A DNA stretch of 64,000 nucleotides. Origin: Pelagomonas calceolata (Eukaryota > Sar > Pelagophyceae > Pelagomonadales > Pelagomonadaceae). This document shows, in pieces, positions 1-64,000 of this stretch. The notes below the pieces were generated by a model. The model made no database searches. It was not told the origin of the DNA and saw only the letters and a program-made list of their open reading frames with translations. How positions within the stretch are numbered: position 1 is the stretch's first letter; every line of letters begins with the position of its first letter. The DNA is taken from positions 4,712,001-4,776,000 of the forward strand of contig CAKKNE010000005.1 of the NCBI GenBank assembly GCA_918797485.1, written 5' to 3'. A program made the position numbers and the translations under genes.

Positions 1-35
1 TAGACGCCATCGACGCGCGAATACGAAAAAACATT

Positions 36-755
36 TTAGTCACAGAACCACACATATAGATCAAGCACGAGCACGTACAGCTTCTCCGCGAAGGGCACGG
101 CCTCGTCGCGCTCACCGTTCGCATTTGTGCGCGCGCGGTCCGTCGTTTCGACGCCGCCGGCCGCCACGTCCGGGCGCGGCGCCGCGGAGTATACGCGACC
201 GAGCGCCCGGTCGGACCACGCCTCGCTGACCTGGACTCGGAGCTTATCGCCATCGAGGGCCGCTCGCGCCGCGAGAGCCGCCAGGACTCCAAAGAACTCG
301 TCTATGAATGCTTCATCGCCCGACTCTACGACCGCCACACTATCCACGACCCAGCACAACACGCGGCCGCCCCTAGACGATCGTTGCGCGCGCAGCAGAC
401 TCGTGAGGCCGCCGAGCACGCGGGCTGTGCCCGGTGCTCCGCGCCAGCGCCCTGACGCCGCCGAGAGTCGCTCGCGGGCGGCGCGCACGGCGGACCAGGT
501 CGTCGGCGGCTCGCTCGCCGGCAGCGCGTCGACGCGAGCCGCGAACGCTGCGGCCCGCTTAGCTTGGAGCTCCGCGTGCGCCTGGCGACGCGCCGCGTCC
601 TTGAGCTGCAGGTACCGATCGCGCGTCGCGGAGTCTTCGCTTGCTTCGAGTTGCTCCACGACCTTTCTCGCGTCGGCGTCGCCGGTGGCGTAGAAACGGA
701 GGCATGCGGCGTACCACGTTTGCTCGTCGTCTGTGGTTGGTGCTACGGATGCCAT
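36..755 (-). CDS. Hypothetical protein, 239 aa (C-terminus uncertain)
   Basis: I do not recognise this protein. It starts at an ATG (MASVAPTTDDEQTW) and its first 100 residues are Ala/Arg/Glu-rich and probably helical. A more ordered part follows, with hydrophobic strands around VLCWVVDSVAVVESGDEAF. The gene is divergent from the vacuolar sorting receptor gene at 1164, and the shared upstream region carries the promoter-like motif at 960. The last codons run into sequence resembling the left end of the introner family (TGTGTGG, then an A/T-rich stretch, then GCGTCGATGGCGT on the minus strand). The real gene may therefore continue past the window edge through an intron, so the stop given here is provisional. 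Confidence 0.5.
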   Translation of the reverse strand: MASVAPTTDDEQTWYAACLRFYATGDADARKVVEQLEASEDSATRDRYLQLKDAARRQAHAELQAKRAAAFAARVDALPASEPPTTWSAVRAARERLSAASGRWRGAPGTARVLGGLTSLLRAQRSSRGGRVLCWVVDSVAVVESGDEAFIDEFFGVLAALAARAALDGDKLRVQVSEAWSDRALGRVYSAAPRPDVAAGGVETTDRARTNANGERDEAVPFAEKLYVLVLDLYVWFCD

Positions 756-959
756 CCTCTTGGTACACGTATTTAGACGCGGTTTGAGGATGCCTCGCGG
801 CCTCTTTTTGCTGTGCTCAGGTGAGTGAGCTGAGGAGCTCGCGGATGCAAGTTATTGATGCGCAGTTGCACCCTGGACGATCGCTTGATCACTGTGGAGT
901 TTCTGCGCTCGCTTTCTAGTGCGTTACTGGCTTTTTTGCGGCGGCGGCTGGGCAGCCAG

Positions 960-982
960 GCTAGCGTAATGAAAGACACTAG
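960..982 (+). promoter_or_regulatory. Bidirectional promoter motif, copy 1
   Basis: GCTAGCG, then a short spacer, then AAGACACTAG. It lies in the 408-bp divergent interval between the gene starting at 755 (minus) and the receptor gene at 1164 (plus). A weaker partial match (CTAGTGCGTTAC) lies at about 916-927. Confidence 0.6.
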
Positions 983-1163
983 GAGCAAGCAAACCAAGAC
1001 ACCAAAAACAGCGCAGGAGGAGAGAGTTCCGCTCTGCGCCGGTGCGAGAGGAGCGCGCTTCAGCAGCCGCCCTCACGCCCCTGTCGTCAGCCTGCGGGGA
1101 CGCCGCCGACTTAGCCCAAGCCAGCTGCTCACTCCCAGGGGCTGACCCCAGCGCTTCTTGACC

Positions 1164-2759
1164 ATGATGATGGGCCGCCTTACCGTCGGCGCGCTCCTCG
1201 TCGGCCTCGCCGCCACGGAGAACTCCGTCTTCCAGATCAACGTCCCCGCCTCGCTCCGCAAGCCCGGCGGATATTCGCACAAAGCCTCGCTCTTCGGACG
1301 ACCATCCTACGCGTCGACGACGCAGCGCCTCTACTACGCCGGCGACGGCGGCGGCGACGGCACGCTCTGCACGTTCGACACGACGAAGACCTACCCCACG
1401 CCCTTCATTTTGATGGTGGATAGAGGAGACTGTACCTTCGTGACCAAAGCTAGAAACGCGCAGCAGATGGGCGCCACGGCGCTGGTGGTCGCGGACAACC
1501 TGTGCGTCTGCGGGTCCGCGTGCTCGCCGCAGGCCGGCTGCCAGTACACGGAGCCCGTGCTGGCCGATGATGGGTCCGGCGCGGACATCGTCATTCCCGC
1601 GGTCATGCTCCCGAAGCAGGAGGCCGACGACATCGTCAACTATTTTAGGTGCGGCAAGCTCCCGATCCAGGGCCGGCCCCAGACCTGTGCTTGGAGCCCA
1701 GATTGGTCGCAGGACGCCACGGTCCAGGCGTCTTTGGAGTACACGGTCCCAAATCCCGACGACCGCGTCGAGTGGGAGCTCTGGACGACGTCTATTGATG
1801 GGGCTTCTTTGGATTTCCTGACGGCGTTCAAGGATACGGTGCTCCAGCTGGGCACGCACCAGCACTTCGCGCCGATGATGTACACGTATAACGGCTCGCA
1901 GTACGGCTGCGACGTCAAGCAGACGGGGTCGGACATGTGCGGGAATTTATGTACGAATGGGGGGTTATATTGTGCGCCGGATCCCGACGGGAGCCAGGAC
2001 GAGGGTATTAGTGGCGCGGACGTCGTCGCGGAGAATTTGAGGCGGGCCTGCCTGTGGGATTTAGTGGGGGGCGACGACGTCTCCGATAAATCTCAGGTCG
2101 GCGTGGGCAAGGTCTGGTGGGATTATGTGTCGGAGTTCACTCGTTTGTGTTCGACGGCCGAGACATTTGCCGACGATTCCTGTCGGGCCACGGCGATGAA
2201 GAATGCGGGCGCGGACAAGCAGGCCGTCGATACTTGTGTGGAAGGAAGTGGCGGCCTCGAAAAGGGAAGGAACGATGTGTTGGACCAGGCCGTAGAAGCT
2301 CTAGACCGGGAGAATATTGTTTATGTGCCCGAGTGCATTGTTAATGGTGTGGTGCACTACGGCAGCGTCGACCCGCCGAACATACTAGCCTCGATCTGCC
2401 AGGGCTTCCCTATACAAGACCGGCCGCCGGTCTGCGACTGCGCGTCGGACCCGCGCTACGACGACTGCGTCGCGAACAACGGCGCCGCGCCGGCGGCGTC
2501 CGGCGGGTCTTCTTCGTCGAAGGAGCCGGTCGTCGAGCACGACGGCATGCCGTGGTACGGGGTCTTGATGCTCGTCGTGTCGGTCGTCGTCGTCATGCTC
2601 CTCGCGGGCCTGGCCTACTGGAAGCGCACGCAGCGCCAGATGCGCGACCAGGTGCGCGGCATCCTCGCGGAGTACATGCCCATGGAGGACCTGGGGGAGG
2701 CGCTGAACCCCATGCAGACGGAGCCCGACGCTGCGCCGGTCTTCTCCGTGAACGCGTGA
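1164..2759 (+). CDS. Vacuolar sorting receptor-like type I membrane protein
   Basis: 531 aa. Vacuolar sorting receptors are cargo receptors that carry soluble hydrolases from Golgi to vacuole. Seen: a short hydrophobic signal segment after MMMGRLTV; a protease-associated (PA) domain at about residues 45-165, including a strand FILMVDRGDCTFVTKARNA; a long Cys-rich luminal region with the receptor-type sequence around CDVKQTGSDMCGNLC and a second conserved block near YVPECIVNG; a Ser-rich linker; one transmembrane helix at about 463-486; and a 45-aa cytosolic tail with YMPM, matching the YxxΦ adaptor motif (YMPL in plants). ATG 1164 is preferred over the upstream in-frame TTG. Plant receptors have C-terminal EGF repeats; here only a short Cys cluster (CDCASDPRYDDC) precedes the membrane helix. 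Confidence 0.88.
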   Translation: MMMGRLTVGALLVGLAATENSVFQINVPASLRKPGGYSHKASLFGRPSYASTTQRLYYAGDGGGDGTLCTFDTTKTYPTPFILMVDRGDCTFVTKARNAQQMGATALVVADNLCVCGSACSPQAGCQYTEPVLADDGSGADIVIPAVMLPKQEADDIVNYFRCGKLPIQGRPQTCAWSPDWSQDATVQASLEYTVPNPDDRVEWELWTTSIDGASLDFLTAFKDTVLQLGTHQHFAPMMYTYNGSQYGCDVKQTGSDMCGNLCTNGGLYCAPDPDGSQDEGISGADVVAENLRRACLWDLVGGDDVSDKSQVGVGKVWWDYVSEFTRLCSTAETFADDSCRATAMKNAGADKQAVDTCVEGSGGLEKGRNDVLDQAVEALDRENIVYVPECIVNGVVHYGSVDPPNILASICQGFPIQDRPPVCDCASDPRYDDCVANNGAAPAASGGSSSSKEPVVEHDGMPWYGVLMLVVSVVVVMLLAGLAYWKRTQRQMRDQVRGILAEYMPMEDLGEALNPMQTEPDAAPVFSVNA

Positions 2760-2833
2760 CCCTGATCCCCTGTCCCTTGTAGTAAGTTCTCTTTTCCCAT
2801 CTTACACGTTAGACTCATGCGCTTGTCGTCCGA

Positions 2834-4045
2834 TCACGACGCGAGCACGTCGTCCATGTCGGCGTCGCGCCCGTCGTCGACGGCGTTATTTACGAAATAC
2901 TTCCGCCGTGTTAGAATGCAGTTGCGATAAGAGAACCATTCCGCCGCGACCCTGAACACCGGCAATAAGCTCCGCGCGTAGTGCATGCTGCTTTTGATCT
3001 CCCGTGCCATCGGATGTCCACCGCCCAGCACGCGCCGCGCCGTCCGTTCCAACTCCTCGAGCGTCGTCGCGGCCTCGCGGACGTCGTCGAGCGTGGGCTC
3101 GCTGCCCTTGGGGTCCTCGCAGAGCCTCGCCGCGTACAGCCACCTCAATCTGATCGCGAGCTGATGATCCTCTCCAAATACGCGCCGCGCCACAGGGATT
3201 ATTTTGCGCAGCAATGCCTTGGCTTCGTCGGGGTCGAGGTAAAGCCTGGATGACGCATAGTTTTCGGCTAAGACGAGGCTTTCCCTATCATCCTCGCCCA
3301 AGAGCCTACAATGTTTGAAATATGCGTGTCGCACAATGCGCAAGGCCTCTTCACCCCGACCAAGCATTCGATACGTTCTCGCGAGCTTGCCCCGCGCGGC
3401 GAGTATGTCGCCTTCTGGTGCGCCAACGCGCCGCAGCAAAGACAGATGTGCGTGTCTCACGCAGAATGAATCGAGGACGTCTCCGCATCCGACGTCATTG
3501 GCAGCGTACAGACCGTTCCCAAGCTGTTTCATCGCTTCCCGCCGAAGCAGGTTCTCCTCCGGCCGGCCCAAGTATGTCTTCCAGCACGCCCACCCGAGCG
3601 CACACCGCACGGCGCCGTGGTAATCTTGCTCGCACAGGCCACACGAGTACCATCGATCAAAGCGTCGCCCGCCGCCGCGCTCGACCGCGACCTGGGCCTG
3701 CCGCGCCAAGCACGACACGTGCGCGAAGCCAGACTCCCCGCGGCATGAACAACCACGAACGAGACCCTCTTCATCGCCCTCGCCATAACAGATGTAGCAC
3801 ATTTGACCCGCGGTGTCGTCCGCGCACGCCTCGACCGCGACCGAGACGGCCTCATTGTATTTTTGGTCGGCGTGATATTGTTCCGCGTTGCCGCCGTCGT
3901 GTATCGCCAAACACACTTCGTTGTGTCCTCCGCGCTGGCCATCGAGTCGACAGGCCTCACTGCAATATCTGGTGGCACAAACTCCACACCCCGGCGCGTC
4001 GTGGACCAGTGGGGCGGCACAGGCGGCGCAGTGTATGAGGATCAT
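2834..4045 (-). CDS. MYND finger / RING-CH finger / TPR protein
   Basis: 403 aa. Residues 5-45 form a MYND-type Cys/His cluster (CAAC, CGVCATRYCSEAC, H/C end). Residues about 80-140 form a RING-CH-like finger (CYICYGEGDEEGLVRGCSC, then FAHVSC and CGLC), suggesting E3 ubiquitin-ligase or protein-interaction activity. The rest is TPR/kinesin-light-chain-like (LGEDDRESLVLAENYASS, VFGEDHQLAIRLRWLYA). The C-terminal third is homologous to the fragment at 26335, so this is a multi-copy family in this genome. It converges with the receptor gene, with 74 bp between the stops. The function is inferred from domains only. Confidence 0.8.
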   Translation of the reverse strand: MILIHCAACAAPLVHDAPGCGVCATRYCSEACRLDGQRGGHNEVCLAIHDGGNAEQYHADQKYNEAVSVAVEACADDTAGQMCYICYGEGDEEGLVRGCSCRGESGFAHVSCLARQAQVAVERGGGRRFDRWYSCGLCEQDYHGAVRCALGWACWKTYLGRPEENLLRREAMKQLGNGLYAANDVGCGDVLDSFCVRHAHLSLLRRVGAPEGDILAARGKLARTYRMLGRGEEALRIVRHAYFKHCRLLGEDDRESLVLAENYASSRLYLDPDEAKALLRKIIPVARRVFGEDHQLAIRLRWLYAARLCEDPKGSEPTLDDVREAATTLEELERTARRVLGGGHPMAREIKSSMHYARSLLPVFRVAAEWFSYRNCILTRRKYFVNNAVDDGRDADMDDVLAS

Positions 4046-4212
4046 CGTCCCGTTGCGGGCGGAGCTTTAAGTCTCGCGGCTTGCGAAGAAAAAAAAATTT
4101 TTTTCGAGTGATTTTTCGCCAATAAACGGGTTTTCTCCCAACTTTGTGACCTCTCTTATCACCAATTTAAATATTCACAAAGTTAGATAAACAGGGGGAC
4201 GGACAACGAAAC

Positions 4213-6627
4213 TCAGATCTCGATCTCCAGCGGCTCGTCGTCCCAGCGCGTCGCGTCCGCCGCGACCGGCGGGCGGTAGAAGCTCGACATGTGCGTCGTG
4301 AACTCCTCGTCGTCGAGGTTCAACACGCGCTGCCAGGCCTCGCGCTCCGCGGCCTCCGTCTCGTAGCGATCCAATTCGGAATCCTCGCAGAACGCGTCGT
4401 CCAAATACAGGTGCGGGTCGACCGGGCAGCCCTCCTCGTCGTCGCACGGTCTAAAAATGACGTCCGCCGCCGCGCCGAAGTCGTAGCGGTCCCGCGGCTT
4501 CGGGAGGATGCCGTCATCAAATAAATGCAGACATCGCGATTCGAGGTCATATACTAACGGAACACCTGTTGGTATTTCAATGTCGCTGATGACGTCGCGC
4601 GGCACGTCGCATAAATCCATGAGCAACCCGCGAATCGCGTTTTCGGACGACGATATCAATACGGTTCTGTTCTGCGCCACCGTCTGGGGCAGGATCGTGT
4701 CCCTGTAGTAAGGTATGGTTCGTTGCAAGCAGTCTTTCAGCGACTCCGTCCTAGGCAGTTTGTGGTGGAGTTCTATTTTACCGTGGCCCAGGCTCCGGAT
4801 GAAGGACTGCCTCAGACTAATCGGGAGGTCGTGGACGTACTTGACGTAGCGTTCGTCGTTGCCCGGGTATTTTGAGGAAAACGGCGACGCCGGCGGCGGT
4901 CTTTCCGCAAACCCCCGCCGCCACTTCCGGAACTGGGCCTCCCCATGCCGCTGGGCGATCATCTTCTTCGACAGACCGGTCAAAGCGCCGTACATCCTCT
5001 CATTTAACCGCCACGACTTGTGGATCGACACCCAGAGCGAGTCTAAAGGTGCCAACACTAGCCACGCCGTCGTGATGGCGCGCGTGAGCCACGACGTGTA
5101 GACCGCGTCGACCTCGACGCCGTGGGCCGCGAGTAAAGCACCAGCTCTTGAAGCTTCGGCCCGGCCTTCTGGCGAGAGCGGAGCGTCTTCCCAGCCCGTG
5201 AATAAGCCTAATTTGTTGTGCGTCGTCTGGCCGTGCCGTATCAAAATCACGAGGGGAGGGCGCTGCTTGCCCGGCGTCGGGGGCTTCACACTTCTACGCC
5301 GTCTAGGCCGTTCCCTAGACGCCATCGGCCCGGCCTGCGGTTGGGTGGGTCTAGCTTCCACAACACCACCTCTAGCATCAGCATCAGGAACCACAGAAGG
5401 CACGACCTTGATGGGTGCCTGGGCTAATAACGGTACGGGGTCCACCAGCGGTAGATTCGTCCCGAGCTGCGCGTAGGCCATCACCCTCCTTTCTCTAGCT
5501 AGCGTCTCCAGACCTTGCTCCAGAGTAGAACTGACGGCGTCCTGCGACGACGGCGCCCAGGACGGCGGCTCGAGCAGGGCCTTCCTTTCGAGCGCGATGG
5601 CCTCTCTCAATAACCCTCGCTCTTCGAGGAACTCTCCTGAAAGATCGGTTTGGGTCTTGTCCATTGTTTCAACCGGTATTAAGGTACCACTGTCATCCCT
5701 ATCAAACTCATACACTAATGGAATACCATTCGGGATCCCTACTCGTTCAATCACTGAATCGTCGAGGCCATCGATGTTCTTCACCAGGCCTCTCAGGCTG
5801 TTGCCGTGGGCCACGACGACCACATCTAAACCCTCGTCCAAGTCCTGGAGGATTCTTTCTTGAAACACCGGCACGACTCGCTCCAGGCATTCCTCTAAAG
5901 ATTCCGCTCTGGGCAAATCGCCGCGCGGTAATCCTACGTATTTTCTTTCTCTCGTGGCTGAGAGCGCATGCGCGTCCGGGAGTTCGGGAGGCCTAGTAGC
6001 GTAGCCTGCTCTAAATGATTGGACCACGGCCGGGCTGAGGACGTCGACCAGACCGACTTTGCTCCTACCTTGTAGCGCACCATAGTGCCTTTCGTTTAAG
6101 CGCCAGTCCTTGACGACTGGTCGGTAAGTCTGGCCCAGCTCCGCGAGTAAGATCCAAGCGGAGCGAATCGCCCGCTTCAGTACCGAAGTGTACACGACGT
6201 CCGCCTGCAGGCCTCGTTCCAGCATCAGCCGCGCCGCGTGCTCCATCTCCGTCTCGCCGATCGGCGACAGGTCGACGTCGACCCAGCCCGTGAAGGTCTT
6301 GTTGGCGTTCCAAGTCGACTGGCCGTGTCTGATTAAAACAAGCTTGCCGGGCGGCTTGCGGCCGCGGCCCTGCCAGGCCCGTCCGAGCCGTTTCCAGGCC
6401 TTGCCCAGGAGGCCGCGGTCCCTTCTCAATGAAGATTCTAGGGACGAGGCCTCGGGCGGGATCTCGCACTCGTCGAGCGGGCACCAGACATTCTCCTCGT
6501 GGTCGTAGTCGTCATCATCAAAAACGATGGATGGGGCCGGCGGCTTCTTGAGGCCTAAGCGGCGCAGCGGTGCTAGGAGGGCTCGCGTCGAGGCTGCGAG
6601 CAGGAGCCATGTGCTTGCTCTGTGCAT
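4213..6627 (-). CDS. Tandem phosphoglycerate-mutase protein, second domain inactive-looking
   Basis: 804 aa. Two complete cofactor-dependent phosphoglycerate mutase (histidine phosphatase) domains in one chain. Domain 1 (about 95-330) has LIRHGQSTWN with its RHG at 100-102, FTGWVDVDLSPIG, the acid NERHYGALQG and the second histidine VVAHGNSLRGL, so it should be active. Domain 2 (from about 455) keeps LIRHGQTTHN and NERMYGALTG, but near residue 657 the second catalytic His region reads ISSSENAIRGL, without His. The N-terminus (MHRASTWLLLAAST) is hydrophobic and could be a targeting signal, possibly plastid. Glycolytic or Calvin-side mutase activity from domain 1 is likely; domain 2 may be regulatory. 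A promoter motif lies about 190 bp upstream. Confidence 0.88.
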   Translation of the reverse strand: MHRASTWLLLAASTRALLAPLRRLGLKKPPAPSIVFDDDDYDHEENVWCPLDECEIPPEASSLESSLRRDRGLLGKAWKRLGRAWQGRGRKPPGKLVLIRHGQSTWNANKTFTGWVDVDLSPIGETEMEHAARLMLERGLQADVVYTSVLKRAIRSAWILLAELGQTYRPVVKDWRLNERHYGALQGRSKVGLVDVLSPAVVQSFRAGYATRPPELPDAHALSATRERKYVGLPRGDLPRAESLEECLERVVPVFQERILQDLDEGLDVVVVAHGNSLRGLVKNIDGLDDSVIERVGIPNGIPLVYEFDRDDSGTLIPVETMDKTQTDLSGEFLEERGLLREAIALERKALLEPPSWAPSSQDAVSSTLEQGLETLARERRVMAYAQLGTNLPLVDPVPLLAQAPIKVVPSVVPDADARGGVVEARPTQPQAGPMASRERPRRRRSVKPPTPGKQRPPLVILIRHGQTTHNKLGLFTGWEDAPLSPEGRAEASRAGALLAAHGVEVDAVYTSWLTRAITTAWLVLAPLDSLWVSIHKSWRLNERMYGALTGLSKKMIAQRHGEAQFRKWRRGFAERPPPASPFSSKYPGNDERYVKYVHDLPISLRQSFIRSLGHGKIELHHKLPRTESLKDCLQRTIPYYRDTILPQTVAQNRTVLISSSENAIRGLLMDLCDVPRDVISDIEIPTGVPLVYDLESRCLHLFDDGILPKPRDRYDFGAAADVIFRPCDDEEGCPVDPHLYLDDAFCEDSELDRYETEAAEREAWQRVLNLDDEEFTTHMSSFYRPPVAADATRWDDEPLEIEI

Positions 6628-6810
6628 CGTTGGCGCGTACAGCTCTGCTCTCTCAATGTGCTGTCACAGGCCTGGCGCGGTTTTGGGGCAACCGGCAGCC
6701 ACGCGATCGCGTTCGACGGCTCACGCTACAGCTTTCCAACTTGCCCAGCTACTCGCGCGTGCTCGACTGACGGTGAGGGCTGCATGCGCGATGCCCGCGC
6801 CGGAGACAAG

Positions 6811-6831
6811 TTAGCGTTCGTAAGACACTAG
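6811..6831 (+). promoter_or_regulatory. Promoter motif, copy 2
   Basis: TTAGCGTTCGTAAGACACTAG. It lies upstream of the mutase gene (start 6627, minus) and just downstream of the NOP14 stop, so here it can serve only one gene. Confidence 0.55.
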
Positions 6832-6899
6832 AAAAAAATCGGGCCCTGCGACGTAACTAGCCTGAGCCTGAAGATAGCTGCGAGTCACAAACTAGCTAC

Positions 6900-9032
6900 T
6901 TATTTGCCGGACCACCCGTTCTGCGCCTGCGTCTGGAGCCACGCGTAGTTCGCCTGGCGCTCGTCCTGCTTCGAGCCGCGGTCGCCGGCCTTGCGCCGCG
7001 ACCGCTCCGCGCGGAGGAACTCCGCGTCGCGCCGCAGCTCGCGCACCGCTCCCCTATGCTCCTTGCGCACCTGTCTTTTCAATTTCTTGAGCTCGCCCTT
7101 TGGCGTTTTTTCCGTGAGCCTGGAGCCGATCGTGTGCGCCTCGAGGCGCGGCTCGAGCGTTTCCGGCGCGGTTATGATAACGTCCGCGTCCGGTTCGGAC
7201 GCATCCACACTATTCAGGGAAGCCAGGCAGGCGTCGAGCGTTTTTAACAGTGAAGGCGCGGCGCCGCGCGCCGCCAGCAGCTCCCGCGCGGCCGTGGCGG
7301 CCTTGACGAGCGGATCGACGAACGCCGAAGCGGCGCCCCGGTTCGCGTCGGAAACCGTGAAGGCCACGGCCTCGACGGCCAGCGACGCCGCGCCCGCGAT
7401 TAGGGAAGCGCACCTCGTTGATGACGTATCCTGGCTTAGGTCCTCAATCGCTATCTGCGGCGGATTGGCGCCGCGCCAGGCACAAGCGGAGGCGAGGCCG
7501 CACTTTTCGATATCACCGAGGACCGTCTGGAGAAACGCAAAGGCCTCGGGCACCCACCAAGTCCGCCCCTCGGCGTTGATGCCCGCCGCCTCCATAACTG
7601 TCAGGCACCGTAGCAAGCCAATACCGACCTCTCCGCAAGTTTGTGGAGCGCGGTTCTCATCTAATGATTGCGCCAGCTTCACTATTGAACGGTAGGCTAA
7701 CCGAGGCGCCTCGTCGTCCGCCGAACATAATAAAGATTCTTCCTTCAGGACCACGCGCAGCGCGAGGCATGCGCCCGGAGACATGCCCTCGTCAATCAAA
7801 GCCTCTTCAATGCACTCCGCGGCGCGCTCCGGCTCCAAAGCTACGAGGACGCCGGACAACGTATGAGCTAGGGCCTCAACCTCATTCTTCATACCAGTAC
7901 CATTACAGAGATCGTCGCCCGCATCCACCAAAGCGCCGCAGAGCGCCCTGACAAAGCCCTCGTACTTGGCCACATCTCCAAGTGCCGGAGCGTGGCAGCA
8001 CGCTATTCTACGTACTACTCTTCCGATGTCCGCCTCGGACGTCGCCCCGACGCTCCGCACCAGCTCCCGCAATTCATCGCTCGTGGAAGGGCAGGCATCA
8101 AACACGTAGGGGATCTCGTTTTCCTCCTCTTCTTCCACGACGTCGTCCTCCGACGAGCTGTAGCCCTCCGGCTTTATTATGCCATACCAAGGGTCCGACG
8201 GGTCCCGCGACCAAGGATCATGTGGATCTTTATTCGTCTGCTCCGCCTTGCGCCCTTCAATTCTTGAAGAGCGCTGCGCCTCCCTTCTTTTGAGAGCGTC
8301 GAGGCGCGCCCGCGCCGCTTCCGCCGGCGCGATCGACGGATCCGTGGCCCTGACGCGTCGCTCCGTGGCCAAGGCCCGCAAATCCCGATCGTAGTCGTCG
8401 TCGTCATCGTTGCGGTCCGGCTTGTTGGCGCGAAAAGACAAGGACTGGGCCAGGTCCCCAAAAGACGCGTCCAGGGCCTCCCGGTCCCGGGCGAGCTGCT
8501 CGTTGGCTTGTTGTCTTTCTTCTCTTTCTTGTTTGGTCTGCGCGATCATGTCCCCGACGAAGTCGCGCTTCTCGTAGTCGTCGCCCGTGCCGAAATGTTC
8601 TTGTACAGACTCCTTCGCCCTTCTATCCTCACCTTCATCGCCAAAGAAAGCGGCACTAATAGCGGCATCGGACAGCGGCTTGCCGCCGTGCGTCAGCTCT
8701 TCATCCAGACCTCGTCGCGACGTCCGCGTCCGCTTCGTGCGCTCGCGCTGGAACCGCAACAACATGGCATCGTCTTCATCTAAACCTTCGCCTAATCTCT
8801 GATCCTCGAAGACGTTCTCGCGCGTTTCTCTTGCTAAATCCTTCAGTAGACCCCTTCGTCTCCGCTCGTCGCCCTTGGCCCTGCTTCGTCCCACATCGCG
8901 CACCGCTCCTTTCGCCCGATGGTTCAGCGCGACGGGACGCTTCCTCTTATTACCGACGGCGTCGAAGGGGTTGCTAGTTTTGGCTGTTGATTTGGCCTTG
9001 CCGCGCGGCGTGTGGCGCTTCTTCTTGGCCAT
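6900..9032 (-). CDS. NOP14: NOP14, small-subunit processome protein
   Basis: 710 aa. NOP14 is a nucleolar component of the U3 snoRNP/90S pre-ribosome needed for 18S rRNA maturation. Seen: a basic start (MAKKKRHTPRGKAKS), the family N-terminal block SNPFDAVGNKRKRPV, the conserved stretch VFEDQRLGEGLDEDD, acidic and coiled segments (DPWSRDPSDPWYG, SSSEDDVVEEEEENE), and a Lys/Arg-rich C-terminus typical of the family (FLRAERSRRK, then a nearby DERQANYAWLQTQ). The first ATG, at 9032, fits the family start; the reading frame continues upstream only to a GTG. It is somewhat shorter than the fungal and animal proteins (about 810-860 aa). Confidence 0.85.
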   Translation of the reverse strand: MAKKKRHTPRGKAKSTAKTSNPFDAVGNKRKRPVALNHRAKGAVRDVGRSRAKGDERRRRGLLKDLARETRENVFEDQRLGEGLDEDDAMLLRFQRERTKRTRTSRRGLDEELTHGGKPLSDAAISAAFFGDEGEDRRAKESVQEHFGTGDDYEKRDFVGDMIAQTKQEREERQQANEQLARDREALDASFGDLAQSLSFRANKPDRNDDDDDYDRDLRALATERRVRATDPSIAPAEAARARLDALKRREAQRSSRIEGRKAEQTNKDPHDPWSRDPSDPWYGIIKPEGYSSSEDDVVEEEEENEIPYVFDACPSTSDELRELVRSVGATSEADIGRVVRRIACCHAPALGDVAKYEGFVRALCGALVDAGDDLCNGTGMKNEVEALAHTLSGVLVALEPERAAECIEEALIDEGMSPGACLALRVVLKEESLLCSADDEAPRLAYRSIVKLAQSLDENRAPQTCGEVGIGLLRCLTVMEAAGINAEGRTWWVPEAFAFLQTVLGDIEKCGLASACAWRGANPPQIAIEDLSQDTSSTRCASLIAGAASLAVEAVAFTVSDANRGAASAFVDPLVKAATAARELLAARGAAPSLLKTLDACLASLNSVDASEPDADVIITAPETLEPRLEAHTIGSRLTEKTPKGELKKLKRQVRKEHRGAVRELRRDAEFLRAERSRRKAGDRGSKQDERQANYAWLQTQAQNGWSGK

Positions 9033-9570
9033 CGCTGCGCCGCTGCGGCACTGCTGCAGGCTAGATGGCGATGCCAAATTGCTGGGCAGCGGTGGCGCAC
9101 CACTGGCGAAGCGTCGTCGCAGCAAACGTATGATATCAAGAGACTCTCTATGCCAATGCTGCTGTCGACGCACTTCCGTAATGTCGCTTTTTAGGCAGCT
9201 GCAGTCTCGAGCCCTACCCTAGCTAGCCCCTCTAGCGCTGCGCTTAGAGATAGCGGTTATGGTGAGGCGAGTCCGTTGAGCAAGCTCGAGGAAGTGCCGG
9301 CCCCAGCTCCAGCTTCGCGGGCTCCGCTAGAGTAGAGCGTTGTGCGCGCCACCGCGCGTTCCTCGTGTAAATGTCGCGAGCCCTCTTCCAAAGCATAAGC
9401 GGGCCTCAGAACGCTCAGGGGCGACGCCCTACCGTGGATTTCAGGCGAGTTCCGGAAGCAAGCGAAATTTCTTGGGGGGGGAGCCACCTCATCAACCAAC
9501 AGATCGACCTCCTTGGGCAGCGATTTCTAAACGTACAAGCCAATCAAAGTTGCAAAAGCACCGAGACAAC
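9033..9570. other. Intergenic region between NOP14 and the SnoaL-like gene
   Basis: A divergent 538-bp region with no convincing ORF. Unlike most divergent intervals here, it lacks a clear GTAAGACACTAG motif; only loose CTAG clusters occur at about 9219-9237. It contains the TCAGGCGAGTTCCGGA element described separately. Confidence 0.6.
9441..9456 (+). promoter_or_regulatory. Shared upstream element, copy A
   Basis: TCAGGCGAGTTCCGGA, 115 bp before the ATG of the SnoaL-like gene. An identical 16-mer lies 75 bp before the ATG of the next gene (10774-10789), with partly matching sequence on its left (CCGTGGATT versus CCACGGACT). This suggests common control or a common 5' UTR element. Confidence 0.55.
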
Positions 9571-10619
9571 ATGGCCTCCATCCTCTGCTGCACTTCCGGC
9601 AACCAGACCGTCGAGGCCGTCGTCCAGCCCGCGTGGGACAACCACTTCGCTGCCTTCGGCGGCCAGGACGTTAGCAAGGTCCTGCTCGACTACTGCGAGG
9701 AGTCCAAGATCATCGTCTACAACTGGCACGACGACACCGAGACCGTGTACAACGGGATGGCTGGCGCCTGTGTGGAAATCAAAATTTTACGGCGCGTTCG
9801 TGCTGAATCGTCGCGTCGTCCTCCACGCCATCGACGCGACGCCTGCTCGATGGCGTGGCGATGCCGGTTCCTCGCCGCTCGACCGAGCCAGGACGGAGGC
9901 GTCATTGCCGAGAAATGACTTAGTGAAGAATTGTCGGGTGCACCTGACACACTGGGTTGATTTCCACACAGGCGGGCGCCAAGGAGTGCTTCACGGGCCT
10001 CTTCGCCGCGCTGCCCGATCTCTCGGGCCTCGCCGCGCCGGAGATCCACGTCGAGGAGGGCAACCCGAAGTCGGTCTTCCTCATCTGGCGCTGCCCGAGC
10101 TCGGGCTTCGTGCACTGCACGGACACCTTCCTCTTCAACGACGCCGGCAAGATCGTGCGCCAGACCGTCTGCATCCTCAACCCGGGCGCGCCCGCGGGCA
10201 AGGCGCCGCTCTGCACGGAGCCGCAGGGCGGCCCGGTCCAGGCGTCGTGGGACAACCACTTCGCCGCGTTCGGCGCCCAGGACGTCGACAAGGTCCTCAA
10301 GGACTACACCGAGAAGTCGGTGATCAAGGTCTATAACCAGGTGACGGACGAGTTGGTCGAGTTCAAGGGCCTGAAGGGAGTCAAGGAGTGCTTCACTGGC
10401 CTGTTCAAAGACCTCTCCGACCTGTCGGGGCTCGCCGCGCCCGCGATCCGCGTCGAGGAGGCCACCGAAGACAAGGCGGGCATGGTCTTCCTCGTGTGGC
10501 GCTGCCCGAGCTCGGGGTACAACCACGCGACCGACACGTTCCTCTTCGACGCCGCGGGCAAGATCGCGAAGCAGAATGTTGTCATCATGAAGCCGGCGGC
10601 CGAGGCGGGCGAGCAGTAA
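9571..10619 (+). CDS. Tandem SnoaL/NTF2-like domain protein (two exons)
   Basis: Exons 9571-9759 and 9972-10619, 278 aa. The protein is two copies of one domain of about 125 aa. Each has W(D)NHFAAFG(G/A)QDV, then CFTGLF and DLSGLAAP, then RCPSSG and (A)TDTFLF. This looks like the SnoaL/nuclear-transport-factor-2 cone fold, which often binds small hydrophobic ligands; no catalytic residue is assigned. The intron is an introner (9760-9971) within repeat 1. Removing it restores YNGMAGAKECFTGLF, matching FKGLKGVKECFTGLF in repeat 2, which has no intron. The intron is GC-AG. It shares upstream and downstream elements with the following gene. Confidence 0.8.
9760..9971 (+). mobile_element. Introner element 1 (full length, GC-AG intron)
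   Basis: The element spans 9768-9971 (204 bp), bounded by CTGTGTGGAAATCAA and its perfect reverse complement. It is flanked by 8-bp repeats GCTGGCGC (9760) and GCGGGCGC (9972), 7 of 8 matching. The intron consists of the first repeat plus the element: it begins with GC from the target copy and ends CACACAG. The interior holds an inverted segment (CACGCCATCGACGCG and CTCGATGGCGTGG). It is nearly identical to element 2. Confidence 0.92.
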
Positions 10620-10667
10620 GCGCACACGACGTCACATCGCGGAACATGCCGATGTGAAGCCACGAGA

Positions 10668-10685
10668 CGCGTAAGTAATACCAAA
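10668..10685 (+). promoter_or_regulatory. Shared downstream element, copy A
   Basis: GACGCGTAAGTAATACCAAAG-type sequence about 50 bp after the stop of the SnoaL-like gene. A similar element (GACGCGTAATACCAAAG) follows the stop of the next gene at about 11809. It is probably part of the 3' UTR or end-processing signal. Confidence 0.4.
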
Positions 10686-10773
10686 GTCTACCACGGGCTC
10701 CTACAATGTAAATACCGGCCGCTAGCCCTAGCATCCCTCAAGAACGCCATAGAGCGGCGCTCTGCCACGGACT

Positions 10774-10789
10774 TCAGGCGAGTTCCGGA
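10774..10789 (+). promoter_or_regulatory. Shared upstream element, copy B
   Basis: Identical to copy A (TCAGGCGAGTTCCGGA), 75 bp before the ATG of the ABM-like gene at 10864. Confidence 0.55.
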
Positions 10790-10863
10790 GGTACGCCGCG
10801 GAGAGTTCCGTAAAACCCAAACCCAAGGTCCCAAGACATCACGCTCTTCCGGAACTAGCAACC

Positions 10864-11800
10864 ATGACGACGCACGCGAACATCTACCCGACGTTCACCA
10901 TCAAGGACTTCGCCAAGGCGCACGGGCAGCGTCCGCAAAGCCGGGGGCAGCGTGCGCGCCAACGCATGCCGCCATGTGCACATGGGAGCTTGGTCTAGTG
11001 GTAGGATACGCGCTTCGGGAGCGCGAGGTCGCTGGGTTCGATTCCCGCAGTTCCCCTATCGCAGTCGCTGGACGCGCGCACCCCCAACGCAGGCCAAGCC
11101 GCTGCTCGACAAGTGCGTCGAGGACACGAGGGCCGAGGCGGGCTGCCTCTACTACGGCTGGACGATCAAGGAGGACGGCTCGAAGCTCTTCTGCCGGGAG
11201 ACGTACGTCGACGGCGCGGCCGCGGGCCACCACCTCTCGTGCGTCGCCAAGTCCGGCGCGCTCGGGGAGGCCCTCGAGAAGGGCTACATCGCGCTCGACA
11301 ACATCGACCTGATGGGCACGGAATCCGACATCGCCGACGCGAAGAAGGTGCCCGAGTTCGAGGGCTTCGGCCTCGGCTCCTGGACGGTCTGGGACTCGTT
11401 CCAGAACTTCAAGCAGACGTCGGCCGAGGAGGCCTCCACCGCCGACTTCTTCACGATCCAGCCCACGTTTACCATCAAGGACCTGAAGCAGGCGGAACCG
11501 TTCATGAAGAAGTGCGTCGACCTCACGAGGAACGAGAAGGGCTGCATGTACTACGGCTGGACGATCCAGGGCGACAAGCTCTTCTGCCGCGAGGCCTACG
11601 TCGACGCCGCCGCCGTCCAGGCCCACCTCGACAACATCGTGCCGTCCGTCGGCGAGATGCTCGATTCGGGCGCCGCGTCGCTGGACAAGATCGAGTTCCA
11701 CGGCCCGAAGGAGGGCTGGCCGACGTTCAAGAAGAGCGCCGACGCGCTCGGCGCCATCTACTGGGACCGCTACGCCAGCTTCTCCAAGTTCAAGATGTGA
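10864..11800 (+). CDS. Tandem ABM-like (dimeric alpha/beta barrel) protein with tRNA-bearing intron
   Basis: Exons 10864-10917 and 11093-11800, 253 aa. Two copies of a domain of about 100 aa. Copy 1 runs YPTFTIKDFAKAKPLLDKC; copy 2 runs QPTFTIKDLKQAEPFMKKC. Both continue with GC(L/M)YYGWTI, KLFCRE and YVD. The pattern fits the antibiotic-biosynthesis-monooxygenase-like barrel; substrate unknown. Aligning the two copies fixes the intron exactly (10918-11092, GC-AG, phase 0). The intron contains a tRNA gene on the same strand. The gene follows the SnoaL-like gene in tandem and shares flanking elements with it. Confidence 0.78.
10918..11092 (+). other. GC-AG intron carrying a tRNA gene
   Basis: A 175-nt intron between ...GCCAAG and GCCAAGCCG. 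The placement is supported by the equal spacing of the two protein repeats. The intron starts GCGCAC and ends CAACGCAG. GCCAAG occurs on both sides, possibly a duplication from an insertion. It lacks the introner inverted repeats. Confidence 0.75.
10984..11056 (+). tRNA. tRNA-Pro (anticodon CGG)
   Basis: 73 nt. The acceptor stem GGGAGCT pairs with AGTTCCC (one G-U), with discriminator C. The A box is TGGTCTAGTGG and the B box is a perfect GGTTCGATTCC. The anticodon stem CGCGC/GCGCG encloses the loop TTCGGGA, giving CGG for Pro CCG codons. The T stem has one mismatch or a bulged base and the variable region is one base long. No CCA is encoded. The gene lies wholly within the intron of the ABM-like gene, in the same orientation. 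Confidence 0.88.
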
Positions 11801-11808
11801 GCTAGATG

Positions 11809-11825
11809 ACGCGTAATACCAAAGC
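11809..11825 (+). promoter_or_regulatory. Shared downstream element, copy B
   Basis: GACGCGTAATACCAAAG just after the ABM-like stop codon. It matches the element after the SnoaL-like gene except for a GTAA insertion there. Confidence 0.4.
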
Positions 11826-11870
11826 AGATTCACATCAGAATTAACACGGGGGCGGGGGAGGGAACAGGGT

Positions 11871-12725
11871 TCAGGCGGCGCACTTGGCGGGCGACGCGGC
11901 CGCGAGCTGGAGGAGCATCGCGGCCGGGTCGCTCAGGTCCTGGCGTTCCTTGAGCTTCGAGAAGTACTTGGTCGCGTGGGTCCGCACCTGGGCCGCCGTC
12001 TTGGAGGGGACGTGCTCGGCGACGGTCTTCCACCGCTTGCCGAAGCGGCCGACGGCGGCGAGGAACTCCTCGTGCTCCTCGTCCGTCCAGCGGCGGGCCT
12101 GGCCGCGGGGTTGCTGCCCGCGGGGCTGCTTCGACGGCGGCGCCATGAGCTTCTGCGCGAGCGCCTGCGCCGTCGTCAGGGGCCGCGCGCCGCTGGCGGC
12201 CGCCGCCGCGGCGATCTCCGCGGGGCGGCGCATGTCGTCATGTACCACGGCCTCGCGCGGGCGCTTGCGCGGCGACGTCGCGCGCGGCGACGTCGGCACC
12301 GGGGGCAGCTCCTGCGGCGACGGCGGCCGCCGCCGCAGCTTCTCCTCCCGCGGCAGGGGCTGGCCGCCCGCCGGGTAGGCGTCGCCGTCTTCGTCAAACA
12401 ACCAGGTCGTCGTCGAGCCCGCGGGCGCCGTCGGCGTCCAGCCCGGCCCGTACATCTGCTGGAGCGGCGCGTACCAGGGCTGGCCCGGGATCGATTTCAA
12501 AGGGAGCATGTAGAGCGGCGCGGCGGGCGGCGCCATGAGCGGGAGCGGCATGGCCCGCGCGCCGCCGGCGTTCGTCGGCGTCACCAGCGGCACCCCGGGC
12601 GGCGGCACGTACTGCATCGGCACGAGCGGGCCCACGGTCGTGGGCAGCGGCGGCACCTGGACCGGCGGCGGCGCCAGCGGCCGGGCGCGCACGCCGCAGA
12701 CCGTCGTCGTCGTCGTCGTGGCCAT
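11871..12725 (-). CDS. SHAQKYF-class single-MYB transcription factor
   Basis: 284 aa, starting at the ATG of MATTTTTTVCGVRA. The first 190 residues are Pro/Ala-rich. Near the C-terminus (about 205-258) is a MYB/SANT helix-turn-helix with RRWTDEEHEEFL, FGKRWKTVAEHV and the third-helix signature THATKYF, the stramenopile/plant SHAQKYF subclass. A basic segment (PRKRPREA) may be a nuclear signal. It is probably a DNA-binding regulator. It is divergent from the PsbP-like gene. The frame upstream of this ATG begins only at a TTG. Confidence 0.8.
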   Translation of the reverse strand: MATTTTTTVCGVRARPLAPPPVQVPPLPTTVGPLVPMQYVPPPGVPLVTPTNAGGARAMPLPLMAPPAAPLYMLPLKSIPGQPWYAPLQQMYGPGWTPTAPAGSTTTWLFDEDGDAYPAGGQPLPREEKLRRRPPSPQELPPVPTSPRATSPRKRPREAVVHDDMRRPAEIAAAAAASGARPLTTAQALAQKLMAPPSKQPRGQQPRGQARRWTDEEHEEFLAAVGRFGKRWKTVAEHVPSKTAAQVRTHATKYFSKLKERQDLSDPAAMLLQLAAASPAKCAA

Positions 12726-13230
12726 TGCGGCGTGGGGAAGGAGCTTGAAGGCGACTGCAGGCGGCGCCGGCTGCCGCGCGCACTCGCTTTTTTGCCTGGG
12801 CTGCTTCTTTGGACCACCTAGGGCCGCGCGCAACGTCGGTGCTGCACTATTTGCGCCGAACAATGCAAATAATTGATGTCGCCTTTTGCTGCTCTCCAAA
12901 CTAGAGCACCGATATAGCCAACGTCATCTGGATACATTTGGTGTGCGCGCACCGGGAGCTCTCCACGGGACGGCTCGGGGGCCCCCCACGAGGCGTACGG
13001 CCGCTTTGAGTTGGGCAGCCCACGATATCCTTGCCGCGGCCGCGGGGCTGCCTTGAAGGCGGGTCCCGCCATCCGCAAGCTGCAGAAGAGTGTCCAGGGG
13101 TATTGTAGGCATCCGCCGTGGGGCGACCTGTACGAACCTCACTTGGCTAGCGTTGTAAGACACTAGCAAACATGCAAGCCGAGCACCGCAGCCTCACGCC
13201 GTCGCATTGGTCGAATAGCGCACCAAGAGC
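12726..13230. other. Divergent intergenic region, MYB / PsbP-like
   Basis: 505 bp between two gene starts. It holds the promoter motif at 13146 but no supported gene; short ORFs here have shadow-like composition. Confidence 0.5.
13146..13167 (+). promoter_or_regulatory. Bidirectional promoter motif, copy 3
   Basis: GCTAGCGTTGTAAGACACTAGC, 64 bp before the PsbP-like ATG and about 420 bp before the MYB ATG on the other strand. The two GCTAG arms are inverted repeats. Confidence 0.65.
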
Positions 13231-13803
13231 ATGCGTTTCCTACTTCTCGCAACGCTGGCGCAGCACACGCACGGACTCACCCTCCCGCGACGACGCCTGG
13301 GACAACTGAGTGCTGCAGCAGCAGTGGCAGCAATCAACAGGCCAGCACGAGCGGCGCGCATCAATAGCGAGGGCTTCGCCTTCGACGCGCCCGACGGCTT
13401 CGAGGCGAAGCCCAAGCCGGTCAAAACGCACGCCGCCGAGGTGTTGTACAAGAACGGCAAGCGGGAAATTGGGGTCGTCGTCGACCGCGTGCGCATCGAG
13501 CAGCTGTCGGACTTCGGCACGCCGGCATTTGTGGGAGACAAGGTCGTGGCCTCGGAGCGCGAGCGCGACGGCGTCACGGCCGCCGAGCTGTCGAAGGCGA
13601 CGGAGCTGGTCGTCGACGGCCAGACGTACTACGAGCTCGCTTATAGTAATGAGTCGTCGCGGGGCAACAACAACTTTTTGAGCCGCGTCGCCGTGCGCGG
13701 CGGGCGGTTGTACGTGATGACGCTCAAGGCGCGCGTCGACGACGCGGGCGCGCTGCCCGAGCTGAGAGCTGTTGCCGAGAGCTTTCGGGTAAGTGGATTG
13801 TAG
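13231..13803 (+). CDS. PsbP-domain protein, probably thylakoid lumen
   Basis: 190 aa. An N-terminal hydrophobic signal (MRFLLLATLAQ) is followed by an RRRLGQLSAAAAVAAIN segment resembling a lumenal (Tat-like) transfer signal ending ARAA. The remainder has PsbP features: a start at GFAFDAPDGFEAKPKPVKTH, then VVVDRVRIEQLSDFG, and a C-terminal ending with AVAESFRV. PsbP and PsbP-like proteins support photosystem II assembly or oxygen evolution. Whether this is PsbP itself or a PsbP-domain paralogue cannot be decided here. Confidence 0.72.
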   Translation: MRFLLLATLAQHTHGLTLPRRRLGQLSAAAAVAAINRPARAARINSEGFAFDAPDGFEAKPKPVKTHAAEVLYKNGKREIGVVVDRVRIEQLSDFGTPAFVGDKVVASERERDGVTAAELSKATELVVDGQTYYELAYSNESSRGNNNFLSRVAVRGGRLYVMTLKARVDDAGALPELRAVAESFRVSGL

Positions 13804-13832
13804 TGATCCTTGACGTCTTCGGATGAGTGCCC

Positions 13833-13861
13833 CTAGCGGCCTGCATAGGTAAGACACTAGC
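13833..13861 (+). promoter_or_regulatory. Promoter motif, copy 4
   Basis: CTAGCGG, a longer spacer, then GTAAGACACTAGC. It lies between the stop of the PsbP-like gene and the ATG of the BTB gene (220 bp downstream). It can serve only the BTB gene, so the motif is not restricted to divergent pairs. Confidence 0.6.
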
Positions 13862-14080
13862 AAGCTGGCTGCCGGCCCAAAACAGGTCCCGCTGGCTGTG
13901 ATAGGCTTGAATAAGCTTGGTGACGTCTTCAGTAGCATCAATTATCTTCGATTGCTCACGTGCAACGCGAATTTCGCAGCGCTACGTACACTGAGCTTGC
14001 ACAGACTGCACTGTCACACGCGCTGCTCGCGTGCGAATTGCTGGGGCGCGCGACGCGCCAGCAACTAGACTGACTGCAAA

Positions 14081-14920
14081 ATGTCCGAAGACACGCGCAT
14101 CTTGATAAACGCCGGCGGCCGCGTGTTTGAGACCTCCACGACGACGCTGAAGCTGTCGGGCGCGGGCTACTTCGAAGCGTTGCTGGGCGACACTGGCACG
14201 CAGATGCGTGGCAGAAAGCGCGCGAGGCCTGGTGACGATGCGCCGGAGGTCACAGGTTCCGCCGAAGACGACGCGCCTGGCGCCCCTCGCGAGATATTCA
14301 TCGACCGCGACCCGGACGTGTTCGCCGACGTGCTGCGCTACATGCGGTCGGATCGCCTGCCTGCCGCGGCGGCAAAAGATGAGGATCGTCTCGAAGACCT
14401 GAAGGCGGAGGCGGAATTTCTCTGCTATGACGCGTTGTCGATGGCCTGCGACGCTGCGATTGACGCTATGAGGGCTGCCGAGGCCGCTGCGGCCGCTGCG
14501 GCCGCTGCCAAGGTGATCCCCGAGGCGAGAAACTTGATCATAGAGACGCAAGCCGAAACAGACGACTATGGTGATGATGCGAGCATTCATGTTCCAAAGG
14601 GCCAGGTTCTTTACGTTGTGTCTGCAATGCTAATAATCAGCCAGCCCCTCCAAGACCTCTTCAACGCGCAGAGGAGGCATAAAGGAGCATTTCTCCGTCT
14701 GGAGGCGTGTGGCAAACCAATGATCTTGGTACAACATTGGTTGAAATCAGAACTCGGTGGATTCGATGTCATGCATGGGATTCGCCTCTGCTTCAGTGGT
14801 GGAGAAGAAGAGGAAGTTAAGCTCTCTAGCTACGGTCTCAACTTCCAGATCAACGCATGGGTCGGCCATCCGTCCAAGATCCCCGGCCTCGCGCACGCGC
14901 AGGCGCAGCTGAGCGCCTAG
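14081..14920 (+). CDS. BTB/POZ (T1/KCTD-type) domain protein
   Basis: 279 aa. Residues 5-130 form a potassium-channel-tetramerisation-type BTB domain: ILINAGGRVFETSTTTLKL at the start, then REIFIDRDPDVFADVLRYMRS and AEAEFLCYDAL. A poly-Ala tract coded by a 9-bp repeat (about 14480-14512) separates it from a C-terminal half of unknown fold (IHVPKGQVLYVVSAML). Such proteins often act as cullin-3 adaptors or self-associate; the role here is unknown. A linker insertion (RGRKRARPGDDAPEV) sits inside the BTB domain. Confidence 0.8.
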   Translation: MSEDTRILINAGGRVFETSTTTLKLSGAGYFEALLGDTGTQMRGRKRARPGDDAPEVTGSAEDDAPGAPREIFIDRDPDVFADVLRYMRSDRLPAAAAKDEDRLEDLKAEAEFLCYDALSMACDAAIDAMRAAEAAAAAAAAAKVIPEARNLIIETQAETDDYGDDASIHVPKGQVLYVVSAMLIISQPLQDLFNAQRRHKGAFLRLEACGKPMILVQHWLKSELGGFDVMHGIRLCFSGGEEEEVKLSSYGLNFQINAWVGHPSKIPGLAHAQAQLSA

Positions 14921-14992
14921 GATGTACCTCTAAGTACTTGTGTAGAATCTCTCCAGGGGCACGCCGCCGCCGCGCGAGACTACGGATCATGC

Positions 14993-16612
14993 TTAGGCGG
15001 AGGACTGAGGCAGCTCGTCGGGCCAGTCGTCCGTGTCGCCCGACGCGCGGAACGCCCGGATGTTCTCGACCCACTCCGTCTCGCCCTCCTTGATCCTCAG
15101 ATTCCCGACGAGGATGGAGTTGTTCTGGTGGTCCTTGGACGCGGCGACCTTCAGGCGCAACGTGCCGGAGACGCCTCTTGCTTTCAACTTGAAGTTGATG
15201 AACCCGTCCGTCGACGTCTTGCCCGACTTGGACTTGGGGACGAGCTTCGGCACGAGCGGTCTGTCGTCTTTTGTGGAATTAATGCCCTTCATAATCAAAC
15301 AACCGCCGGCCGCTTTACCGGAAGGCGCGTCCAGTACCAAAGCGCCGGTGGCGTTCCGGTAGTTCGCGGGGCCCTTAAAGCCCGGTTCGAGCTTTTCCTC
15401 GGGGTCCTCGGGTACCCCCGCGTTGTCTTTCACCCTCCTGGTATAGTACCTACCAGTAACGGCGACGAAGGCCTTGTCCGCCTCGACCTCGTCGGCCGTC
15501 TTTTCGGTCGTGTCGCGCTTCTTCACGGGTCGCAGGTTGGCCAACAACGCCTGTTGCTTCTGGGGGTCGTCAATCGTGATGTACTTCCTTGCTAGATCAT
15601 GGGCCAGGTCGGCCTTCTTGGCACCCAAATCCAAGATACCTTGTAGTGTAGTACCACTCTTGTACGTTTCATAAGAATCATAAGATTTCGTATTGGCCCG
15701 TTTCGGGTTCTCCTGGAGGCACGTGCACGACTCGCCCATGAAGGCTTCCAAACACGACTGCGGCAGCTCGAGCTTGGGCGCTTTTTCTTTTTTTTCCTTC
15801 TCGACCTTCGGCGACGGCGGCGGCGGCGGGTTCGACGGGCGGTAGACCGTGCCAACTTGTTCATTTGGCGTCGGCGGGCCGTTGTTGGGGGTTATACCCA
15901 AGGCTTTCGCCTTGCCCTGCCTAAATTCGTCGTCGTCGATGATGCCGTCGTCATGTAAGCGTTTGAGCTTGCGCAGGGCTTCCTCGTCGATGGGGTAGGG
16001 CCCGACGAGCGTCTCGGGGCCGATGTACGGTACTGGTGAAGATCTCTGCGCCGGTGCATCATCATCGGTCTTCTTCGCGCGCTTCTTACTCGGTTTCTTG
16101 GCCTTGATTTTGCGCTTGACGACGGGCGCGCGCTCCTTCCAATCATCTCTATCTTGCTGGGATAGGGCCTTCCACATCTTGCCTAATTCCGCAATGATCT
16201 TCTGGGACCGCTCGCGCGGCGCCAAACCCTCCATCGCATTTACTCTTGTGGTGACTTCGGGGCGGTGCTCGTTGCTGAAGTGGAGGTAGCCGCTCACCTG
16301 TGTGGAAATCAAAATTTTACGTTCGTGCTGAATCTTCGCGTCTACCTGCACGCCATCGACGCGACGCCTGCTCGATGGCGTGGCGATGCCGGTTCCTCAC
16401 CGCTCGACCGAGCCAGGACGGAGGCGTCATTGCCGAGAAATGACTTAGTGAAGAATTGTCGGGACGCACTGGTTGATTTCCACACAGCCCGACACCTTGG
16501 CCATCTTGTAGCCCTCCTCGACCTCGTCGCCGTTCTCGTCCTGCTCGTCGTCGTCATTCAAGGCGTCGTCCTCAATGGCGCCGACGTCCATGGCGTCGTC
16601 GCGGTCGGCCAT
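14993..16612 (-). CDS. HMG-box protein (two exons)
   Basis: Exons (minus) 16612-16496 and 16297-14993, 473 aa. The acidic N-terminus (MADRDDAMDVG) is coded by exon 1. An HMG-box-like domain spans the junction (VSGYLHFSNEHRPEV to MWKALSQQDRDDWKERA), followed by a Lys-rich nuclear-type stretch (KRKIKAKKPSKKRAKK), a SHOCT-like helix pair (LKRLHDDGIIDDDEF) and a long C-terminal part I do not recognise. It is probably a chromatin or DNA-bending protein. The intron is introner element 2; joining across it gives KMAK/VSGYLHF in frame. The intron falls right at the start of the HMG box. Confidence 0.78.
16298..16495 (-). mobile_element. Introner element 2 (full length, reversed relative to element 1)
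   Basis: The element spans 16298-16487 (190 bp), with terminal CTGTGTGGAAATCAA and its reverse complement intact. Target copies on the minus strand are GTGTCGGG and GTGAGCGG (5 of 8). The intron is GT-AG, the GT coming from the first target copy. On the plus strand the element has the same orientation as element 1, but its host gene is on the minus strand. The family is therefore spliced out in either orientation. Confidence 0.92.
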
Positions 16613-16892
16613 CTTTTGTTTGCGCGCTTTGCGGGAGGCTGCAGCGCTTTTCTAGCGCCGCGCGCGCAGATCGGTCTCTGTGGAGTAATTGAGACCGCGT
16701 CCTACGGCGTGCGAGAGCCGCTTTCTAGGCAGCGCGCGGAACCGGTCCTCGGAGAGATTTGAGACCGCGGCGCGCGCAGCAGCGTATGCACAGCGGCTGT
16801 CGCAGCACTGCTACGCTACCTGCTTGTTCACCACGAACTGCGGCCCGCGTTCTGGGCCTGAACTGACCGCGGCCAATTTGGACCCGCAGTTC

Positions 16893-16915
16893 GCTAGTGT
16901 CTTACTGCCGCTAGC
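16893..16915 (-). promoter_or_regulatory. Bidirectional promoter motif, copy 5
   Basis: GCTAGTGTCTTAC, TGCC, GCTAGC. It lies in the 479-bp divergent region between the HMG-box gene (start 16612) and the membrane protein at 17092. The region also has direct repeats ending TTGAGACCGCG (about 16687 and 16759). Confidence 0.65.
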
Positions 16916-17091
16916 TCGATCCGGTGCCCGAGCGTCTACCACGCCACCACGGCACGCCCAGAGCCTGTTGGACTGCGTGGAGCAAAGGACTGGACCCCTG
17001 CTCGCAGACGTCCAGCGATTTTGCCGTCCGGTGCCGTACAGACCAGGTTAGCCTGTGGGCTCTCAGGCAGCCTCCCGCACATATCAAAACC

Positions 17092-17862
17092 ATGCTAAGA
17101 GAAGTCGTCAACGCCGTCGTCCTCACGTTCGTGGTCAGCGAGTGGCTCTCGGAGAAGCCGGGCCGGCGCCTCGTGCTGTTCGCGCGGCGAGACGCGTCGA
17201 CGAAGGCGCTCTGTGCTGCGTTGGGCTGTGCCTTACTCATAGTGAACTTCGTGGGCGACCACGTGCCGGCGCTGGGCGGCCTCCTCGCGTCCAATGCAGT
17301 CGTGGCCATCGTGGAGGGCGCCGTCCTCGCGGCGGGGGCCTACGGCACGGCCAAAATCACAAGGCGGCCGTGTCTTTGCGGCGTACCGACGCTTACGAAG
17401 GGCGACGTGGACAAAAGCGCGTTCCTGCGAGCGTTCGCCGTTTGTACGATACTGTGCTACGTCCAGGGCGGCATGGCGTTCGCGCACGTGTACGTGCCGC
17501 GCGCCGTCGTCGCCGCGGCCGCGTTCGTCGCGGTCCTTTATGTGGATGTCCGGAGGACGGTCGACGTCGAGGTCAAAACGTTTGGCAAGGAGTTGGGGAA
17601 GGCCTGTGCCTACGTCGCGCCCATGTATCCTTTACTAGCCATCCTGTGTTCGCTCATCTTCGTGCCGGTCATGTCGCTGTTCGAAAAGGCCGGCTGGAAT
17701 TTGAGGCGCCTAGACGCGCCAATCTTCTACACCGTGTTCTACGGGCCGTTCTCGGCGGTCTACGTGTTTGCGAAGCGCGCGCTGCTCGACCAGCGCTACG
17801 GGTTGCCGGTGAGCGCGTCGCGGCGGGCGGGGGCCGCGGCGGTGGCGCGGGAGATGTCTTAA
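17092..17862 (+). CDS. Multi-pass membrane protein, unknown
   Basis: 256 aa from the ATG at 17092; the frame extends upstream only to a GTG and that part is not protein-like. About six hydrophobic segments are visible (VVNAVVLTFVVSEWL, ALGCALLIVNFVGDHV, AVVAIVEGAVLAAG, AVCTILCYVQGGMAF, VVAAAAFVAVLYV, LLAILCSLIFVPVMSLF). I recognise no family. It converges on the MFS-like gene, with 17 bp between the stops. Confidence 0.65.
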   Translation: MLREVVNAVVLTFVVSEWLSEKPGRRLVLFARRDASTKALCAALGCALLIVNFVGDHVPALGGLLASNAVVAIVEGAVLAAGAYGTAKITRRPCLCGVPTLTKGDVDKSAFLRAFAVCTILCYVQGGMAFAHVYVPRAVVAAAAFVAVLYVDVRRTVDVEVKTFGKELGKACAYVAPMYPLLAILCSLIFVPVMSLFEKAGWNLRRLDAPIFYTVFYGPFSAVYVFAKRALLDQRYGLPVSASRRAGAAAVAREMS

Positions 17863-17879
17863 TTTTTGTTGTCGTGTAC

Positions 17880-18893
17880 TTATTGCAGCGGAGTCCTCAC
17901 CGTGAGAGCCTCGACGGAGTCGTCGTCCGACTCCGACTCCGTCACGCGCTGGTGGACCCACTCGTCCGCGACGGAGTCGTACTCTTTTTTCTTCGAGCCC
18001 TCGCGCTCGACGCGCTCGCGGCTCACGGCGGAGTAGAGCGAGAGCGACGCAAGAACCAGCGCCACGGCGGCGGCGAAGAAGGGCGCCGCGGCCGAGAAAT
18101 CGCGCTTGGTACGTCGCGTACCGCGCTCGGCCGACGTCTTCAGGCCGAGCCAGAGCGAATAGCCGAGGCCCAGACCCAAAGCCGCGGCGACGGCGCCCAC
18201 AATCTGGATGCCGCCCGAGAGGCGACCCTGTTTCTCGGGCGGGACGACGCCGTTGATGTACAGGTACTGGAGGTTTGCGGGCGCGGCTATGAATAGAACG
18301 GCCGTGGCTGCGAAGAGTAGTCCTACATCATACGCGGCGCCGATGCCCAAGAAACCGACCGCATGTATGATTAATCCAATGGCGAGGCACTTCGCCGGCC
18401 CCACTGCCTTTCGCAGCCAGAACCAGTACAGGACGAAGCCGACCGCGAGCGTCGCCACGGCGACGGCGTGCAGCTCAAAGTAAAGACGTTTGGATAGGTC
18501 GAAGCGCCAAAGCAAAAAGTATGCCAGAACGGGCATCGACGCGGCAATTCCCAGGAAATTAAAGAAATAGGACCTGTGTGATAATCAAGCAGTGAGGGCC
18601 TCAAATACCTCCACGCCATCGAGCAGTGACAGGGACAACGTCACGTCGATGGCATAGAGCGCGAAGACCGCCGCCCGCACGGGGTCATCTCCGGCGAGCT
18701 TCGTGACGTAGAGCGGCAGACAACTGAAAAATACGCCCCCGCCGACACCCTTCAATGTATGCCACAATATGAACGCGAAAAGCGCGTCGTTCGCGCGCTC
18801 GGCGGTTTCGTGGGCCGAGGTCCAGACGCGCTCGGCCGTCTGGACGAGGGGCGTCGTCTCGACCTTTTTCTTGGACGAGGCGGCGGCGCCCAT
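17880..18893 (-). CDS. MFS-like membrane protein (two exons)
   Basis: Exons (minus) 18893-18637 and 18573-17880, 316 aa. Start MGAAASSKKK, a possible N-myristoylation site. Several transmembrane helices are visible (FAFILWHTL, SMPVLAYFLLWRF, AVATLAVGFVLYWFWL, AIGLIIHAVGFLGIGAA, IQIVGAVAAALGLGLGY), with a loop (INGVVPPEKQGRLSGGIQ) resembling major-facilitator transporters. The protein is shorter than a 12-helix MFS protein. The C-terminus is acidic. The 63-nt intron is a decayed introner; joining gives IDVTLSYFFNFLG in frame. Confidence 0.65.
18574..18636 (-). mobile_element. Introner element 6 (short, decayed)
   Basis: 63-nt intron. On the minus strand the element retains CTCGATGGCGTGGAGG from the family interior and TTGATTATCACACAG as the right end; the left end is lost. 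Target copies are GTCCCTGT and GTCCTATT (5 of 8). GT-AG, phase 2. Assigned from frame continuity and family similarity. Confidence 0.75.
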
Positions 18894-19207
18894 GGCTGTT
18901 TTCTAGCCGACTTGCGCCTTGGCGCCCTCCCGCGCGCGTGCTTTAGCTAACCTGGATAGCCAGCCTCCTGAGAGATCTAGTACTCCTCGCTCTCTCAGCG
19001 CTATGCTTCGATGCGTATCGACTATTGTCAATAGAAATCGAGTACCGACCTGTCCTGTCGCATCCTCGCGTACCGCGCGGCGTGAGGAAAGAGATGGGCA
19101 TAAGCTTTGGTTGGGCCTAAACCTTGCACTTGAGAGCCATCCCTGTCCTTAGAGCCGTATAGAAAAGAACACCAGAGAGGCAGGCGTCTGCGGAAAAAGA
19201 GTTTCCG

Positions 19208-19230
19208 GCTAGCGGCCGGTAAGACACTAG
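19208..19230 (+). promoter_or_regulatory. Bidirectional promoter motif, copy 6
   Basis: GCTAGCGGCCGGTAAGACACTAG. It lies in the 525-bp divergent region between the MFS-like gene (start 18893) and the ankyrin gene (19419). Nothing else is recognised in that region. Confidence 0.65.
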
Positions 19231-19418
19231 GGATGCGGGAGAGCAGCCTCCGCCTCCTCTGCTCAGCGCCGCCGTAGCAAGCGCCACGACGCCAACAGTC
19301 ATCGCAAGCTCTAAGTTTTAGACGCCTGCGACGGCCTGCGGTCGCGGCTGAGACGGAACTGTATTGTTCGGCGGTCTCTAGACTGACTCTCTACAGCTTG
19401 GAGCCTTGGGCTGGACAT

Positions 19419-20246
19419 ATGGACGCTGACCTAAAGGCCGCGGCCCTGCGCGGCGATCTCGCGGCTTTGTGTCGTGCGCTAAACGACGGAAAAGACCCGA
19501 GATTGGCTGACGAGGATGGGGATACTGTGTTGCATTACGCGGCGAGCAACGGCCACGTTCGCTGTGTCGAGCTGCTTGCGTTAAATGACGCGGACGTGAA
19601 CGCACGCAACGATTATTATCGAACCCCGCTTACTATGGCTGCGGCTAGCGGACACGTCGCGTCGATCCGCGCCTTGCTTGCTGCCGGCGCGAATGTGAAT
19701 GCGTCCTGGCGTTTAAGAATGATGAACGCGGGAGTACCAACTGGTGAATTTATGGACACGCCGACCGCGCTCCACTGGGCGGTGGGTTTCGGCACGGCCG
19801 AAGTGGTCGAAGTGCTCCTCGCTGCTGGCGCTTCTGCTGACATCAATGCCGAAGCCCAGTATGGGCCGTTTGCTGCTTTTCCAACCGCCCTCGACCAGGC
19901 CATGAAACGATACGAGTTTGAAGCAGAGGTTATCGTACGAGGCTCGCCCCGTCCCAGGCCGAGGGTGCGACGGAACCGCATGGTGCCCTTGCTCGTCCGC
20001 GCGGGAGCGACGATTAAGGAACGATACGCAGACAGGAGTGACTACCTTAAAGCGGTACTTGACGCTGGCGGCGTCCGCGCGTACGAGCGCCTGCATCGCT
20101 CCACGCTCGCGAACATATTGAACCGCGGCAACCGCCTCCCCACCGACGTCATCCCGAAGATCGTGGACTACTGGGCCCATGTGGGCTGGTACGCCATCGA
20201 GAAGGACGACAGAGAATATGACCAAGAACTGGACAGCCCGGCTTAA
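19419..20246 (+). CDS. Ankyrin-repeat protein
   Basis: 275 aa from the ATG (MDADLKAAALRGDLA); an upstream TTG was discarded. There are at least four ankyrin repeats: GDTVLHYAASNGHVRCVELL, YRTPLTMAAASGHVASIRALL, PTALHWAVGFGTAEVVEVLL, and a degenerate one after AALDQAMKR-type sequence. The C-terminal block ending LPTDVIPKIVDYWAHVGWY has the form of an F-box/SOCS-like tail seen in algal ankyrin proteins. It is a protein-interaction scaffold of unknown partner. Confidence 0.82.
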   Translation: MDADLKAAALRGDLAALCRALNDGKDPRLADEDGDTVLHYAASNGHVRCVELLALNDADVNARNDYYRTPLTMAAASGHVASIRALLAAGANVNASWRLRMMNAGVPTGEFMDTPTALHWAVGFGTAEVVEVLLAAGASADINAEAQYGPFAAFPTALDQAMKRYEFEAEVIVRGSPRPRPRVRRNRMVPLLVRAGATIKERYADRSDYLKAVLDAGGVRAYERLHRSTLANILNRGNRLPTDVIPKIVDYWAHVGWYAIEKDDREYDQELDSPA

Positions 20247-20282
20247 TGCTGAATAACATCGTAAGAAAACAACTTGTTAGTA

Positions 20283-21587
20283 TCACCTCCCCCCAGAAAA
20301 AAGCGCCAACACCCGCTCCGCGAGCCGCCGCCGCAGCGCCGGCCGCCGCGACAGCACGGCCGCGTTCAGCGCCACGAAGAAGCCCAGCAATACGAACCGC
20401 CCCATCGCAAACGACGACTTCGAAGTCAGCGCGAGGAAGGGCGCGCACCTCCCCGCAGCACAGACGTCCGCGCCGACGCACTGGCCGTACTCGTCCTTGT
20501 CGATGCGCGTGTGGCAGACGAAGGTCGGCCGCGAGCGGACGGGGTCCGACCGCACCGCGGGCAGCGACCCGACGGGCGCCGAGGGGAGTAGCAGGACGTG
20601 GGGCAATGCCAGAGGCACATCCAGCAAACCCGTCGCCGAGAAGTTGCCCCCGTCGTACGGGCCCTCCATATTGGCTTTCTGGCGGATGTACATGGCGTCC
20701 CTTTGTAGTAATGAGACGGCCTCGAGGTGCGCGTGACTGTACTTCTTGAAATGCTCGTCGTTGAAGCTGTAGGCGCCGTCCGTCGCCGCCGACCACGCGG
20801 CAAACAACGTCGCCCAGAGCGGCAGCTGGTCGTGCGCGCCGCAGCGGCCCCGCCACCAGAGCGCGAAGAACTGTTGGGTGAATTCCGATTTCCGCGCGAA
20901 GACGAGGCCCCCGTTCATCGGGATCTTGGGACCGCCGACGCGGTTCTGGTTGCCCAGCAGGTCCGCGTCCGTCAGCGCGAAGTACGCCTCCGGTTCTATC
21001 TCTTCCGAGGAGACCCACATGTCTGTGTCCATATACATAACTTTATCGATGGACGGGTCGTCGAATAAAGCCAGAAAGGCCAGGTTCTTCACGCCGTTCA
21101 ACGTGTTCTCTAGCCCACGGGTCTTGTCCCGGCACCGCGCCCACGGCGCGTCGACGCGCGCGTTCAGGACATTTGAAGGGGGCACGCCGATCCAGATGTA
21201 GAACCGGCGCCGCGTCCTCCTACAATACGACGCCTTGTTGAGGAAGGCCTCCCAGTTGCCCCGTTGCTCCAAGTACTGTGGCGCGTTCACGAACATCAAG
21301 ACCGTCGTCTTGTCGGCGTCGACGGGACCGCCGTGGTCCACGCGGCACAGCTTCGGCTCCGTCGTGTCCCGTCCGTCATACGACAGGTAGGGCGGTTTCG
21401 CGGAAGCGATCGTCGCTATGCATTGACGGTCGGCGGCGGCCCAGTCCGGCTTCGCGGCAGCTTGGGCGCTGGCGGCGCTCTCTCGCCACACGTCTTGCGT
21501 GACGCTGACGGTGGTCGCGGCAGTCCTTGCGGCGCAAGTTAGGATCACAAGGAGCCGCGCCGATGGCGTGCTGCTCGAGCAGCCCAT
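20283..21587 (-). CDS. Glycosyltransferase (GT-A fold, DxD), Golgi-type membrane protein
   Basis: 434 aa. A hydrophobic N-terminal signal (LLVILTCAARTAATT) precedes a nucleotide-sugar transferase domain. The domain has LAFLALFDDPSIDKVMYMDTDMW (metal-binding DTD), GGPKIPMNGGLVFARKSEF, and an acceptor-side region with FNDEHFKKY. A C-terminal hydrophobic helix (FVLLGFFVALNAAVL) may be a membrane anchor. It resembles GT34/GT8-type transferases; donor and acceptor are unknown. It is convergent with the ankyrin gene, with 36 bp between the stops. Confidence 0.72.
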   Translation of the reverse strand: MGCSSSTPSARLLVILTCAARTAATTVSVTQDVWRESAASAQAAAKPDWAAADRQCIATIASAKPPYLSYDGRDTTEPKLCRVDHGGPVDADKTTVLMFVNAPQYLEQRGNWEAFLNKASYCRRTRRRFYIWIGVPPSNVLNARVDAPWARCRDKTRGLENTLNGVKNLAFLALFDDPSIDKVMYMDTDMWVSSEEIEPEAYFALTDADLLGNQNRVGGPKIPMNGGLVFARKSEFTQQFFALWWRGRCGAHDQLPLWATLFAAWSAATDGAYSFNDEHFKKYSHAHLEAVSLLQRDAMYIRQKANMEGPYDGGNFSATGLLDVPLALPHVLLLPSAPVGSLPAVRSDPVRSRPTFVCHTRIDKDEYGQCVGADVCAAGRCAPFLALTSKSSFAMGRFVLLGFFVALNAAVLSRRPALRRRLAERVLALFSGGR

Positions 21588-21729
21588 CGCAGCTTTGGCT
21601 TTTTCCGGCGTGGCGGTGCGAACAGCTCCTCGAAAGCGGGTTGCTCCAGTACGAGCACGTCTTGAGAGCGTGCTGCAATGCCTGGTGGAGCAATCAGGCA
21701 GGGATTTTTAGCCGCGCCGCAAAAGCGAT

Positions 21730-21753
21730 GCTAGCGTACTGTAAGACACTAGC
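21730..21753 (+). promoter_or_regulatory. Bidirectional promoter motif, copy 7
   Basis: GCTAGCGTACTGTAAGACACTAGC, between the glycosyltransferase start (21587) and the POP1 start (21910), followed by AAGCACGC. Confidence 0.65.
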
Positions 21754-21909
21754 AAGCACGCCTGGCTGAGCGTCGCGCGGGCCGTACACCTTGCATACCG
21801 CTCAGATTAAGGGCGCATTGTGCGCATTTGACTGCTACAACAACCCTGTCGACGCATGCGCTCGTAGAAGTGACGTACGCTGCTGCACGCCGCACTGCAC
21901 ACCGGCACG

Positions 21910-22923
21910 ATGGCAGCGCAGCAATTAGCCGTCAACGTCGTCGACTTCGCGAAGGCGCGCCTGCCCGAGCTCGAGGCCCTCGACGAGGAACTGGACAAGA
22001 ATCAGAGAGATGCGCCGCGCCACTTGAGACGCCGGGCGCGGAGCCACACGGCGCCGTTCCTCGCGAAGAAGAACCCGAACAATCCCAACCCGACGCGGCG
22101 CGCGCGGCGCAAGCCCTCAGAATTGCTCAAAGCGCACGACCCGCATGCAGCAGATGTCACATTGCGCTTCCTCGAGACGCACGTCTGGCACGCGAAGCGC
22201 TTCGCCATGGTCGACGAGGGCGGCTGGCGGCGGCCCGATTACCGGCGCGACCGGGGCCTCAAGGCGGCGCTGCGAAGTTTAAGAACCGCGGCCCTCGTCT
22301 TCGACGCGACGGCGGAGCGGACGGTCGAGGTCGCTCCCCGTGAATGGGCCGTCGGCGCGGAGGGATCCCAAGTCCCGGGCGGCCTCGTGCGCTTCGAGGT
22401 CCGCGGCTGCAAGGCGCGCGACGTCGTCGCCGCGTTGATCGGCGCGGCGCCGTCCGACGCGGCGATGGCCCTGGACGTGCCGGACCCGCGCGAGCGCGTC
22501 GACGAGGCGCCGACGCCGAGCGAGGCCATCTTCTCCCAGGAAGCTCGGCGCGCGTCGTCCGCCGCCGTCGCGGCGCGCACCGACGACAAAATTAATAGTG
22601 CGCGCCACGCCGACGATCGGCCGGCGCCGCTGCGCGCGCCGTGCCTCGTCGTGCCCCGGCCCGCGGCCCACGGCGCGGGCGGCTGGGACGTCGTGGCGCC
22701 GCCGAACTGGGGCCGGCCCCTCTGGCACGCGCTCGTGCGCCACGCGTGCGGCCACGCGGGCGGGCGCAAGGAGCGGCGCCTCGTCGACGCCGTCGCCGCG
22801 GGCGAGGACATGGACGCGTATTTGCAGCGCGAGGGGCCGGGGCGGCCGCGGCGCGAGAAGAAGCGATGGGTTCCGGTCGCGAAGAAGAAGAAGCCTCCAC
22901 CAGCGGCTGAGAGTAAGAGTTAA
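21910..22923 (+). CDS. POP1: POP1, RNase P/MRP protein subunit (short form)
   Basis: 337 aa. POP1 is the largest protein subunit of RNase P and RNase MRP (tRNA 5' processing and rRNA processing). Seen: basic RRRARSHTAPFL, then the POP1 signature around residues 87-100 (RFLETHVWHAKRFAM), and toward the C-terminus a POPLD-like segment (GAGGWDVVAPPNWGRPLWHALVRHA). Fungal and animal POP1 are 850-1000 aa, so this one is strongly reduced, with only a short low-complexity link between the two blocks. The C-terminus is Lys-rich. The start ATG is the first in frame. Confidence 0.82.
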   Translation: MAAQQLAVNVVDFAKARLPELEALDEELDKNQRDAPRHLRRRARSHTAPFLAKKNPNNPNPTRRARRKPSELLKAHDPHAADVTLRFLETHVWHAKRFAMVDEGGWRRPDYRRDRGLKAALRSLRTAALVFDATAERTVEVAPREWAVGAEGSQVPGGLVRFEVRGCKARDVVAALIGAAPSDAAMALDVPDPRERVDEAPTPSEAIFSQEARRASSAAVAARTDDKINSARHADDRPAPLRAPCLVVPRPAAHGAGGWDVVAPPNWGRPLWHALVRHACGHAGGRKERRLVDAVAAGEDMDAYLQREGPGRPRREKKRWVPVAKKKKPPPAAESKS

Positions 22924-22938
22924 TGACTTAAACAACAA

Positions 22939-23685
22939 CTAGCCCCGCCTGATGTTCGCGACGAGCGACAGGTAGACGGTCCACACCAAGTAGGCGGCGC
23001 TCGTCGCGATCACGGTGTACTTTGGCGGCAGGAGCCGGAAATTAAACGTTTGGACGATACTCCAGTAGACGCAAGAGCGGAGGCAAGTCGCTGGTAAATC
23101 GGCCCGTATCTTCCGGCCGTACTCGCGTCGCTTCTCGGCGTTGAAGCGCAATACTGGAGGATCACGGGTGAGGATCACGAATGCGAAGAAGCCCGCGTTA
23201 AGACCCGGTGACATAACAAGCTGATTGACGAACACTTTTCCCGCCAGCTGCCAGTTGCTCGTCTTGTAGAGCGGGAACAGCCACCGGAGCAGCACAAACC
23301 ACTGCTGGAGCATGGCGCCGCTCACGACGGAGCCCCACAGGGCGATCCAGGCCGTCCGCGGGTAATCGTACACTGCACACTCATCGAGCTTCGCTTCCGT
23401 GTCCACGCACAACCGCTGCGCTACTGCATCCGACGTCATGGCGAGGCAGGCGGCTGTAACCATATTCGTGCGGAGAGGCGCTCTCGCGAGCAAATTCGTG
23501 TACGACTCGAACAGACCGCCGCCAAACCCGCCGCGCAGCTTTTGTACGGCAATTACTTGACGGCTACCGTCGCGTAGCCGCCCAGTTGCATCGATGCGAC
23601 GCAAGCGCTGCAATGGTTGCAGTGGGCCAGCTGCTGCTACAGCCCAAATCAGTGCAGAGGCGCGCCACCACTGACACCACTGCAT
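22939..23685 (-). CDS. Mpv17/PMP22-family membrane protein
   Basis: 248 aa from the ATG at 23685. Family marks: the first helix block with TSDAVAQRL, the DYPRTAWIALWGSVVSG region, HxWY-like position here QQWFVLL, NQLVMSPGLNAGFFAF (cf. DQxxxxP), and a C-terminal VYWSIVQTFNFRLLPPKYTV, matching the family WPxxQxxNFxxxP motif with SIVQTFNF. These are inner mitochondrial, peroxisomal or plastid membrane proteins of uncertain channel-like function. An N-terminal extension (about 65 aa) could be a targeting sequence. Convergent with POP1, with 15 bp between the stops. Confidence 0.85.
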   Translation of the reverse strand: MQWCQWWRASALIWAVAAAGPLQPLQRLRRIDATGRLRDGSRQVIAVQKLRGGFGGGLFESYTNLLARAPLRTNMVTAACLAMTSDAVAQRLCVDTEAKLDECAVYDYPRTAWIALWGSVVSGAMLQQWFVLLRWLFPLYKTSNWQLAGKVFVNQLVMSPGLNAGFFAFVILTRDPPVLRFNAEKRREYGRKIRADLPATCLRSCVYWSIVQTFNFRLLPPKYTVIATSAAYLVWTVYLSLVANIRRG

Positions 23686-23779
23686 GCTGGCGATTAATAC
23701 GAAATGTGCGCGCTGTCTGGCCTGCGCCAACGCGGCTCCTATGCTCGTGCGTGTTGTGCGCCTTGCTTGCTAGGCATCC

Positions 23780-23802
23780 CTAGTGTCTTACAGGCCGCTA
23801 GC
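23780..23802 (-). promoter_or_regulatory. Bidirectional promoter motif, copy 8
   Basis: CTAGTGTCTTACAGGCC then GCTAGC, 95 bp before the Mpv17 ATG. It is one of two copies in this 423-bp divergent interval. Confidence 0.65.
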
Positions 23803-23904
23803 CCACCTAAAGCGCGGGAGCCCTGGAAGCCGCGCCCCGGGGACGGGATCTCCTCAAACTGGCTCATTGCCGAACTGACTCATCGCCAGGCACGCGCCTT
23901 GCTT

Positions 23905-23927
23905 GCTAGTGTCTTACCGGCGCTAGC
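23905..23927 (-). promoter_or_regulatory. Bidirectional promoter motif, copy 9
   Basis: GCTAGTGTCTTACCGG then CGCTAGC, about 180 bp before the RNase H-like ATG. It is the second copy in the interval, in the same orientation and 125 bp from copy 8. Confidence 0.65.
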
Positions 23928-24108
23928 TCCAGCTGCTGCACAGCCGACGCGTTTGGCATTACGGCGCAACGTTACGACGCGCCAGCATCAACAACAGTAG
24001 ACCGACATCGTGCAAGGCGTTTCCCTCATTTTCATTGAATTCCTTGCGCTGCGAGACAAGGAAACAAGCAGGTGCAGCGCGCAGTTTCTGATCGATAACT
24101 CCGCGACG

Positions 24109-24837
24109 ATGTCGTATCGGCGGGCCGCACTGCTCATAACAGCTGCAAACATCCATGGCTTCCACCATACGCCATCGCTGCGACGGCCAAAGCTCAGGGC
24201 CGCCAGCATCGGTGAATGCGACGTGAGTCTGCCGGACGAGACGCGCGATCTCGTAAACGCAGGTGCTGCACCTGTGGACGCGGCATACGCGTATGAACTA
24301 CGATTTGACGGCGGGTGTCGAGGCAACCCGGGACCCGCGGGCCTCGGCGCCGTGCTCTACAAGGACGGCGCCACCGTGTGGGCGGGATGGTGCGACGTGC
24401 CGGACCCGGCCACGACGAATAACGTCGCGGAATACAGCGCGTTCCTGTTCGGCTGCGAGGCGCTGCGGCGGTTCAAGGTCGACCGCGTCTCTATTTTGGG
24501 TGACTCGAAGCTGGTGATAAGTCAGGTGAAGGGCGACTGGCAGTGCCGCGAGAAGCACCTGATCGCGCTGCGGGACCGCGTGCGGGCCGCACTCACAAAT
24601 ATCGACTGGACCGCGCGCAACGTGCCGCGTGCCCAAAACGCTGTGGCGGACGCACTCGCGAACCACGCCATGGACTCGCACACGAGCGGCAGCTGCGCGC
24701 CATCATCGCCATCGGCGCCGCCGCCCGCGGCGGCCGGCGACCGCGCCGCTGAAAAAGCGGCCGCGCTCGCGGTCGTGGCGAGCCTGCGCGCGCTCGCCGA
24801 CGCGGAGGAAAAACGCATCGAGGAGGAGTACACATAA
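24109..24837 (+). CDS. Type I RNase H-like protein
   Basis: 242 aa from the ATG (MSYRRAALLITAANI). The RNase HI-like domain (residues about 60-190) has all acidic positions: Asp67 in RFDGGCRGNPG, Glu108 in NNVAEYSA, Asp132 in LGDSKLVI and Asp181 in NAVADALAN. This arrangement (RVT_3 subtype) is found in plant and bacterial RNase H-like proteins that cleave RNA in RNA/DNA hybrids. The N-terminus could be an organelle signal. The C-terminal 50 aa are Ala-rich and helical. Convergent with the SirB1-like gene, with 12 bp between the stops. Confidence 0.85.
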   Translation: MSYRRAALLITAANIHGFHHTPSLRRPKLRAASIGECDVSLPDETRDLVNAGAAPVDAAYAYELRFDGGCRGNPGPAGLGAVLYKDGATVWAGWCDVPDPATTNNVAEYSAFLFGCEALRRFKVDRVSILGDSKLVISQVKGDWQCREKHLIALRDRVRAALTNIDWTARNVPRAQNAVADALANHAMDSHTSGSCAPSSPSAPPPAAAGDRAAEKAAALAVVASLRALADAEEKRIEEEYT

Positions 24838-24849
24838 CACAAGTCTTAT

Positions 24850-26016
24850 CTAGTTCAGGAACGGGTCCGCCAACAGCATCCGAAAGAACTTCCCTCCTTC
24901 CCCGAACTCCTGCTTCGCCGCGCGAAGCAATCCGAGGCATTCGTCCCTCCGGTCGTCGTCGCGCAGGGCCAGCAAACAAACGCCCACCGTCGCCCGGCAG
25001 TGAGCTCTTTCCCGTTCGGGCACTGCCTTCATCTCGATCTGTGGAAATCAACCAGTGCGTCGGGTGCACCCGAAAATTCTTCACTAGTCTAGTCATTTCT
25101 CGGCGACGACGTGGCCGCGCTGGCTCCGTCGAGCGGTGAGGAACCGACACCGCCACGCTATCGAGCAGGCGTCGCGTCGATGGCGTGGAGGTCGACGCGG
25201 CGATTCAGGACGAACGCGCGCCGTAAATTTGATTTCCACACAGATCTCCACGTCTTGCTCGGCCACCAAGAGCGTGCGTTCCACGACACCTAGGAGTCGG
25301 GCTGGGTCCTCTCCTTTCTCATAAATCATCCGCAGATTCCTCAGCATCCGCGCTGCCAGCGAGAGACCCTCGAGAGGGGAAACATCGGTCAGCTGCGACC
25401 GCGCGTTCTCAAGCACGTTTCCGCCCCCGAACGCGTCCACCACAAAGGTCTCGGAAGTGTCGTCCGGAGCTACTAGAACATGCATCGGCGTGTTGAGCAG
25501 AGAGAACGGTGTGCCCGCGGCGGCACAAGCTCTCGCAAAAACCAAGCTCATCGTGATCGGGATGCCTCGGCGTCTCCGAATGACTTCGTCGATGAGCGAG
25601 TTGGCTGGATTGTAGTAGTCGTCGACGTCTCCCGCGAAGAATTCAATTTTTGTATTGTTCTCCTCGGGCAGGCCCTGATCGCCGAACATCGCAGCACCGA
25701 CAGCGCGCGCCACGACCGCCGCACCGCTGCGGTCCCCGAGCATCAGCTCAAGGCGTGCGCGCGTCGTCGCTCGGGCAGCCAGCTCGTCCAGCGCCTCGGT
25801 GACTCGTTTTTCACAAGCGGAGAGCGGCTCGTCTGGCTTCTCTTCGGCCGCGATTGCTATAGCGATTGCGAGGTCGTCAGGTTTGGGACGTGCTATCTCT
25901 GCGGCAAAAGCATTGCGCGCCTCGCAACCGCTACGGAGGCGTGCGTCCTGCAGCGGCGTCAGCGCTGCTGCTGCTGCTGTGCATGTCAGCAGCCAAAGTG
26001 TTGCACGGTGCAGCAT
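24850..26016 (-). CDS. SirB1/transglutaminase-core-like protein with TPR tail (two exons)
   Basis: Exons (minus) 26016-25252 and 25038-24850, 317 aa. A secretory or plastid-type N-terminus (MLHRATLWLLTCTAAAAAL) precedes the SirB1 N-terminal (Transglut_core2) domain: DDYYNPANSLIDEVIRRRRG, IPITMSLVFARACAAAG, LLNTPMHVLVAP and FVVDAFGGG. The C-terminal helices (MLRNLRMIYEKGED..., REECLGLLRAAK-like) fit the TPR region that follows this domain in the family. Introner element 3 interrupts the TPR part; splicing gives EQD/IEMKAVPERE in frame. Biochemical function of the family is not established. Confidence 0.8.
25039..25251 (-). mobile_element. Introner element 3 (near full length)
   Basis: The element spans 25039-25243 (205 bp). 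The gene-sense left end is CTGTGTGGAAATCAA; the right end TTGATTTCCACAG has lost two bases relative to the other copies. Target copies are GTGGAGAT and ATCGAGAT (6 of 8). GT-AG, phase 0. It has the same gene-sense orientation as element 1, opposite to element 2. Confidence 0.9.
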
Positions 26017-26140
26017 GACTCGAATGGATGCGATTTCGCACTCGCACCGCTGCGACCGATCACTGTCCTCCCTCCTGCGCCCGCTCCTTGCGTCTGTCGC
26101 TGCGCAAGAGTACAAGAGGCAGCTCAAGCCTGGCTGGCTT

Positions 26141-26164
26141 GCTAGTGCCTTACAAAAGCGCTAG
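26141..26164 (-). promoter_or_regulatory. Promoter motif, copy 10
   Basis: GCTAGTGCCTTACAAAAGCGCTAG (one substitution in the core), 125 bp before the SirB1-like ATG on the minus strand and 170 bp before the TPR fragment on the plus strand. Confidence 0.6.
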
Positions 26165-26334
26165 GTTATATCTGGACTACAAAGGATACAAACTAAACGC
26201 CATCGCCGCCGCCCGGGACCGCCTCCACCGGTGCCGCGTCAGCACGTGCAACCAGTACGGCCAGAACGCTTTTCGCAGATCGAAGCCGAACGGCCCGCGC
26301 GCCCTCACCGTGGAGTACTGCGCGATACCCGGAA

Positions 26335-26799
26335 ATGGGGCAGTTGACTCTGGAAGCCAATATTGCGAATTGCCTAAGGAAACTAGGGAGGGTCCAAGAA
26401 TGCATTGCGCGGATGCGAGCTAATTTCGTTGCGAGCCAAAGCGAGTTCGGATCCGAGGATGAATTGACTTTGATAGCCGCAACTAGTTTGTCTCTCGCAC
26501 TCTTAGATGCTCAAGATTATGCCGGATGCACGCAATTCATACAAGAGAATTCTCTTTTGGACAAGGTCGGACGCTTCCTTGGGCCCGAGAACGCCACTAC
26601 GATGGTTCTCCGCAGGAGTCAGGCGACGGCTCTCTGCTTGGACGAGGAAGCTTCCTTGGACGACGTGCGCCGAGCCGTGGAAATCTTGGAGGACGTCAGC
26701 GCAATATCAAATAGGGTTCTCGGCCCCGACTACCCCACCTCTCAAAAGGCCCAAGAGCACCTCGACGCCGCGCGGGAGAAACTCTCGCACGCCGAATAG
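26335..26799 (+). pseudogene. TPR fragment of the MYND/RING-CH/TPR family
   Basis: 154 aa from an internal-looking ATG. The sequence (LGRVQECIARMRANF, FGSEDELTLIAATSLSLAL, ASLDDVRRAVEILEDV, VLGPDYPTSQKAQEHLD) aligns with the C-terminal TPR region of the 403-aa protein at 2834-4045 (LDDVREAATTLEELER, VLGGGHPMAREIKSS). No MYND or RING-CH finger is coded upstream; the same frame there is unrelated low-complexity sequence back to a stop at 26194. It could be a truncated copy or a short expressed paralogue. It has lower GC than its neighbours. Confidence 0.5.
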
Positions 26800-26887
26800 T
26801 ACGCGGCCGCGTAAGACCGAGTCATAAAGAGATACTACTTATACACTGATGTTGGGAATATGTGCACACCCCCAAATGAGGCATCGC

Positions 26888-28528
26888 TCAGCGCACGAAC
26901 CGCGGCACGTCGAGCGCCGTCGCCACGGACAGCACGTGGTCCAGCGCCCGTTTCGCATCGCTGTCCGTCACCATGACGTCTAATAACCAATCCGGTAAAG
27001 CGTCGTCCGAGCCCACGATCGCCGCCCCGTCCTTGACGAGGGGCTTGCAGTACGCCACACTTTTATCGGTCTCCGCGACCCGCTTCGCCGCACTCGCCAG
27101 CCCATCCACCACGCCCGACTTCTGGTTCGTGACATAAGTATACGCGACGGCCGTGTTCTCGATCGAGACGTGGGGGTTGCAGGGGATGCCCACGGCCGTG
27201 AATAACGTCTCCTCGACCAGATCCACGCCAGAAGCCAGTAAATGTGTTTTGCGCACCTGCCCGCCGCCCATGCGCGCGTTGATTTCTATCAATCGCGGAC
27301 CTCTACTCGTAAGTTTGCACTCCACATGAAACACCCCACAGTCGAAGCCGCAGCACTTTAATGAGTCAATGGCGAGTTTTTGTAGCGATGCTTGCCCCTC
27401 GGCTGGTAATAAAGACGGACACACGCCCCACGTCTCGGCAAAGTACGGCTCCGCCGTCGGCCCGTTGTCTACCACTTTGGCATACCTCGCCTCGCCTAAA
27501 CCCATGACCACGTCCACGTCGACCTCCGGCCCGTCCAAATACTCCTCGAGCAGGAACGACGGGTCCTCTCCATTGGGATCCGATGGCGCCGTCGGGTCCT
27601 TCTTCACGAGTGCACCCGACGAGACGACCGTGGCGCGCATCTCCGCCAGTACATCCGCGTAGCACCTTTGTAGTTCAGCTTCAGAGTCGACCTTCTTGAC
27701 ACCTAACGACGCCGCGCCGTTCAGCGGCTTGAGCACCGCGGGGAAGCCGACCACAGAAGCCGCTTGTTTGAGATCAGTTTCGTCGTTCACCCGGTAGCAA
27801 CTCGGCGACGGTAAGCCAGCCGCTTTCATCGCCGCGCGCGTCGAGTGCTTGTCCCGGGCCGTGTCGACGGCCGCCGACGACGGCCCCGGCAGGCCCAGCG
27901 TCTCGGCGAGGCGCGCGACCAAAGGCACGCTGAGCTCGCAGAACGTGCAGACGCCCGCCGGCATCGAGAAGCCCTCCTCGCGCCCTAGTGCCCTTATGGC
28001 CGCCGCGCAGTCATTTAATACGGACGTCGAGTCGCGATTCAAATCCAACGGTATAAACTTCGCGATGACCCGCTCGCCAACCATGCGCTCGGCCCAGGAC
28101 CCCGGCGCGTCGATGACGACGCTTCGCACTCCTAAATCCTTCGCCCTTTCAAAGACGAAGCGCTTGCCCTCGTAGCCCGGCGTCACAAAAACGACCGTCG
28201 CGCCGTGGAGCATGACCCGCCGCAACGCCTGGCCGCCGGCGCCCGGCGTCATGGCTAAATCGCTCGGGATCCGGTCCCTTAACGAGTAGTAGAGCGCTTG
28301 ATCCTTCGCCTCGTTGCGCTCATCTAATGATTTCCGTCTTGGTAACGACGCCGCCGGGCCCTTGACGATCTGCTCCTGGAGGAAATGACCCTTGCCGAGG
28401 CTCCCGATCTCGGCGGCCGTGTCGTTCGCGGCCGCGCGGCCGCCCCGGAAGCTGGAGCCCTTCCGCGAGGCGCCGAGGGGCACGAAGCCTTCGCGCCTCG
28501 CCGCGTCGGCGTCGATCATGGTCGACAT
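26888..28528 (-). CDS. ATP-grasp ligase, carnosine-synthase-like
   Basis: 546 aa from the ATG (MSTMIDADAARREG); upstream frame starts at GTG. An N-terminal region without clear fold is followed by a pre-ATP-grasp Rossmann-like half (TVVFVTPGYEGKRFVFERA, VVIDAPGSWAERM) and the ATP-grasp fold: HSTRAAMKAAGLPSPSCY, the Lys-bearing VVGFPAVLKPLNGAASLGV, SFLLEEYLDGPEVDVDVVM, and the metal-binding LIEINARMGGGQV. This combination is closest to carnosine synthase/amino-acid ligase types joining two amino acids by acyl-phosphate chemistry. Substrates cannot be read from the sequence. Confidence 0.78.
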   Translation of the reverse strand: MSTMIDADAARREGFVPLGASRKGSSFRGGRAAANDTAAEIGSLGKGHFLQEQIVKGPAASLPRRKSLDERNEAKDQALYYSLRDRIPSDLAMTPGAGGQALRRVMLHGATVVFVTPGYEGKRFVFERAKDLGVRSVVIDAPGSWAERMVGERVIAKFIPLDLNRDSTSVLNDCAAAIRALGREEGFSMPAGVCTFCELSVPLVARLAETLGLPGPSSAAVDTARDKHSTRAAMKAAGLPSPSCYRVNDETDLKQAASVVGFPAVLKPLNGAASLGVKKVDSEAELQRCYADVLAEMRATVVSSGALVKKDPTAPSDPNGEDPSFLLEEYLDGPEVDVDVVMGLGEARYAKVVDNGPTAEPYFAETWGVCPSLLPAEGQASLQKLAIDSLKCCGFDCGVFHVECKLTSRGPRLIEINARMGGGQVRKTHLLASGVDLVEETLFTAVGIPCNPHVSIENTAVAYTYVTNQKSGVVDGLASAAKRVAETDKSVAYCKPLVKDGAAIVGSDDALPDWLLDVMVTDSDAKRALDHVLSVATALDVPRFVR

Positions 28529-28960
28529 CGCTGCGCAATTGCAAAATAGAAGGCTGGGTTGTAGAGGGCGATGACGATCCACAGCAGCCGCGGCTCGCGC
28601 GGCGCTCGCGCAGTATGAATCGTACAGCGCGTACGACTGCGCAGCACAGCAGCCGCGAGCTATTAGCGCGTTTTGACGGCGCGCTCCCGCAGCCTAGCCT
28701 GCCTCGACGCGAGATGTGGATGACCGATGGCCGTCGCACCTCACCCGTGATCACCCGTGACGACGACGCAGACGACGCGTGGGCCGAGGGGAGGACGGGT
28801 GGAGGCAAGGCACGGTCGTTTTTTCCGGCATGCGGCGCGCGGCCGCCGCGACGCAAACAGCGCGCACTAGATCGAGACGACGTCGACGCGCCCGTCGCCC
28901 AGCACTCACGATAGCAGACGCCACGCGACGAAAAAGAAACGATATGGATGTACTTAACAC
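28529..28960. other. Intergenic region
   Basis: 432 bp upstream of the ATP-grasp gene and downstream of the next minus-strand gene. Apart from a short direct repeat CACCCGTGA (about 28741 and 28752) I see nothing, including no promoter motif. Confidence 0.5.
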
Positions 28961-29884
28961 TTACTCGATCTCGTCCGGGTCCTCGCCCCGCAACGCGGAC
29001 AAGACGCGGTCCATGGCCTCCGCCTCGGCGAACTGCTCCTCGGCCGTCTTCGCGGGCCAGAAGCGCCAGGGCTTGAACGTAGGTTTCCCATTTTTGATCG
29101 TCCACTTGCCCTTCATGACCGTATCGTCGATCACCGCCGTGTCCACCTCGAAGGCCGCCTCCTGGATATCGGCCCACTCCTCCGCCGTGACGTCGTCCGC
29201 AACCAAATCCACTTTGACCATGTCGAGGTCGTCGTCTTCTCTCATTTCTCGCCTCTCATACGGTTCCAGCTCGTCATCGTCCTCTTCTACACCAAGAGAA
29301 TCAGCGTGGATGTCGGCCCAGTCGTCCTCGATGTCAGAATCGTCCTTCTCAATGATCGCGGGGGCTTCGCCCTTCGCCACGCTTACCGCGTGCCGTATCC
29401 TATCTTTCACGGACTTGGACAAATCGACCTGCTCCGTGAGGCCCATGGCGTTGGCTCGGAACATGAAGCCCGCCCAGTTCGTCAAATCCTTCAGTCCCGC
29501 GCCTATTCTTTCATGGGTCGACTCGTAGAGTTCCCTCTCTCCCGCCACCAGGGATTCGAGCACGGCTCCTGTCGGTGGTCGGTCGTCATCTAAGGGCGGC
29601 TTCTCGTCCACGCCCCTTTGTACACTGGCCAGGTTCGACAGCGCCGGTCGCCGTCTCCTTCTTTCCGCGCCGAACGCGGGTTGGGGGGCGTCGTCGTCGT
29701 TGCCGGCGCGGCAGGCGACGCTGCGGCGGGGTCTAAACGGCGCGGCGGCGGCGCCGGGCTCTACGCCCCGCGCGCGGCGAAAGTTTGGCCTCCTGCTCTG
29801 AGCCAGCTGTTTGGCGCCCGGTGAAAGCGCGCTCGCTGCGGCGAAAACGACGATGGCACGTCGTATCCTTCGAGGTGCTGGCAT
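28961..29884 (-). CDS. Hypothetical acidic protein with basic N-terminal extension
   Basis: 307 aa from the ATG (MPAPRRIRRAIVVFAAASAL). The first 75 residues are Arg/Ala-rich and look like an organelle-targeting sequence. The middle is helical (LVAGERELYESTHERIG, FMFRANAMGLTEQVDL), then strongly acidic (DDSDIEDDWADIHADSLG), and it ends with WTIKNGKPTFKPWRFW and an acidic helix. I recognise no family. A plastid protein is a reasonable guess from the N-terminus and composition only. Confidence 0.55.
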   Translation of the reverse strand: MPAPRRIRRAIVVFAAASALSPGAKQLAQSRRPNFRRARGVEPGAAAAPFRPRRSVACRAGNDDDAPQPAFGAERRRRRPALSNLASVQRGVDEKPPLDDDRPPTGAVLESLVAGERELYESTHERIGAGLKDLTNWAGFMFRANAMGLTEQVDLSKSVKDRIRHAVSVAKGEAPAIIEKDDSDIEDDWADIHADSLGVEEDDDELEPYERREMREDDDLDMVKVDLVADDVTAEEWADIQEAAFEVDTAVIDDTVMKGKWTIKNGKPTFKPWRFWPAKTAEEQFAEAEAMDRVLSALRGEDPDEIE

Positions 29885-30373
29885 CGTTCCCTGGCTCTTG
29901 CGCTGCGGCAATTCGTGCGGCCGTCAACGAAGCCGTGCCAATGCCCTAACACAAAAGTTGGCATGCGCCTCTTCGTAAGACGCCGCGCCGGCAGCCCTCT
30001 CAAAAACGGCGGCAAGCGCACCGCACGCGTCCCACGGCCCCCGCAAAGACGCGTCGCCGGTTCCCATTCGAACGCCCAGCCACAAAACACCCCAAACTCA
30101 CATGCTATAAGAGGCCTCCGGCGCAGCCCGTCCCAGCCCTAAAGGCCCCCCAGAAACAAAGCTCAAACCAAGACCATCGCTACGCACCCCCCTCCTCTGT
30201 CCACCTGCGACGAGGCTCCAATATAGCCTCTCGCGCAAGTCCGCGGACGCCCGCCGGCAGCCCCCCGCCACCTTAGACGGGCGCCCCGCAGCCTACAGAA
30301 GGCCCCAAAAAAGCCCCGGCCCGCGCCGCGCCCCCGCGCCGCGCGCCGGGCAGCCGAAAGGCGCGCGCCGCCG
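29885..30373. other. Divergent intergenic region without a full promoter motif
   Basis: 489 bp. Only a partial match CGTAAGACGCCG is present near 29975; no CTAG arms. No gene is supported. The stretch nearest the next gene is C-rich on the plus strand. Confidence 0.45.
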
Positions 30374-33119
30374 ATGATGCGCGCCGAGACGCGCCAGTCG
30401 ACCGCGGCGGCCGCCGGACCGCCCGCGAGCGAGCCCCCGCCCCCGAAGGCCAACTTCGAGCCGGAAGACCGGCCGAAGAAGGAGCCCACGAAGCCCGAGG
30501 CGTTTTTGGCGCGGCAGCGCCAGCTCGGGAGCCTGGGCGGGAAGTGCGCCGGTAGTGTTGGAGAGAACAAGTTCTTGGTGGAGGTCGCCGTCGACGGGCG
30601 CGCGAGGTGTCAACTGCGGACGTGCAAGGAGCCTCTCAAAATAGGAGAATTACGTTTAGGGAAGCGGCCGCCGTCGCGACCTGTGTGGAAATCAATTCTT
30701 TACGAAGTGGTGATGAACCGGCATCGCCACGCCATCGAGCAAGACGATTCAGTACGAACGCGCCGTAACACACAGGTCGCTGCGCCACGGCCACAACCCC
30801 AAGGTCACGTGGTACCACCCGGAGTGCGCCATGAAGGCCTTTCTCGCGTGCTCCGCCAAAAGCAGAGTAGTAGAGAAAGTCGAAGATATCGACCACGGCT
30901 GGGACGCGCTGTCTGACACGAACAAAGCCTTCATTCGATCCATCGTCGACGGCGCGCCGAAGTCGCAAGCGCCGCGCAAAATCCAACGGAAGCCGTCGCC
31001 GCCCACCGAGAAGATCAACGAGACGGACGAGAGCTTGTGGGTGCCGAAGCGGGGCGACGACTGCTACAGTTTGTGGCGGGGAGTCTGGTACCCGGCGAAG
31101 ATCGTGAGCGTGATCCGAGACACCTACGAGGTCCATTATAGTGGATGGGGCACGCAGCACGACCACTCGACGTCGCGGAAGCACTTAAGACACAAGGACT
31201 ACGACTTCGACCTCGACGACCCCAGCGCGCCGAAGCCGGCGCCCCAGCCCTCGCAACACATCCTCCGGTCGAACCAGCAGCCCGAAAGTCCGGACGCCGG
31301 CCGCACGGGCTTGTACCGGTCGCCGGAAAAGGGCTCGGACGGCGCGCCGTTGCACAACATGTTGGATCTGTTCGCCGAATCTTCGGATGAGGAGGACGAG
31401 AAGGACTCGCGGAAAGCGTGTGAATTGAGAAGGGTCGGCGGGCCCTGGCGGAGGTTTAGTTCGAGAAAAGCCGCCGCGAAGGCATTTCCCGGTGCCATTA
31501 CCTCCTCCGACGTCTCGCGACTCATCGCCGCCCCCGATAAATGTCCCCGCAGAGTGAGGGACGCCTTCGAGGCGAGGGAGGTGCGGTCCATGAAGCGCTG
31601 CCCGGCGTGTGGGGTTGAGCGCGCCCATCCCGCCATGTTCCGCGACGACACCGGCCGCTCGACGAAGAACTGCAAGAAGTGCCCCCAGGAACTCGAGGAG
31701 AACCCCTACGCCAAGACCTATGGCAAACGGCCCACGGCGCCGCCCACGGCCCATTCGGCGCCGGGCCCCGCCTGGGAGCACCGTTCCGTACAAAAGCGCA
31801 AGCGGCCGGGCGGGCTGCGCGCCGCGCCGCCGACGAAACGGCGCGCCGATCTGGGCTACGAGCCCTCCTCGTCGAAGAGTGGTGGTCTCAGGGACGTCCT
31901 CCAAGCGGCCCAAGCGCTCGCGCCGCCGCCGCCCGGCTCCAAGAAGACGGGCCCCGTGCCCGTGAAGTTGAGTGCGGTCAAGGTCAAACAATTACTCATG
32001 ACGGACAAGGCGGACATGAGAGGGGAAGAATTGTGCGCCGCGTTGGACGCGGGCGGCCCGAACCAGACCCAGGACGACTACGGTAGATGTGGTGGCATGT
32101 TGAGTGGAAGGTTGGGGCCGAACAAGTTCTGCGTGGACTACGAGAGACAGATCCGGTCGAAGTGTAAGCGGCTGCGGTGCAAGCGGTCGTTCAACGATGG
32201 TGAATTACGCGTTGGTAAAATACCACCTAGGGCGAGAAAAGATGTACCAGCTAGACGGGTCCACTGGTACCACCCCGCTTGTATTTTCAAGAGCTTTGAG
32301 CGCGCTTCCAAAAAGACGAAGACGATCGACACTGTGGAGGACATGGAGGGCTTCGCCGAGCTCAAGGAGGCGGACAAGGCCGACCTGACCTCGCGCGTCG
32401 CGGCCTGGGTCGCGCGCAAGGCGGCGATGAACGCCAACTACAAGCCCAAGAAGCGCAAGCGCCGGGGCGGCGACTGGCTGCCGTCGCCGACACAATCCTT
32501 CGACAACACGGCGTCCTTTGATGATGGAGAGGAGGACGACGGTGAAGAGGAGGCCGACGAGGAGGCTGTGGACTTGCTGGTGGGCCTCACGCAGCAGCGG
32601 CCCGCCGTCGCGCGGTCGCCGCACGACGAGGGCGCGGCCGAGCTCCTCGCGGCGCTCGCCGGGTCGCCGCCGCCTCCATCAAACGCGGCGGCGCCCTCCT
32701 CCACTGAAACGTTCGCCGTCGGCGACGTCGTCGAGGCGAATTTTGAAGGCGCGGGACACTGGTACCCCGGCAGAATTGCGTCGTTGGACTCCGGGAGCTA
32801 TGAAATTGCCTACGACGACGGCGAGAGCGAGTCGGGCGTCTCGCCGGCCGACGTGCGGCGCGCGCCGGCGCCGCCCCCCGCGGGCGGCGGTTATGTGGAT
32901 GCGGTCCTCACGGCGCCGCCGGCATCAACAGAGGAGATCGCGCACTCCGAGGCCCCGAAGCCCGCCGAACCCCCATCCACGGTCATCACGCCCCCCGCGA
33001 CGCAGTCGCGGCCGCAGCTCGACGACGAGAAGGAGCGGCTGCGCCTCGAGCGAGACGCTGCTCGTAGAGAGCTCGAGGCCCTCAAGGCGCAGCTAGCTCA
33101 ACAATCCTCCTCTGCTTAA
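30374..33119 (+). CDS. Double PARP-type zinc finger / Tudor-like protein (two exons)
   Basis: Exons 30374-30672 and 30776-33119, 880 aa. Two PARP-like fingers: finger 1 in exon 1/2 (CQLRTCKEPLKIGELRLG ... WYHPEC) and finger 2 at about 570-640 (CKRLRCKRSFNDGELRVG ... WYHPAC). Both have Cys-x4-Cys first pairs rather than the usual Cys-x2-Cys. After finger 1 comes a Tudor/chromo-like segment (DDCYSLWRGVWYPAKIVSV). A CPAC...CKKC zinc ribbon follows, and near the C-terminus a second Tudor/Agenet-like segment (GDVVEANFEGAGHWYPGRI) and a coiled coil. There is no PARP catalytic domain. It is probably a nuclear DNA-damage or chromatin-binding protein. Introner element 4 interrupts finger 1; finger 2 has no intron. 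Confidence 0.8.
30673..30775 (+). mobile_element. Introner element 4 (shortened)
   Basis: The element spans 30681-30775 (95 bp). The left end CTGTGTGGAAATCAA is intact; the right end is reduced to ACACACAG after an internal deletion. It keeps the CACGCCATCGAGCA interior. Target copies are GTCGCGAC and GTCGCTGC (6 of 8). GT-AG, phase 2; joining restores KRPPSLRHGHNPKVTWYHP. Confidence 0.88.
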
Positions 33120-33127
33120 CAACACAC

Positions 33128-36100
33128 TTAGTACGCGGCCCCCCAGTCGCTCGACAATAGCGTGTCGATCTCGTCCTGGCTATCGGCGTGCGAGTAGCGC
33201 TCGTCCTTCTCCTCCTGCCTAGCATGAGAGTCCGCAGCCGCCGCCCCGCGCTGCGCCGACAAAGCGATGTTCGCAATCGAGAACCCTTCGACGAGAGCCG
33301 CCCCACTACCAGTCTTCCGCTCGGCCTCCATCTTTTGTTGTTCCTGGGCATGCAAACGAGCCGCCTTCATGCGCTCCTGATGCAACAACAACTCCAGCGC
33401 GTCGTAGTCAATCGGGCCGCTCCGCACGGAATCGTCAAATCTCCCCGTCAGCGACTCGGCCCACGTGGCCTTGCGACTTTCGGTTTCAGCCATGCCCACA
33501 CATTCCTCCTGCAACAACCCAGGCAAGATCAACTCTTCCAATATAAAGGTAGCATTGGCCACCTCGCGTTTCTCCTCCAAGGTAAGCAATTTAGTTTGTT
33601 CGGACTTGCCGTGCGACGCCGCCGCCGCAGCTGCTTCGTCCTTCTCGGCCTTCTCCTGGGCGGCCAGCTTATCCTGTTCGGCCTTCTTGCGCCGCTCCGC
33701 GACCTCCCCGAAGGGGTCAATCGTTTCAATAATTGCCTTCGCCACTCGACCACCGAGCGCCGTTAACCTGCCTATTTTATTGGGATCGCTCTTTTCCCGC
33801 CTCACACGCGTCGCGTCGATGTCTAGCGCCGAGGGTTCTATTTTCTTCGCAATTCTGGAAGAAAATGTGGACTTGTCGACGTACCTTAACTCCGCGAGAT
33901 ACTTCCGCGGCTCCGGCGCCGTCTCGAGGGGGTTCTTCCGGAAGTTCATGCGGTCGCTCTCGGCTTCTCTAGCTTTCAACTTTTCGAGGATCGACATGTC
34001 CTTGGCGGCACCGGCCTTCGAAGCTTTCGACTGTTGCAGCGCGTCCTGATTCCTCCGTCTCTTGGACGCTTGCCTCTTAGCTAATGCTTTTTCCGGCCCC
34101 GTCGGCTCGTCGGGGTTGCCGGGTTGTACTATCAACCTAGTACCGGGGAAGACCTTCCTCACGTCTTCAATGGCGTTCCACCGGATGACCTCCGGTAGAC
34201 TGACACCGTACTGTCTTGCTATGCTCACGAGCGTGTCGCCGGCGTCATACACATGAAACTTGTCGCTGACTTTGCCCCGATCGCTCTCCTGGGCCCAGAG
34301 CCACTGCCTCAGCGTGTTGTCCACTCCAGCTGAAAGTATCTTCTCGGTGTCGAACATGAGGGCTAGCACCGGCCCCTCGTGGCCTCTGAGCTGTTGCATC
34401 AATTCCCCGGTCGTGATATCCGTCACGACCACTAAGCCATCGCCTCCCGCAGATACAATTCGCGTCGCGTCGAATTGCAAGTCGTGCACCGGGCCCTGGT
34501 GGGCCTTGACCTTCTGGAGGATCTTGCCGTCCTGGAGCCACCAGACGACGACGTGCCCATCGGCCAAGCCACCAATGAGCTCCAACGCACCGAATTTAGC
34601 TACGGTTAGGCCCGGGCCCGCCTCGAGCTCGAACCCATCGCCTGAAGCGAGCTTCTTCCGCGTTTTTATATCTCTATTACGTTTCAGTGCATCCAAGGCT
34701 ACTTTCGTCTTCTTGTCGTTGCCCATGACCTGACTCGGGTCCGCTTCGTCCGGCAAGTGCCAGATCCGAGCTTCTGATTCTTGCCCACCGGAGACGATCC
34801 ACGTCGGCCCGATGTCCAAGCATAATACACTTCGTTGATGACCGTGCAAGATTCTTAATTTGATACCAGTTGCTCTACTCCAAAGAATGACCTTGCAGTC
34901 CGCCCCCCCAGACACCACTTTCAACGTATCTACTTGTATCGCCGTGACCGAGGCTTCATGGCCCTCTAAGAGCATCAACGGTCTACCCATGGCGCCTCGT
35001 CGCTCATCCTCCGTCAGATTCCACCGCTCGCCCGTGATGGCCCGGTTCAGCGACGTCTCCGACGTGTCCCAGACAAATATACGAGAATCCATGCCCCCCG
35101 AGTAAACCCGAGAACCCGTGAAGTGCAAGGCACTTACTAGTGCTGTATGACCTTCGGGATCCCCAAGATGCCTGCCTTCATCATCACCGGTAAACACGCG
35201 CCGCTGTTTCCCGTTCTTCATCCAAAACACAATTATATTCTTCTCGCACGCCGTCGCGCACATGCCGACGCCGCCGGAAGCGCCGCCCATCACTTCATTA
35301 CCCTTCATGTTCGTCGCGCACAACGCGATGAACCGGAATTTACTACTCTCAAGTACTTTCTTCATGAGCGGCCCGGCCTCGACCTTATGTTCATTCAAAG
35401 CCTCTCTTATATCATCCTCGAAATTCTTGACCTTGTTGATCGAGGCCATTTCTTCCCTTTTTGATGCATCAACATCTCGTTGCACTTCAATGAGTCTCTC
35501 AGCTAATCTTATTTTAAGCTCTTCGATCTCGAAGATCTGCGCTCTACCATGTATTAAAACAGATTCCATCTCGTCCTTGTCCGTGACCTTGGCTTCCGCG
35601 AGCTGATCCTCAATACGTTTATAGAGCTCCTCGACCTTCTGCGTCTTCTTCTCCTGTTCTCTTCTCTCCTCAATTGCTCTTTTTATTCTTCTCTTCGCGC
35701 CGACCTGCTCGTGGACTAGGCGTAGCGCCCGCGCCGACTCCCGTTGGAGGTGCACGACCTTGCCCTGCTTGGCACTGTTCGAAACTAGTCTGTCTCGTAG
35801 AGCTTTGAGCTTCGACGCGCCTACCTCTAGATTGGTCTTCACTTCATTGTCTATGGTTCGCGCCATGACCTCCATCCGTTCGATCATCTCTGCGGGTCGG
35901 TGTTGTCGTCGGAAACACTCGGCCAGTGCTAACGCGCACTCCCGCTGCGCTCGGACGTCACCCAAGCGCTCGAAAGAACTTAAAGCTCGCTCCAGTAACA
36001 CCTGGCCGTACTGATATTGTGATTGTTCGACCAACGCGAAGCCTTGCACCAACTGGATCTTCGCCGATAAGGTCCTAATGGACGCGCGCGCCTTGTCGCG

Positions 36101-39100
36101 ATGATACTCGACTTTCTCGAGGAGCACCCGAGCCGCATCTATCCTACTTTCATCGGGATCCAAGTTGACGCCGCCACCTCTCAAACTAAAATCCACGGCG
36201 TCGTTGCATTCCTTCGCCAGCGCCGCGGCGCGATCGACCGCCGCCAGGCACTTCCCGAACTCTCTCTCCTCAAAATACGTCTCTCCAATATGTAGCATGC
36301 ACCTTGCTAGTGCCGCCACATCCGCTTGACCGTGTGGTCTATCCTTAGCTCTCCGTGTTAACGCTTCTAGACATAGATTATACCGATCTCGCGCGAACTC
36401 GTGCTTGCCCGCTCTCCTCAGTCCATCTCCTTCTAATAAATAAGCAATTTCTGGGGCGTTCTCGTCCTCGTAGGGTCGTGATCGCGTCGAACTATCATCG
36501 GCCAAGCGTTCTATCGTCACGACTTCCTTGCCGGGTATCGTTTCGAGTTCGGAAGTCTGGTAGGCCGCCTTATGGTTGTTGTGCCACTCCCGTTGCTGTC
36601 TTTTCGTATAGGCCAGTCGTGCTACCTCACTCCTCAACGTCGACAGCTCCTTCAACGCGGCGCGCGCGTCGTCCTCATTTTCAGAACGAGACGCCGAGGC
36701 TTGCTTCAATAATCTCCCACCGAGCCCGATAATCTTCACCGGACTCGGTGGCCCGAAGTCCTCGAACTCCCCGAAGCGCCACTTCTGCCAGGCATTTCTT
36801 TTAAATCTCAAACTACAACTTTTGAGGCACCGCATCGCCGTCTTCCGCGCCGCCTTAATCTCATCAATATAGTCGCACCACAACTCAAAATGTTTTAGGC
36901 GACACTTCTGTTCGATCTCCCGTATTTCCCTTTTTGTTAATTTTTTCTTTTTAGTTTGTAAAGCTGCGACGCGAGCCTGTCTTCTGGCATCGGCTCGGAT
37001 ATTAACAAATGCTGCTTGTCTGTCATGGAGTTGCTGCTTCTTCTGGATGCACGTCTTCGAGGCCCGAACCCGACCCTCGTCCAACTGCTGCACCTTGCGT
37101 TTGGCGTTCGCGATCAACCCGAGGCACCTCTCGAGTTCGACCTGCAGGTCGTGCTGCAACTGCGGCTTCGTGAAGCGCTGCGTCGCGCCGTGGATCACGC
37201 TACTATTAATGTAGGGCGCCTTCACGTTCGCCACGCGGTCGATCTCCGCTCGGACTTCAATGATGCGATTCTGCGTCTCGGCCATACTTCGAGCCAGAGC
37301 CGCCCGGTCCGCGAAGCACTTGATCTGCTCCTCTTCCGCTTTTTTGATACCTTCTTCCAGACATTTAAGACGGTGCTCGAACTGCCGCCTTTTACGAGCG
37401 TAGTCCGGCACCGCGCGTTCCATGAGCGTCTCCTCGTCCTCCTCCTCCTCGGGCTCGGGCGCCGCTTCCGCGAAGGCCCGCGCGCCCATCGTGCCCAATG
37501 CCGACGTCTTCCACCTGCTCTTGGCTTTTTCTTGGTCCTCCTCACTGATGTCCAATGCTGCTTTCTCGGCTGCATAAGCTTCGGCTAGATCGGCCTTGAG
37601 TCGAGCTAGGTAGTCCGGTTTATATTCTCGCTGCACAAAGCCCGTGTAGAACTCCGTGTCCACGAAGTCGCCCTCCACTTCTTGTACGCGTTGAATTTCT
37701 TTAACTAACAACTCCCGCATCGACGGTGGTAGGGTGGTCACTTTTTCGATACAAGCGGATTCGCCGTCCAAGTCCGCTTTCGTCCGCGCGTGGACCTTGA
37801 TATTACAATAATCCGTCTCGCCCCGCAAATCCCGCAACACGTAGTTGCACACGGGACCGCCGACGCGTAACGAGACGTCATTTCTCACTTCATGCTTCTC
37901 GTCCGAGGTTTGTTTCCCTTTGCCCGGGTTGAATTCGGCGAGCCACTCGGCATGTGTCAAGGTTCGGACTTCCGTGTAGTGGACGTGGTAGTCGACGACG
38001 TCACTTCCACCGTCTCGGATCGGCGGGCTCCAGGATAAAGCAATGGCCTTCGAGGTCGGCGGCTCGTGGTGTAAAAAGATGGGCGCGCCCGGCGCCACCG
38101 CATTTTTCGTCTCGTAGGCTCCGAGGGGCGGGCCGTACTCGCTCCACCCGACCTCGTTCTTGCACCGTACCCGGAACTCGCTGTACTCCGTAGAAGCTCT
38201 TAGTTCAGTAAGAACATACCCATATTCGCAGACCGGCTCCTGGTACATGTAGCACGTCGTCTGCAAGGGAGGTAGGGCTGATACCGTTCTGTTCACCTTC
38301 TTCCCTACTTTTGTTATGGTAGTAACACTAAACACCACCTCATACTCAAAGACCGTGGCGCCTCCATCTAAAATAGGTGGCGCCCACTTCAACTCAATAG
38401 TGGTGGCTGTTATTTTACCGACTCGCAGATCTCGCGGCGGCTGCGGCTTCATCTGGACAGCCTTCGAAGCTTGTTTTCGGTCCCTGATGTACTGTTGGCG
38501 TTTCTTGCATCTCTTCACATGAGCTTTTATTTTGTCCCTAGGCTTGGTTAACCCACAAACCACGCACTCCTCCGTCTCGCAGCCCTTTTGTTTTGCTTCT
38601 TCATCATCATCGGAACTATTACCTAGTTCGGGAGGAGCTCCTGGACACACTCTACGATGCCCATCAAAATGTTCCCGCGTCACGCGCGCGCCACATTTAT
38701 CGCATTTTTGGAAGAATTTCCGAAACCCTAATTGCGTCGTGTCGTCCCGCGCTCGTTTCAGCATCTGGTCGACCTCGTCGTCGGCGTGGCCCCGCGGCAC
38801 GCCGTTGACGTCGTCTCGCAACCTCCTAATTCTCCCCTCCAAATAATTTAGTTTGTTTTGGTTTTCTCTCGTTGCCCTCAGTGCCCGCTGCGTGTCTCGG
38901 CCCAATCTTTCGTACTTCTCGCCGAGATTAAACTGGTGGCCGGACCTCTTGAAGAGTTCGTGGTGGTTATGGAGCAAATCCGCATCTACTAGTCTCTCGG
39001 AACCGTGCACCTCCTGCTGTGCGATGACGTGCCGCTTTTGCCGCGTCTGCTGCCTCTGCAATACAAGTTCCGCCTCTCGTTGAAACTTGTCCTGGGCCTC

Positions 39101-39241
39101 CTGGCGCCTTTTTTCGACGCGCCGTCGCAGCTCCAGCGCCTTCTCCGAGAGGCGTACGTCTTTTTTGCCGAAGGCGTCCGGCTCATCTTGTCGAGTGTCC
39201 TTGGGCGGCGGCGGGGGCCGCAGCGCGAGGGCCGTGGTCAT
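33128..39241 (-). CDS. Giant FN3 / coiled-coil / TPR / WD40 / LysM protein
   Basis: 2037 aa in one exon. In order: N-terminal coiled coil; two C2HC-type zinc clusters (CDKCGARVTREHFDGHRRVC and CVVCGLTKPRDKIKAHVKRC); two fibronectin-III domains (about 265-377 and 380-500, each with PP..DGG); long coiled coils; a TPR-like region (about 940-1115, GKHEFARDRYNLCLEAL); more coiled coil; a WD40 propeller (about 1300-1650, with GGMDSRIFVWD, GGADCKVILW and AGVDNTLRQWLW); a LysM domain (about 1661-1706, YDAGDTLVSIARQYGVSLPEVIRWN); and an acidic/helical tail. The combination suggests a cytoskeletal or ciliary scaffold. LysM at this position is unusual. Convergent with the PARP-finger gene, with 8 bp between the stops. 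Confidence 0.8.
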   Translation of the reverse strand: MTTALALRPPPPPKDTRQDEPDAFGKKDVRLSEKALELRRRVEKRRQEAQDKFQREAELVLQRQQTRQKRHVIAQQEVHGSERLVDADLLHNHHELFKRSGHQFNLGEKYERLGRDTQRALRATRENQNKLNYLEGRIRRLRDDVNGVPRGHADDEVDQMLKRARDDTTQLGFRKFFQKCDKCGARVTREHFDGHRRVCPGAPPELGNSSDDDEEAKQKGCETEECVVCGLTKPRDKIKAHVKRCKKRQQYIRDRKQASKAVQMKPQPPRDLRVGKITATTIELKWAPPILDGGATVFEYEVVFSVTTITKVGKKVNRTVSALPPLQTTCYMYQEPVCEYGYVLTELRASTEYSEFRVRCKNEVGWSEYGPPLGAYETKNAVAPGAPIFLHHEPPTSKAIALSWSPPIRDGGSDVVDYHVHYTEVRTLTHAEWLAEFNPGKGKQTSDEKHEVRNDVSLRVGGPVCNYVLRDLRGETDYCNIKVHARTKADLDGESACIEKVTTLPPSMRELLVKEIQRVQEVEGDFVDTEFYTGFVQREYKPDYLARLKADLAEAYAAEKAALDISEEDQEKAKSRWKTSALGTMGARAFAEAAPEPEEEEDEETLMERAVPDYARKRRQFEHRLKCLEEGIKKAEEEQIKCFADRAALARSMAETQNRIIEVRAEIDRVANVKAPYINSSVIHGATQRFTKPQLQHDLQVELERCLGLIANAKRKVQQLDEGRVRASKTCIQKKQQLHDRQAAFVNIRADARRQARVAALQTKKKKLTKREIREIEQKCRLKHFELWCDYIDEIKAARKTAMRCLKSCSLRFKRNAWQKWRFGEFEDFGPPSPVKIIGLGGRLLKQASASRSENEDDARAALKELSTLRSEVARLAYTKRQQREWHNNHKAAYQTSELETIPGKEVVTIERLADDSSTRSRPYEDENAPEIAYLLEGDGLRRAGKHEFARDRYNLCLEALTRRAKDRPHGQADVAALARCMLHIGETYFEEREFGKCLAAVDRAAALAKECNDAVDFSLRGGGVNLDPDESRIDAARVLLEKVEYHRDKARASIRTLSAKIQLVQGFALVEQSQYQYGQVLLERALSSFERLGDVRAQRECALALAECFRRQHRPAEMIERMEVMARTIDNEVKTNLEVGASKLKALRDRLVSNSAKQGKVVHLQRESARALRLVHEQVGAKRRIKRAIEERREQEKKTQKVEELYKRIEDQLAEAKVTDKDEMESVLIHGRAQIFEIEELKIRLAERLIEVQRDVDASKREEMASINKVKNFEDDIREALNEHKVEAGPLMKKVLESSKFRFIALCATNMKGNEVMGGASGGVGMCATACEKNIIVFWMKNGKQRRVFTGDDEGRHLGDPEGHTALVSALHFTGSRVYSGGMDSRIFVWDTSETSLNRAITGERWNLTEDERRGAMGRPLMLLEGHEASVTAIQVDTLKVVSGGADCKVILWSRATGIKLRILHGHQRSVLCLDIGPTWIVSGGQESEARIWHLPDEADPSQVMGNDKKTKVALDALKRNRDIKTRKKLASGDGFELEAGPGLTVAKFGALELIGGLADGHVVVWWLQDGKILQKVKAHQGPVHDLQFDATRIVSAGGDGLVVVTDITTGELMQQLRGHEGPVLALMFDTEKILSAGVDNTLRQWLWAQESDRGKVSDKFHVYDAGDTLVSIARQYGVSLPEVIRWNAIEDVRKVFPGTRLIVQPGNPDEPTGPEKALAKRQASKRRRNQDALQQSKASKAGAAKDMSILEKLKAREAESDRMNFRKNPLETAPEPRKYLAELRYVDKSTFSSRIAKKIEPSALDIDATRVRREKSDPNKIGRLTALGGRVAKAIIETIDPFGEVAERRKKAEQDKLAAQEKAEKDEAAAAAASHGKSEQTKLLTLEEKREVANATFILEELILPGLLQEECVGMAETESRKATWAESLTGRFDDSVRSGPIDYDALELLLHQERMKAARLHAQEQQKMEAERKTGSGAALVEGFSIANIALSAQRGAAAADSHARQEEKDERYSHADSQDEIDTLLSSDWGAAY

Positions 39242-39440
39242 GGTTCGTGATGAGTCATTGTTTGTATGTATGTAAGCGGTCGGGGGCAGCCGTGTCGCGC
39301 TGTATGGCAGCTGTGCTGATCAGCGCCGCCGCCTCCAGTCAAGCCCCGCACTTTGGGTCCCGTGACGCTAGCTTTGTTTAGAATGATTCCTCGCAGGCCT
39401 CGTCGACGCTCCTTGCTCGCGAAAAGTCCTGCGGCCTGCT

Positions 39441-39466
39441 GCTAGTGTCTTACAACCACCGCTAGC
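39441..39466 (-). promoter_or_regulatory. Bidirectional promoter motif, copy 11
   Basis: GCTAGTGTCTTACAACCACC then GCTAGC, in the 415-bp divergent region between the giant scaffold gene (39241) and HIRA (39657). Confidence 0.65.
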
Positions 39467-39656
39467 TAATCTTGGGACTCGAATCGAGCGCGCTCGAGGA
39501 CTCACAGCGTAGGCCTCGCCAGTGTGAGCACGAGCTGTTCAGAGCCACAACGGCTGCTGCGCAGCGCAAGCCTACCTGCAGGTTTGCACGCCGGCGCCGC
39601 AAAAGCCCTGGGAGACCATTCTAGCTTGAGAGGTGACTCGAGCAGGCGAGACGCAA

Positions 39657-41969
39657 ATGAGGGTCTTCCGCCACTTTAGACTGCACGAGGAGGACGGCGC
39701 GGCCGCGGCCGTCTACTCCGTGTCCTTGAATCCCGACGGTTCATTATTAGCGACCTGCGGCGGCGACAAGTTGGTACGGCTCTGGTCGACGCAACTATTT
39801 AAGAGTAATGATGATGAGCCGGCCAAACACCTCGTCCAGTCGCTATCAAAGCATGTGAAAGTCGTGACCTGCTGCGCCTGGTCGTCGAATGGAAGCTGGC
39901 TCGCCAGTGGCAGCGACGACACGCAGGTGTTATTGTGGACGAACACGGGCGCCTCGTGGACGCGGCAGGCGACGCTGCGAGGCCACACGATGGATGTCTT
40001 AGATGTGGCCTGGGGCGACGACGACAAAGTCTTGGCGTCCTGTTCGATAGATAATACCGTATTAATCTGGGACGTCTCCACCAAGTCCATGACCATGACG
40101 CCCAAGACGACGTTGCGGGGCCACAAGAACTGGGTCAAGGGCGTGGCCTGGGACCCTACGGGGCGATTCTTGGCTTCGGCCGGAGAAGACCGGCGAGTCT
40201 TGGTCTGGCGACGAGACAAAAACGCGTCTTCCGAATTTCGCGTCGAGGCCGATATCAGAGCACCGTTCGAAGATGTCACGGCCCAGACCTTCTTCCAGCG
40301 GTTGTCCTGGGCGCCGGATGGGAGGAGTTTGGGCGTGCCGAACGCGCGGAAAGCTCTACAAGCGACGGCTTGTGTCCTTGCCAGAGGTAAATGGGAGTCT
40401 GTAGCAGATTTAGTAGGCCACCGGCACCCCGTGACCGTCGTACGATTCAGTCCAGTCCTCTTCCACGGCGAGGACGACGAGGACCAGCCTCGGTCAGTCG
40501 TAGCTATTGGTGGCCAAGATGCCACAGTATCTGTCTGGACTTCGGCAAGGGCAAAACCTCTCGTAGTGTTCCGCGACTGCTTCGGGGGGGCGGTTTCGGA
40601 TTTAGCTTGGTCGCGGAACGGCTCACTATTATGTGCGTCCTCGCACGACGGCAGTACGTGTACTTTTGAGTTTGACGTGGAGCGAGATCTAGGAAAGCGC
40701 CTCTCGTCGTCGGACGCGCGGGCCCATCTCGACGCGGCCTTTGCGGTCGAGGGCGGGTCGAACGGATTGAGTCTGCCGAACCCCGCCGAGATCACTCAAC
40801 AAAAAAAGGAGCCGCCCAAGAAAAAAAGGATAGCGCCGGCACCCGTCGCGGCGCCGCGCGTCAACGTGCTCAAGGCCAAGAAGAAGCGCATCCAGCCGAC
40901 GCCCGTCGGTGCTCCCATGGCGGCCGCGGCGTCGCCGCCCGTGTCGCCGCCACGACCGCGGCCCGTCGCCGCGGCGCCGGCCGTCGCCGCGGCGCCTCCA
41001 TCAGACGCCGTGCCGCCGCCGGCCGACACGACGCTGCTCACTACCTCCCTAAAACTCGACGGCCGCGAGCTGCACGTCCAAGCTACGATCGCGGACGGCC
41101 GCGCGGTCGTCGTCGCGTCGGACCAAGGTCAGAGACGGTGGCGCGCGACGGCCCCGGCGCCCGCGGCGGCATTAACGGCCGGTTTCGAACGCGTCGTCGT
41201 CGGCGGCGCGGACGGGTCCGTACGTATATTGGATGCGGCGTGCGGCGCGCTGCTCATTCCGCCGTTACTGGTCGGCGCGCCGCCCGCGCGGCTCGCTTTG
41301 CACTCCCAGTATGTCCTGTGCGTTTCTGTGGATGCGGGCGTGCGCGTCTGGCGCGTCGACGAATCGAAGGCGCCCGACCAAAGGATAACCAATGTAGCCC
41401 GGACGTCGGCGTCGCCCGCGTTGCGAGTCGCGGGCGGCGGCGACATCGTCAATGCAAGCGTCGATGCAAAAGGCGTGCCGTCGCTCGGCCTCGCCTGCAA
41501 GGGCGACGCCCTCTCTAGGAGAGGCGCGTGCGTCGTCTGCGCTTATGATGAAAAAGCCGACGCCTGGCTCGAAATCGCGGACGCGCTGTCGTCCTCCTTA
41601 CCGCCGTCTCCATCAACGACGGGGCTGCTCGTCGACGCGGCGCGCCAGGCTTCAGATAGGGACGCGACGACCGCCGCGGACTTGCTGAGTGGCGACGCGT
41701 TGTCGCGCGACGCGGACGCGCTGTGCGCGTGCTTGGAGGCGAAGGTCCTGTGCGCCGAGCGCCTGGGGTCGGCTTCGGACCGGGACCACTGGGTGTCCAG
41801 CTACGCGGCGTGCCTCGCGGCGCGCGGCGACCGGCGGCGCATCCTCGCTCTGAATACGCGCCTGGGCCGGGCCGACGCCGAGCGGTTGCTGTTTCCTGCT
41901 TTGGCGGCCGAGGGCAAGCGGCACGCGCTGCTGGCCGAGCTGCGGGAGACCGATCGCATGGAGGACTAA
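39657..41969 (+). CDS. HIRA: HIRA histone chaperone
   Basis: 770 aa from the ATG; an upstream GTG is not needed. HIRA, with UBN1, CABIN1 and ASF1, deposits histone H3.3 outside S phase. Seen: an N-terminal seven-bladed WD40 propeller (about 1-360; LATCGGDKLVRLWS, LASGSDDTQVLLW, LASCSIDNTVLIWD, LASAGEDRRVLVW), then B-domain-like motifs for ASF1 binding, present twice (KKKRIAPAPV and KKKRIQPTPVG), a Pro/Ala linker, and the C-terminal HIRA region (LDGRELHVQATIADGRAVVV, RVVVGGADGSVRILDAACG, YVLCVSVDAGVRVWRVD). It is shorter than the human protein (1017 aa). Its stop is two bases from that of the convergent PIG-W gene. Confidence 0.9.
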   Translation: MRVFRHFRLHEEDGAAAAVYSVSLNPDGSLLATCGGDKLVRLWSTQLFKSNDDEPAKHLVQSLSKHVKVVTCCAWSSNGSWLASGSDDTQVLLWTNTGASWTRQATLRGHTMDVLDVAWGDDDKVLASCSIDNTVLIWDVSTKSMTMTPKTTLRGHKNWVKGVAWDPTGRFLASAGEDRRVLVWRRDKNASSEFRVEADIRAPFEDVTAQTFFQRLSWAPDGRSLGVPNARKALQATACVLARGKWESVADLVGHRHPVTVVRFSPVLFHGEDDEDQPRSVVAIGGQDATVSVWTSARAKPLVVFRDCFGGAVSDLAWSRNGSLLCASSHDGSTCTFEFDVERDLGKRLSSSDARAHLDAAFAVEGGSNGLSLPNPAEITQQKKEPPKKKRIAPAPVAAPRVNVLKAKKKRIQPTPVGAPMAAAASPPVSPPRPRPVAAAPAVAAAPPSDAVPPPADTTLLTTSLKLDGRELHVQATIADGRAVVVASDQGQRRWRATAPAPAAALTAGFERVVVGGADGSVRILDAACGALLIPPLLVGAPPARLALHSQYVLCVSVDAGVRVWRVDESKAPDQRITNVARTSASPALRVAGGGDIVNASVDAKGVPSLGLACKGDALSRRGACVVCAYDEKADAWLEIADALSSSLPPSPSTTGLLVDAARQASDRDATTAADLLSGDALSRDADALCACLEAKVLCAERLGSASDRDHWVSSYAACLAARGDRRRILALNTRLGRADAERLLFPALAAEGKRHALLAELRETDRMED

Positions 41970-41971
41970 AC

Positions 41972-43270
41972 CTAGCTTTCTTTAAGCCTCATCTCCGCCG
42001 TCGCGGTCTGCACCAAGAACGCGTCCGCGAAAGTCTTCGCGACGAGCACGACCACGGCTACAAAACCAGGTATTTTCAGCGAGTCGGTTGCGAAGTTGAA
42101 CACGCCAGTCGTCACGTTCGCCGCGAGGAACCAGTACAGCAGGTGCGCGTCGGCGACGACCAGGACCACTCCCTGCAGCCTGTCCGCGAACAGAGCGCAG
42201 AGCGCCAGGATCCAGCCGTTGAAGCCGAGGCACAGCAGCACGAACGGCGCGTCGGCGACGCGCCGCGACGGCGGGCCCGCGAGCCACGTGAGCGCCAGGA
42301 ACGCGCCCGACACGCAGGCGAGGGCGGGAGCTCCACGTTTGTTCAGGAAGAGGTTGAAGAGAGATACTACGGAGTCGTCGAGAGATAGGTGTCTTTGGCC
42401 GCGGGCGAGGACGAAATCGAAGAACGCTGCCGCCGCAAAAAACAACGCCGCGTAGCCGGGGGCCGACGCGAGGCCCTCGCGGTTGGCTGCGAACAGCGAG
42501 TCGCGCGGCGCGTCGGACAGGACGTAGGCCGCGCCGAGTCCAAAACGAGGCACCACCATGAGCGCCATGGCGGCGCAAAGGCACCCGCCGGGGCCGAGCT
42601 TCAGATAACAGCCCAGGCCGTCGCACAAGTCCACGACCGCCAGCGTAAAGAACGCGTTCCAGTGGACGCCGTACTCTGTCACGTGTTCCGGGTAGCCCGA
42701 GGCTTTGACGGTGATGAGCCGCCCCAACCCAAGCACGACCAAGGGCAGGATGCGTTTCGGCTGCCATGTCCGCCCGAGCACGAGGCGGCTAATCATGGCG
42801 TTGCCCACGACGAACGAGCCGACGCCCATGTCCATCAAGGAATACCCGTAGGTCTCCGTCTTGCAGAAGCGCCGCGGGAATGCGCGAAAGTCGACGGCGA
42901 GAATACAAATTCCCGTGAACACCGCCTGGCACGCGCGGAACAGCCGAATGGCGTGCGCATGCGTCACGAGCATGTCGCTCGCTGCTCGCGTCGCCGGATG
43001 CTTCTGCGTCCTGAGCGCGACCGCCGCCAGCACCAGAAACATCGCGGGCATATAGTCGGCGCCGATGGTGAGCGATGCAGCGATTGGCGCGACCAGTAGT
43101 CCGGCATCTTTCGCGAGCTTGACGCTCGTTGAGTCCTTCGCGTCGTGCAGTTTAAGCCGTGCGCCGCAGCAGAGCGGCACGACGGCTGCCACCGCTATGA
43201 GCTCTATCAAGCTGCCGCCGTCGTGGTCGCTGACGAATGCCTCTTTTTGCTGCTTCCAGGTGCTGCTCAT
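41972..43270 (-). CDS. PIGW: PIG-W / GWT1, GlcN-PI inositol acyltransferase
   Basis: 432 aa from the ATG (MSSTWKQQKEAFVSD). PIG-W acylates the inositol of glucosaminyl-phosphatidylinositol in the ER during GPI-anchor synthesis. Family marks: the N-terminal KEAFVSDHDGGS region, DFRAFPRRFCKTETYGYSLMD with MGVGSFVVGNA after it, and VTEYGVHWNAFFTLA. About 11-13 transmembrane helices. The length is close to the family norm (about 460-500). It is divergent from the ROK/GNAT fusion gene. PI synthase, which supplies the phosphatidylinositol precursor, is about 4 kb away, although linkage means little in eukaryotes. Confidence 0.9.
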   Translation of the reverse strand: MSSTWKQQKEAFVSDHDGGSLIELIAVAAVVPLCCGARLKLHDAKDSTSVKLAKDAGLLVAPIAASLTIGADYMPAMFLVLAAVALRTQKHPATRAASDMLVTHAHAIRLFRACQAVFTGICILAVDFRAFPRRFCKTETYGYSLMDMGVGSFVVGNAMISRLVLGRTWQPKRILPLVVLGLGRLITVKASGYPEHVTEYGVHWNAFFTLAVVDLCDGLGCYLKLGPGGCLCAAMALMVVPRFGLGAAYVLSDAPRDSLFAANREGLASAPGYAALFFAAAAFFDFVLARGQRHLSLDDSVVSLFNLFLNKRGAPALACVSGAFLALTWLAGPPSRRVADAPFVLLCLGFNGWILALCALFADRLQGVVLVVADAHLLYWFLAANVTTGVFNFATDSLKIPGFVAVVVLVAKTFADAFLVQTATAEMRLKES

Positions 43271-43330
43271 TTTTACGTTCGTGCATTCATGTGGCAACAG
43301 GCTCCTTTTGGTCGATTCCAAGCTATATGG

Positions 43331-43354
43331 GCTAGCGGCATGTAAGACACTAGC
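43331..43354 (+). promoter_or_regulatory. Bidirectional promoter motif, copy 12
   Basis: GCTAGCGGCATGTAAGACACTAGC, the form closest to consensus, 61 bp before the PIG-W ATG and about 246 bp before the fusion gene ATG. Confidence 0.7.
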
Positions 43355-43599
43355 AAGCAACCCGCATGCGTCGCGAGCCTTCCACCCGCACACAGAACCC
43401 CCTCATATGAGTCTTCCGCATCTTTCTTTCCGCTCGTGCTGCCGAGATGCTCTGCAGCGCCTGAGACCACAGCGCGCAATTGCGGAACCAAAGCGGCTGC
43501 CCAAGCACGCGCTCCTTGGAACGCCGCAGAGCACACAGCGCTTGACGCTGCCCTCGGTGACACCGCGTAGCAGCCGTCGCTGCCCCTGAAGGGCAAGTC

Positions 43600-45429
43600 A
43601 TGCGAACACCAATGAGTGCACGCGTCGCGCCTATGGAGCAGGCGCCGGCGCCAGCGATGTTGGTCCCTTTGGACGCACCCGGCGACCAGCGTTTGGCGCT
43701 GGGGCTGGACCTGCGAGCCGACGAGGTGCGATGCGTCGCGCTCTGGCACGACGGGTCGATCGTAGCGCCGGCGGTCACGCACCGCCTGGAGAACGTGGCC
43801 CTGCTGGGCGCCGTCGCGGCGCTGGCGAACGCCGCGCGAGCGTACGTTTCTGATGTGGGTCGCGCGTGGGCGGACGTCGCCTGCGTGGGCGTCGCGCCGC
43901 CGGGCGAGGTCGAGGAGGACGTCGTGACGGCGCCGTGCTTCGGCTGGGTCGCCGCGCCGCTGCGACGCGCGCTCGCGGACGCGCTCGACGTGCCGACGGC
44001 GCTCGCGCGGCGCGCCGAGGCTTCTCTGTTGGCGGAGGCGCGGCCCGGCGGGGCTGCGGCGCCACGCGAGGGAGATGAAGGGTCGGCGGCGTTGCTTGCA
44101 TTGGGCGACACCGTGGAAGGCGCGCTCGCGCTGAATGGTCAAATCAGAAACATGGACGCCGCGCAACTGATCACAGACGGGACAGCGGAAACGCTGGCCG
44201 CCGCGTGCCTCGCCATCGCCGCGATCGCGGATCCGGACGTCATCGTCGTCGCGGGAATCACGCCGGCACTCCACCGTGCCACCGTCGACGCGGCGTCGCG
44301 GTCGCCGGTCTGGATCGCGAGCGGCCGCGCGGCGATCCGCCTCGCGCTGTGCGGCGACGACGCGCTGGCCGTCGGCGCCGCGGCGAAGGCGGCGACCTGC
44401 TTGGAAGACGACGACGAGCCGATGGAAACGGTGCGGGAGATGCGGGCCGCCGAGACGACGACGACGCCCGAGCACGTGCCAAAGTACTTTCTGCGCGCGG
44501 CGACGGAGGAGGAGGACGCCGGTGCGCTGGTTGATATATGCGTCAGGACAGGGGGCGCGGGCGGCTCTGACGCCTCGGCCCAGTTCGCGCGCGACCCTGG
44601 CATCCTCGGCGAACGCTATGCCCTGCCGTACCTACGCCTCGAACCGGAGCTCTGCGCAGTCGCCGTCGAGAGCGAGACCGGCTACATCGTGGGATACGCG
44701 GTCGCTACTTTAGATACGGGCGAATTTTGCGCGCGTATCTGTGTGGAAATCAAGCAGTGAGTGAGTTAGGTCATCGCCGTCGAGCCGACGCGGTCACGGG
44801 ACGTCGTGTCGATGGCGTGGGGCGCTTGAAATTTCATTCCCACACAGGCCCGAATACAGCTGGAATACCTACCGGGCGTGCGAGACAGGTATCCCGATCC
44901 GCACCAAAAACCGCGCGCTGCCTGGAGCGCCGAGGATCTCGTGGCCAGGGACCTGCACGATCCACTGTGCGGTCGGCCGCCGCGGGGGCTGGACGACGAC
45001 TTCTACGCGGCGCACCTGCGCGTGCACGTGCTGCCGGAGGCGCGGCGCGCCGGTCTTGGCACGCGCCTCGCGACAGAACTGCTTGGGCGCTTGAGAGAAG
45101 CGGGCGCGCGGGGCTGCCACGCTGCCGTCCCCGCGGCGGACGTGCGCGCGCGGCGCTTCGCCGAGTCCCTCGGCTTCCGGCCGCTGCCGGCGCCGGGATA
45201 CTTCGGGTTCGCGTTCAACGACGATGATCCGGGCGTCGCGGAGACGAAAGCGGAGACGCCTGGTTCCGCGGTTCGTGGCAGCCGGCGGGGCGTGGCATCT
45301 TGGGTCGGTAGCAGTGGCGGGTTGCTGGGGGCCGCCGCGGAGCGAGCGTACCACGAGACGCCTGCGAAAATGAGCTTCGGGGCCGCCGCGATGGCGTCCG
45401 CGATGGCGGCGCGCGCGCGAGTGACATAA
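43600..45429 (+). CDS. ROK-like pseudokinase fused to an OGA-type GNAT acetyltransferase domain (two exons)
   Basis: Exons 43600-44730 and 44848-45429, 570 aa. Residues about 25-270 resemble a ROK/BadF-type sugar-kinase fold (LALGLDLRADEVRCVAL, GVAPPGEVEEDVVTAPCFGW, LLALGDTVEGALALNGQI, DPDVIVVAGITPAL). The usual END catalytic triplet is replaced (LARRAEAS) and the ROK zinc Cys cluster is absent. From about 295 there is a GNAT domain with the pattern of the acetyltransferase-like domain of O-GlcNAcases: ICVRTGGAGG, YALPYLRLEPE, GYAVATLDTGEF, LRVHVLPEARRAGLGTRL (acetyl-CoA loop RRAGLG), AESLGFRPL. The intron (44731-44847) cuts the GNAT domain. It may act on amino sugars; substrate unknown. Confidence 0.72.
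44731..44847 (+). mobile_element. Introner element 5 (shortened, GC-AG intron)
   Basis: The element spans 44739-44847 (109 bp). The left end CTGTGTGGAAATCAA is intact; the right end is TTTCATTCCCACACAG. The interior GTGTCGATGGCGTGGGG is recognisable. Target copies are GCGCGTAT and GCCCGAAT (6 of 8). The intron starts with GC from the target copy and ends CACACAG. Phase 0; joining gives EFCARIQLEYL. Confidence 0.88.
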
Positions 45430-45435
45430 ATGTGA

Positions 45436-46590
45436 TCAGCTAGTCTTATTACAGGGGGAGAGGCCGAGCGCGTGGCGCGCGCGGCGCGCCTGGACTGGCC
45501 CGAGCCCTGCGTCGGCGAGCGTGGCCGCCAGGTCGGCGGCCGACAATGTGTTCAGGAAGGCGCCGTCGCAGGACGCGTCGCGGAGCGTCTTTGCTGGTGA
45601 CGCGTAGGCGGGGCCCAGCCCTGACAGCACCGCCGCGACGGCGTCGGCGTCTAGTGTCGAAGCGCCTGTGGCGCGCGCGGCGACCGGCGGCGTGATCGCG
45701 TGCCTCGGCGGCGACCGCCAGGGCCTCGCGAAGGGCCGCCGCGACGGTGGTGAGGACGGCGGCGACTTGCCTTGGATAAGGGACCGCGCCTTGCGCAGTA
45801 ATCCGTCGCCGGCGACGAGCAGGTCCGACTTCGGCGAGGCCCGCGCCTTGCCCGGCGACCGCCGCACCTTCGCCGGCGAGGCGTGCACATCCACAACATC
45901 CACGTTGATGTCGATCCAGTTCGAGTCGTCCGACGAGACGTCGTCGGCCTCCTCACGTTGATCGCCGCGCGCGCCGAGGCGCCCGAGGAGCCAGCCGTCG
46001 TCGACGACCTCCTCCTCGGCCTCGTCGTATCGCTCCGGCGTGGCGACGCCGCTCGCCGCCGCCGCTCTTTGTAACAGCGCCCGCGACAGCGCGCGGCCGC
46101 TGCGGCGCCGCCGCCGCGCCACGTCGACGTTCTTGACGTCCTTCATCACGCGCAGCGCGAGCGACAACCGCCTCACCTCGTCCTCGGCCGCCGCCGCCCG
46201 ATAACGCTCGGCCTCGAGCGCGGCGTGGAGCTCGCAGCGCGGCGGCCGCTCGTAGGGCTCGGAGCCGCCGTCGGAGACCTCGCGCGCTTTTGCCAGTTCG
46301 TCGCGTGCCTCCGCGAGCTCGGCCTCGAGCGCCGCGTGGCGCCGCACCAGTTCGCGCGCGTGCTTCTGCAGCTCCTTGAACCGCTTTTTGTAGTTATTGT
46401 CGCCGTCCTTCTTTCGTGGCGTGTTTCGTGGCGGGGTCTTGAATTCGTCGACGCTGTGGAACGAGTCGTTGTCATCATCCTCTGGGGACCCGCGGGGCGT
46501 CACGGCGCCGTCGTCCTCGCAGCGCGGCGTCACGGCGCCGTCGTCCTCGCGGCGCGGCGTCCCAGCTGCTGGGGTAGCGGTTTGGGGCAT
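45436..46590 (-). CDS. SAM-domain/coiled-coil protein
   Basis: 384 aa from the ATG. The N-terminus has an acidic repeat (REDDGAVTPRC and CEDDGAVTPRG) coded by a 30-bp tandem repeat. A coiled coil follows (about 65-150, LQKHARELVRRHAALEAEL), then a disordered Ser/Arg/Pro-rich middle with SP-rich short motifs (SPAKVRRSPGKARASP), and a C-terminal SAM-like helical domain (AVAAVLSGLG, ADLAATLADAGLGPVQARR). It is likely an interaction scaffold and possible kinase target. Convergent with the fusion gene, with 6 bp between the stops. Confidence 0.65.
   Translation of the reverse strand: MPQTATPAAGTPRREDDGAVTPRCEDDGAVTPRGSPEDDDNDSFHSVDEFKTPPRNTPRKKDGDNNYKKRFKELQKHARELVRRHAALEAELAEARDELAKAREVSDGGSEPYERPPRCELHAALEAERYRAAAAEDEVRRLSLALRVMKDVKNVDVARRRRRSGRALSRALLQRAAAASGVATPERYDEAEEEVVDDGWLLGRLGARGDQREEADDVSSDDSNWIDINVDVVDVHASPAKVRRSPGKARASPKSDLLVAGDGLLRKARSLIQGKSPPSSPPSRRPFARPWRSPPRHAITPPVAARATGASTLDADAVAAVLSGLGPAYASPAKTLRDASCDGAFLNTLSAADLAATLADAGLGPVQARRARHALGLSPCNKTS
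46491..46562. repeat. 30-bp tandem repeat (coding)
   Basis: About 2.4 copies of a unit including GGCGTCACGGCGCCGTCGTC, within the N-terminal codons of the SAM-domain gene. It encodes the repeated EDDGAVTPR motif. Confidence 0.8.
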
Positions 46591-46790
46591 CACTCAATCA
46601 CCTCCCGCGGCGCGCGCCGACGCTGGCTGCCGTGGTTCTACTGGGTCGGACTTGTCGAATCGGGGCAGCCCCTCGTCGTGGGGCGGTGTCTACGGCTCTC
46701 GCGGCCCTCCACCGATCAAAATGAATGATGCAAATTCGATAGGTGCGGGGTCCTCCGCTCAACGAGGAGTCGAGCCTTACGCCCCCGGGC

Positions 46791-47498
46791 CTATTGCTGC
46801 GCCGCGCCGTGCACGCACGCGACCGTGTACGCGGCCGTCACGAGGAGGCCCATGTAATTGACGACGTCGAGCAGCGGCGTCGAGTCCTTCAACCCAATAC
46901 CGTAGGACGCGTGGTACGACATCTTGACGAGCGGCACGACGCACGTGTTCGCGTTCCAGAGGATCGAGGGCATGTTGAAGTAGTTGTTCGCCTCGACGAT
47001 TGCTGTGACGACGTTCGAGGTGGAGGCGTGCTTGAAGTAGTGGCCCGTGTAGGCCATGTAGGCCAGCGCGACGCCACAATGTAAAGCGTTCACGGCCCTA
47101 TCGATGTCGGAGGCCGTCGTGCAGTGCACGAGCCAGAGCATCGTCACGTGGTCGCAGACGTGGTCCAACAAGTCGCCGAACTTCGTGCACATGTCGAAGC
47201 GCCGCGCGCAGGGCCCGTCGACGTAGTCGATGGCTAAGGACAGGGCGAGGCACGTCGCGGCCATACTGGACCCCGGGTCGCTCTCGTACATAGCATAAAC
47301 TAACGTCGCGACGCGAATATAGCCCAGCAGGTTTGGCGCGTAGAGCCAGAATGGCATGCGCTTCGGGTCGAGCAAGATGAATGGTCCCGCCTTGGCCTTC
47401 TTCTTGCGCGCCGGCGACTTGGCGCGTGCCGCGGGCTTGCGCGCCGGGCTGGCGGCGCGCTTCGGCGCCGGCGACAGGGAGCGGCGGGTTGCTACCAT
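46791..47498 (-). CDS. PIS1: Phosphatidylinositol synthase (CDP-alcohol phosphatidyltransferase)
   Basis: 235 aa from the ATG (MVATRRSLSPAPKR). The enzyme joins CDP-diacylglycerol and myo-inositol in the ER membrane. The full CDP-alcohol phosphotransferase motif is present: Asp94-Gly95, Ala98-Arg99, Gly108, Asp112, Asp116 (DGPCARRFDMCTKFGDLLDH). Upstream is FWLYAPNLLGYIRV, typical of the PI synthase first helix (VPNLIGYxR). The basic N-terminus (about 38 aa, AAxSPARK repeats) is an extension. The frame extends upstream only from non-ATG codons or unlikely starts. Confidence 0.88.
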   Translation of the reverse strand: MVATRRSLSPAPKRAASPARKPAARAKSPARKKKAKAGPFILLDPKRMPFWLYAPNLLGYIRVATLVYAMYESDPGSSMAATCLALSLAIDYVDGPCARRFDMCTKFGDLLDHVCDHVTMLWLVHCTTASDIDRAVNALHCGVALAYMAYTGHYFKHASTSNVVTAIVEANNYFNMPSILWNANTCVVPLVKMSYHASYGIGLKDSTPLLDVVNYMGLLVTAAYTVACVHGAAQQ

Positions 47499-47692
47499 GG
47501 TGCTGGTGCCAAGCTGTTGAGGCTGTGCAGCCGCAGTGTGTGCGGTGTAGTGAAAGGGGTCGCGACGCGCTGTTCGGTTGCGAAGGGGGCGCAGTCTTGT
47601 GGTGTGACTATTTTGCAACAATCGCAACGTAGGAGGTGTGCTCGTGGGCACTGATTAGCCGCCTTTTTTGCCGTGCGCTTTTGCTTTGCTTG

Positions 47693-47716
47693 GCTAGTGT
47701 CTTACAGGACGCTAGC
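47693..47716 (-). promoter_or_regulatory. Bidirectional promoter motif, copy 13
   Basis: GCTAGTGTCTTACAGGAC then GCTAGC, in the 343-bp divergent region between PI synthase (47498) and the small protein at 47842. Confidence 0.65.
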
Positions 47717-47841
47717 CCAGCTTTTTTGCGGCTCAGTCAAAACACGGCCTGTAGAGACAGTGCAAGCGCAGGAACGGCCGGTTAGTTCGCTTTCCAGCTC
47801 GCTTCCCCAGGCAGCGGTCAAAACCGGCGCTGTTGACACCC

Positions 47842-48186
47842 ATGGCTCGGTTTGCTCTCCTTGCCCTTGCAGTCCTGTCCTCAGCGCTCGGTTTTACAGC
47901 CCCGAGGCCCCACACCGCTGCGTGCAAGCAGCGCTTGGCCACGCCGCCGCGCGGCACCGTCGTCGCGTCGCTCGGCGCGTCCGACGTGCTCGTCGCGCTC
48001 GGCGAGGAGTCGGGCCTGCCGGACCCGACGGGTGCGGTCGTCGCGTTCGCGTTCCTATTCGCGGCGTTCGCGTACACGCAATTCGACATGGTCGGCGTGA
48101 CGGACCAGGAGGAGCTCGAGGGCGCCGAGGGCGCGAGGCGAGCGCGCGACGCGCTCGCGCGGAAGCGGGGCTACTTCCGAAAGTAG
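47842..48186 (+). CDS. Small, probably plastid-targeted membrane protein
   Basis: 114 aa from the ATG (MARFALLALAVLSSALG). The signal peptide is followed by a GFTAP motif, close to the ASAFAP-type site that marks heterokont plastid import. The mature part has one hydrophobic helix (AVVAFAFLFAAFAYTQF), then an acidic/basic tail (DQEELEGAEGARRARDAL). It looks like a small thylakoid or envelope protein; I cannot name a family. Confidence 0.6.
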   Translation: MARFALLALAVLSSALGFTAPRPHTAACKQRLATPPRGTVVASLGASDVLVALGEESGLPDPTGAVVAFAFLFAAFAYTQFDMVGVTDQEELEGAEGARRARDALARKRGYFRK

Positions 48187-48266
48187 GGGAGGCTCCCAAA
48201 TAAAATGATAGGTTCGATATGTGGATTTTCGTGCTCGACTGCGTCCTAAGCTTCGGTGGCGTAAAG

Positions 48267-48288
48267 GCTAGAGCTCGCGACACACTAG
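48267..48288 (+). promoter_or_regulatory. Degenerate promoter motif upstream of the S74 gene
   Basis: GCTAGAGCTCGCGACACACTAG: arms kept, core GTAAGACAC altered to CGCGACACAC. 112 bp before the ATG at 48400; one-directional. Confidence 0.4.
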
Positions 48289-48399
48289 GTTTTTGCCTCA
48301 GCGGCCGGCTCTCGGGGCAGCCAAGCAGCGCCTGCTCCCGGCCGAAACGAGGCCGCACGAACTCGAACGGACCATTGGGGCAGCCCTGCGGCAAGAACC

Positions 48400-48948
48400 A
48401 TGGCGTTCCGCGCGCTGCTCGCCGCGGCCGCGCTCCAGGTCGTCTCCGGCAAGACTGTGATCAACCACTACGACGGCACGAACGACCTGATCAAAATAAC
48501 GAAAGATGACGACAGCGAGACCTATTTCAAGATCGACGCGACGGGGGCCAATTACGAATTGGGTCTCACCGGCTCCACCATCAATATAAAAGGTGCGGCC
48601 TACACGACGTCCGACCGGCGGCTCAAGGACGATGTCACCGATCTGGATGATGCGACCGCCGCGATTGAAAAACTCCGCGGCGTGCGCTACAGCTGGGTCA
48701 AGGAGGCGCCGGGCGCGGACGGATCCAAGAGAAGGTTCCTGGGCTTCCTCGCGCAGGAGGTCGAGGACGTGCTGCCGGAGCTCGTGAGCACGGACGCCGC
48801 GGGGACGAAGTCCGTCAACTATGTGGGAGTCGTGCCGGTTTTAGTCGAGGCGCTCAAGGAGGAGCGAGCGTCGCGGACGGCGCTTGAGGCGCGCCTCGAC
48901 GCCGTCGAGGCGCGACTCAAGGCGTTGGACACAATTATAGAGTCATGA
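48400..48948 (+). CDS. Secreted protein with Peptidase S74 (intramolecular chaperone) domain
   Basis: 182 aa. A signal peptide (MAFRALLAAAALQVVSG) is followed by a short beta-rich part (YFKIDATGANYELG) and an S74/endosialidase-type domain: TSDRRLKDDVTDL, IEKLRGVRYSW, FLGFLAQEVEDVLPELV and VNYVGVVPVLVEALKE, ending in a coiled coil. In phage tail spikes and the eukaryotic factor MYRF this domain trimerises and self-cleaves at a Ser-Lys dyad; the SDRRLKDD motif keeps the Ser and Lys. The small N-terminal part makes this an unusually short bearer. Confidence 0.8.
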   Translation: MAFRALLAAAALQVVSGKTVINHYDGTNDLIKITKDDDSETYFKIDATGANYELGLTGSTINIKGAAYTTSDRRLKDDVTDLDDATAAIEKLRGVRYSWVKEAPGADGSKRRFLGFLAQEVEDVLPELVSTDAAGTKSVNYVGVVPVLVEALKEERASRTALEARLDAVEARLKALDTIIES

Positions 48949-48966
48949 ATAAGAACTGTATATGAC

Positions 48967-51900
48967 TTAGCCCGCCTGCGGCACGTCCGCGACCGCGCGA
49001 CGCATGTCCGCCGCGCCGGCGCCCCCTTCCCTCAAGATCTGCGCCAGGCCCTGCATCTGCGTCTCGAGCTCGTTCATCGCCGCGGCCCCGGCGCCTTCGA
49101 GATTCGCGGCGCGGCCTACAGCTTGTACAATCGGCGCGCCACCGGGAGGAGCAGGAGGCCTAGGCGGCGCGTCGGCCTTCCTACACGTGGCCTTGTGCGT
49201 GTCCCAGTGCCGCGCCTGGCAGTCCCTAGAGCAATAGTTCGCGACCTTGCACCGCGCGCACTTGCGGTTCGACGTGAGCACCGCGGCGCAGCGCGCGCAC
49301 ACCCCGACCACTTGCGCGCCCGTCTTCAACGCGACCGCTTCAAAAGCGAAGGCGACGTCCACATAAGCGTCGAAGATTGGTGCGGCCAATGCCCTACGTG
49401 CATCCGCATCCAACGTCTCGACGATCTCCAGCGACGTCTTCCTTACTATTCTGCGATGAGCTTCGGACCACGTCCGTGTCCCATCATAACCCTCCTGCGT
49501 CTTCACGAGCTCGGCGTGGCGCTTCTTTAACTCTTCGTCCTTGGCGGGCCCGCCGCCGGGCAGATCCTTCACGATCCTCGACGCGATGCCCGCGCATCGC
49601 TTTCGGAGCGCGGAATTTATCCGCGTCTTGATGGGAGCGGGCATGTCCTTCAAGGCGTTTTTGTGGACCTCGTCCGCACCTAGCAACGTCTCCGCGTCCA
49701 CGGGAATGCCCGACCCCTGCACGCCGTTCGTCGCCGGCGCCGCCCACGTCTCGAGGTTGTCGACGACGGGCGCCGGCGCCGCCGCCAACGCTCGAGCTGC
49801 CGCTCTAAACACTTTGACGGCGCCCGCTTCTACATTGGTGAGTGCCGCCCTGACAACAACGCCCGGCTCGAAGACTCTAGCTGTCGCATGTTCCCCACCG
49901 ACGTACGAGGCGGTCGGCAACAACCCCAGGTTCGCAAAGTCCGCGTAGGACATCTGCTGGGCGTGGTGTATATTGGACGGTCGCGTCTTCACGTAATGTG
50001 TTGGTTTCTCATCTGGGCCCCACTCGTGGCCCACACTCTGTATAATACACTTGTAGAACTGCTGCGGGTCGCCTTCACTCAAATGGGCGCTGTCCGAGAA
50101 GCCCTCTATTGGTACTGGATAGAAAGATCTAGAGGGTGCCTTCCATCTCAAAGCACTGACATGTACTACATCATCAAACGCGAAGGAGGCACTTGCCACA
50201 TATTCGGAGGGCAGCGTGCCGCCGCTCCTTTGAGCGACGGCTCGGACCCGAGGCGGCGCCCACTCGTGCTCGCCATCTTCCCTCATTCTTTCCGCTTGGG
50301 CGGCGGCCTCGTCGCGCGCCCTTACAAAAGATAAGAGTCGAGCGGCGTCCCAACCCGGCTTCCACGGCAAGGAACACCTATATAAAGGTTGGCCCGGCGT
50401 CGAATCCTGCTCGCCGCCCGTCTCGAGGGCCTCGTCCTCGGCCGTGAAGTCGCCTTCCGTGCGACACGGCCCTTGCGACGAGTAGAAGGTGCGGGGCTCG
50501 TCCGGGAGCATAGGCGGCGTCTTCTGGCGGTTGTAGCACCAGCCTCGTCGTAGGACGTCCCTTAGTGAAGTAGTAGCGTCGACGCCCTTCTTCTTTTTCG
50601 TTTGCGTGACCTCGGCGTCGGCCGCGTTCCGCAGCGCGTACAACCTCGAGGCGACGAGTAACCTCACCAATCCACTAGGCTTCTCGCCGCCGTCGCCGAA
50701 GACCGGGTCCCTTGTTCTGCGCAAAGCCGCCGCCGCCGCGAGGCGTCGCCCCGCGGGCGTTTCCGGCGTGCGAGGTGTGGCGGCCAAGCAGCGGGGATGG
50801 TGCTCCCTCAAAGCCAGGCACAAATCGTAGACCCGCGGATCCACGGCACTCGGTTTGTAGAGGCGCGGCGGCACGAAGACCGAAAAGCCCCTCAACGCGT
50901 ATTTGATCAGCCGCGACTCGTACGTCAGCGACCGCCTCGCTGGATCGACGCGGTTCGTCCGCTCAATCAAAGCTCGCAGCCCTCGAGCCGACGCCAAGAC
51001 TCGCTCACCGTCGTAAACAAAACAGCAGGCGTCCACGTCGAAGGAAGCTAAAACAGCGGCCGGCGACGCGTACAAGCGCAGCACGACTTGCGCGTGCCTC
51101 CGCGGAAAGCCCGCGGAGACTGTGAGTGCCGAAGCGCTCCGCACGCAGGCGACGCGGCAGCACGCGTTCCTCAGAACCGTCTCGTGCACCGCCCTGAGGG
51201 CGTCGAACGCCCTTTGCTCGTCGCAGCCGACTAAAAACAAATCCACGTCCGACGACGTGCAGAAGGGCGACGCCTCCTGGTCTCTGATTAAAGTCCTCGC
51301 ATCGGACTCGACGTGGTGCCGGCCCGGCACGACGGAGACGGGTCGAGGCTCGAGCCACCCCACTAGGTCCTCGTCCGCCTTCTCCGGTCGCGGCGAGACG
51401 CAGGCCAGGATCGACCCGCCCGCCGCCACTAACCCTAATTTCTTGAAGTCCAGGCCTCGTAGTAACCCGCCACTAAACACGTCGAAGGCTCTTCGAAAAG
51501 CGTCGATGTCGTCGCATGTCGCCCTAGAACCAACCTCGGGCTTGTGGGGCTGGTGGAACAGCAATTGTTCCGGGGCTACCCCTCTAGGTGGCTGCGCCGT
51601 CCAGGGCGCGCCGGCCGCGTCCCCCGCGAAGACGTCCACGAGGCCGTTCTCGCGCTTTTCGTCGCGCTGGATCGCCCTTTCTAGGACGGCGCCATCACCT
51701 AAAACGTCGTGCGCCGCCGGGCTGATGCCGCCAAACGCCGCGTGCAATCTCAGTAACACGCGCGCCGGCAGCAACGGCAAGACTCTCTCTAAAGCCGCGG
51801 CCGGCCAGGAGCAGACCACGGCGCCCCACTCCTCGACGTCATCGCTCTGCTCGCTCAGGGCCTCGGCGAGGCTCTTGGCGCAGCGCACGGTCAGGGGCTC

Positions 51901-51999
51901 GTCCTTTCGTGGCGTGAGGTGCGTGCCTTCACTCTTCTTGGCGGCGCGCTTCGTCCGCTTGCCGCCGAAGCCCAGGCGCAGGCCGCCGCGGTTCGACAT
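48967..51999 (-). CDS. Large MYND-finger protein with nucleotidyltransferase-like region
   Basis: 1010 aa. The N-terminus is basic (MSNRGGLRLGFGGKRTKRAAKK). A region at about 230-390 (PFCTSSDVDLFLVGCDEQRAF, AGFPRRHAQVVLRLYASPAAVLASFDVD, CFVYDGERVLASARGLRAL, SRLIKYALRGFSVFVP) resembles a family found in fungal and algal ankyrin-type proteins, with a polymerase-beta-like S-x-D-x-D strand. The middle is WWE/TRPC-like or unknown. Near the C-terminus is a MYND zinc finger (CARCAAVLTSNRKCARCKVANYCSRDC ends split by H and C ligands). Function unknown. Confidence 0.68.
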   Translation of the reverse strand: MSNRGGLRLGFGGKRTKRAAKKSEGTHLTPRKDEPLTVRCAKSLAEALSEQSDDVEEWGAVVCSWPAAALERVLPLLPARVLLRLHAAFGGISPAAHDVLGDGAVLERAIQRDEKRENGLVDVFAGDAAGAPWTAQPPRGVAPEQLLFHQPHKPEVGSRATCDDIDAFRRAFDVFSGGLLRGLDFKKLGLVAAGGSILACVSPRPEKADEDLVGWLEPRPVSVVPGRHHVESDARTLIRDQEASPFCTSSDVDLFLVGCDEQRAFDALRAVHETVLRNACCRVACVRSASALTVSAGFPRRHAQVVLRLYASPAAVLASFDVDACCFVYDGERVLASARGLRALIERTNRVDPARRSLTYESRLIKYALRGFSVFVPPRLYKPSAVDPRVYDLCLALREHHPRCLAATPRTPETPAGRRLAAAAALRRTRDPVFGDGGEKPSGLVRLLVASRLYALRNAADAEVTQTKKKKGVDATTSLRDVLRRGWCYNRQKTPPMLPDEPRTFYSSQGPCRTEGDFTAEDEALETGGEQDSTPGQPLYRCSLPWKPGWDAARLLSFVRARDEAAAQAERMREDGEHEWAPPRVRAVAQRSGGTLPSEYVASASFAFDDVVHVSALRWKAPSRSFYPVPIEGFSDSAHLSEGDPQQFYKCIIQSVGHEWGPDEKPTHYVKTRPSNIHHAQQMSYADFANLGLLPTASYVGGEHATARVFEPGVVVRAALTNVEAGAVKVFRAAARALAAAPAPVVDNLETWAAPATNGVQGSGIPVDAETLLGADEVHKNALKDMPAPIKTRINSALRKRCAGIASRIVKDLPGGGPAKDEELKKRHAELVKTQEGYDGTRTWSEAHRRIVRKTSLEIVETLDADARRALAAPIFDAYVDVAFAFEAVALKTGAQVVGVCARCAAVLTSNRKCARCKVANYCSRDCQARHWDTHKATCRKADAPPRPPAPPGGAPIVQAVGRAANLEGAGAAAMNELETQMQGLAQILREGGAGAADMRRAVADVPQAG

Positions 52000-52250
52000 T
52001 CGTATGATGGCTTCTGGTGGCTTGCGGCGTTTTGTTTGGCTGGAGTCCTGTCCCGCGGTGGGTCGCGCAGCACGCTCGCGAGTTTGAAACCCAGGAGGCT
52101 CAGCAGCGCTGGCCGGTCTCTCTGCGGTTTCTCGCCGCGTGTTCAGGGGCGCCGCACTGCTGGAGCAAGAACTGATGGAACGCGTTGCTGCGCGGGCCAG
52201 CGGTCACCTCTACGCGTCGCTACGGCCGAGAGCCTCGAGGCCTTGCTAAA

Positions 52251-52271
52251 CTAGTGTGTTAGTAACGCTGG
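52251..52271 (-). promoter_or_regulatory. Degenerate bidirectional promoter motif
   Basis: CTAGTGTGTTAGTAACGCTGG: the core CTAGTGTCTTAC with changes. It lies in the 492-bp divergent region between the 1010-aa MYND gene (51999) and the ORF at 52492. Confidence 0.4.
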
Positions 52272-52491
52272 CACATTATCGTGGGCCGCGCTTTTGCCGG
52301 GCCCAAAGGGACATAGCTGAACTAGAGTCGGGGCCGTGTTTCGACAGACCTCGGTTCGGTTTATAATAACCCAATCCTGATCCCTTCTGGAGCTCTCTAT
52401 TAATTACAAATTTACAAGAGCCTGTCTAGGCCAGTGACTGAAACAGGCCTCGAGAGCGTCGGTGACCGGTTAACTACTCCCTCGAGAGACC

Positions 52492-52791
52492 ATGGCTGAG
52501 GGCAAAATCGAAATCCCGCCGCCCATTGGACTCTTAGATACTGACAGCTACAGCGCGAAAGCCAACCGCGTAACCAGCGCGACGAGCGTCACGACGACGT
52601 TCGAATACACGATCACGCACGCGGACGGTTCTCAAGTTATCCAGATCGTGCAGGACACGAACGGCGACCGCGAGGTCGTCGAGACGAAGGAGCTGCCGGC
52701 GACCACCGCCTCGCGGGCCGCGGCGAAGATCGACATCCTGGTCGCGGATGGCGATGCACCAGTCGCCCGCGCGCCACGCCTCTCTTTGTAG
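52492..52791 (+). CDS. Small hypothetical protein, overlaps antisense ORF
   Basis: 99 aa. The N-terminal 75 residues read like a small beta-rich protein (IEIPPPIGLLDTDSY, TTFEYTITHADGSQVIQIV); the tail is less protein-like (VADGDAPVARAPRLSL). It overlaps the minus-strand 478-aa frame by 258 bp. Either one frame is wrong near its end (an undetected intron) or the two genes overlap tail to tail. The start ATG follows a divergent promoter region. Confidence 0.5.
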   Translation: MAEGKIEIPPPIGLLDTDSYSAKANRVTSATSVTTTFEYTITHADGSQVIQIVQDTNGDREVVETKELPATTASRAAAKIDILVADGDAPVARAPRLSL

Positions 52792-53970
52792 TTCGGGCCG
52801 CCACGGCATGGCCTTGGGTGGAGAGGGAGCCGGCGCCGGCGTCTCATTGATATCGAAGGATGGCGAGGGCGGCACGCTCGCCTCGTCGTCGTCGGCGCCT
52901 TCGCCGGGCGCCGGCGCCCCCACATACTCCTCGTCCGAGGCGAACGCGAGCTCGTCGACGTGCAGCGCGAGGCAGTCGCCCGCCGGGTCCGCCTCGAGTG
53001 CCACATCACAAATACCGTCGATGATCGTCTCGATCATGCCGTAGCCGCCGCCGTGCTCCTGCGGTATGACGACGCGCCGACCTACGGCGACCGGCTCCTC
53101 GGCCGGCGCGGTTGGCGCCTCGGCCGCGGGTGCGGGCGCCGCCGCCGTCCGCACGCGGAAGAAGCCGCCCTTGAGGTCGTACTTGAGGTCCGGCTTCGTG
53201 CCGCCGCGCGCGAGGTACTCGCGCGTCGTGGTCGCCGCCTCGACGCTCGCGGGCCGCCCGCGCCCGCGCCGCGGCTTTTCCGTGCGCTCGATCGGCGCGC
53301 CGCGCGCGACGAGCGCGTCGACGTCCTCCTCGGCCGATTGCGGCCGCGGCCGATCGCGACGTCCATGCGGCTTCGACGCCGGCTTCTTCGGCGCCGCGGC
53401 GCCGTCTTCCCTGTCGGCGCGGTCGGCGGCCTGCTCGACCGTGGCGACGAGCGCGTCGTCCGACAGCTCGGCGAGCGCGTCGTCGACGGCGTCGTCGACG
53501 GCCAGCGCCGGCACGGCGGACGCCGGCACGCCCCGGCGGCCGCGCGGCTTCGACGCCGGCTTCTTCGGCTCGATGGCCAGCCAGTCCGGCTTCTTCGGCG
53601 CCGCGACCGTCGGCGGCTTCGTCGCGCCCGCGGCGGCGGCCGTCGACGGCTCGACCGGCGGCGGCGGCGGCGGCGCAGCCGCGCGGCGCGCCAGGGCGTG
53701 GGGCGTCGGCGGGTCGACGGGAGCGAAGACCGGGCCGTCGATCACCGCGAAGACCGTACTGGTCGACGGCGGCGGCAGGGGCCGCGGGATGATGGGCGCC
53801 TCGCCCGCCGTGGGCCGCGCCCAGAGGTCGTTGCGCCGCGCGTGCTGGCGCCTCGCCTCCGCGCGGCGCCCGAGGTCGGCGCTCTGCGGGTGCCACCAGG
53901 CAAAACGTTGTGGAGCCTCGCGCTCGCTCGGCGTCGTGTCCTCGGCGGCGGAGCCTACTACTGCGGTCAT
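52534..53970 (-). CDS. Hypothetical protein with AT-hook-like repeats
   Basis: 478 aa. Pro/Ala/Lys-rich, with repeated PKKPASKPRGRRG-like and PKKPASKPHGRRD segments similar to AT-hooks, and RGRGRPASV. A more ordered segment follows (VGRRVVIPQEHGGGYGMIETI, CLALHVDELAFASDEEYVG). The last 85 or so residues (after DWCIAIRD) are the antisense of the 52492 ORF and are Arg/Asp-rich, so the true C-terminus may be earlier, via an intron. A DNA-binding or chromatin role is only a guess from AT-hooks. Confidence 0.5.
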   Translation of the reverse strand: MTAVVGSAAEDTTPSEREAPQRFAWWHPQSADLGRRAEARRQHARRNDLWARPTAGEAPIIPRPLPPPSTSTVFAVIDGPVFAPVDPPTPHALARRAAAPPPPPPVEPSTAAAAGATKPPTVAAPKKPDWLAIEPKKPASKPRGRRGVPASAVPALAVDDAVDDALAELSDDALVATVEQAADRADREDGAAAPKKPASKPHGRRDRPRPQSAEEDVDALVARGAPIERTEKPRRGRGRPASVEAATTTREYLARGGTKPDLKYDLKGGFFRVRTAAAPAPAAEAPTAPAEEPVAVGRRVVIPQEHGGGYGMIETIIDGICDVALEADPAGDCLALHVDELAFASDEEYVGAPAPGEGADDDEASVPPSPSFDINETPAPAPSPPKAMPWRPELQREAWRAGDWCIAIRDQDVDLRRGPRGGGRRQLLRLDDLAVAVRVLHDLDNLRTVRVRDRVFERRRDARRAGYAVGFRAVAVSI

Positions 53971-54140
53971 CGCGTTGTCTGGTTTTTGGATAGATGACCC
54001 AAAGCTTTGTTTATCGCTGTCGCGCGGGTCGCGAGCCGGCGCTCTTGCTGGCTTGATTTCTGAGGTCCCGGCGGCCCTCCTCTCACGCGTGTCGCGCGCG
54101 TAGATGGTCTCGCGCGCTTTCAGAGAGACTTGGGGCTTTT

Positions 54141-54164
54141 GCTAGTGCCTTACATCACGCTAGC
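54141..54164 (-). promoter_or_regulatory. Bidirectional promoter motif, copy 14
   Basis: GCTAGTGCCTTACATCACGCTAGC, in the 342-bp divergent region between 53970 (minus) and 54313 (plus). It has the same core substitution as copy 10. Confidence 0.62.
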
Positions 54165-54312
54165 TATGCTGGATTTAATATTTCCAAAGCGCTACCGGGC
54201 CTAAAACGGCTAAAAACACCTGATAGCTGCTAAAAAAGGCATCTCTGCAGTCGCTGCGCGCTGCTGCCTAGCCTTCGTGCCGTCCGTGACCACCGCTGGC
54301 ATCCCAAAAAGC

Positions 54313-55419
54313 ATGGCCCAACAAATCGAGTGCGCCGCCGCCCCGGTCCTCTGGTCCGACGGCTTCGAGACGACTACTTCGAGCAACGCCACGACGCTGG
54401 TCCGCGCAAAGAACGTAAGAAGACGCTTCCTCCGCATCTACGACGACGCGATACCAAACGAGCTCTGCGCGGCGCTGGCCGACGACGCGGTAAAACGAGG
54501 GCGGCCCTGGGGCTGCTACGTGCCGCTGGCGGATCTTGATAAAGAAGATGCCGAGGAAGAGGGCCCGGTCGACGACGCGACGCGACAACAATGGGCGCGC
54601 CGCGTCGTCCGATCAGTACTAGAGCGAAGTAAGGAAGACATCTCGCTGGACGCGGCGCACGGCGTCGCCGTCTGGTGCCTGGCGTCGCCGGAACGGGGCG
54701 CCGTCGACTACCACGTCGACTACTGCGAGCTGCACCGCCGCGAGACGAACGAGATCGTTATACCATTGTACGCGTCGACGGTGCACGTTGCGGACTTGGA
54801 AGACGGCTCTCATATCAATGATGAAAGGCGCATCGAGGGCGGCGCCTTCCTCGTGAACTCGCGGGGCTTGAATCACTACGCCGAGTGCGGCTACAAGGGC
54901 CGGCTTTGTGCGAATGCTTTCGAGGGCAAGAACTGGCACCGTGTTCCTTATCGGCGGGGCCGCTGTACAATCCACGACGGCGAGTGGCCCCACGCCGCCG
55001 AGGAGACGACGCGGCTGCCGGCCGGCAAGCGGCGCGTCATTCTGGGTTTGAATGTGTTTGGGGCCAACGTCGCCGAGGTGAATTTAAGGGCGCCCGAACA
55101 CTCCGACGCCTTCAACAAGACTGTGAAGCTGTATCAGGCCGCGGGCAATACGGGCGGGGGGCTGACCGTCGAGAAGCTGGCGAAAAATAAACCCCTCGCG
55201 CGGCTCTTCGTCGGCCTCGCGCGCGCGCGGCAAGATTCTGAAAGTACGGACGTGTTCGAAACAGGCGAGCGCGTCCGGGCGCGCTGGCGCACGGGCGTGC
55301 GGTTCCACCCGGCGACGGTGTCCAAGGTGCGCGAGGACGGGTGTTTGGATTTGGTGTATGACGACGGCTTCAAGTGGGACGGCGCGCCCGCGGGCGTGGC
55401 GCGGAAGATGGGTGGGTAA
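54313..55419 (+). CDS. 2-oxoglutarate/Fe(II) oxygenase-like protein with Tudor-like tail
   Basis: 368 aa from the ATG (MAQQIECAAAPVLWS). The core has a possible facial triad: His134 and Asp136 in VDYHVDYCEL, and distal His221 or His227 in TIHDGEWPHAAEE, followed by the basic KRRVILGLN where 2-oxoglutarate would bind. The fold between (IVIPLYASTVHVADLED, GGAFLVNSRGLNHYAECGY) is consistent with a double-stranded beta-helix. The last 60 aa (GERVRARWRTGVRFHPATV, LDLVYDDGFKWDG) resemble a Tudor/Agenet module. Substrate unknown; a histone or protein target is a guess from the Tudor-like tail. Confidence 0.62.
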   Translation: MAQQIECAAAPVLWSDGFETTTSSNATTLVRAKNVRRRFLRIYDDAIPNELCAALADDAVKRGRPWGCYVPLADLDKEDAEEEGPVDDATRQQWARRVVRSVLERSKEDISLDAAHGVAVWCLASPERGAVDYHVDYCELHRRETNEIVIPLYASTVHVADLEDGSHINDERRIEGGAFLVNSRGLNHYAECGYKGRLCANAFEGKNWHRVPYRRGRCTIHDGEWPHAAEETTRLPAGKRRVILGLNVFGANVAEVNLRAPEHSDAFNKTVKLYQAAGNTGGGLTVEKLAKNKPLARLFVGLARARQDSESTDVFETGERVRARWRTGVRFHPATVSKVREDGCLDLVYDDGFKWDGAPAGVARKMGG

Positions 55420-55506
55420 TGAATTTTTGAGATATACCTACGTGTACGCTGTCGCCGCGACGGCGGCGACGCGATGATACGACCAATAGAGTTACGCACT
55501 AATGAC

Positions 55507-57306
55507 CTAGAACTCGGGCGTGTAGAGGAACCGCAGGATCCAGGGCATGGACAGCTGCGTCGCCGTGAGGAAGAAGGGCCCTATCAAAGGGATCGTCATC
55601 ATGAGGTCGAAGTCCACGAGCAGGTCCGACCCGAGCTGCGCGAAGCCCTGCACGATGGACGTCCTAAACACTCTCTTGCGCGAGTACGATCCCAAAGCGC
55701 CCGCCGTCTGCTTCGTGTGCTGCACCGTCGCGAGCTCCTCGGCTAGGCGGTAGCCGTCCTCGGTCGACTGGCAGCCGCCCTGGCCGAGGTTGGGCATCAT
55801 CGGGTGCGCCGCGTCCCCGCAGATCGCGACCCTACCAGAAGCCCAGGGCGCGAGCCACCGCTTCGGGTCCCACGTCGCTAAGAGAGGTGCGCCGTCGTAG
55901 AGATCTCTCCTCTTAATATCCTCCTCGGGCGTCGCGTCGACGAGCTCCAGCGCGAAGCCGTCCCAGACCTTGCCGTCCTGGTCGCACGCGTAGGCGTCGC
56001 CGTTCGCGAACTCTCTCCTCAAACGATCGAGCTTGGGCGTCGGGTTCTCCGGCGTCGGCTCCGGGTCGACACCGCCCGCGTCTTCCCTTATCAACGCGAA
56101 CCACTGCTGCCGCTCGCCGCCGCCGTCGGTGCTCACAAAATACTTCTTGTCGCCTAGCAGGATCTGGTAGGAGACTTCTTCGATGTTCGACGCCTTGTGG
56201 TTCGCGAGCGCCGCGTAGCACGTGAAGCCCGAGTACCTCCGCAACGCCTTCTGGGCCACGCGCACCGTGTCGCGCGCCATCTTGCGCGCCTCGGCCTCGT
56301 CCAAGGCGCCGCCCGCCGCGCCCGACGCGGCGTCGCCGCCCGCGCCTTCATCTAACCCGTGCATGATCTTGCGCACGGACGACCAGACGCCGTCCGCGCC
56401 GACCAGCACGTCCCCGAACGCCTCGGTGCCGTCTTCCAGCGTGACCTTGACGCAGCCGCCCCGGTCCTCGTAGTCCACGACGCGCGACTTGATTCGAACT
56501 GTATCGGCGGGGAAGCCGTGCTTGACGAAGATCTGCTGGATCACCGGTCTATCTACAACGACCGTGGGAGGCAGCTCGGCCTCGAGCGCCGGGCCTAATG
56601 TATCAAAACGCACGAGCCAGTCGCCCTTGTCGTACAAACCCGCGAGCTTGTTGCCCCGCTTGTAGCCGATCTTCAGGCCAGATACCCTATCGGCGGTGCA
56701 CGTGCCCGCTTGCACGAGATCCTCATAAATCTGGGGGTTGATGCGCTGGATGGCCCGCAGCGCATTACTCTGAATCTGGATGGGCCCGCCGTAGGGCGCG
56801 TAGGACGACGCCTGCTCGAAGAGGGCCACCTTCATGCCCTTGGAGTGGCACGCGGCGGCCGTCACGAGGCCGGCCAAACCCCCGCCTGCCACCAACACGC
56901 GCAGCGGCTCGTCCGTCGTGAGGTCCCTCTCAGTACCCTCGCCGGCGGGCGGCGGCGAGCGCCACCAGGCCGTCTGATCGGCGTCGCCCGTGAGCATGCC
57001 GCGCAACGCGGCGGCGTCGGCCGCCGCCGTCCGCGCGCGCGCTCTTACTTCTTCGACGCGCTCCGGCGACTCTTCTACCCTCTTCGGCGCCGTCGGCAGC
57101 GCGAAGATGCGCTTGGCCGAGTCGGGCGTGTTGACCTTGTTTTCTTTCGGCGCCTCGCCCTCGGCGAGCCACGGAATATCTAACTTCGCGTCCCGCAGCA
57201 AATCGGCGACGGCGTTCGTGGGCGCGAGGCGCTGGTGCGGCGTAGTGGGTGCGACGAGTGCGTGCGCGGTGGCCGCGAGCCCGATAATGAGTGGGGTGCT
57301 TGGCAT
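55507..57306 (-). CDS. ZEP: Zeaxanthin epoxidase
   Basis: 599 aa. FAD monooxygenase of the xanthophyll cycle, converting zeaxanthin to antheraxanthin and violaxanthin (or the diadinoxanthin step in heterokonts) at the thylakoid. Seen: a signal/transit N-terminus ([20 protein letters not shown], with HALVAP near an ASAFAP-type site), the FAD-binding [33 protein letters not shown] (ZEP signature), [21 protein letters not shown], and the second FAD motif [20 protein letters not shown]. There is no FHA domain, which plant ZEPs carry. The segment at about 40-125 is a low-complexity linker. Confidence 0.9.
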
Positions 57307-57563
57307 GGCTGCAAGCTTTTTATTTACAAGGTTGCTTGCGGAACTGGTGGTCTGCTGCAGGAATGTGTACTGTACTGATGTATTGGTACAACCAAAACGC
57401 GTCGACGAGGCGTTAGCCGCGTCTTGCCACGACCACGATCTTGGGCAAGCTAAAGCTGTGATACAAGTGCCACCCTGCGCGCAGCTGCGGTTTTTGCGAA
57501 GACAACTCGTCGCGCCGTCAAGGACGTGCTGTAGACAAGAAGGAAAGAGGGAATTATCCGGGG

Positions 57564-57585
57564 GCTAGCGGCCATAGACACTAGC
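57564..57585 (+). promoter_or_regulatory. Bidirectional promoter motif, copy 15
   Basis: GCTAGCGGCCATAGACACTAGC (core GTAAGACAC shortened to ATAGACAC), in the 402-bp divergent region between ZEP (57306) and the glutaredoxin gene (57709). Confidence 0.6.
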
Positions 57586-57708
57586 AAAGCTGAGAGGCAT
57601 CGTCTGGGGGCTGCGGAGCGGGCGTGGGAGGCCCTTTCGCGAGCGTTAGGCTGGTCCACGAGTCGCCCAGGACCGCTGCGCGACGCTCCAGGACCGCTGC
57701 TCAGTACG

Positions 57709-58254
57709 ATGCCGCGCCTCGCGGTGGCGCTGGCGCTCTGCGCCGCAGCGTCTGCCTTCCAGGCGCCTGTGTCGCAGCCCGCCCGCAGCAGCCTCGCGCG
57801 GCACGCCGAGGACCCGACGAAGGTCTGGTACGCCGACCTCGCGAACGGCGTGCAGAACCTCCTGCAGAACTCGCCGCTCAACGAGGGAAAAAAGGCCGTC
57901 GTGAAGATGATGGCTGGTGGTTACGATGTCGCCGCGACGAACGAGAAACTGGACGAGCTCATCGCGAACCCGGTCGTTATGCTGTCGTTCACGAAATGAC
58001 CCTTCTGCATCAAGGCGAAGCAGCTGCTCGACGCCAAGGGCGCCAAGTACGTCGCCTACGAGCTCGACCAGGCCGACGACGGGCCAGCCATCCGCGCGGA
58101 GATGTGCGACCGTATTGATCGTACCTCAGTCCCGGCCATCTGGATCGACGGCGTCTACGCCGGCGGCTGCAACGACGGCGGGCTGGGGGGCGTCGTGAAG
58201 CTCGACCAGCAGGGCCGGCTCGACGAGCTGCTCAAGGCGGCCGGCGCCGTCTGA
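57709..58254 (+). CDS. Selenoprotein glutaredoxin (Sec97 at in-frame TGA)
   Basis: 181 aa if the TGA at 57997-57999 is read as selenocysteine. Upstream of it: a signal/plastid-type N-terminus (MPRLAVALALCAAASAFQAP, with an ASAF-like site), an unrecognised 65-aa stretch, then NPVVMLSFTK. Downstream the frame continues with PFCIKAKQLLDAKGAKYVAY, TSVPAIWIDGVYAGG and a final LDELLKAAG, i.e. a complete glutaredoxin fold. The catalytic CPFC is thus U-P-F-C, with TGA replacing the nucleophilic Cys codon. The glutaredoxin cis-Pro TVP-like motif (SVP) and GG are present. A SECIS-like hairpin follows the stop at 58275-58316. Confidence 0.85.
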
Positions 58255-58274
58255 AGGAATCCCGCGCGGCGGCG

Positions 58275-58316
58275 ATGACGCGCGCCCGCTCTCTTTTCTC
58301 CGAGCGGGCGCGCCGA
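58275..58316 (+). promoter_or_regulatory. Candidate SECIS element of the glutaredoxin gene
   Basis: 21 bp after the stop codon. ATGA at 58275-58278 and GA at 58315-58316 could form the SECIS quartet; between them CGCGCCCGCTC pairs perfectly with GAGCGGGCGCG. The apical loop (TCTTTTCTCC) lacks the usual AA, so this is a variant form; some known SECIS use CC. Confidence 0.65.
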
Positions 58317-58562
58317 CGATATTATGTAGCCGCGTAAGGACGCCTGTGTTTAGTACGCTCCTGCTGTTCTTCACTCCCCCTCGCCCATTACTAGTGGTTG
58401 CAAACGAAGAGACTTGACGGCCTCAGAGGACCCGGATCGTGCGGGACACATGCCTGCTTCTGCCTCACAAGCTCCTCCTCTTGGGGCGCTGTAAAATCGA
58501 TTCGCGGGACGCTGTGAGGTCGCGGAGCGACGAGGCGTTCGCCCGGTCGCGGCACCCACACG

Positions 58563-59730
58563 ATGCAGCCCCAGCAGCCGCCGGGCTTCTCTCCAGAACT
58601 TGGTGGAGAGGGAGAGTCCAATGCTGTCGTCATGGGAACAGTCGTCGAGGGAACAGTCGTGCAGCCGCCCGCCCAATCCGTAACAATCGTGCAGCCGGCC
58701 GCCCAACCCGTGGTCCTCGCCCCGCAAGATGTACGTGCGCGCGGCCTCGCCGTCGTGCAGCCGCAGCCGGTGTACGGGCAGCCCCAGCCCCAGCCGCAGC
58801 CCGTCGTCGTGCCCCAGCAGCCCGGGACGTACGCGCAGCCGCCGTACGGGCAGCCCCAGGGCCAGCCGCAGCCCGTCGTCGTGCCCCAGCAACCCGGGAC
58901 GTACGCGCAGCCGCCGTACGGGCAGCCCCAGGGCCAGCCGCAGCAACCCGGGACGTACTACGCGCAGCCGCCGTACGGGCAGCCCCAGGGCCAGCCCCAG
59001 CAGCCCGGGACGTACTACGCGCAGCCGCCGCCCGTGGCGTCCAAGGTGATGCCGATGCCCATGAACGGCCAGATGATGATGCCGCAGATGATGATGCCGC
59101 AGGTGGTACGGGCCCCCGGCCAGTGGAACGGCGGCCAGCCGTGCGGGTGTTGCGACCCGCCGGGCGGCTGCCAGCTCTGCTGCGCCACGTGGTGGTGCCC
59201 GTGCGCGCCGGTAGCGCAGCTCCACGACCGGGTCGTGAGGCCGGGGAGTCACGGGGAGGTCTTCGCGGTCCTCTGCATTGCGCCGGCCCGCGCGGAAATC
59301 ATCTTAAACGGATGAACGCCGACACACCGGTTGCTTTGCACGCAGGCGACGGTTTTCAAGACGGTCGTGAGCTTGCTTTTGACGGCGGCTGGGGTGAACA
59401 TCGACGGTATGCTGCAGCGTGGAATCGTCTTCGCGTCGAGGGCGTGGGGGGCTGACGCGGTCGATCGTCCGCACAGGCCTGCTGAACATGCTACTCGCTT
59501 TCCTCTATTTGCTTTACATGAACCAAATAAGAGAGGCCATCGTCAAGCGGGACGGGATCGCCGACCGCGGGCTTATCTGCTGTGGCGACCCTTGCTGCGA
59601 CAACTACTGGTGTTGGCCCTGTCTGACTTGCTTCTTCATCCGGCACGAGCTCAACAGGAGCGGCGAGACCTACGACGACTGTTGCGGGCCCAGCTGGTCC
59701 CGCGGCGGCGGGCGGGCGCACGTCGTCTGA
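58563..59730 (+). CDS. PLAC8-domain protein with Gln/Pro repeats (three exons)
   Basis: Exons 58563-59258, 59346-59406 and 59477-59730, 336 aa. Residues about 60-165 are Gln/Pro/Tyr repeats (four versions of PGTYAQPPYGQPQGQPQ). The C-terminal part is a PLAC8 domain: CCDPPGGCQLCCATWWCPC, hydrophobic FKTVVSLLLTAAG and LLNMLLAFLYLLYM, then CCGDPCCDNYWCWPCLTC and FIRHELNRSG. PLAC8 proteins are membrane-associated Cys-rich proteins linked to metal tolerance, cell size or Ca transport. Introns were placed by reading frame and the family pattern: intron A (59259-59345) joins HGE/ATVFKTV; intron B (59407-59476) joins NIDG/LLNML and has a GTATGC donor. Confidence 0.75.
58780..59030. repeat. Coding Gln/Pro tandem repeats in the PLAC8 gene
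   Basis: Four imperfect units of about 45-70 bp, each with ACGTACGCGCAGCCGCC or ACGTACTACGCGCAGCCGCC, GGGCAGCCCCAGGGCCAG and CAGCCCGGGACGTA. It is likely to vary in copy number among strains. Confidence 0.8.
59407..59476 (+). mobile_element. Introner element 7 (decayed), PLAC8 intron B
   Basis: 70-nt intron. After 8-bp GTATGCTG the sequence begins CAGCGTGGAATC (cf. CTGTGTGGAAATC) and ends GTCCGCACAG (cf. TTCCACACAG), then GCCTGCTG (6 of 8 match to the first copy). Phase 1. Identification as a family member rests on these resemblances. Confidence 0.55.
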
Positions 59731-59785
59731 ATGAATCCCGCGTCGGCGCGCCGGGCACTTGTCACGAACCCGCCGCCGCCCCCAA

Positions 59786-59841
59786 TGTGAATCCCCATTG
59801 AATCCCCACAACTCCGAATCCCCATTGAATCCCCACAACTC
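59786..59841. repeat. 27-bp tandem repeat
   Basis: Two exact copies of a unit containing GAATCCCCATTGAATCCCCA, itself an inner repeat of GAATCCCCA. It lies in the 3' region between the PLAC8 and peroxiredoxin genes. Confidence 0.85.
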
Positions 59842-59925
59842 CGTGGTCTGGATGAATAAACACTGTTAATTTGGTCGGGTAGGACCGGGGCGCTCGCGCG
59901 CGCGCGACAACCGGCGGCGGCAGGG

Positions 59926-59963
59926 TCGGGCCGCCCGCGAAAGGTTCCGCGGACGGCCGTCAC
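59926..59963 (-). promoter_or_regulatory. SECIS element of the peroxiredoxin gene
   Basis: 38 nt after the stop on the minus strand. It reads GTGAC, a stem GGCCGTCCGCG, an apical loop beginning GAAC with the conserved AA, the pairing strand CGCGGGCGGCC (11 bp, one G-T), then CGA. This is the standard (A/G)TGA ... AA ... GA arrangement. Confidence 0.82.
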
Positions 59964-60000
59964 GGCGCCGCGGCCGGGTCGCGCGCGCACAATACGCCAT

Positions 60001-60501
60001 CTAGAGCTCCGCGAGGAGCGCGGCGGGCCCCTCTCGCGCGTCGAACGGGTCGATGCACTTGACAACGGTGCCGTCGGCGCCGACGACGACCGTCACGCGC
60101 GCGGACTTGTCGCAGGGGTCCGAGCCGTCCTTCGCCGGCTTGCAGACGCCGAACGCCTTCGTCATGGACTTGTCGACGTCGGAGAGCAACGGAAACGCGA
60201 AGTCGAACTTCTCGTGGAAGGCCTTGTTCGCGTCGACGGCGTCGCAGCTCACGCCGTAGAGGTCGTAGCCCTTGGCTTTAAATTGGTCGCAGAGCGCCGT
60301 GAACGCCTGCCCCTCCGCGGTTCACCCACCCGTGTCCGCCTTAGGGTAGAACCACAAACAGTAGGCCGAGCCCGCGAGCGAGTCCGACGAGACCGCGGCG
60401 CCCGTGTGCGCCGTCACAGCGAACTTGGGCACCTGGGCTCCGGCCTTCAAGGACATGGCTCGGGCGCCGGCGCACAACGAGATTGTTGCCACACGCAGCA
60501 T
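60001..60501 (-). CDS. Selenoprotein peroxiredoxin, PrxQ/BCP-type (Sec60 at in-frame TGA)
   Basis: 166 aa if TGA at 60322-60324 is selenocysteine (from ATG 60501; a second ATG at 60456 would remove a 15-aa hydrophobic leader, MLRVATISLCAGARA). The frame reads MSLKAGAQVPKFAV, CLWFYPKADTGG-U-TAEGQAFTALCD, then YDLYGVSCDAVDANKAFHEK, FAFPLLSDVDKSMTKAFGV and ARVTVVVGADGTVV. The TGA sits exactly at the peroxidatic Cys of the YPKADTxxCT motif. Peroxiredoxins reduce hydroperoxides; PrxQ is typically plastid-located. A clean SECIS lies just downstream. The stop is TAG at 60001-60003. Confidence 0.88.
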
Positions 60502-60600
60502 TCAGCCGACGTGTCCTGTAGGCGCTCGCGACTACTAATTGCAGCCGCGTTGCCCTCTCGCGCTCCACTGAGAGCGAGACTCTGTTGTGAGACGCCAGCT

Positions 60601-60623
60601 CTAGTGTCTTTACAGGCCGCTAG
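60601..60623 (-). promoter_or_regulatory. Bidirectional promoter motif, copy 16
   Basis: CTAGTGTCTTTACAGGCCGCTAG (one T inserted in the core), in the 554-bp divergent region between the peroxiredoxin (60501) and PCNA (61056). Nothing else is recognised there. Confidence 0.62.
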
Positions 60624-61055
60624 GTGACTGATTTGTCCTTCGAGCACTCGCGGTTGGCCACCTGTCTCAGCGGCAAGGCAGAAGAGGCAATTTTTTCATG
60701 ATTCTCGCTAGATAAGAGCACTAGCTCTCCCATTTTTGAAAATAGCAGCGCCCATTCACAGCCTTATAACTCCGTCGCTGTGCGCTTCCTGAGTCCACCG
60801 AGTCACTATGAGCTCACCACAACATATATGAGGGCGCGCGGCAACGAAAATGCTGCGCGCGGTGACCGCGGGCGCGATTTTTGGCCGAGGCGCCCCCTGG
60901 AACACGCGCTGCAGCGACGCGGCGCAGGGCCGCGCCGCGCGCCGCCTCGCGCCACGCTCTCGCTGCCGCGCCGCCAGCGCGCCACCCCACACACGCAAAA
61001 CGCCGCCGCCGCGGACGCGCCGATCACGTTCGAACGCGCGCAGGCGAAAAGCACC

Positions 61056-61850
61056 ATGTTCGAGGCCACGCTCCAGAAGGCGTCGACGCTCAAGAAGGTC
61101 ATCGAGGCCATCAAGGACCTCGTCACGGATGGCAACATCGAGGTCAGCGAGACGGGCATGAACCTCCAGGCGATGGACTCGTCGCACGTCTCGCTCGTCT
61201 CGCTCGTGCTCCACACGGACATGTTCGAGCACTTCCGCTGCGACCGCAACGTGACGCTGGGCATCAACCTCCCGAACTTCGCCAAGATCCTCAAGTGCTC
61301 CGGCAACGACGACAGCGTCACGCTCAAGGCCCAGGACGACGGCGAGAATTTGGCCATCGTCTTCGAGTCCGAGGGTCAAGAAAGAGTCTCGGAGTTCGAA
61401 TTGAAGCTCATGGACATCGACGCCGAGTCGCTCGGCATCCCCGACCAGGACTACAACACGAACGTCAAGATGTCCTCCGCCGAGTTCCAGCGTATCGTCC
61501 GGGACATGACGGTCCTCGGCGACACGTGCTCCATCGGCTGCACGAAGGAGGGCGTCAAGTTCTCCGTGAGCGGCGACCTCGGCCAGGGCAACATCACGCT
61601 CCGCCAGACGAACAGCGTGGACAAGGAGGAGGAGGCCGTCACGATCGAGATGGACGAGCCCGTCGAGCTGAACTTCGCGCTGCGCTACCTCGGCTTCTTC
61701 ACGAAGGCGTCGCCGCTCTGCCCGCGCGTGACGATCTCCATGTCGCCGGACGTGCCGATCGTCGTCGCGTACAACGTCGGCGGCGAGAAGGACACGGAGG
61801 GCGCGGGCTCGCTGTCCTTCTACCTCGCGCCGAAGATCGACGAGGAGTAG
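61056..61850 (+). CDS. PCNA: PCNA, DNA sliding clamp
   Basis: 264 aa from the ATG (MFEATLQKASTLKKV); the frame runs 92 codons further upstream but that part is Arg-rich and unlike PCNA. PCNA trimers encircle DNA and bind replication and repair factors. Seen: GMNLQAMDSSHVSLVSLVL, HFRCDRNVTLGINLPNFAKIL, LKLMDIDAESLGIPDQDYN, the ASF-like SVSGDLGQGNI, the interdomain loop EELNF-type (PVELNFALRYL), and the C-terminus SFYLAPKIDEE. Length and motifs are normal. Lys164-type region (GDTCSIGCTKEGVKFS) is present. Confidence 0.95.
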   Translation: MFEATLQKASTLKKVIEAIKDLVTDGNIEVSETGMNLQAMDSSHVSLVSLVLHTDMFEHFRCDRNVTLGINLPNFAKILKCSGNDDSVTLKAQDDGENLAIVFESEGQERVSEFELKLMDIDAESLGIPDQDYNTNVKMSSAEFQRIVRDMTVLGDTCSIGCTKEGVKFSVSGDLGQGNITLRQTNSVDKEEEAVTIEMDEPVELNFALRYLGFFTKASPLCPRVTISMSPDVPIVVAYNVGGEKDTEGAGSLSFYLAPKIDEE

Positions 61851-62148
61851 GCGCGTGTTGCTTCCCTATCTCTAATGTCTCGGCCTATTACTCTTCCTTC
61901 CGGCGCCGGCGGCCGAGCGTGCCCTCTTCGCGTCGACGGCGTCGGGGGCGGTGCCGGGTCGGGCGCCGAGGCGCGGGAGCGACCTCTTCGCCGGGCTCCA
62001 CGCCATCGACGCGACGTCCACTCGAGTTTGCCGCCGCGCGAGGCCTTGCCGACGGAATAGGAGTAGAACAGATATATGTTAAGGGCGGCGCGCTCACGGG
62101 CGCCGGTTGGCATGTGCAGGCCAGGACTATGCACACAAAAAAACGCCA
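61851..62148. other. 3' region of PCNA with introner-like remnant
   Basis: 298 bp between convergent stops. At about 61998-62018 it contains CTCCACGCCATCGACGCGACG, identical to the interior of introner element 1. No terminal repeats are found around it. Confidence 0.5.
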
Positions 62149-63099
62149 CTAGGGCTCTTTGGACGACGGCAGCGCGGCGTCGCGCGTCGCGGCGTCGAAC
62201 ATCGTCGCGAAATGAGCGGACAAACGCGCGCCGTCCGCCACCAACGCCTCGAGGCGCTGGATAGGTAAATCTAAATCAGTGGCGTCGACCGCGTGCGGCC
62301 CGTCGAAGACGTCGCCCGCCGCGAGCTCGCACCGGTGGCGCAGCGCGAGCGCCAGCGCGAGGAAGGGTGACGCCGGCACGCGGTCGCCGTCCTCCAACAC
62401 CAACTGAAAAACAACGTCGTCGTCCCGTTGTACGGGCCCCGCCGCCTCGCGCGCGGCTTTTACGACATCCGCGAAGGCCTCCCGATCTAACGACCCGTCC
62501 TCGGCCGCATACTTCCTCAATAACTCCTCGGCGGCGCCCGCCGGCAGGGCCACGTTCAGCGACGTCGCGAGCGTCTTCTCGAGCTTCTCGGCGATCGGCG
62601 GCAAGGCTTTTTCGAACGCCGCGGACCGCTTTTCAGTCGTAGGTTTCTTCTGCGTCGCGGCGACGACGCGCACGCGCTTTAGGACGGCGTCGTCCCGGCC
62701 GACGTGCTTCTGGAGCGCGTCCGGCGGGAGGATGGCGGCGGTGGCGACGTCGATGCCCTGGATTAATTGTAAGAACGCGAGCGCGTAGGGGCTCCTAATC
62801 CTATCCACGTCCGCCCTATGAATCACGACGGGCAGCGCGCGCTGGGCCTCCCCGTCTGTTTGTGGAGACGCGAGCACCGCGACGAAGCCGCGCGGGCTCA
62901 CGCTCACGCCGGCGAGCGGGTGCAGGAACGGCTTGAACGCTTTGTTTTCGCCGGCCGTCGACGCGTCTCCTAGGTTTTGCTCTAAAAAGTCCGGGTTATC
63001 GTTCTCTGCTGCCCGCAACGCGGCAGCGCGGCGGCCTAGGCTGGCTGGTGCGCGCAGCGCTCGCGTGTGTGCCGCCAGGAGCAGCGCGAGGCGCCACAT
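62149..63099 (-). CDS. Bifunctional-nuclease (BFN/DUF151)-like protein
   Basis: 316 aa from the ATG (MWRLALLLAAHTRAL; four residues upstream come from a GTG). The N-terminus is a signal/plastid-type leader. The domain has a first strand block (GVSVSPRGFVAVL), RALPVVIHRADVDRI (cf. LPIVIG-AEA in BFN), and later FQLVLEDGDRVPASPFLALALALRH with CELAAGDVF, fitting the BFN C-terminal half (DARPSDALALALR). A helical insert (ATQKKPTTEKRSAAFEK...) separates the two parts. Family members in plants degrade DNA and RNA in vitro; activity here is inferred. Confidence 0.6.
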   Translation of the reverse strand: MWRLALLLAAHTRALRAPASLGRRAAALRAAENDNPDFLEQNLGDASTAGENKAFKPFLHPLAGVSVSPRGFVAVLASPQTDGEAQRALPVVIHRADVDRIRSPYALAFLQLIQGIDVATAAILPPDALQKHVGRDDAVLKRVRVVAATQKKPTTEKRSAAFEKALPPIAEKLEKTLATSLNVALPAGAAEELLRKYAAEDGSLDREAFADVVKAAREAAGPVQRDDDVVFQLVLEDGDRVPASPFLALALALRHRCELAAGDVFDGPHAVDATDLDLPIQRLEALVADGARLSAHFATMFDAATRDAALPSSKEP

Positions 63100-63188
63100 G
63101 ATTGTGCCCAATGCGTGTTCTAATATTAATTCCTTTCAGCTTGACTCACGGACGGCCAACGCGCGTCGAAACTCAAAACCAGACGGCC

Positions 63189-63210
63189 CTAGCGTATACA
63201 GACATACTAG
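63189..63210 (+). promoter_or_regulatory. Degenerate bidirectional promoter motif
   Basis: CTAGCGTATACAGACATACTAG: arms kept, core altered. It lies in the 323-bp divergent region between the BFN-like gene (63099) and the TMEM230-like gene (63423). Confidence 0.4.
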
Positions 63211-63422
63211 ACAGCAGCCTTTTGGACGAAAACGCAGCCGCTAAAGCTCAATTGCTGCCTTCGAACCCTTAGAGTATTATTCGCAGTCCTCTTGTCGCCG
63301 CTCCGCACGTTTCAGCGGCTTCGAGACAAGCTGTGACGCGCCAAGCAAGTGGTTTGGCCCAAGCAGAGCTTTTGCGATCAATTCCTTGCGCGCAATAACC
63401 AGTGCGACATACAGCGGTCACC

Positions 63423-63755
63423 ATGGTCGAACTAGAAGACCGCATCTACAAGTACTGGCTCCCGCCCTTCCTCAAGCGCCTCCAGCGCAACCGGTCGGCG
63501 CCGCCGCCGCGGACCGCGCTCGCGGCGCTCTTCCTGACGACGGTGGGCCTCGTCGTGATCATTACGGGAATCTACGAGAAGTGGTACGACGTCGGGCCCG
63601 ACGTGCCCTACCACTACTTCACTTTATTTCTGCTCGGCTTCATCACGTTCGTGCCCGGGAGTTATGCGACGTTCAACTTGTGGGGCGCGTTCCGGCGCTA
63701 TCCAGGGTTCGAGTACGACCAGGTGCCGTCGTGGGACGACCAGGCGCTGACCTAA
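63423..63755 (+). CDS. TMEM230/DUF872-like membrane protein
   Basis: 110 aa from the ATG (MVELEDRIYKYW). Two transmembrane helices (LAALFLTTVGLVVIITGIY and FTLFLLGFITFVPGSYATF) followed by FRRYPGFEYDQVPSWDD, matching the TMEM230 ending (LPGFY...YRGYSYDDIPDFDD). TMEM230 is a small protein of the endomembrane/secretory vesicle system. Length close to the animal protein (120 aa). Confidence 0.75.
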   Translation: MVELEDRIYKYWLPPFLKRLQRNRSAPPPRTALAALFLTTVGLVVIITGIYEKWYDVGPDVPYHYFTLFLLGFITFVPGSYATFNLWGAFRRYPGFEYDQVPSWDDQALT

Positions 63756-63836
63756 GTATTTCTTTTAAAGATGGCTAGGCGGCCACTTAGTCGGCGGCCT
63801 AGCTCGAAGCAAAGCAAAAATGGGTCCTTGTGTGCA

Positions 63837-64000
63837 CTAGGCGACCTTCGTGAGGCAGTAGTCGTCGTCGGCGGCGCAGGGCTTGACGAATGACAAACAC
63901 TTCGACGTCGACGACGTGTGCTTCTCGAAGGGCTCCAGGCCCGCTTCCATGAAAAGGGCGCCGACATCTTCGTTGATATATGTAGGATAGTGGGGTTCGT
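63837..64000 (-). CDS. 3' end of a methyltransferase-like gene (partial)
   Basis: The window edge cuts the gene; 54 codons are visible before TAG. The sequence (EPHYPTYINEDVGALFMEAG, LEPFEKHTSSTSKCLSFVKP) resembles the last part of small-molecule SAM-dependent methyltransferases (a His-Asp-x-x-x-x-x-x-Ala-Gly-Phe/Leu segment then a strand before a short tail). Family assignment is tentative. The neighbour at 63423 converges on it, with 81 bp between the stops. Confidence 0.45.
   Translation of the reverse strand, partial: EPHYPTYINEDVGALFMEAGLEPFEKHTSSTSKCLSFVKPCAADDDYCLTKVA

Follow-up and report, generated by a model that had tools for sequence, protein, structure and literature searches.

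Promoter architecture has hardly been described beyond a few models. In yeast, the sites of Reb1, Abf1 and Rap1 are promoter-located and orientation-tolerant and serve many unrelated genes, whether the promoters are divergent or tandem; those of Abf1 are bipartite. The Drosophila DRE/BEAF-32 and Motif 1/M1BP sites are short elements of many promoters, including those of head-to-head pairs, and BEAF-32 exemplifies the chromatin boundary or architectural type of site. Vertebrate ZNF143, NRF1 and YY1 sites are long or palindromic and enriched at divergent genes. Yeast general regulatory factors are described as working alongside RSC to influence nucleosomes and directionality (PMC9481977), and genome-wide promoter words of oomycetes are described as core promoter elements located near the start site (PMC3599244).

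An element of the pelagophyte Pelagomonas calceolata, GCTAGCG-N(0-6)-GTAAGACACTAGCAA, resembles the yeast sites in these respects, including the bipartite build of Abf1 sites, and differs from them in sequence and in its layout of ~24–29 bp with two arms and a variable spacer; it is known here from sequence alone. Inverted GCTAG arms flank an asymmetric core. Like the Drosophila sites it occurs in many promoters, head-to-head pairs included, but those sites are shorter and have another sequence, and the element shows no sign of a boundary role here. It shares with the vertebrate sites of bidirectional promoters the character of a long or palindromic promoter site, whereas its sequence is different and its per-promoter rate at tandem genes matches that at divergent ones. 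The oomycete words are likewise genome-wide promoter words in a stramenopile; they are described as lying around the start site (PMC3599244), whereas our element is orientation-free.

We analyzed a window of 64,000 nucleotides (contig CAKKNE010000005.1), calling copies with a spacer-aware weight matrix at a score of at least 12. A second site type (type B) reads CTAGCG-N-GACA[TC]ACTAG. The copies and the one variant B site are as follows:

915..927, minus strand: decayed copy, second in divergent interval 756–1163; score 18.1
960..983, plus strand: element, divergent interval; score 27.1
6810..6832, plus strand: element, tandem, ~196 bp before the ATG of minus-strand gene 4213–6627; score 35.8
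13146..13167, plus strand: element, divergent, between a Myb-like gene and a PsbP gene (Pfam); score 40.3
13839..13861, plus strand: element with poor left arm, tandem, ~228 bp before the ATG of 14081–14920; score 29.4
16893..16915, minus strand: element, divergent interval; score 38.8
19208..19231, plus strand: element, divergent interval; score 36.4
21730..21753, plus strand: element, divergent, right gene matches POP1_N (Pfam); score 42.0
23779..23802, minus strand: element, first of two in one divergent interval; score 36.4
23905..23927, minus strand: element, second copy in the divergent interval shared with 23779..23802; score 41.3
26141..26165, minus strand: element, tandem, gene models uncertain; score 31.9
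39441..39466, minus strand: element with spacer 6, divergent, between a WD40 gene and a HIRA-like gene (Pfam); score 32.3
43331..43354, plus strand: element, divergent, left gene GWT1 (Pfam); score 42.0
47693..47716, minus strand: element, divergent interval; score 39.5
54141..54164, minus strand: element, divergent interval; score 39.5
57564..57585, plus strand: diverged element, divergent interval; score 19.7
60600..60624, minus strand: diverged element, divergent, right gene PCNA (Pfam); score 14.3
63188..63211, plus strand: variant B site CCTAGCGTATACAGACATACTAGA, divergent interval 63100–63422

The window thus holds 17 copies, 14 of them in 12 of 15 divergent intervals and 3 in tandem intervals, with none in its convergent intervals or coding sequence at this threshold. 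These counts confirm the first-pass annotation, which had reported a recurring intergenic motif in 16 clear copies, 13 of them between head-to-head genes, and never in coding regions; its two one-directional copies and one beside an unclear gene are our three tandem copies (6820, 13849 and 26141). The single double-copy interval that it claimed stands, and the decayed copy at 915–927 adds a second, while two more decayed candidates, near 48277 and 52250, fall under the matrix threshold and are not counted. For the left arm, spelled GCTAGnG there, GCTAGCG is the better form. By plain matching, GTAAGACACTAGC at no more than two mismatches gave 14 window matches; 100 shuffles averaged 0.67 and never exceeded 3. 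We also considered an RNA gene, and an Rfam search of the window returned only a tRNA.

Across a 324-kb sample with gene models from our own codon-usage predictions, the element marked 41/69 divergent, 16/54 tandem and 1/68 convergent intervals; the 247 kb of coding sequence held no matrix copies. Interval counts were nearly constant from score threshold 10 to 20, so the sites separate cleanly from background; the true right-hand matrix gave 55 matches and eight column-permuted matrices 0–5. Divergent intervals are more often occupied inside the window than elsewhere in the sample (12/15 vs. 29/54 with a copy at score ≥ 12). Outside the window, the plain consensus at no more than two mismatches marked 23/54 divergent, 12/44 tandem and 1/53 convergent intervals, with one match in 196,566 coding bases. 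Equal density in convergent intervals or coding sequence, which had been named beforehand as evidence against a link to promoters, was not what we found; the element occupies many promoters and is rare elsewhere, as expected of a general regulatory factor site. Besides the copy in a convergent interval, one lies in a predicted 680-bp intron.

The convergent intervals also bear on whether the element serves as a boundary or architectural site of chromatin, as BEAF-32 sites do, parting neighboring genes and lying at promoters by coincidence. Orientation freedom, palindromic arms, one copy per interval and the position of tandem copies between upstream stop and promoter would all suit such a site. 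Convergent intervals are gene borders too, however, and their 10.9 kb hold one copy, whereas the density across intergenic DNA as a whole, multiplied by convergent length, predicts ~10.5. The element therefore does not mark gene borders irrespective of promoters, and we regard a boundary role as quite unlikely.

Tandem intervals separate orientation from position. Their copies lie a median of 210 bp before the ATG (range 129–405 bp) and 86 bp from the upstream stop, and are oriented with the gene in 9 of 16 cases; judged by position alone, the element thus occurs in either orientation, with one inverted ortholog among seven pairs pointing the same way. A core promoter element with a direction, setting the start site as a TATA box or an initiator does, would account for the promoter restriction and for a more or less constant distance to the ATG. 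Such an element would keep a fixed orientation relative to transcription, which is not observed, and the distances are loose for an element of that type; we consider this reading very unlikely.

Counted by interval, the element is found more often between divergent genes than between tandem ones (Fisher P = 0.001). This association is mostly arithmetic, because divergent intervals hold two promoters and one per-promoter rate fits. Taken over two promoters, the tandem rate predicts 50% occupancy of divergent intervals, where we counted 59% (binomial P = 0.15). A single rate of 0.34 per promoter describes both classes (P = 0.40), with no higher rate per promoter at divergent genes. The earlier interpretation therefore holds in part: a promoter-restricted factor site is supported, but not a particular tie to divergent promoters. 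That the element evolved for head-to-head pairs and drives both genes together is accordingly unlikely, although 44 of 64 copies (score ≥ 12, 324-kb sample) lie in divergent intervals and near their centers (KS P = 0.006), since tandem promoters carry copies at the matching rate and at the same position, ~210 bp upstream of the ATG. Two-copy divergent intervals numbered 3 where the common-rate model expects 8; this leans toward the bidirectional use proposed earlier, as if one copy served both genes.

The genome-wide core scan proposed in the first-pass annotation, run with a 13-base core at no more than one mismatch, found 3,251 copies, against 12 for the reversed pattern. Exact two-part copies numbered 1,322 (control, 0), and a spacer of 4 with up to three mismatches gave 2,357 (control, 2). 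Such numbers, in the thousands, would fit what is left of a dispersed mobile element or an introner, and introner-like introns are reported for the P. calceolata genome (PMC9481584). Among 48 copies, however, the flanks lack similarity; likeness stops at the element edges and does not extend past the short site, so the element is not part of a dispersed transposon, an outcome that had also been named as evidence against a promoter role. Copies in coding sequence are absent, and the word abundant in predicted introns, CGCCATCGA (28 of 73 occurrences in predicted introns or their edges, 21 in coding sequence), is a different sequence. A mobile origin is extremely improbable. Viral carriers were also considered, and three patterns had no exact match in viral_contigs.

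All seven orthologous promoters examined carry the element in both genomes. The relatives' contigs were picked up through the motif itself, so promoters there are not a random set, and the comparison covered the seven contigs except L035, L039 and L041. In three of five diverged pairs the element is 28/30, 24/25 and 31/32 identical (93–97%), and left flanks are at the shuffled, unalignable level in all five. The right flank is also conserved in two of the five (49/60 and 48/60), and the element itself is poorly kept in one (17/27). It is inverted in one of the seven pairs. A one-base insertion lowers the score of one P. calceolata ortholog to 7.0. The match on insect-symbiont contig L041 may be chance.

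A factor site is the reading that best suits an intergenic element that is restricted to promoters, has inverted GCTAG arms around an asymmetric core and occurs far above chance. The element is probably the site of a bipartite-binding protein that acts like a general regulatory factor, organizing promoters without a fixed direction. We infer protein binding, chromatin opening and the ability of one copy to serve two genes. The candidate protein would contact the left half GCTAGCG and the right half GTAAGACACTAGC, bridging a spacer that is usually 3–4 bases long, keep the promoter nucleosome-free and recruit the transcription machinery. Transcription could then start on one or both sides, ~200 bp upstream of start codons, its direction set by separate signals closer to each gene. 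More tentatively, a pelagophyte-specific factor may read both the long two-armed, flexible-spacer site and the type B site and organize about one-third of promoters, with the site kept at orthologous promoters and its orientation free to change because only its presence and position would count. About one-third of sampled genes in this very abundant ocean alga are preceded by the element. Found in thousands of promoters, so long and nearly unambiguous a site predicts promoters and gene starts from sequence, is usable as bait for its protein, and offers a test of one site serving two genes in a compact genome. In main texts available without subscription we found no promoter motif for P. calceolata, and nine papers containing one of four element strings, judged by their titles, included none on algae.

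The spacer is mostly 4 bases: among the first 100 exact genome copies listed, all on one contig, 63 have 4 and 26 have 3, with rarer spacers of 2 (4 copies), 0 (4) and 5 (3). AT-content around the element has no clear pattern apart from the element itself. A plain palindromic dimer of GCTAGCG was also tried as the signal and set aside; it occurs at 20 places genome-wide against 8 for the control (each place read on both strands), and some of these carry GTAAGAC-like cores, which means that the asymmetric core matters. Isolated half sites were likewise set aside: outside full copies, GCTAGCG occurs 14 times in 50.5 kb of promoter intervals and 11 times in 247 kb of coding sequence, a modest excess.

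The element is abundant throughout the genome. In the window, whose GC content is 63%, its right-hand core GTAAGACACTAGC has 14 matches at up to two mismatches, against 0.67 expected, and a matrix search returns 17 element copies. Across the scanned assembly (32,445,274 bases, 8 contigs), the core occurs 3,251 times at up to one mismatch, compared with 12 for the reversed pattern; exact two-part copies number 1,322 (control 0), and the form with a 4-base spacer and up to three mismatches 2,357 (control 2). The published description of strain RCC100 gives 16,667 genes and a GC content of 63.6%, with six nuclear contigs (32.4 Mb) alongside the plastid and mitochondrial genomes (PMC9481584). Scaling the 3,251 by the matrix-to-core ratio in our sample (64 to 48) suggests, by extrapolation, about 4,300 genome copies.

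Position relative to genes was assessed in a 324-kb sample comprising the window plus two stretches of 100 kb and two of 30 kb from four chromosomes, chosen blind to the motif; the sample leaves out contig C6 and all of C5 except the window. Genes were our own codon-usage predictions, made independently of the official gene set; among models that are small or contain introns, some are questionable. Of the proteins predicted in the window, 21 of 30 scanned carry a Pfam family on the predicted strand at E ≤ 0.001 (6/10, 8/10, and 7/10). The intron-bearing model at 9571–11800 is probably wrong, because a tRNA-Pro (cgg) falls inside it at 10984–11056. The weight matrix was built from 48 copies with up to one mismatch in the 324 kb and allows for left arm and spacer.

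At a score of at least 12, the sample holds 64 copies: 44 in divergent, 16 in tandem, and 1 in convergent intervals, 1 in a predicted 680-bp intron, which may be a merged gene pair, and 2 outside the outermost gene of a block. None lies in the 247,347 coding bases. The element occupies 41/69 divergent, 16/54 tandem, and 1/68 convergent intervals (divergent vs. convergent, P = 5e-15; tandem vs. convergent, P = 6e-6), counts made on the same blocks that trained the matrix, although gene positions were unused in building it. A cleaner test is the consensus of the first-pass annotation applied outside the window, where the intergenic promoter link that it had proposed held: 23/54 divergent, 12/44 tandem, and 1/53 convergent intervals carry it, with 1 match in 196,566 coding bases.

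That annotation had also tied the element chiefly to divergent promoters. Divergent intervals are indeed richer than tandem ones (P = 0.001), but when each is counted as two promoters, a common rate of 0.34 per promoter accounts for both classes (likelihood ratio P = 0.40). Only three divergent intervals hold two copies, against eight expected under this model, which hints that a single copy may serve both genes. Copies in divergent intervals are centrally placed (KS vs. uniform, P = 0.006), at median ATG distances of 155.5 bp (nearer) and 232.5 bp (farther). Those in tandem intervals lie a median 210 bp upstream of the ATG and 86 bp past the preceding stop, and their orientation matches gene direction in 9/16.

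Similarity among copies starts at the left arm and stops about three to five bases past the right arm. Across the 48 copies, at least 29 columns to the left and about 35 to the right are almost without base preference; selection at up to one mismatch inflates the core columns and leaves these flank columns unaffected. Among the first 100 exact genome copies, the spacer is 4 bases in 63, 3 in 26, 2 in 4, 0 in 4, 5 in 3, and 1 in none. Related sites also occur: CTAGCG-N(2–8)-GACATACTAG 149 times (0 reversed) and CTAGCG-N(2–8)-GACACACTAG 285 times (2 reversed), some being hybrids that retain GTAA. Beyond full copies, the sample holds 18 CTAG-pair sites: 16 in divergent or tandem intervals, one in a convergent interval, one in an intron or at an edge, and none in coding sequence; together with full copies they occupy 45/69 divergent, 23/54 tandem, and 2/68 convergent intervals. 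Copies whose last core base is G instead of C (window 19219 and 23779, L037, L038) tend to continue GATGCC or GCATCC, not AAGC, as if the element had two 3′ subtypes.

A two-part pattern scan of prokaryote genomes returned 7 contigs, metagenome contigs from marine samples among them, of which at least four are, judged by sequence, truly from Pelagomonas-like algae. These four were compared, leaving out L035, L039, and L041. The four sit in MAGs labelled as bacterial, Spirochaeta sp. MED672 among them, and represent mis-binned eukaryote DNA.

Relatives' contigs and their P. calceolata counterparts
L036: matches contig C1 at 90–96%
L037: collinear with C4:4553256-4555373 at 70–88%
L038: collinear with C6:2236569-2246679 at 83–94%
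L040: one encoded protein shares 97% identity with a protein of contig C2

Matching yielded seven promoter pairs, four of them in L038 and one in each other contig. Both genomes carry the element at 7/7, which is not an unbiased rate because the contigs were picked by carrying it. Orientation is the same in 6/7 and opposite in one (P. calceolata locus L044 vs. L038 at 5362). In the five diverged pairs, element identity is 28/30, 24/25, 24/27 (the inverted pair), 17/27, and 31/32. The 60 bases to the left are at shuffled level in all five (30–37 identical vs. 31–35); to the right, two pairs are conserved (49/60 and 48/60) and three are not (36–38). The P. calceolata copy at locus L042 scores just 7.0, owing to a one-base insertion.

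The element's presence, place, and freedom of orientation fit a putative protein that prepares the promoter rather than directing polymerase. Two arms with a nearly fixed spacer suit a protein that binds in two parts or as a dimer; the core's asymmetry speaks against a simple homodimer. By likeness to yeast general regulatory factors (PMC9481977), such a protein might act through chromatin opening and recruitment.

As a kind, the element resembles known general promoter sites. Searches of open-licence papers, supplements aside, by its letters or under pelagophyte promoter motifs turned up no description of it, nor did a term look-up in three P. calceolata papers. Within that scope, the element is new in its length, its two-arm form, and its abundance in this lineage.

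Other words recur in the sample. GGCTGCCC is a second promoter word: of its 66 occurrences, 45 lie in divergent or tandem intervals, 19 in coding sequence, and 1 in a convergent interval. In tandem intervals it follows gene direction in 12/17, often 20–140 bp upstream of the ATG.

Examples of GGCTGCCC in the window
956, minus strand
39290, minus strand
43494, plus strand

ACGCCATCGACGCG is repeated at window 1–20, 16350, and 62000 and elsewhere in the sample. Since 28 of 73 occurrences of its core, CGCCATCGA, fall in predicted introns or block edges (21 are coding), the word is probably part of an introner family. GTAAGA is enriched in convergent intervals, where it is perhaps a 3′-end signal: it occurs 12 times in 10.9 kb there, whereas coding sequence has 31 in 247 kb and promoter intervals have 5 in 50 kb.
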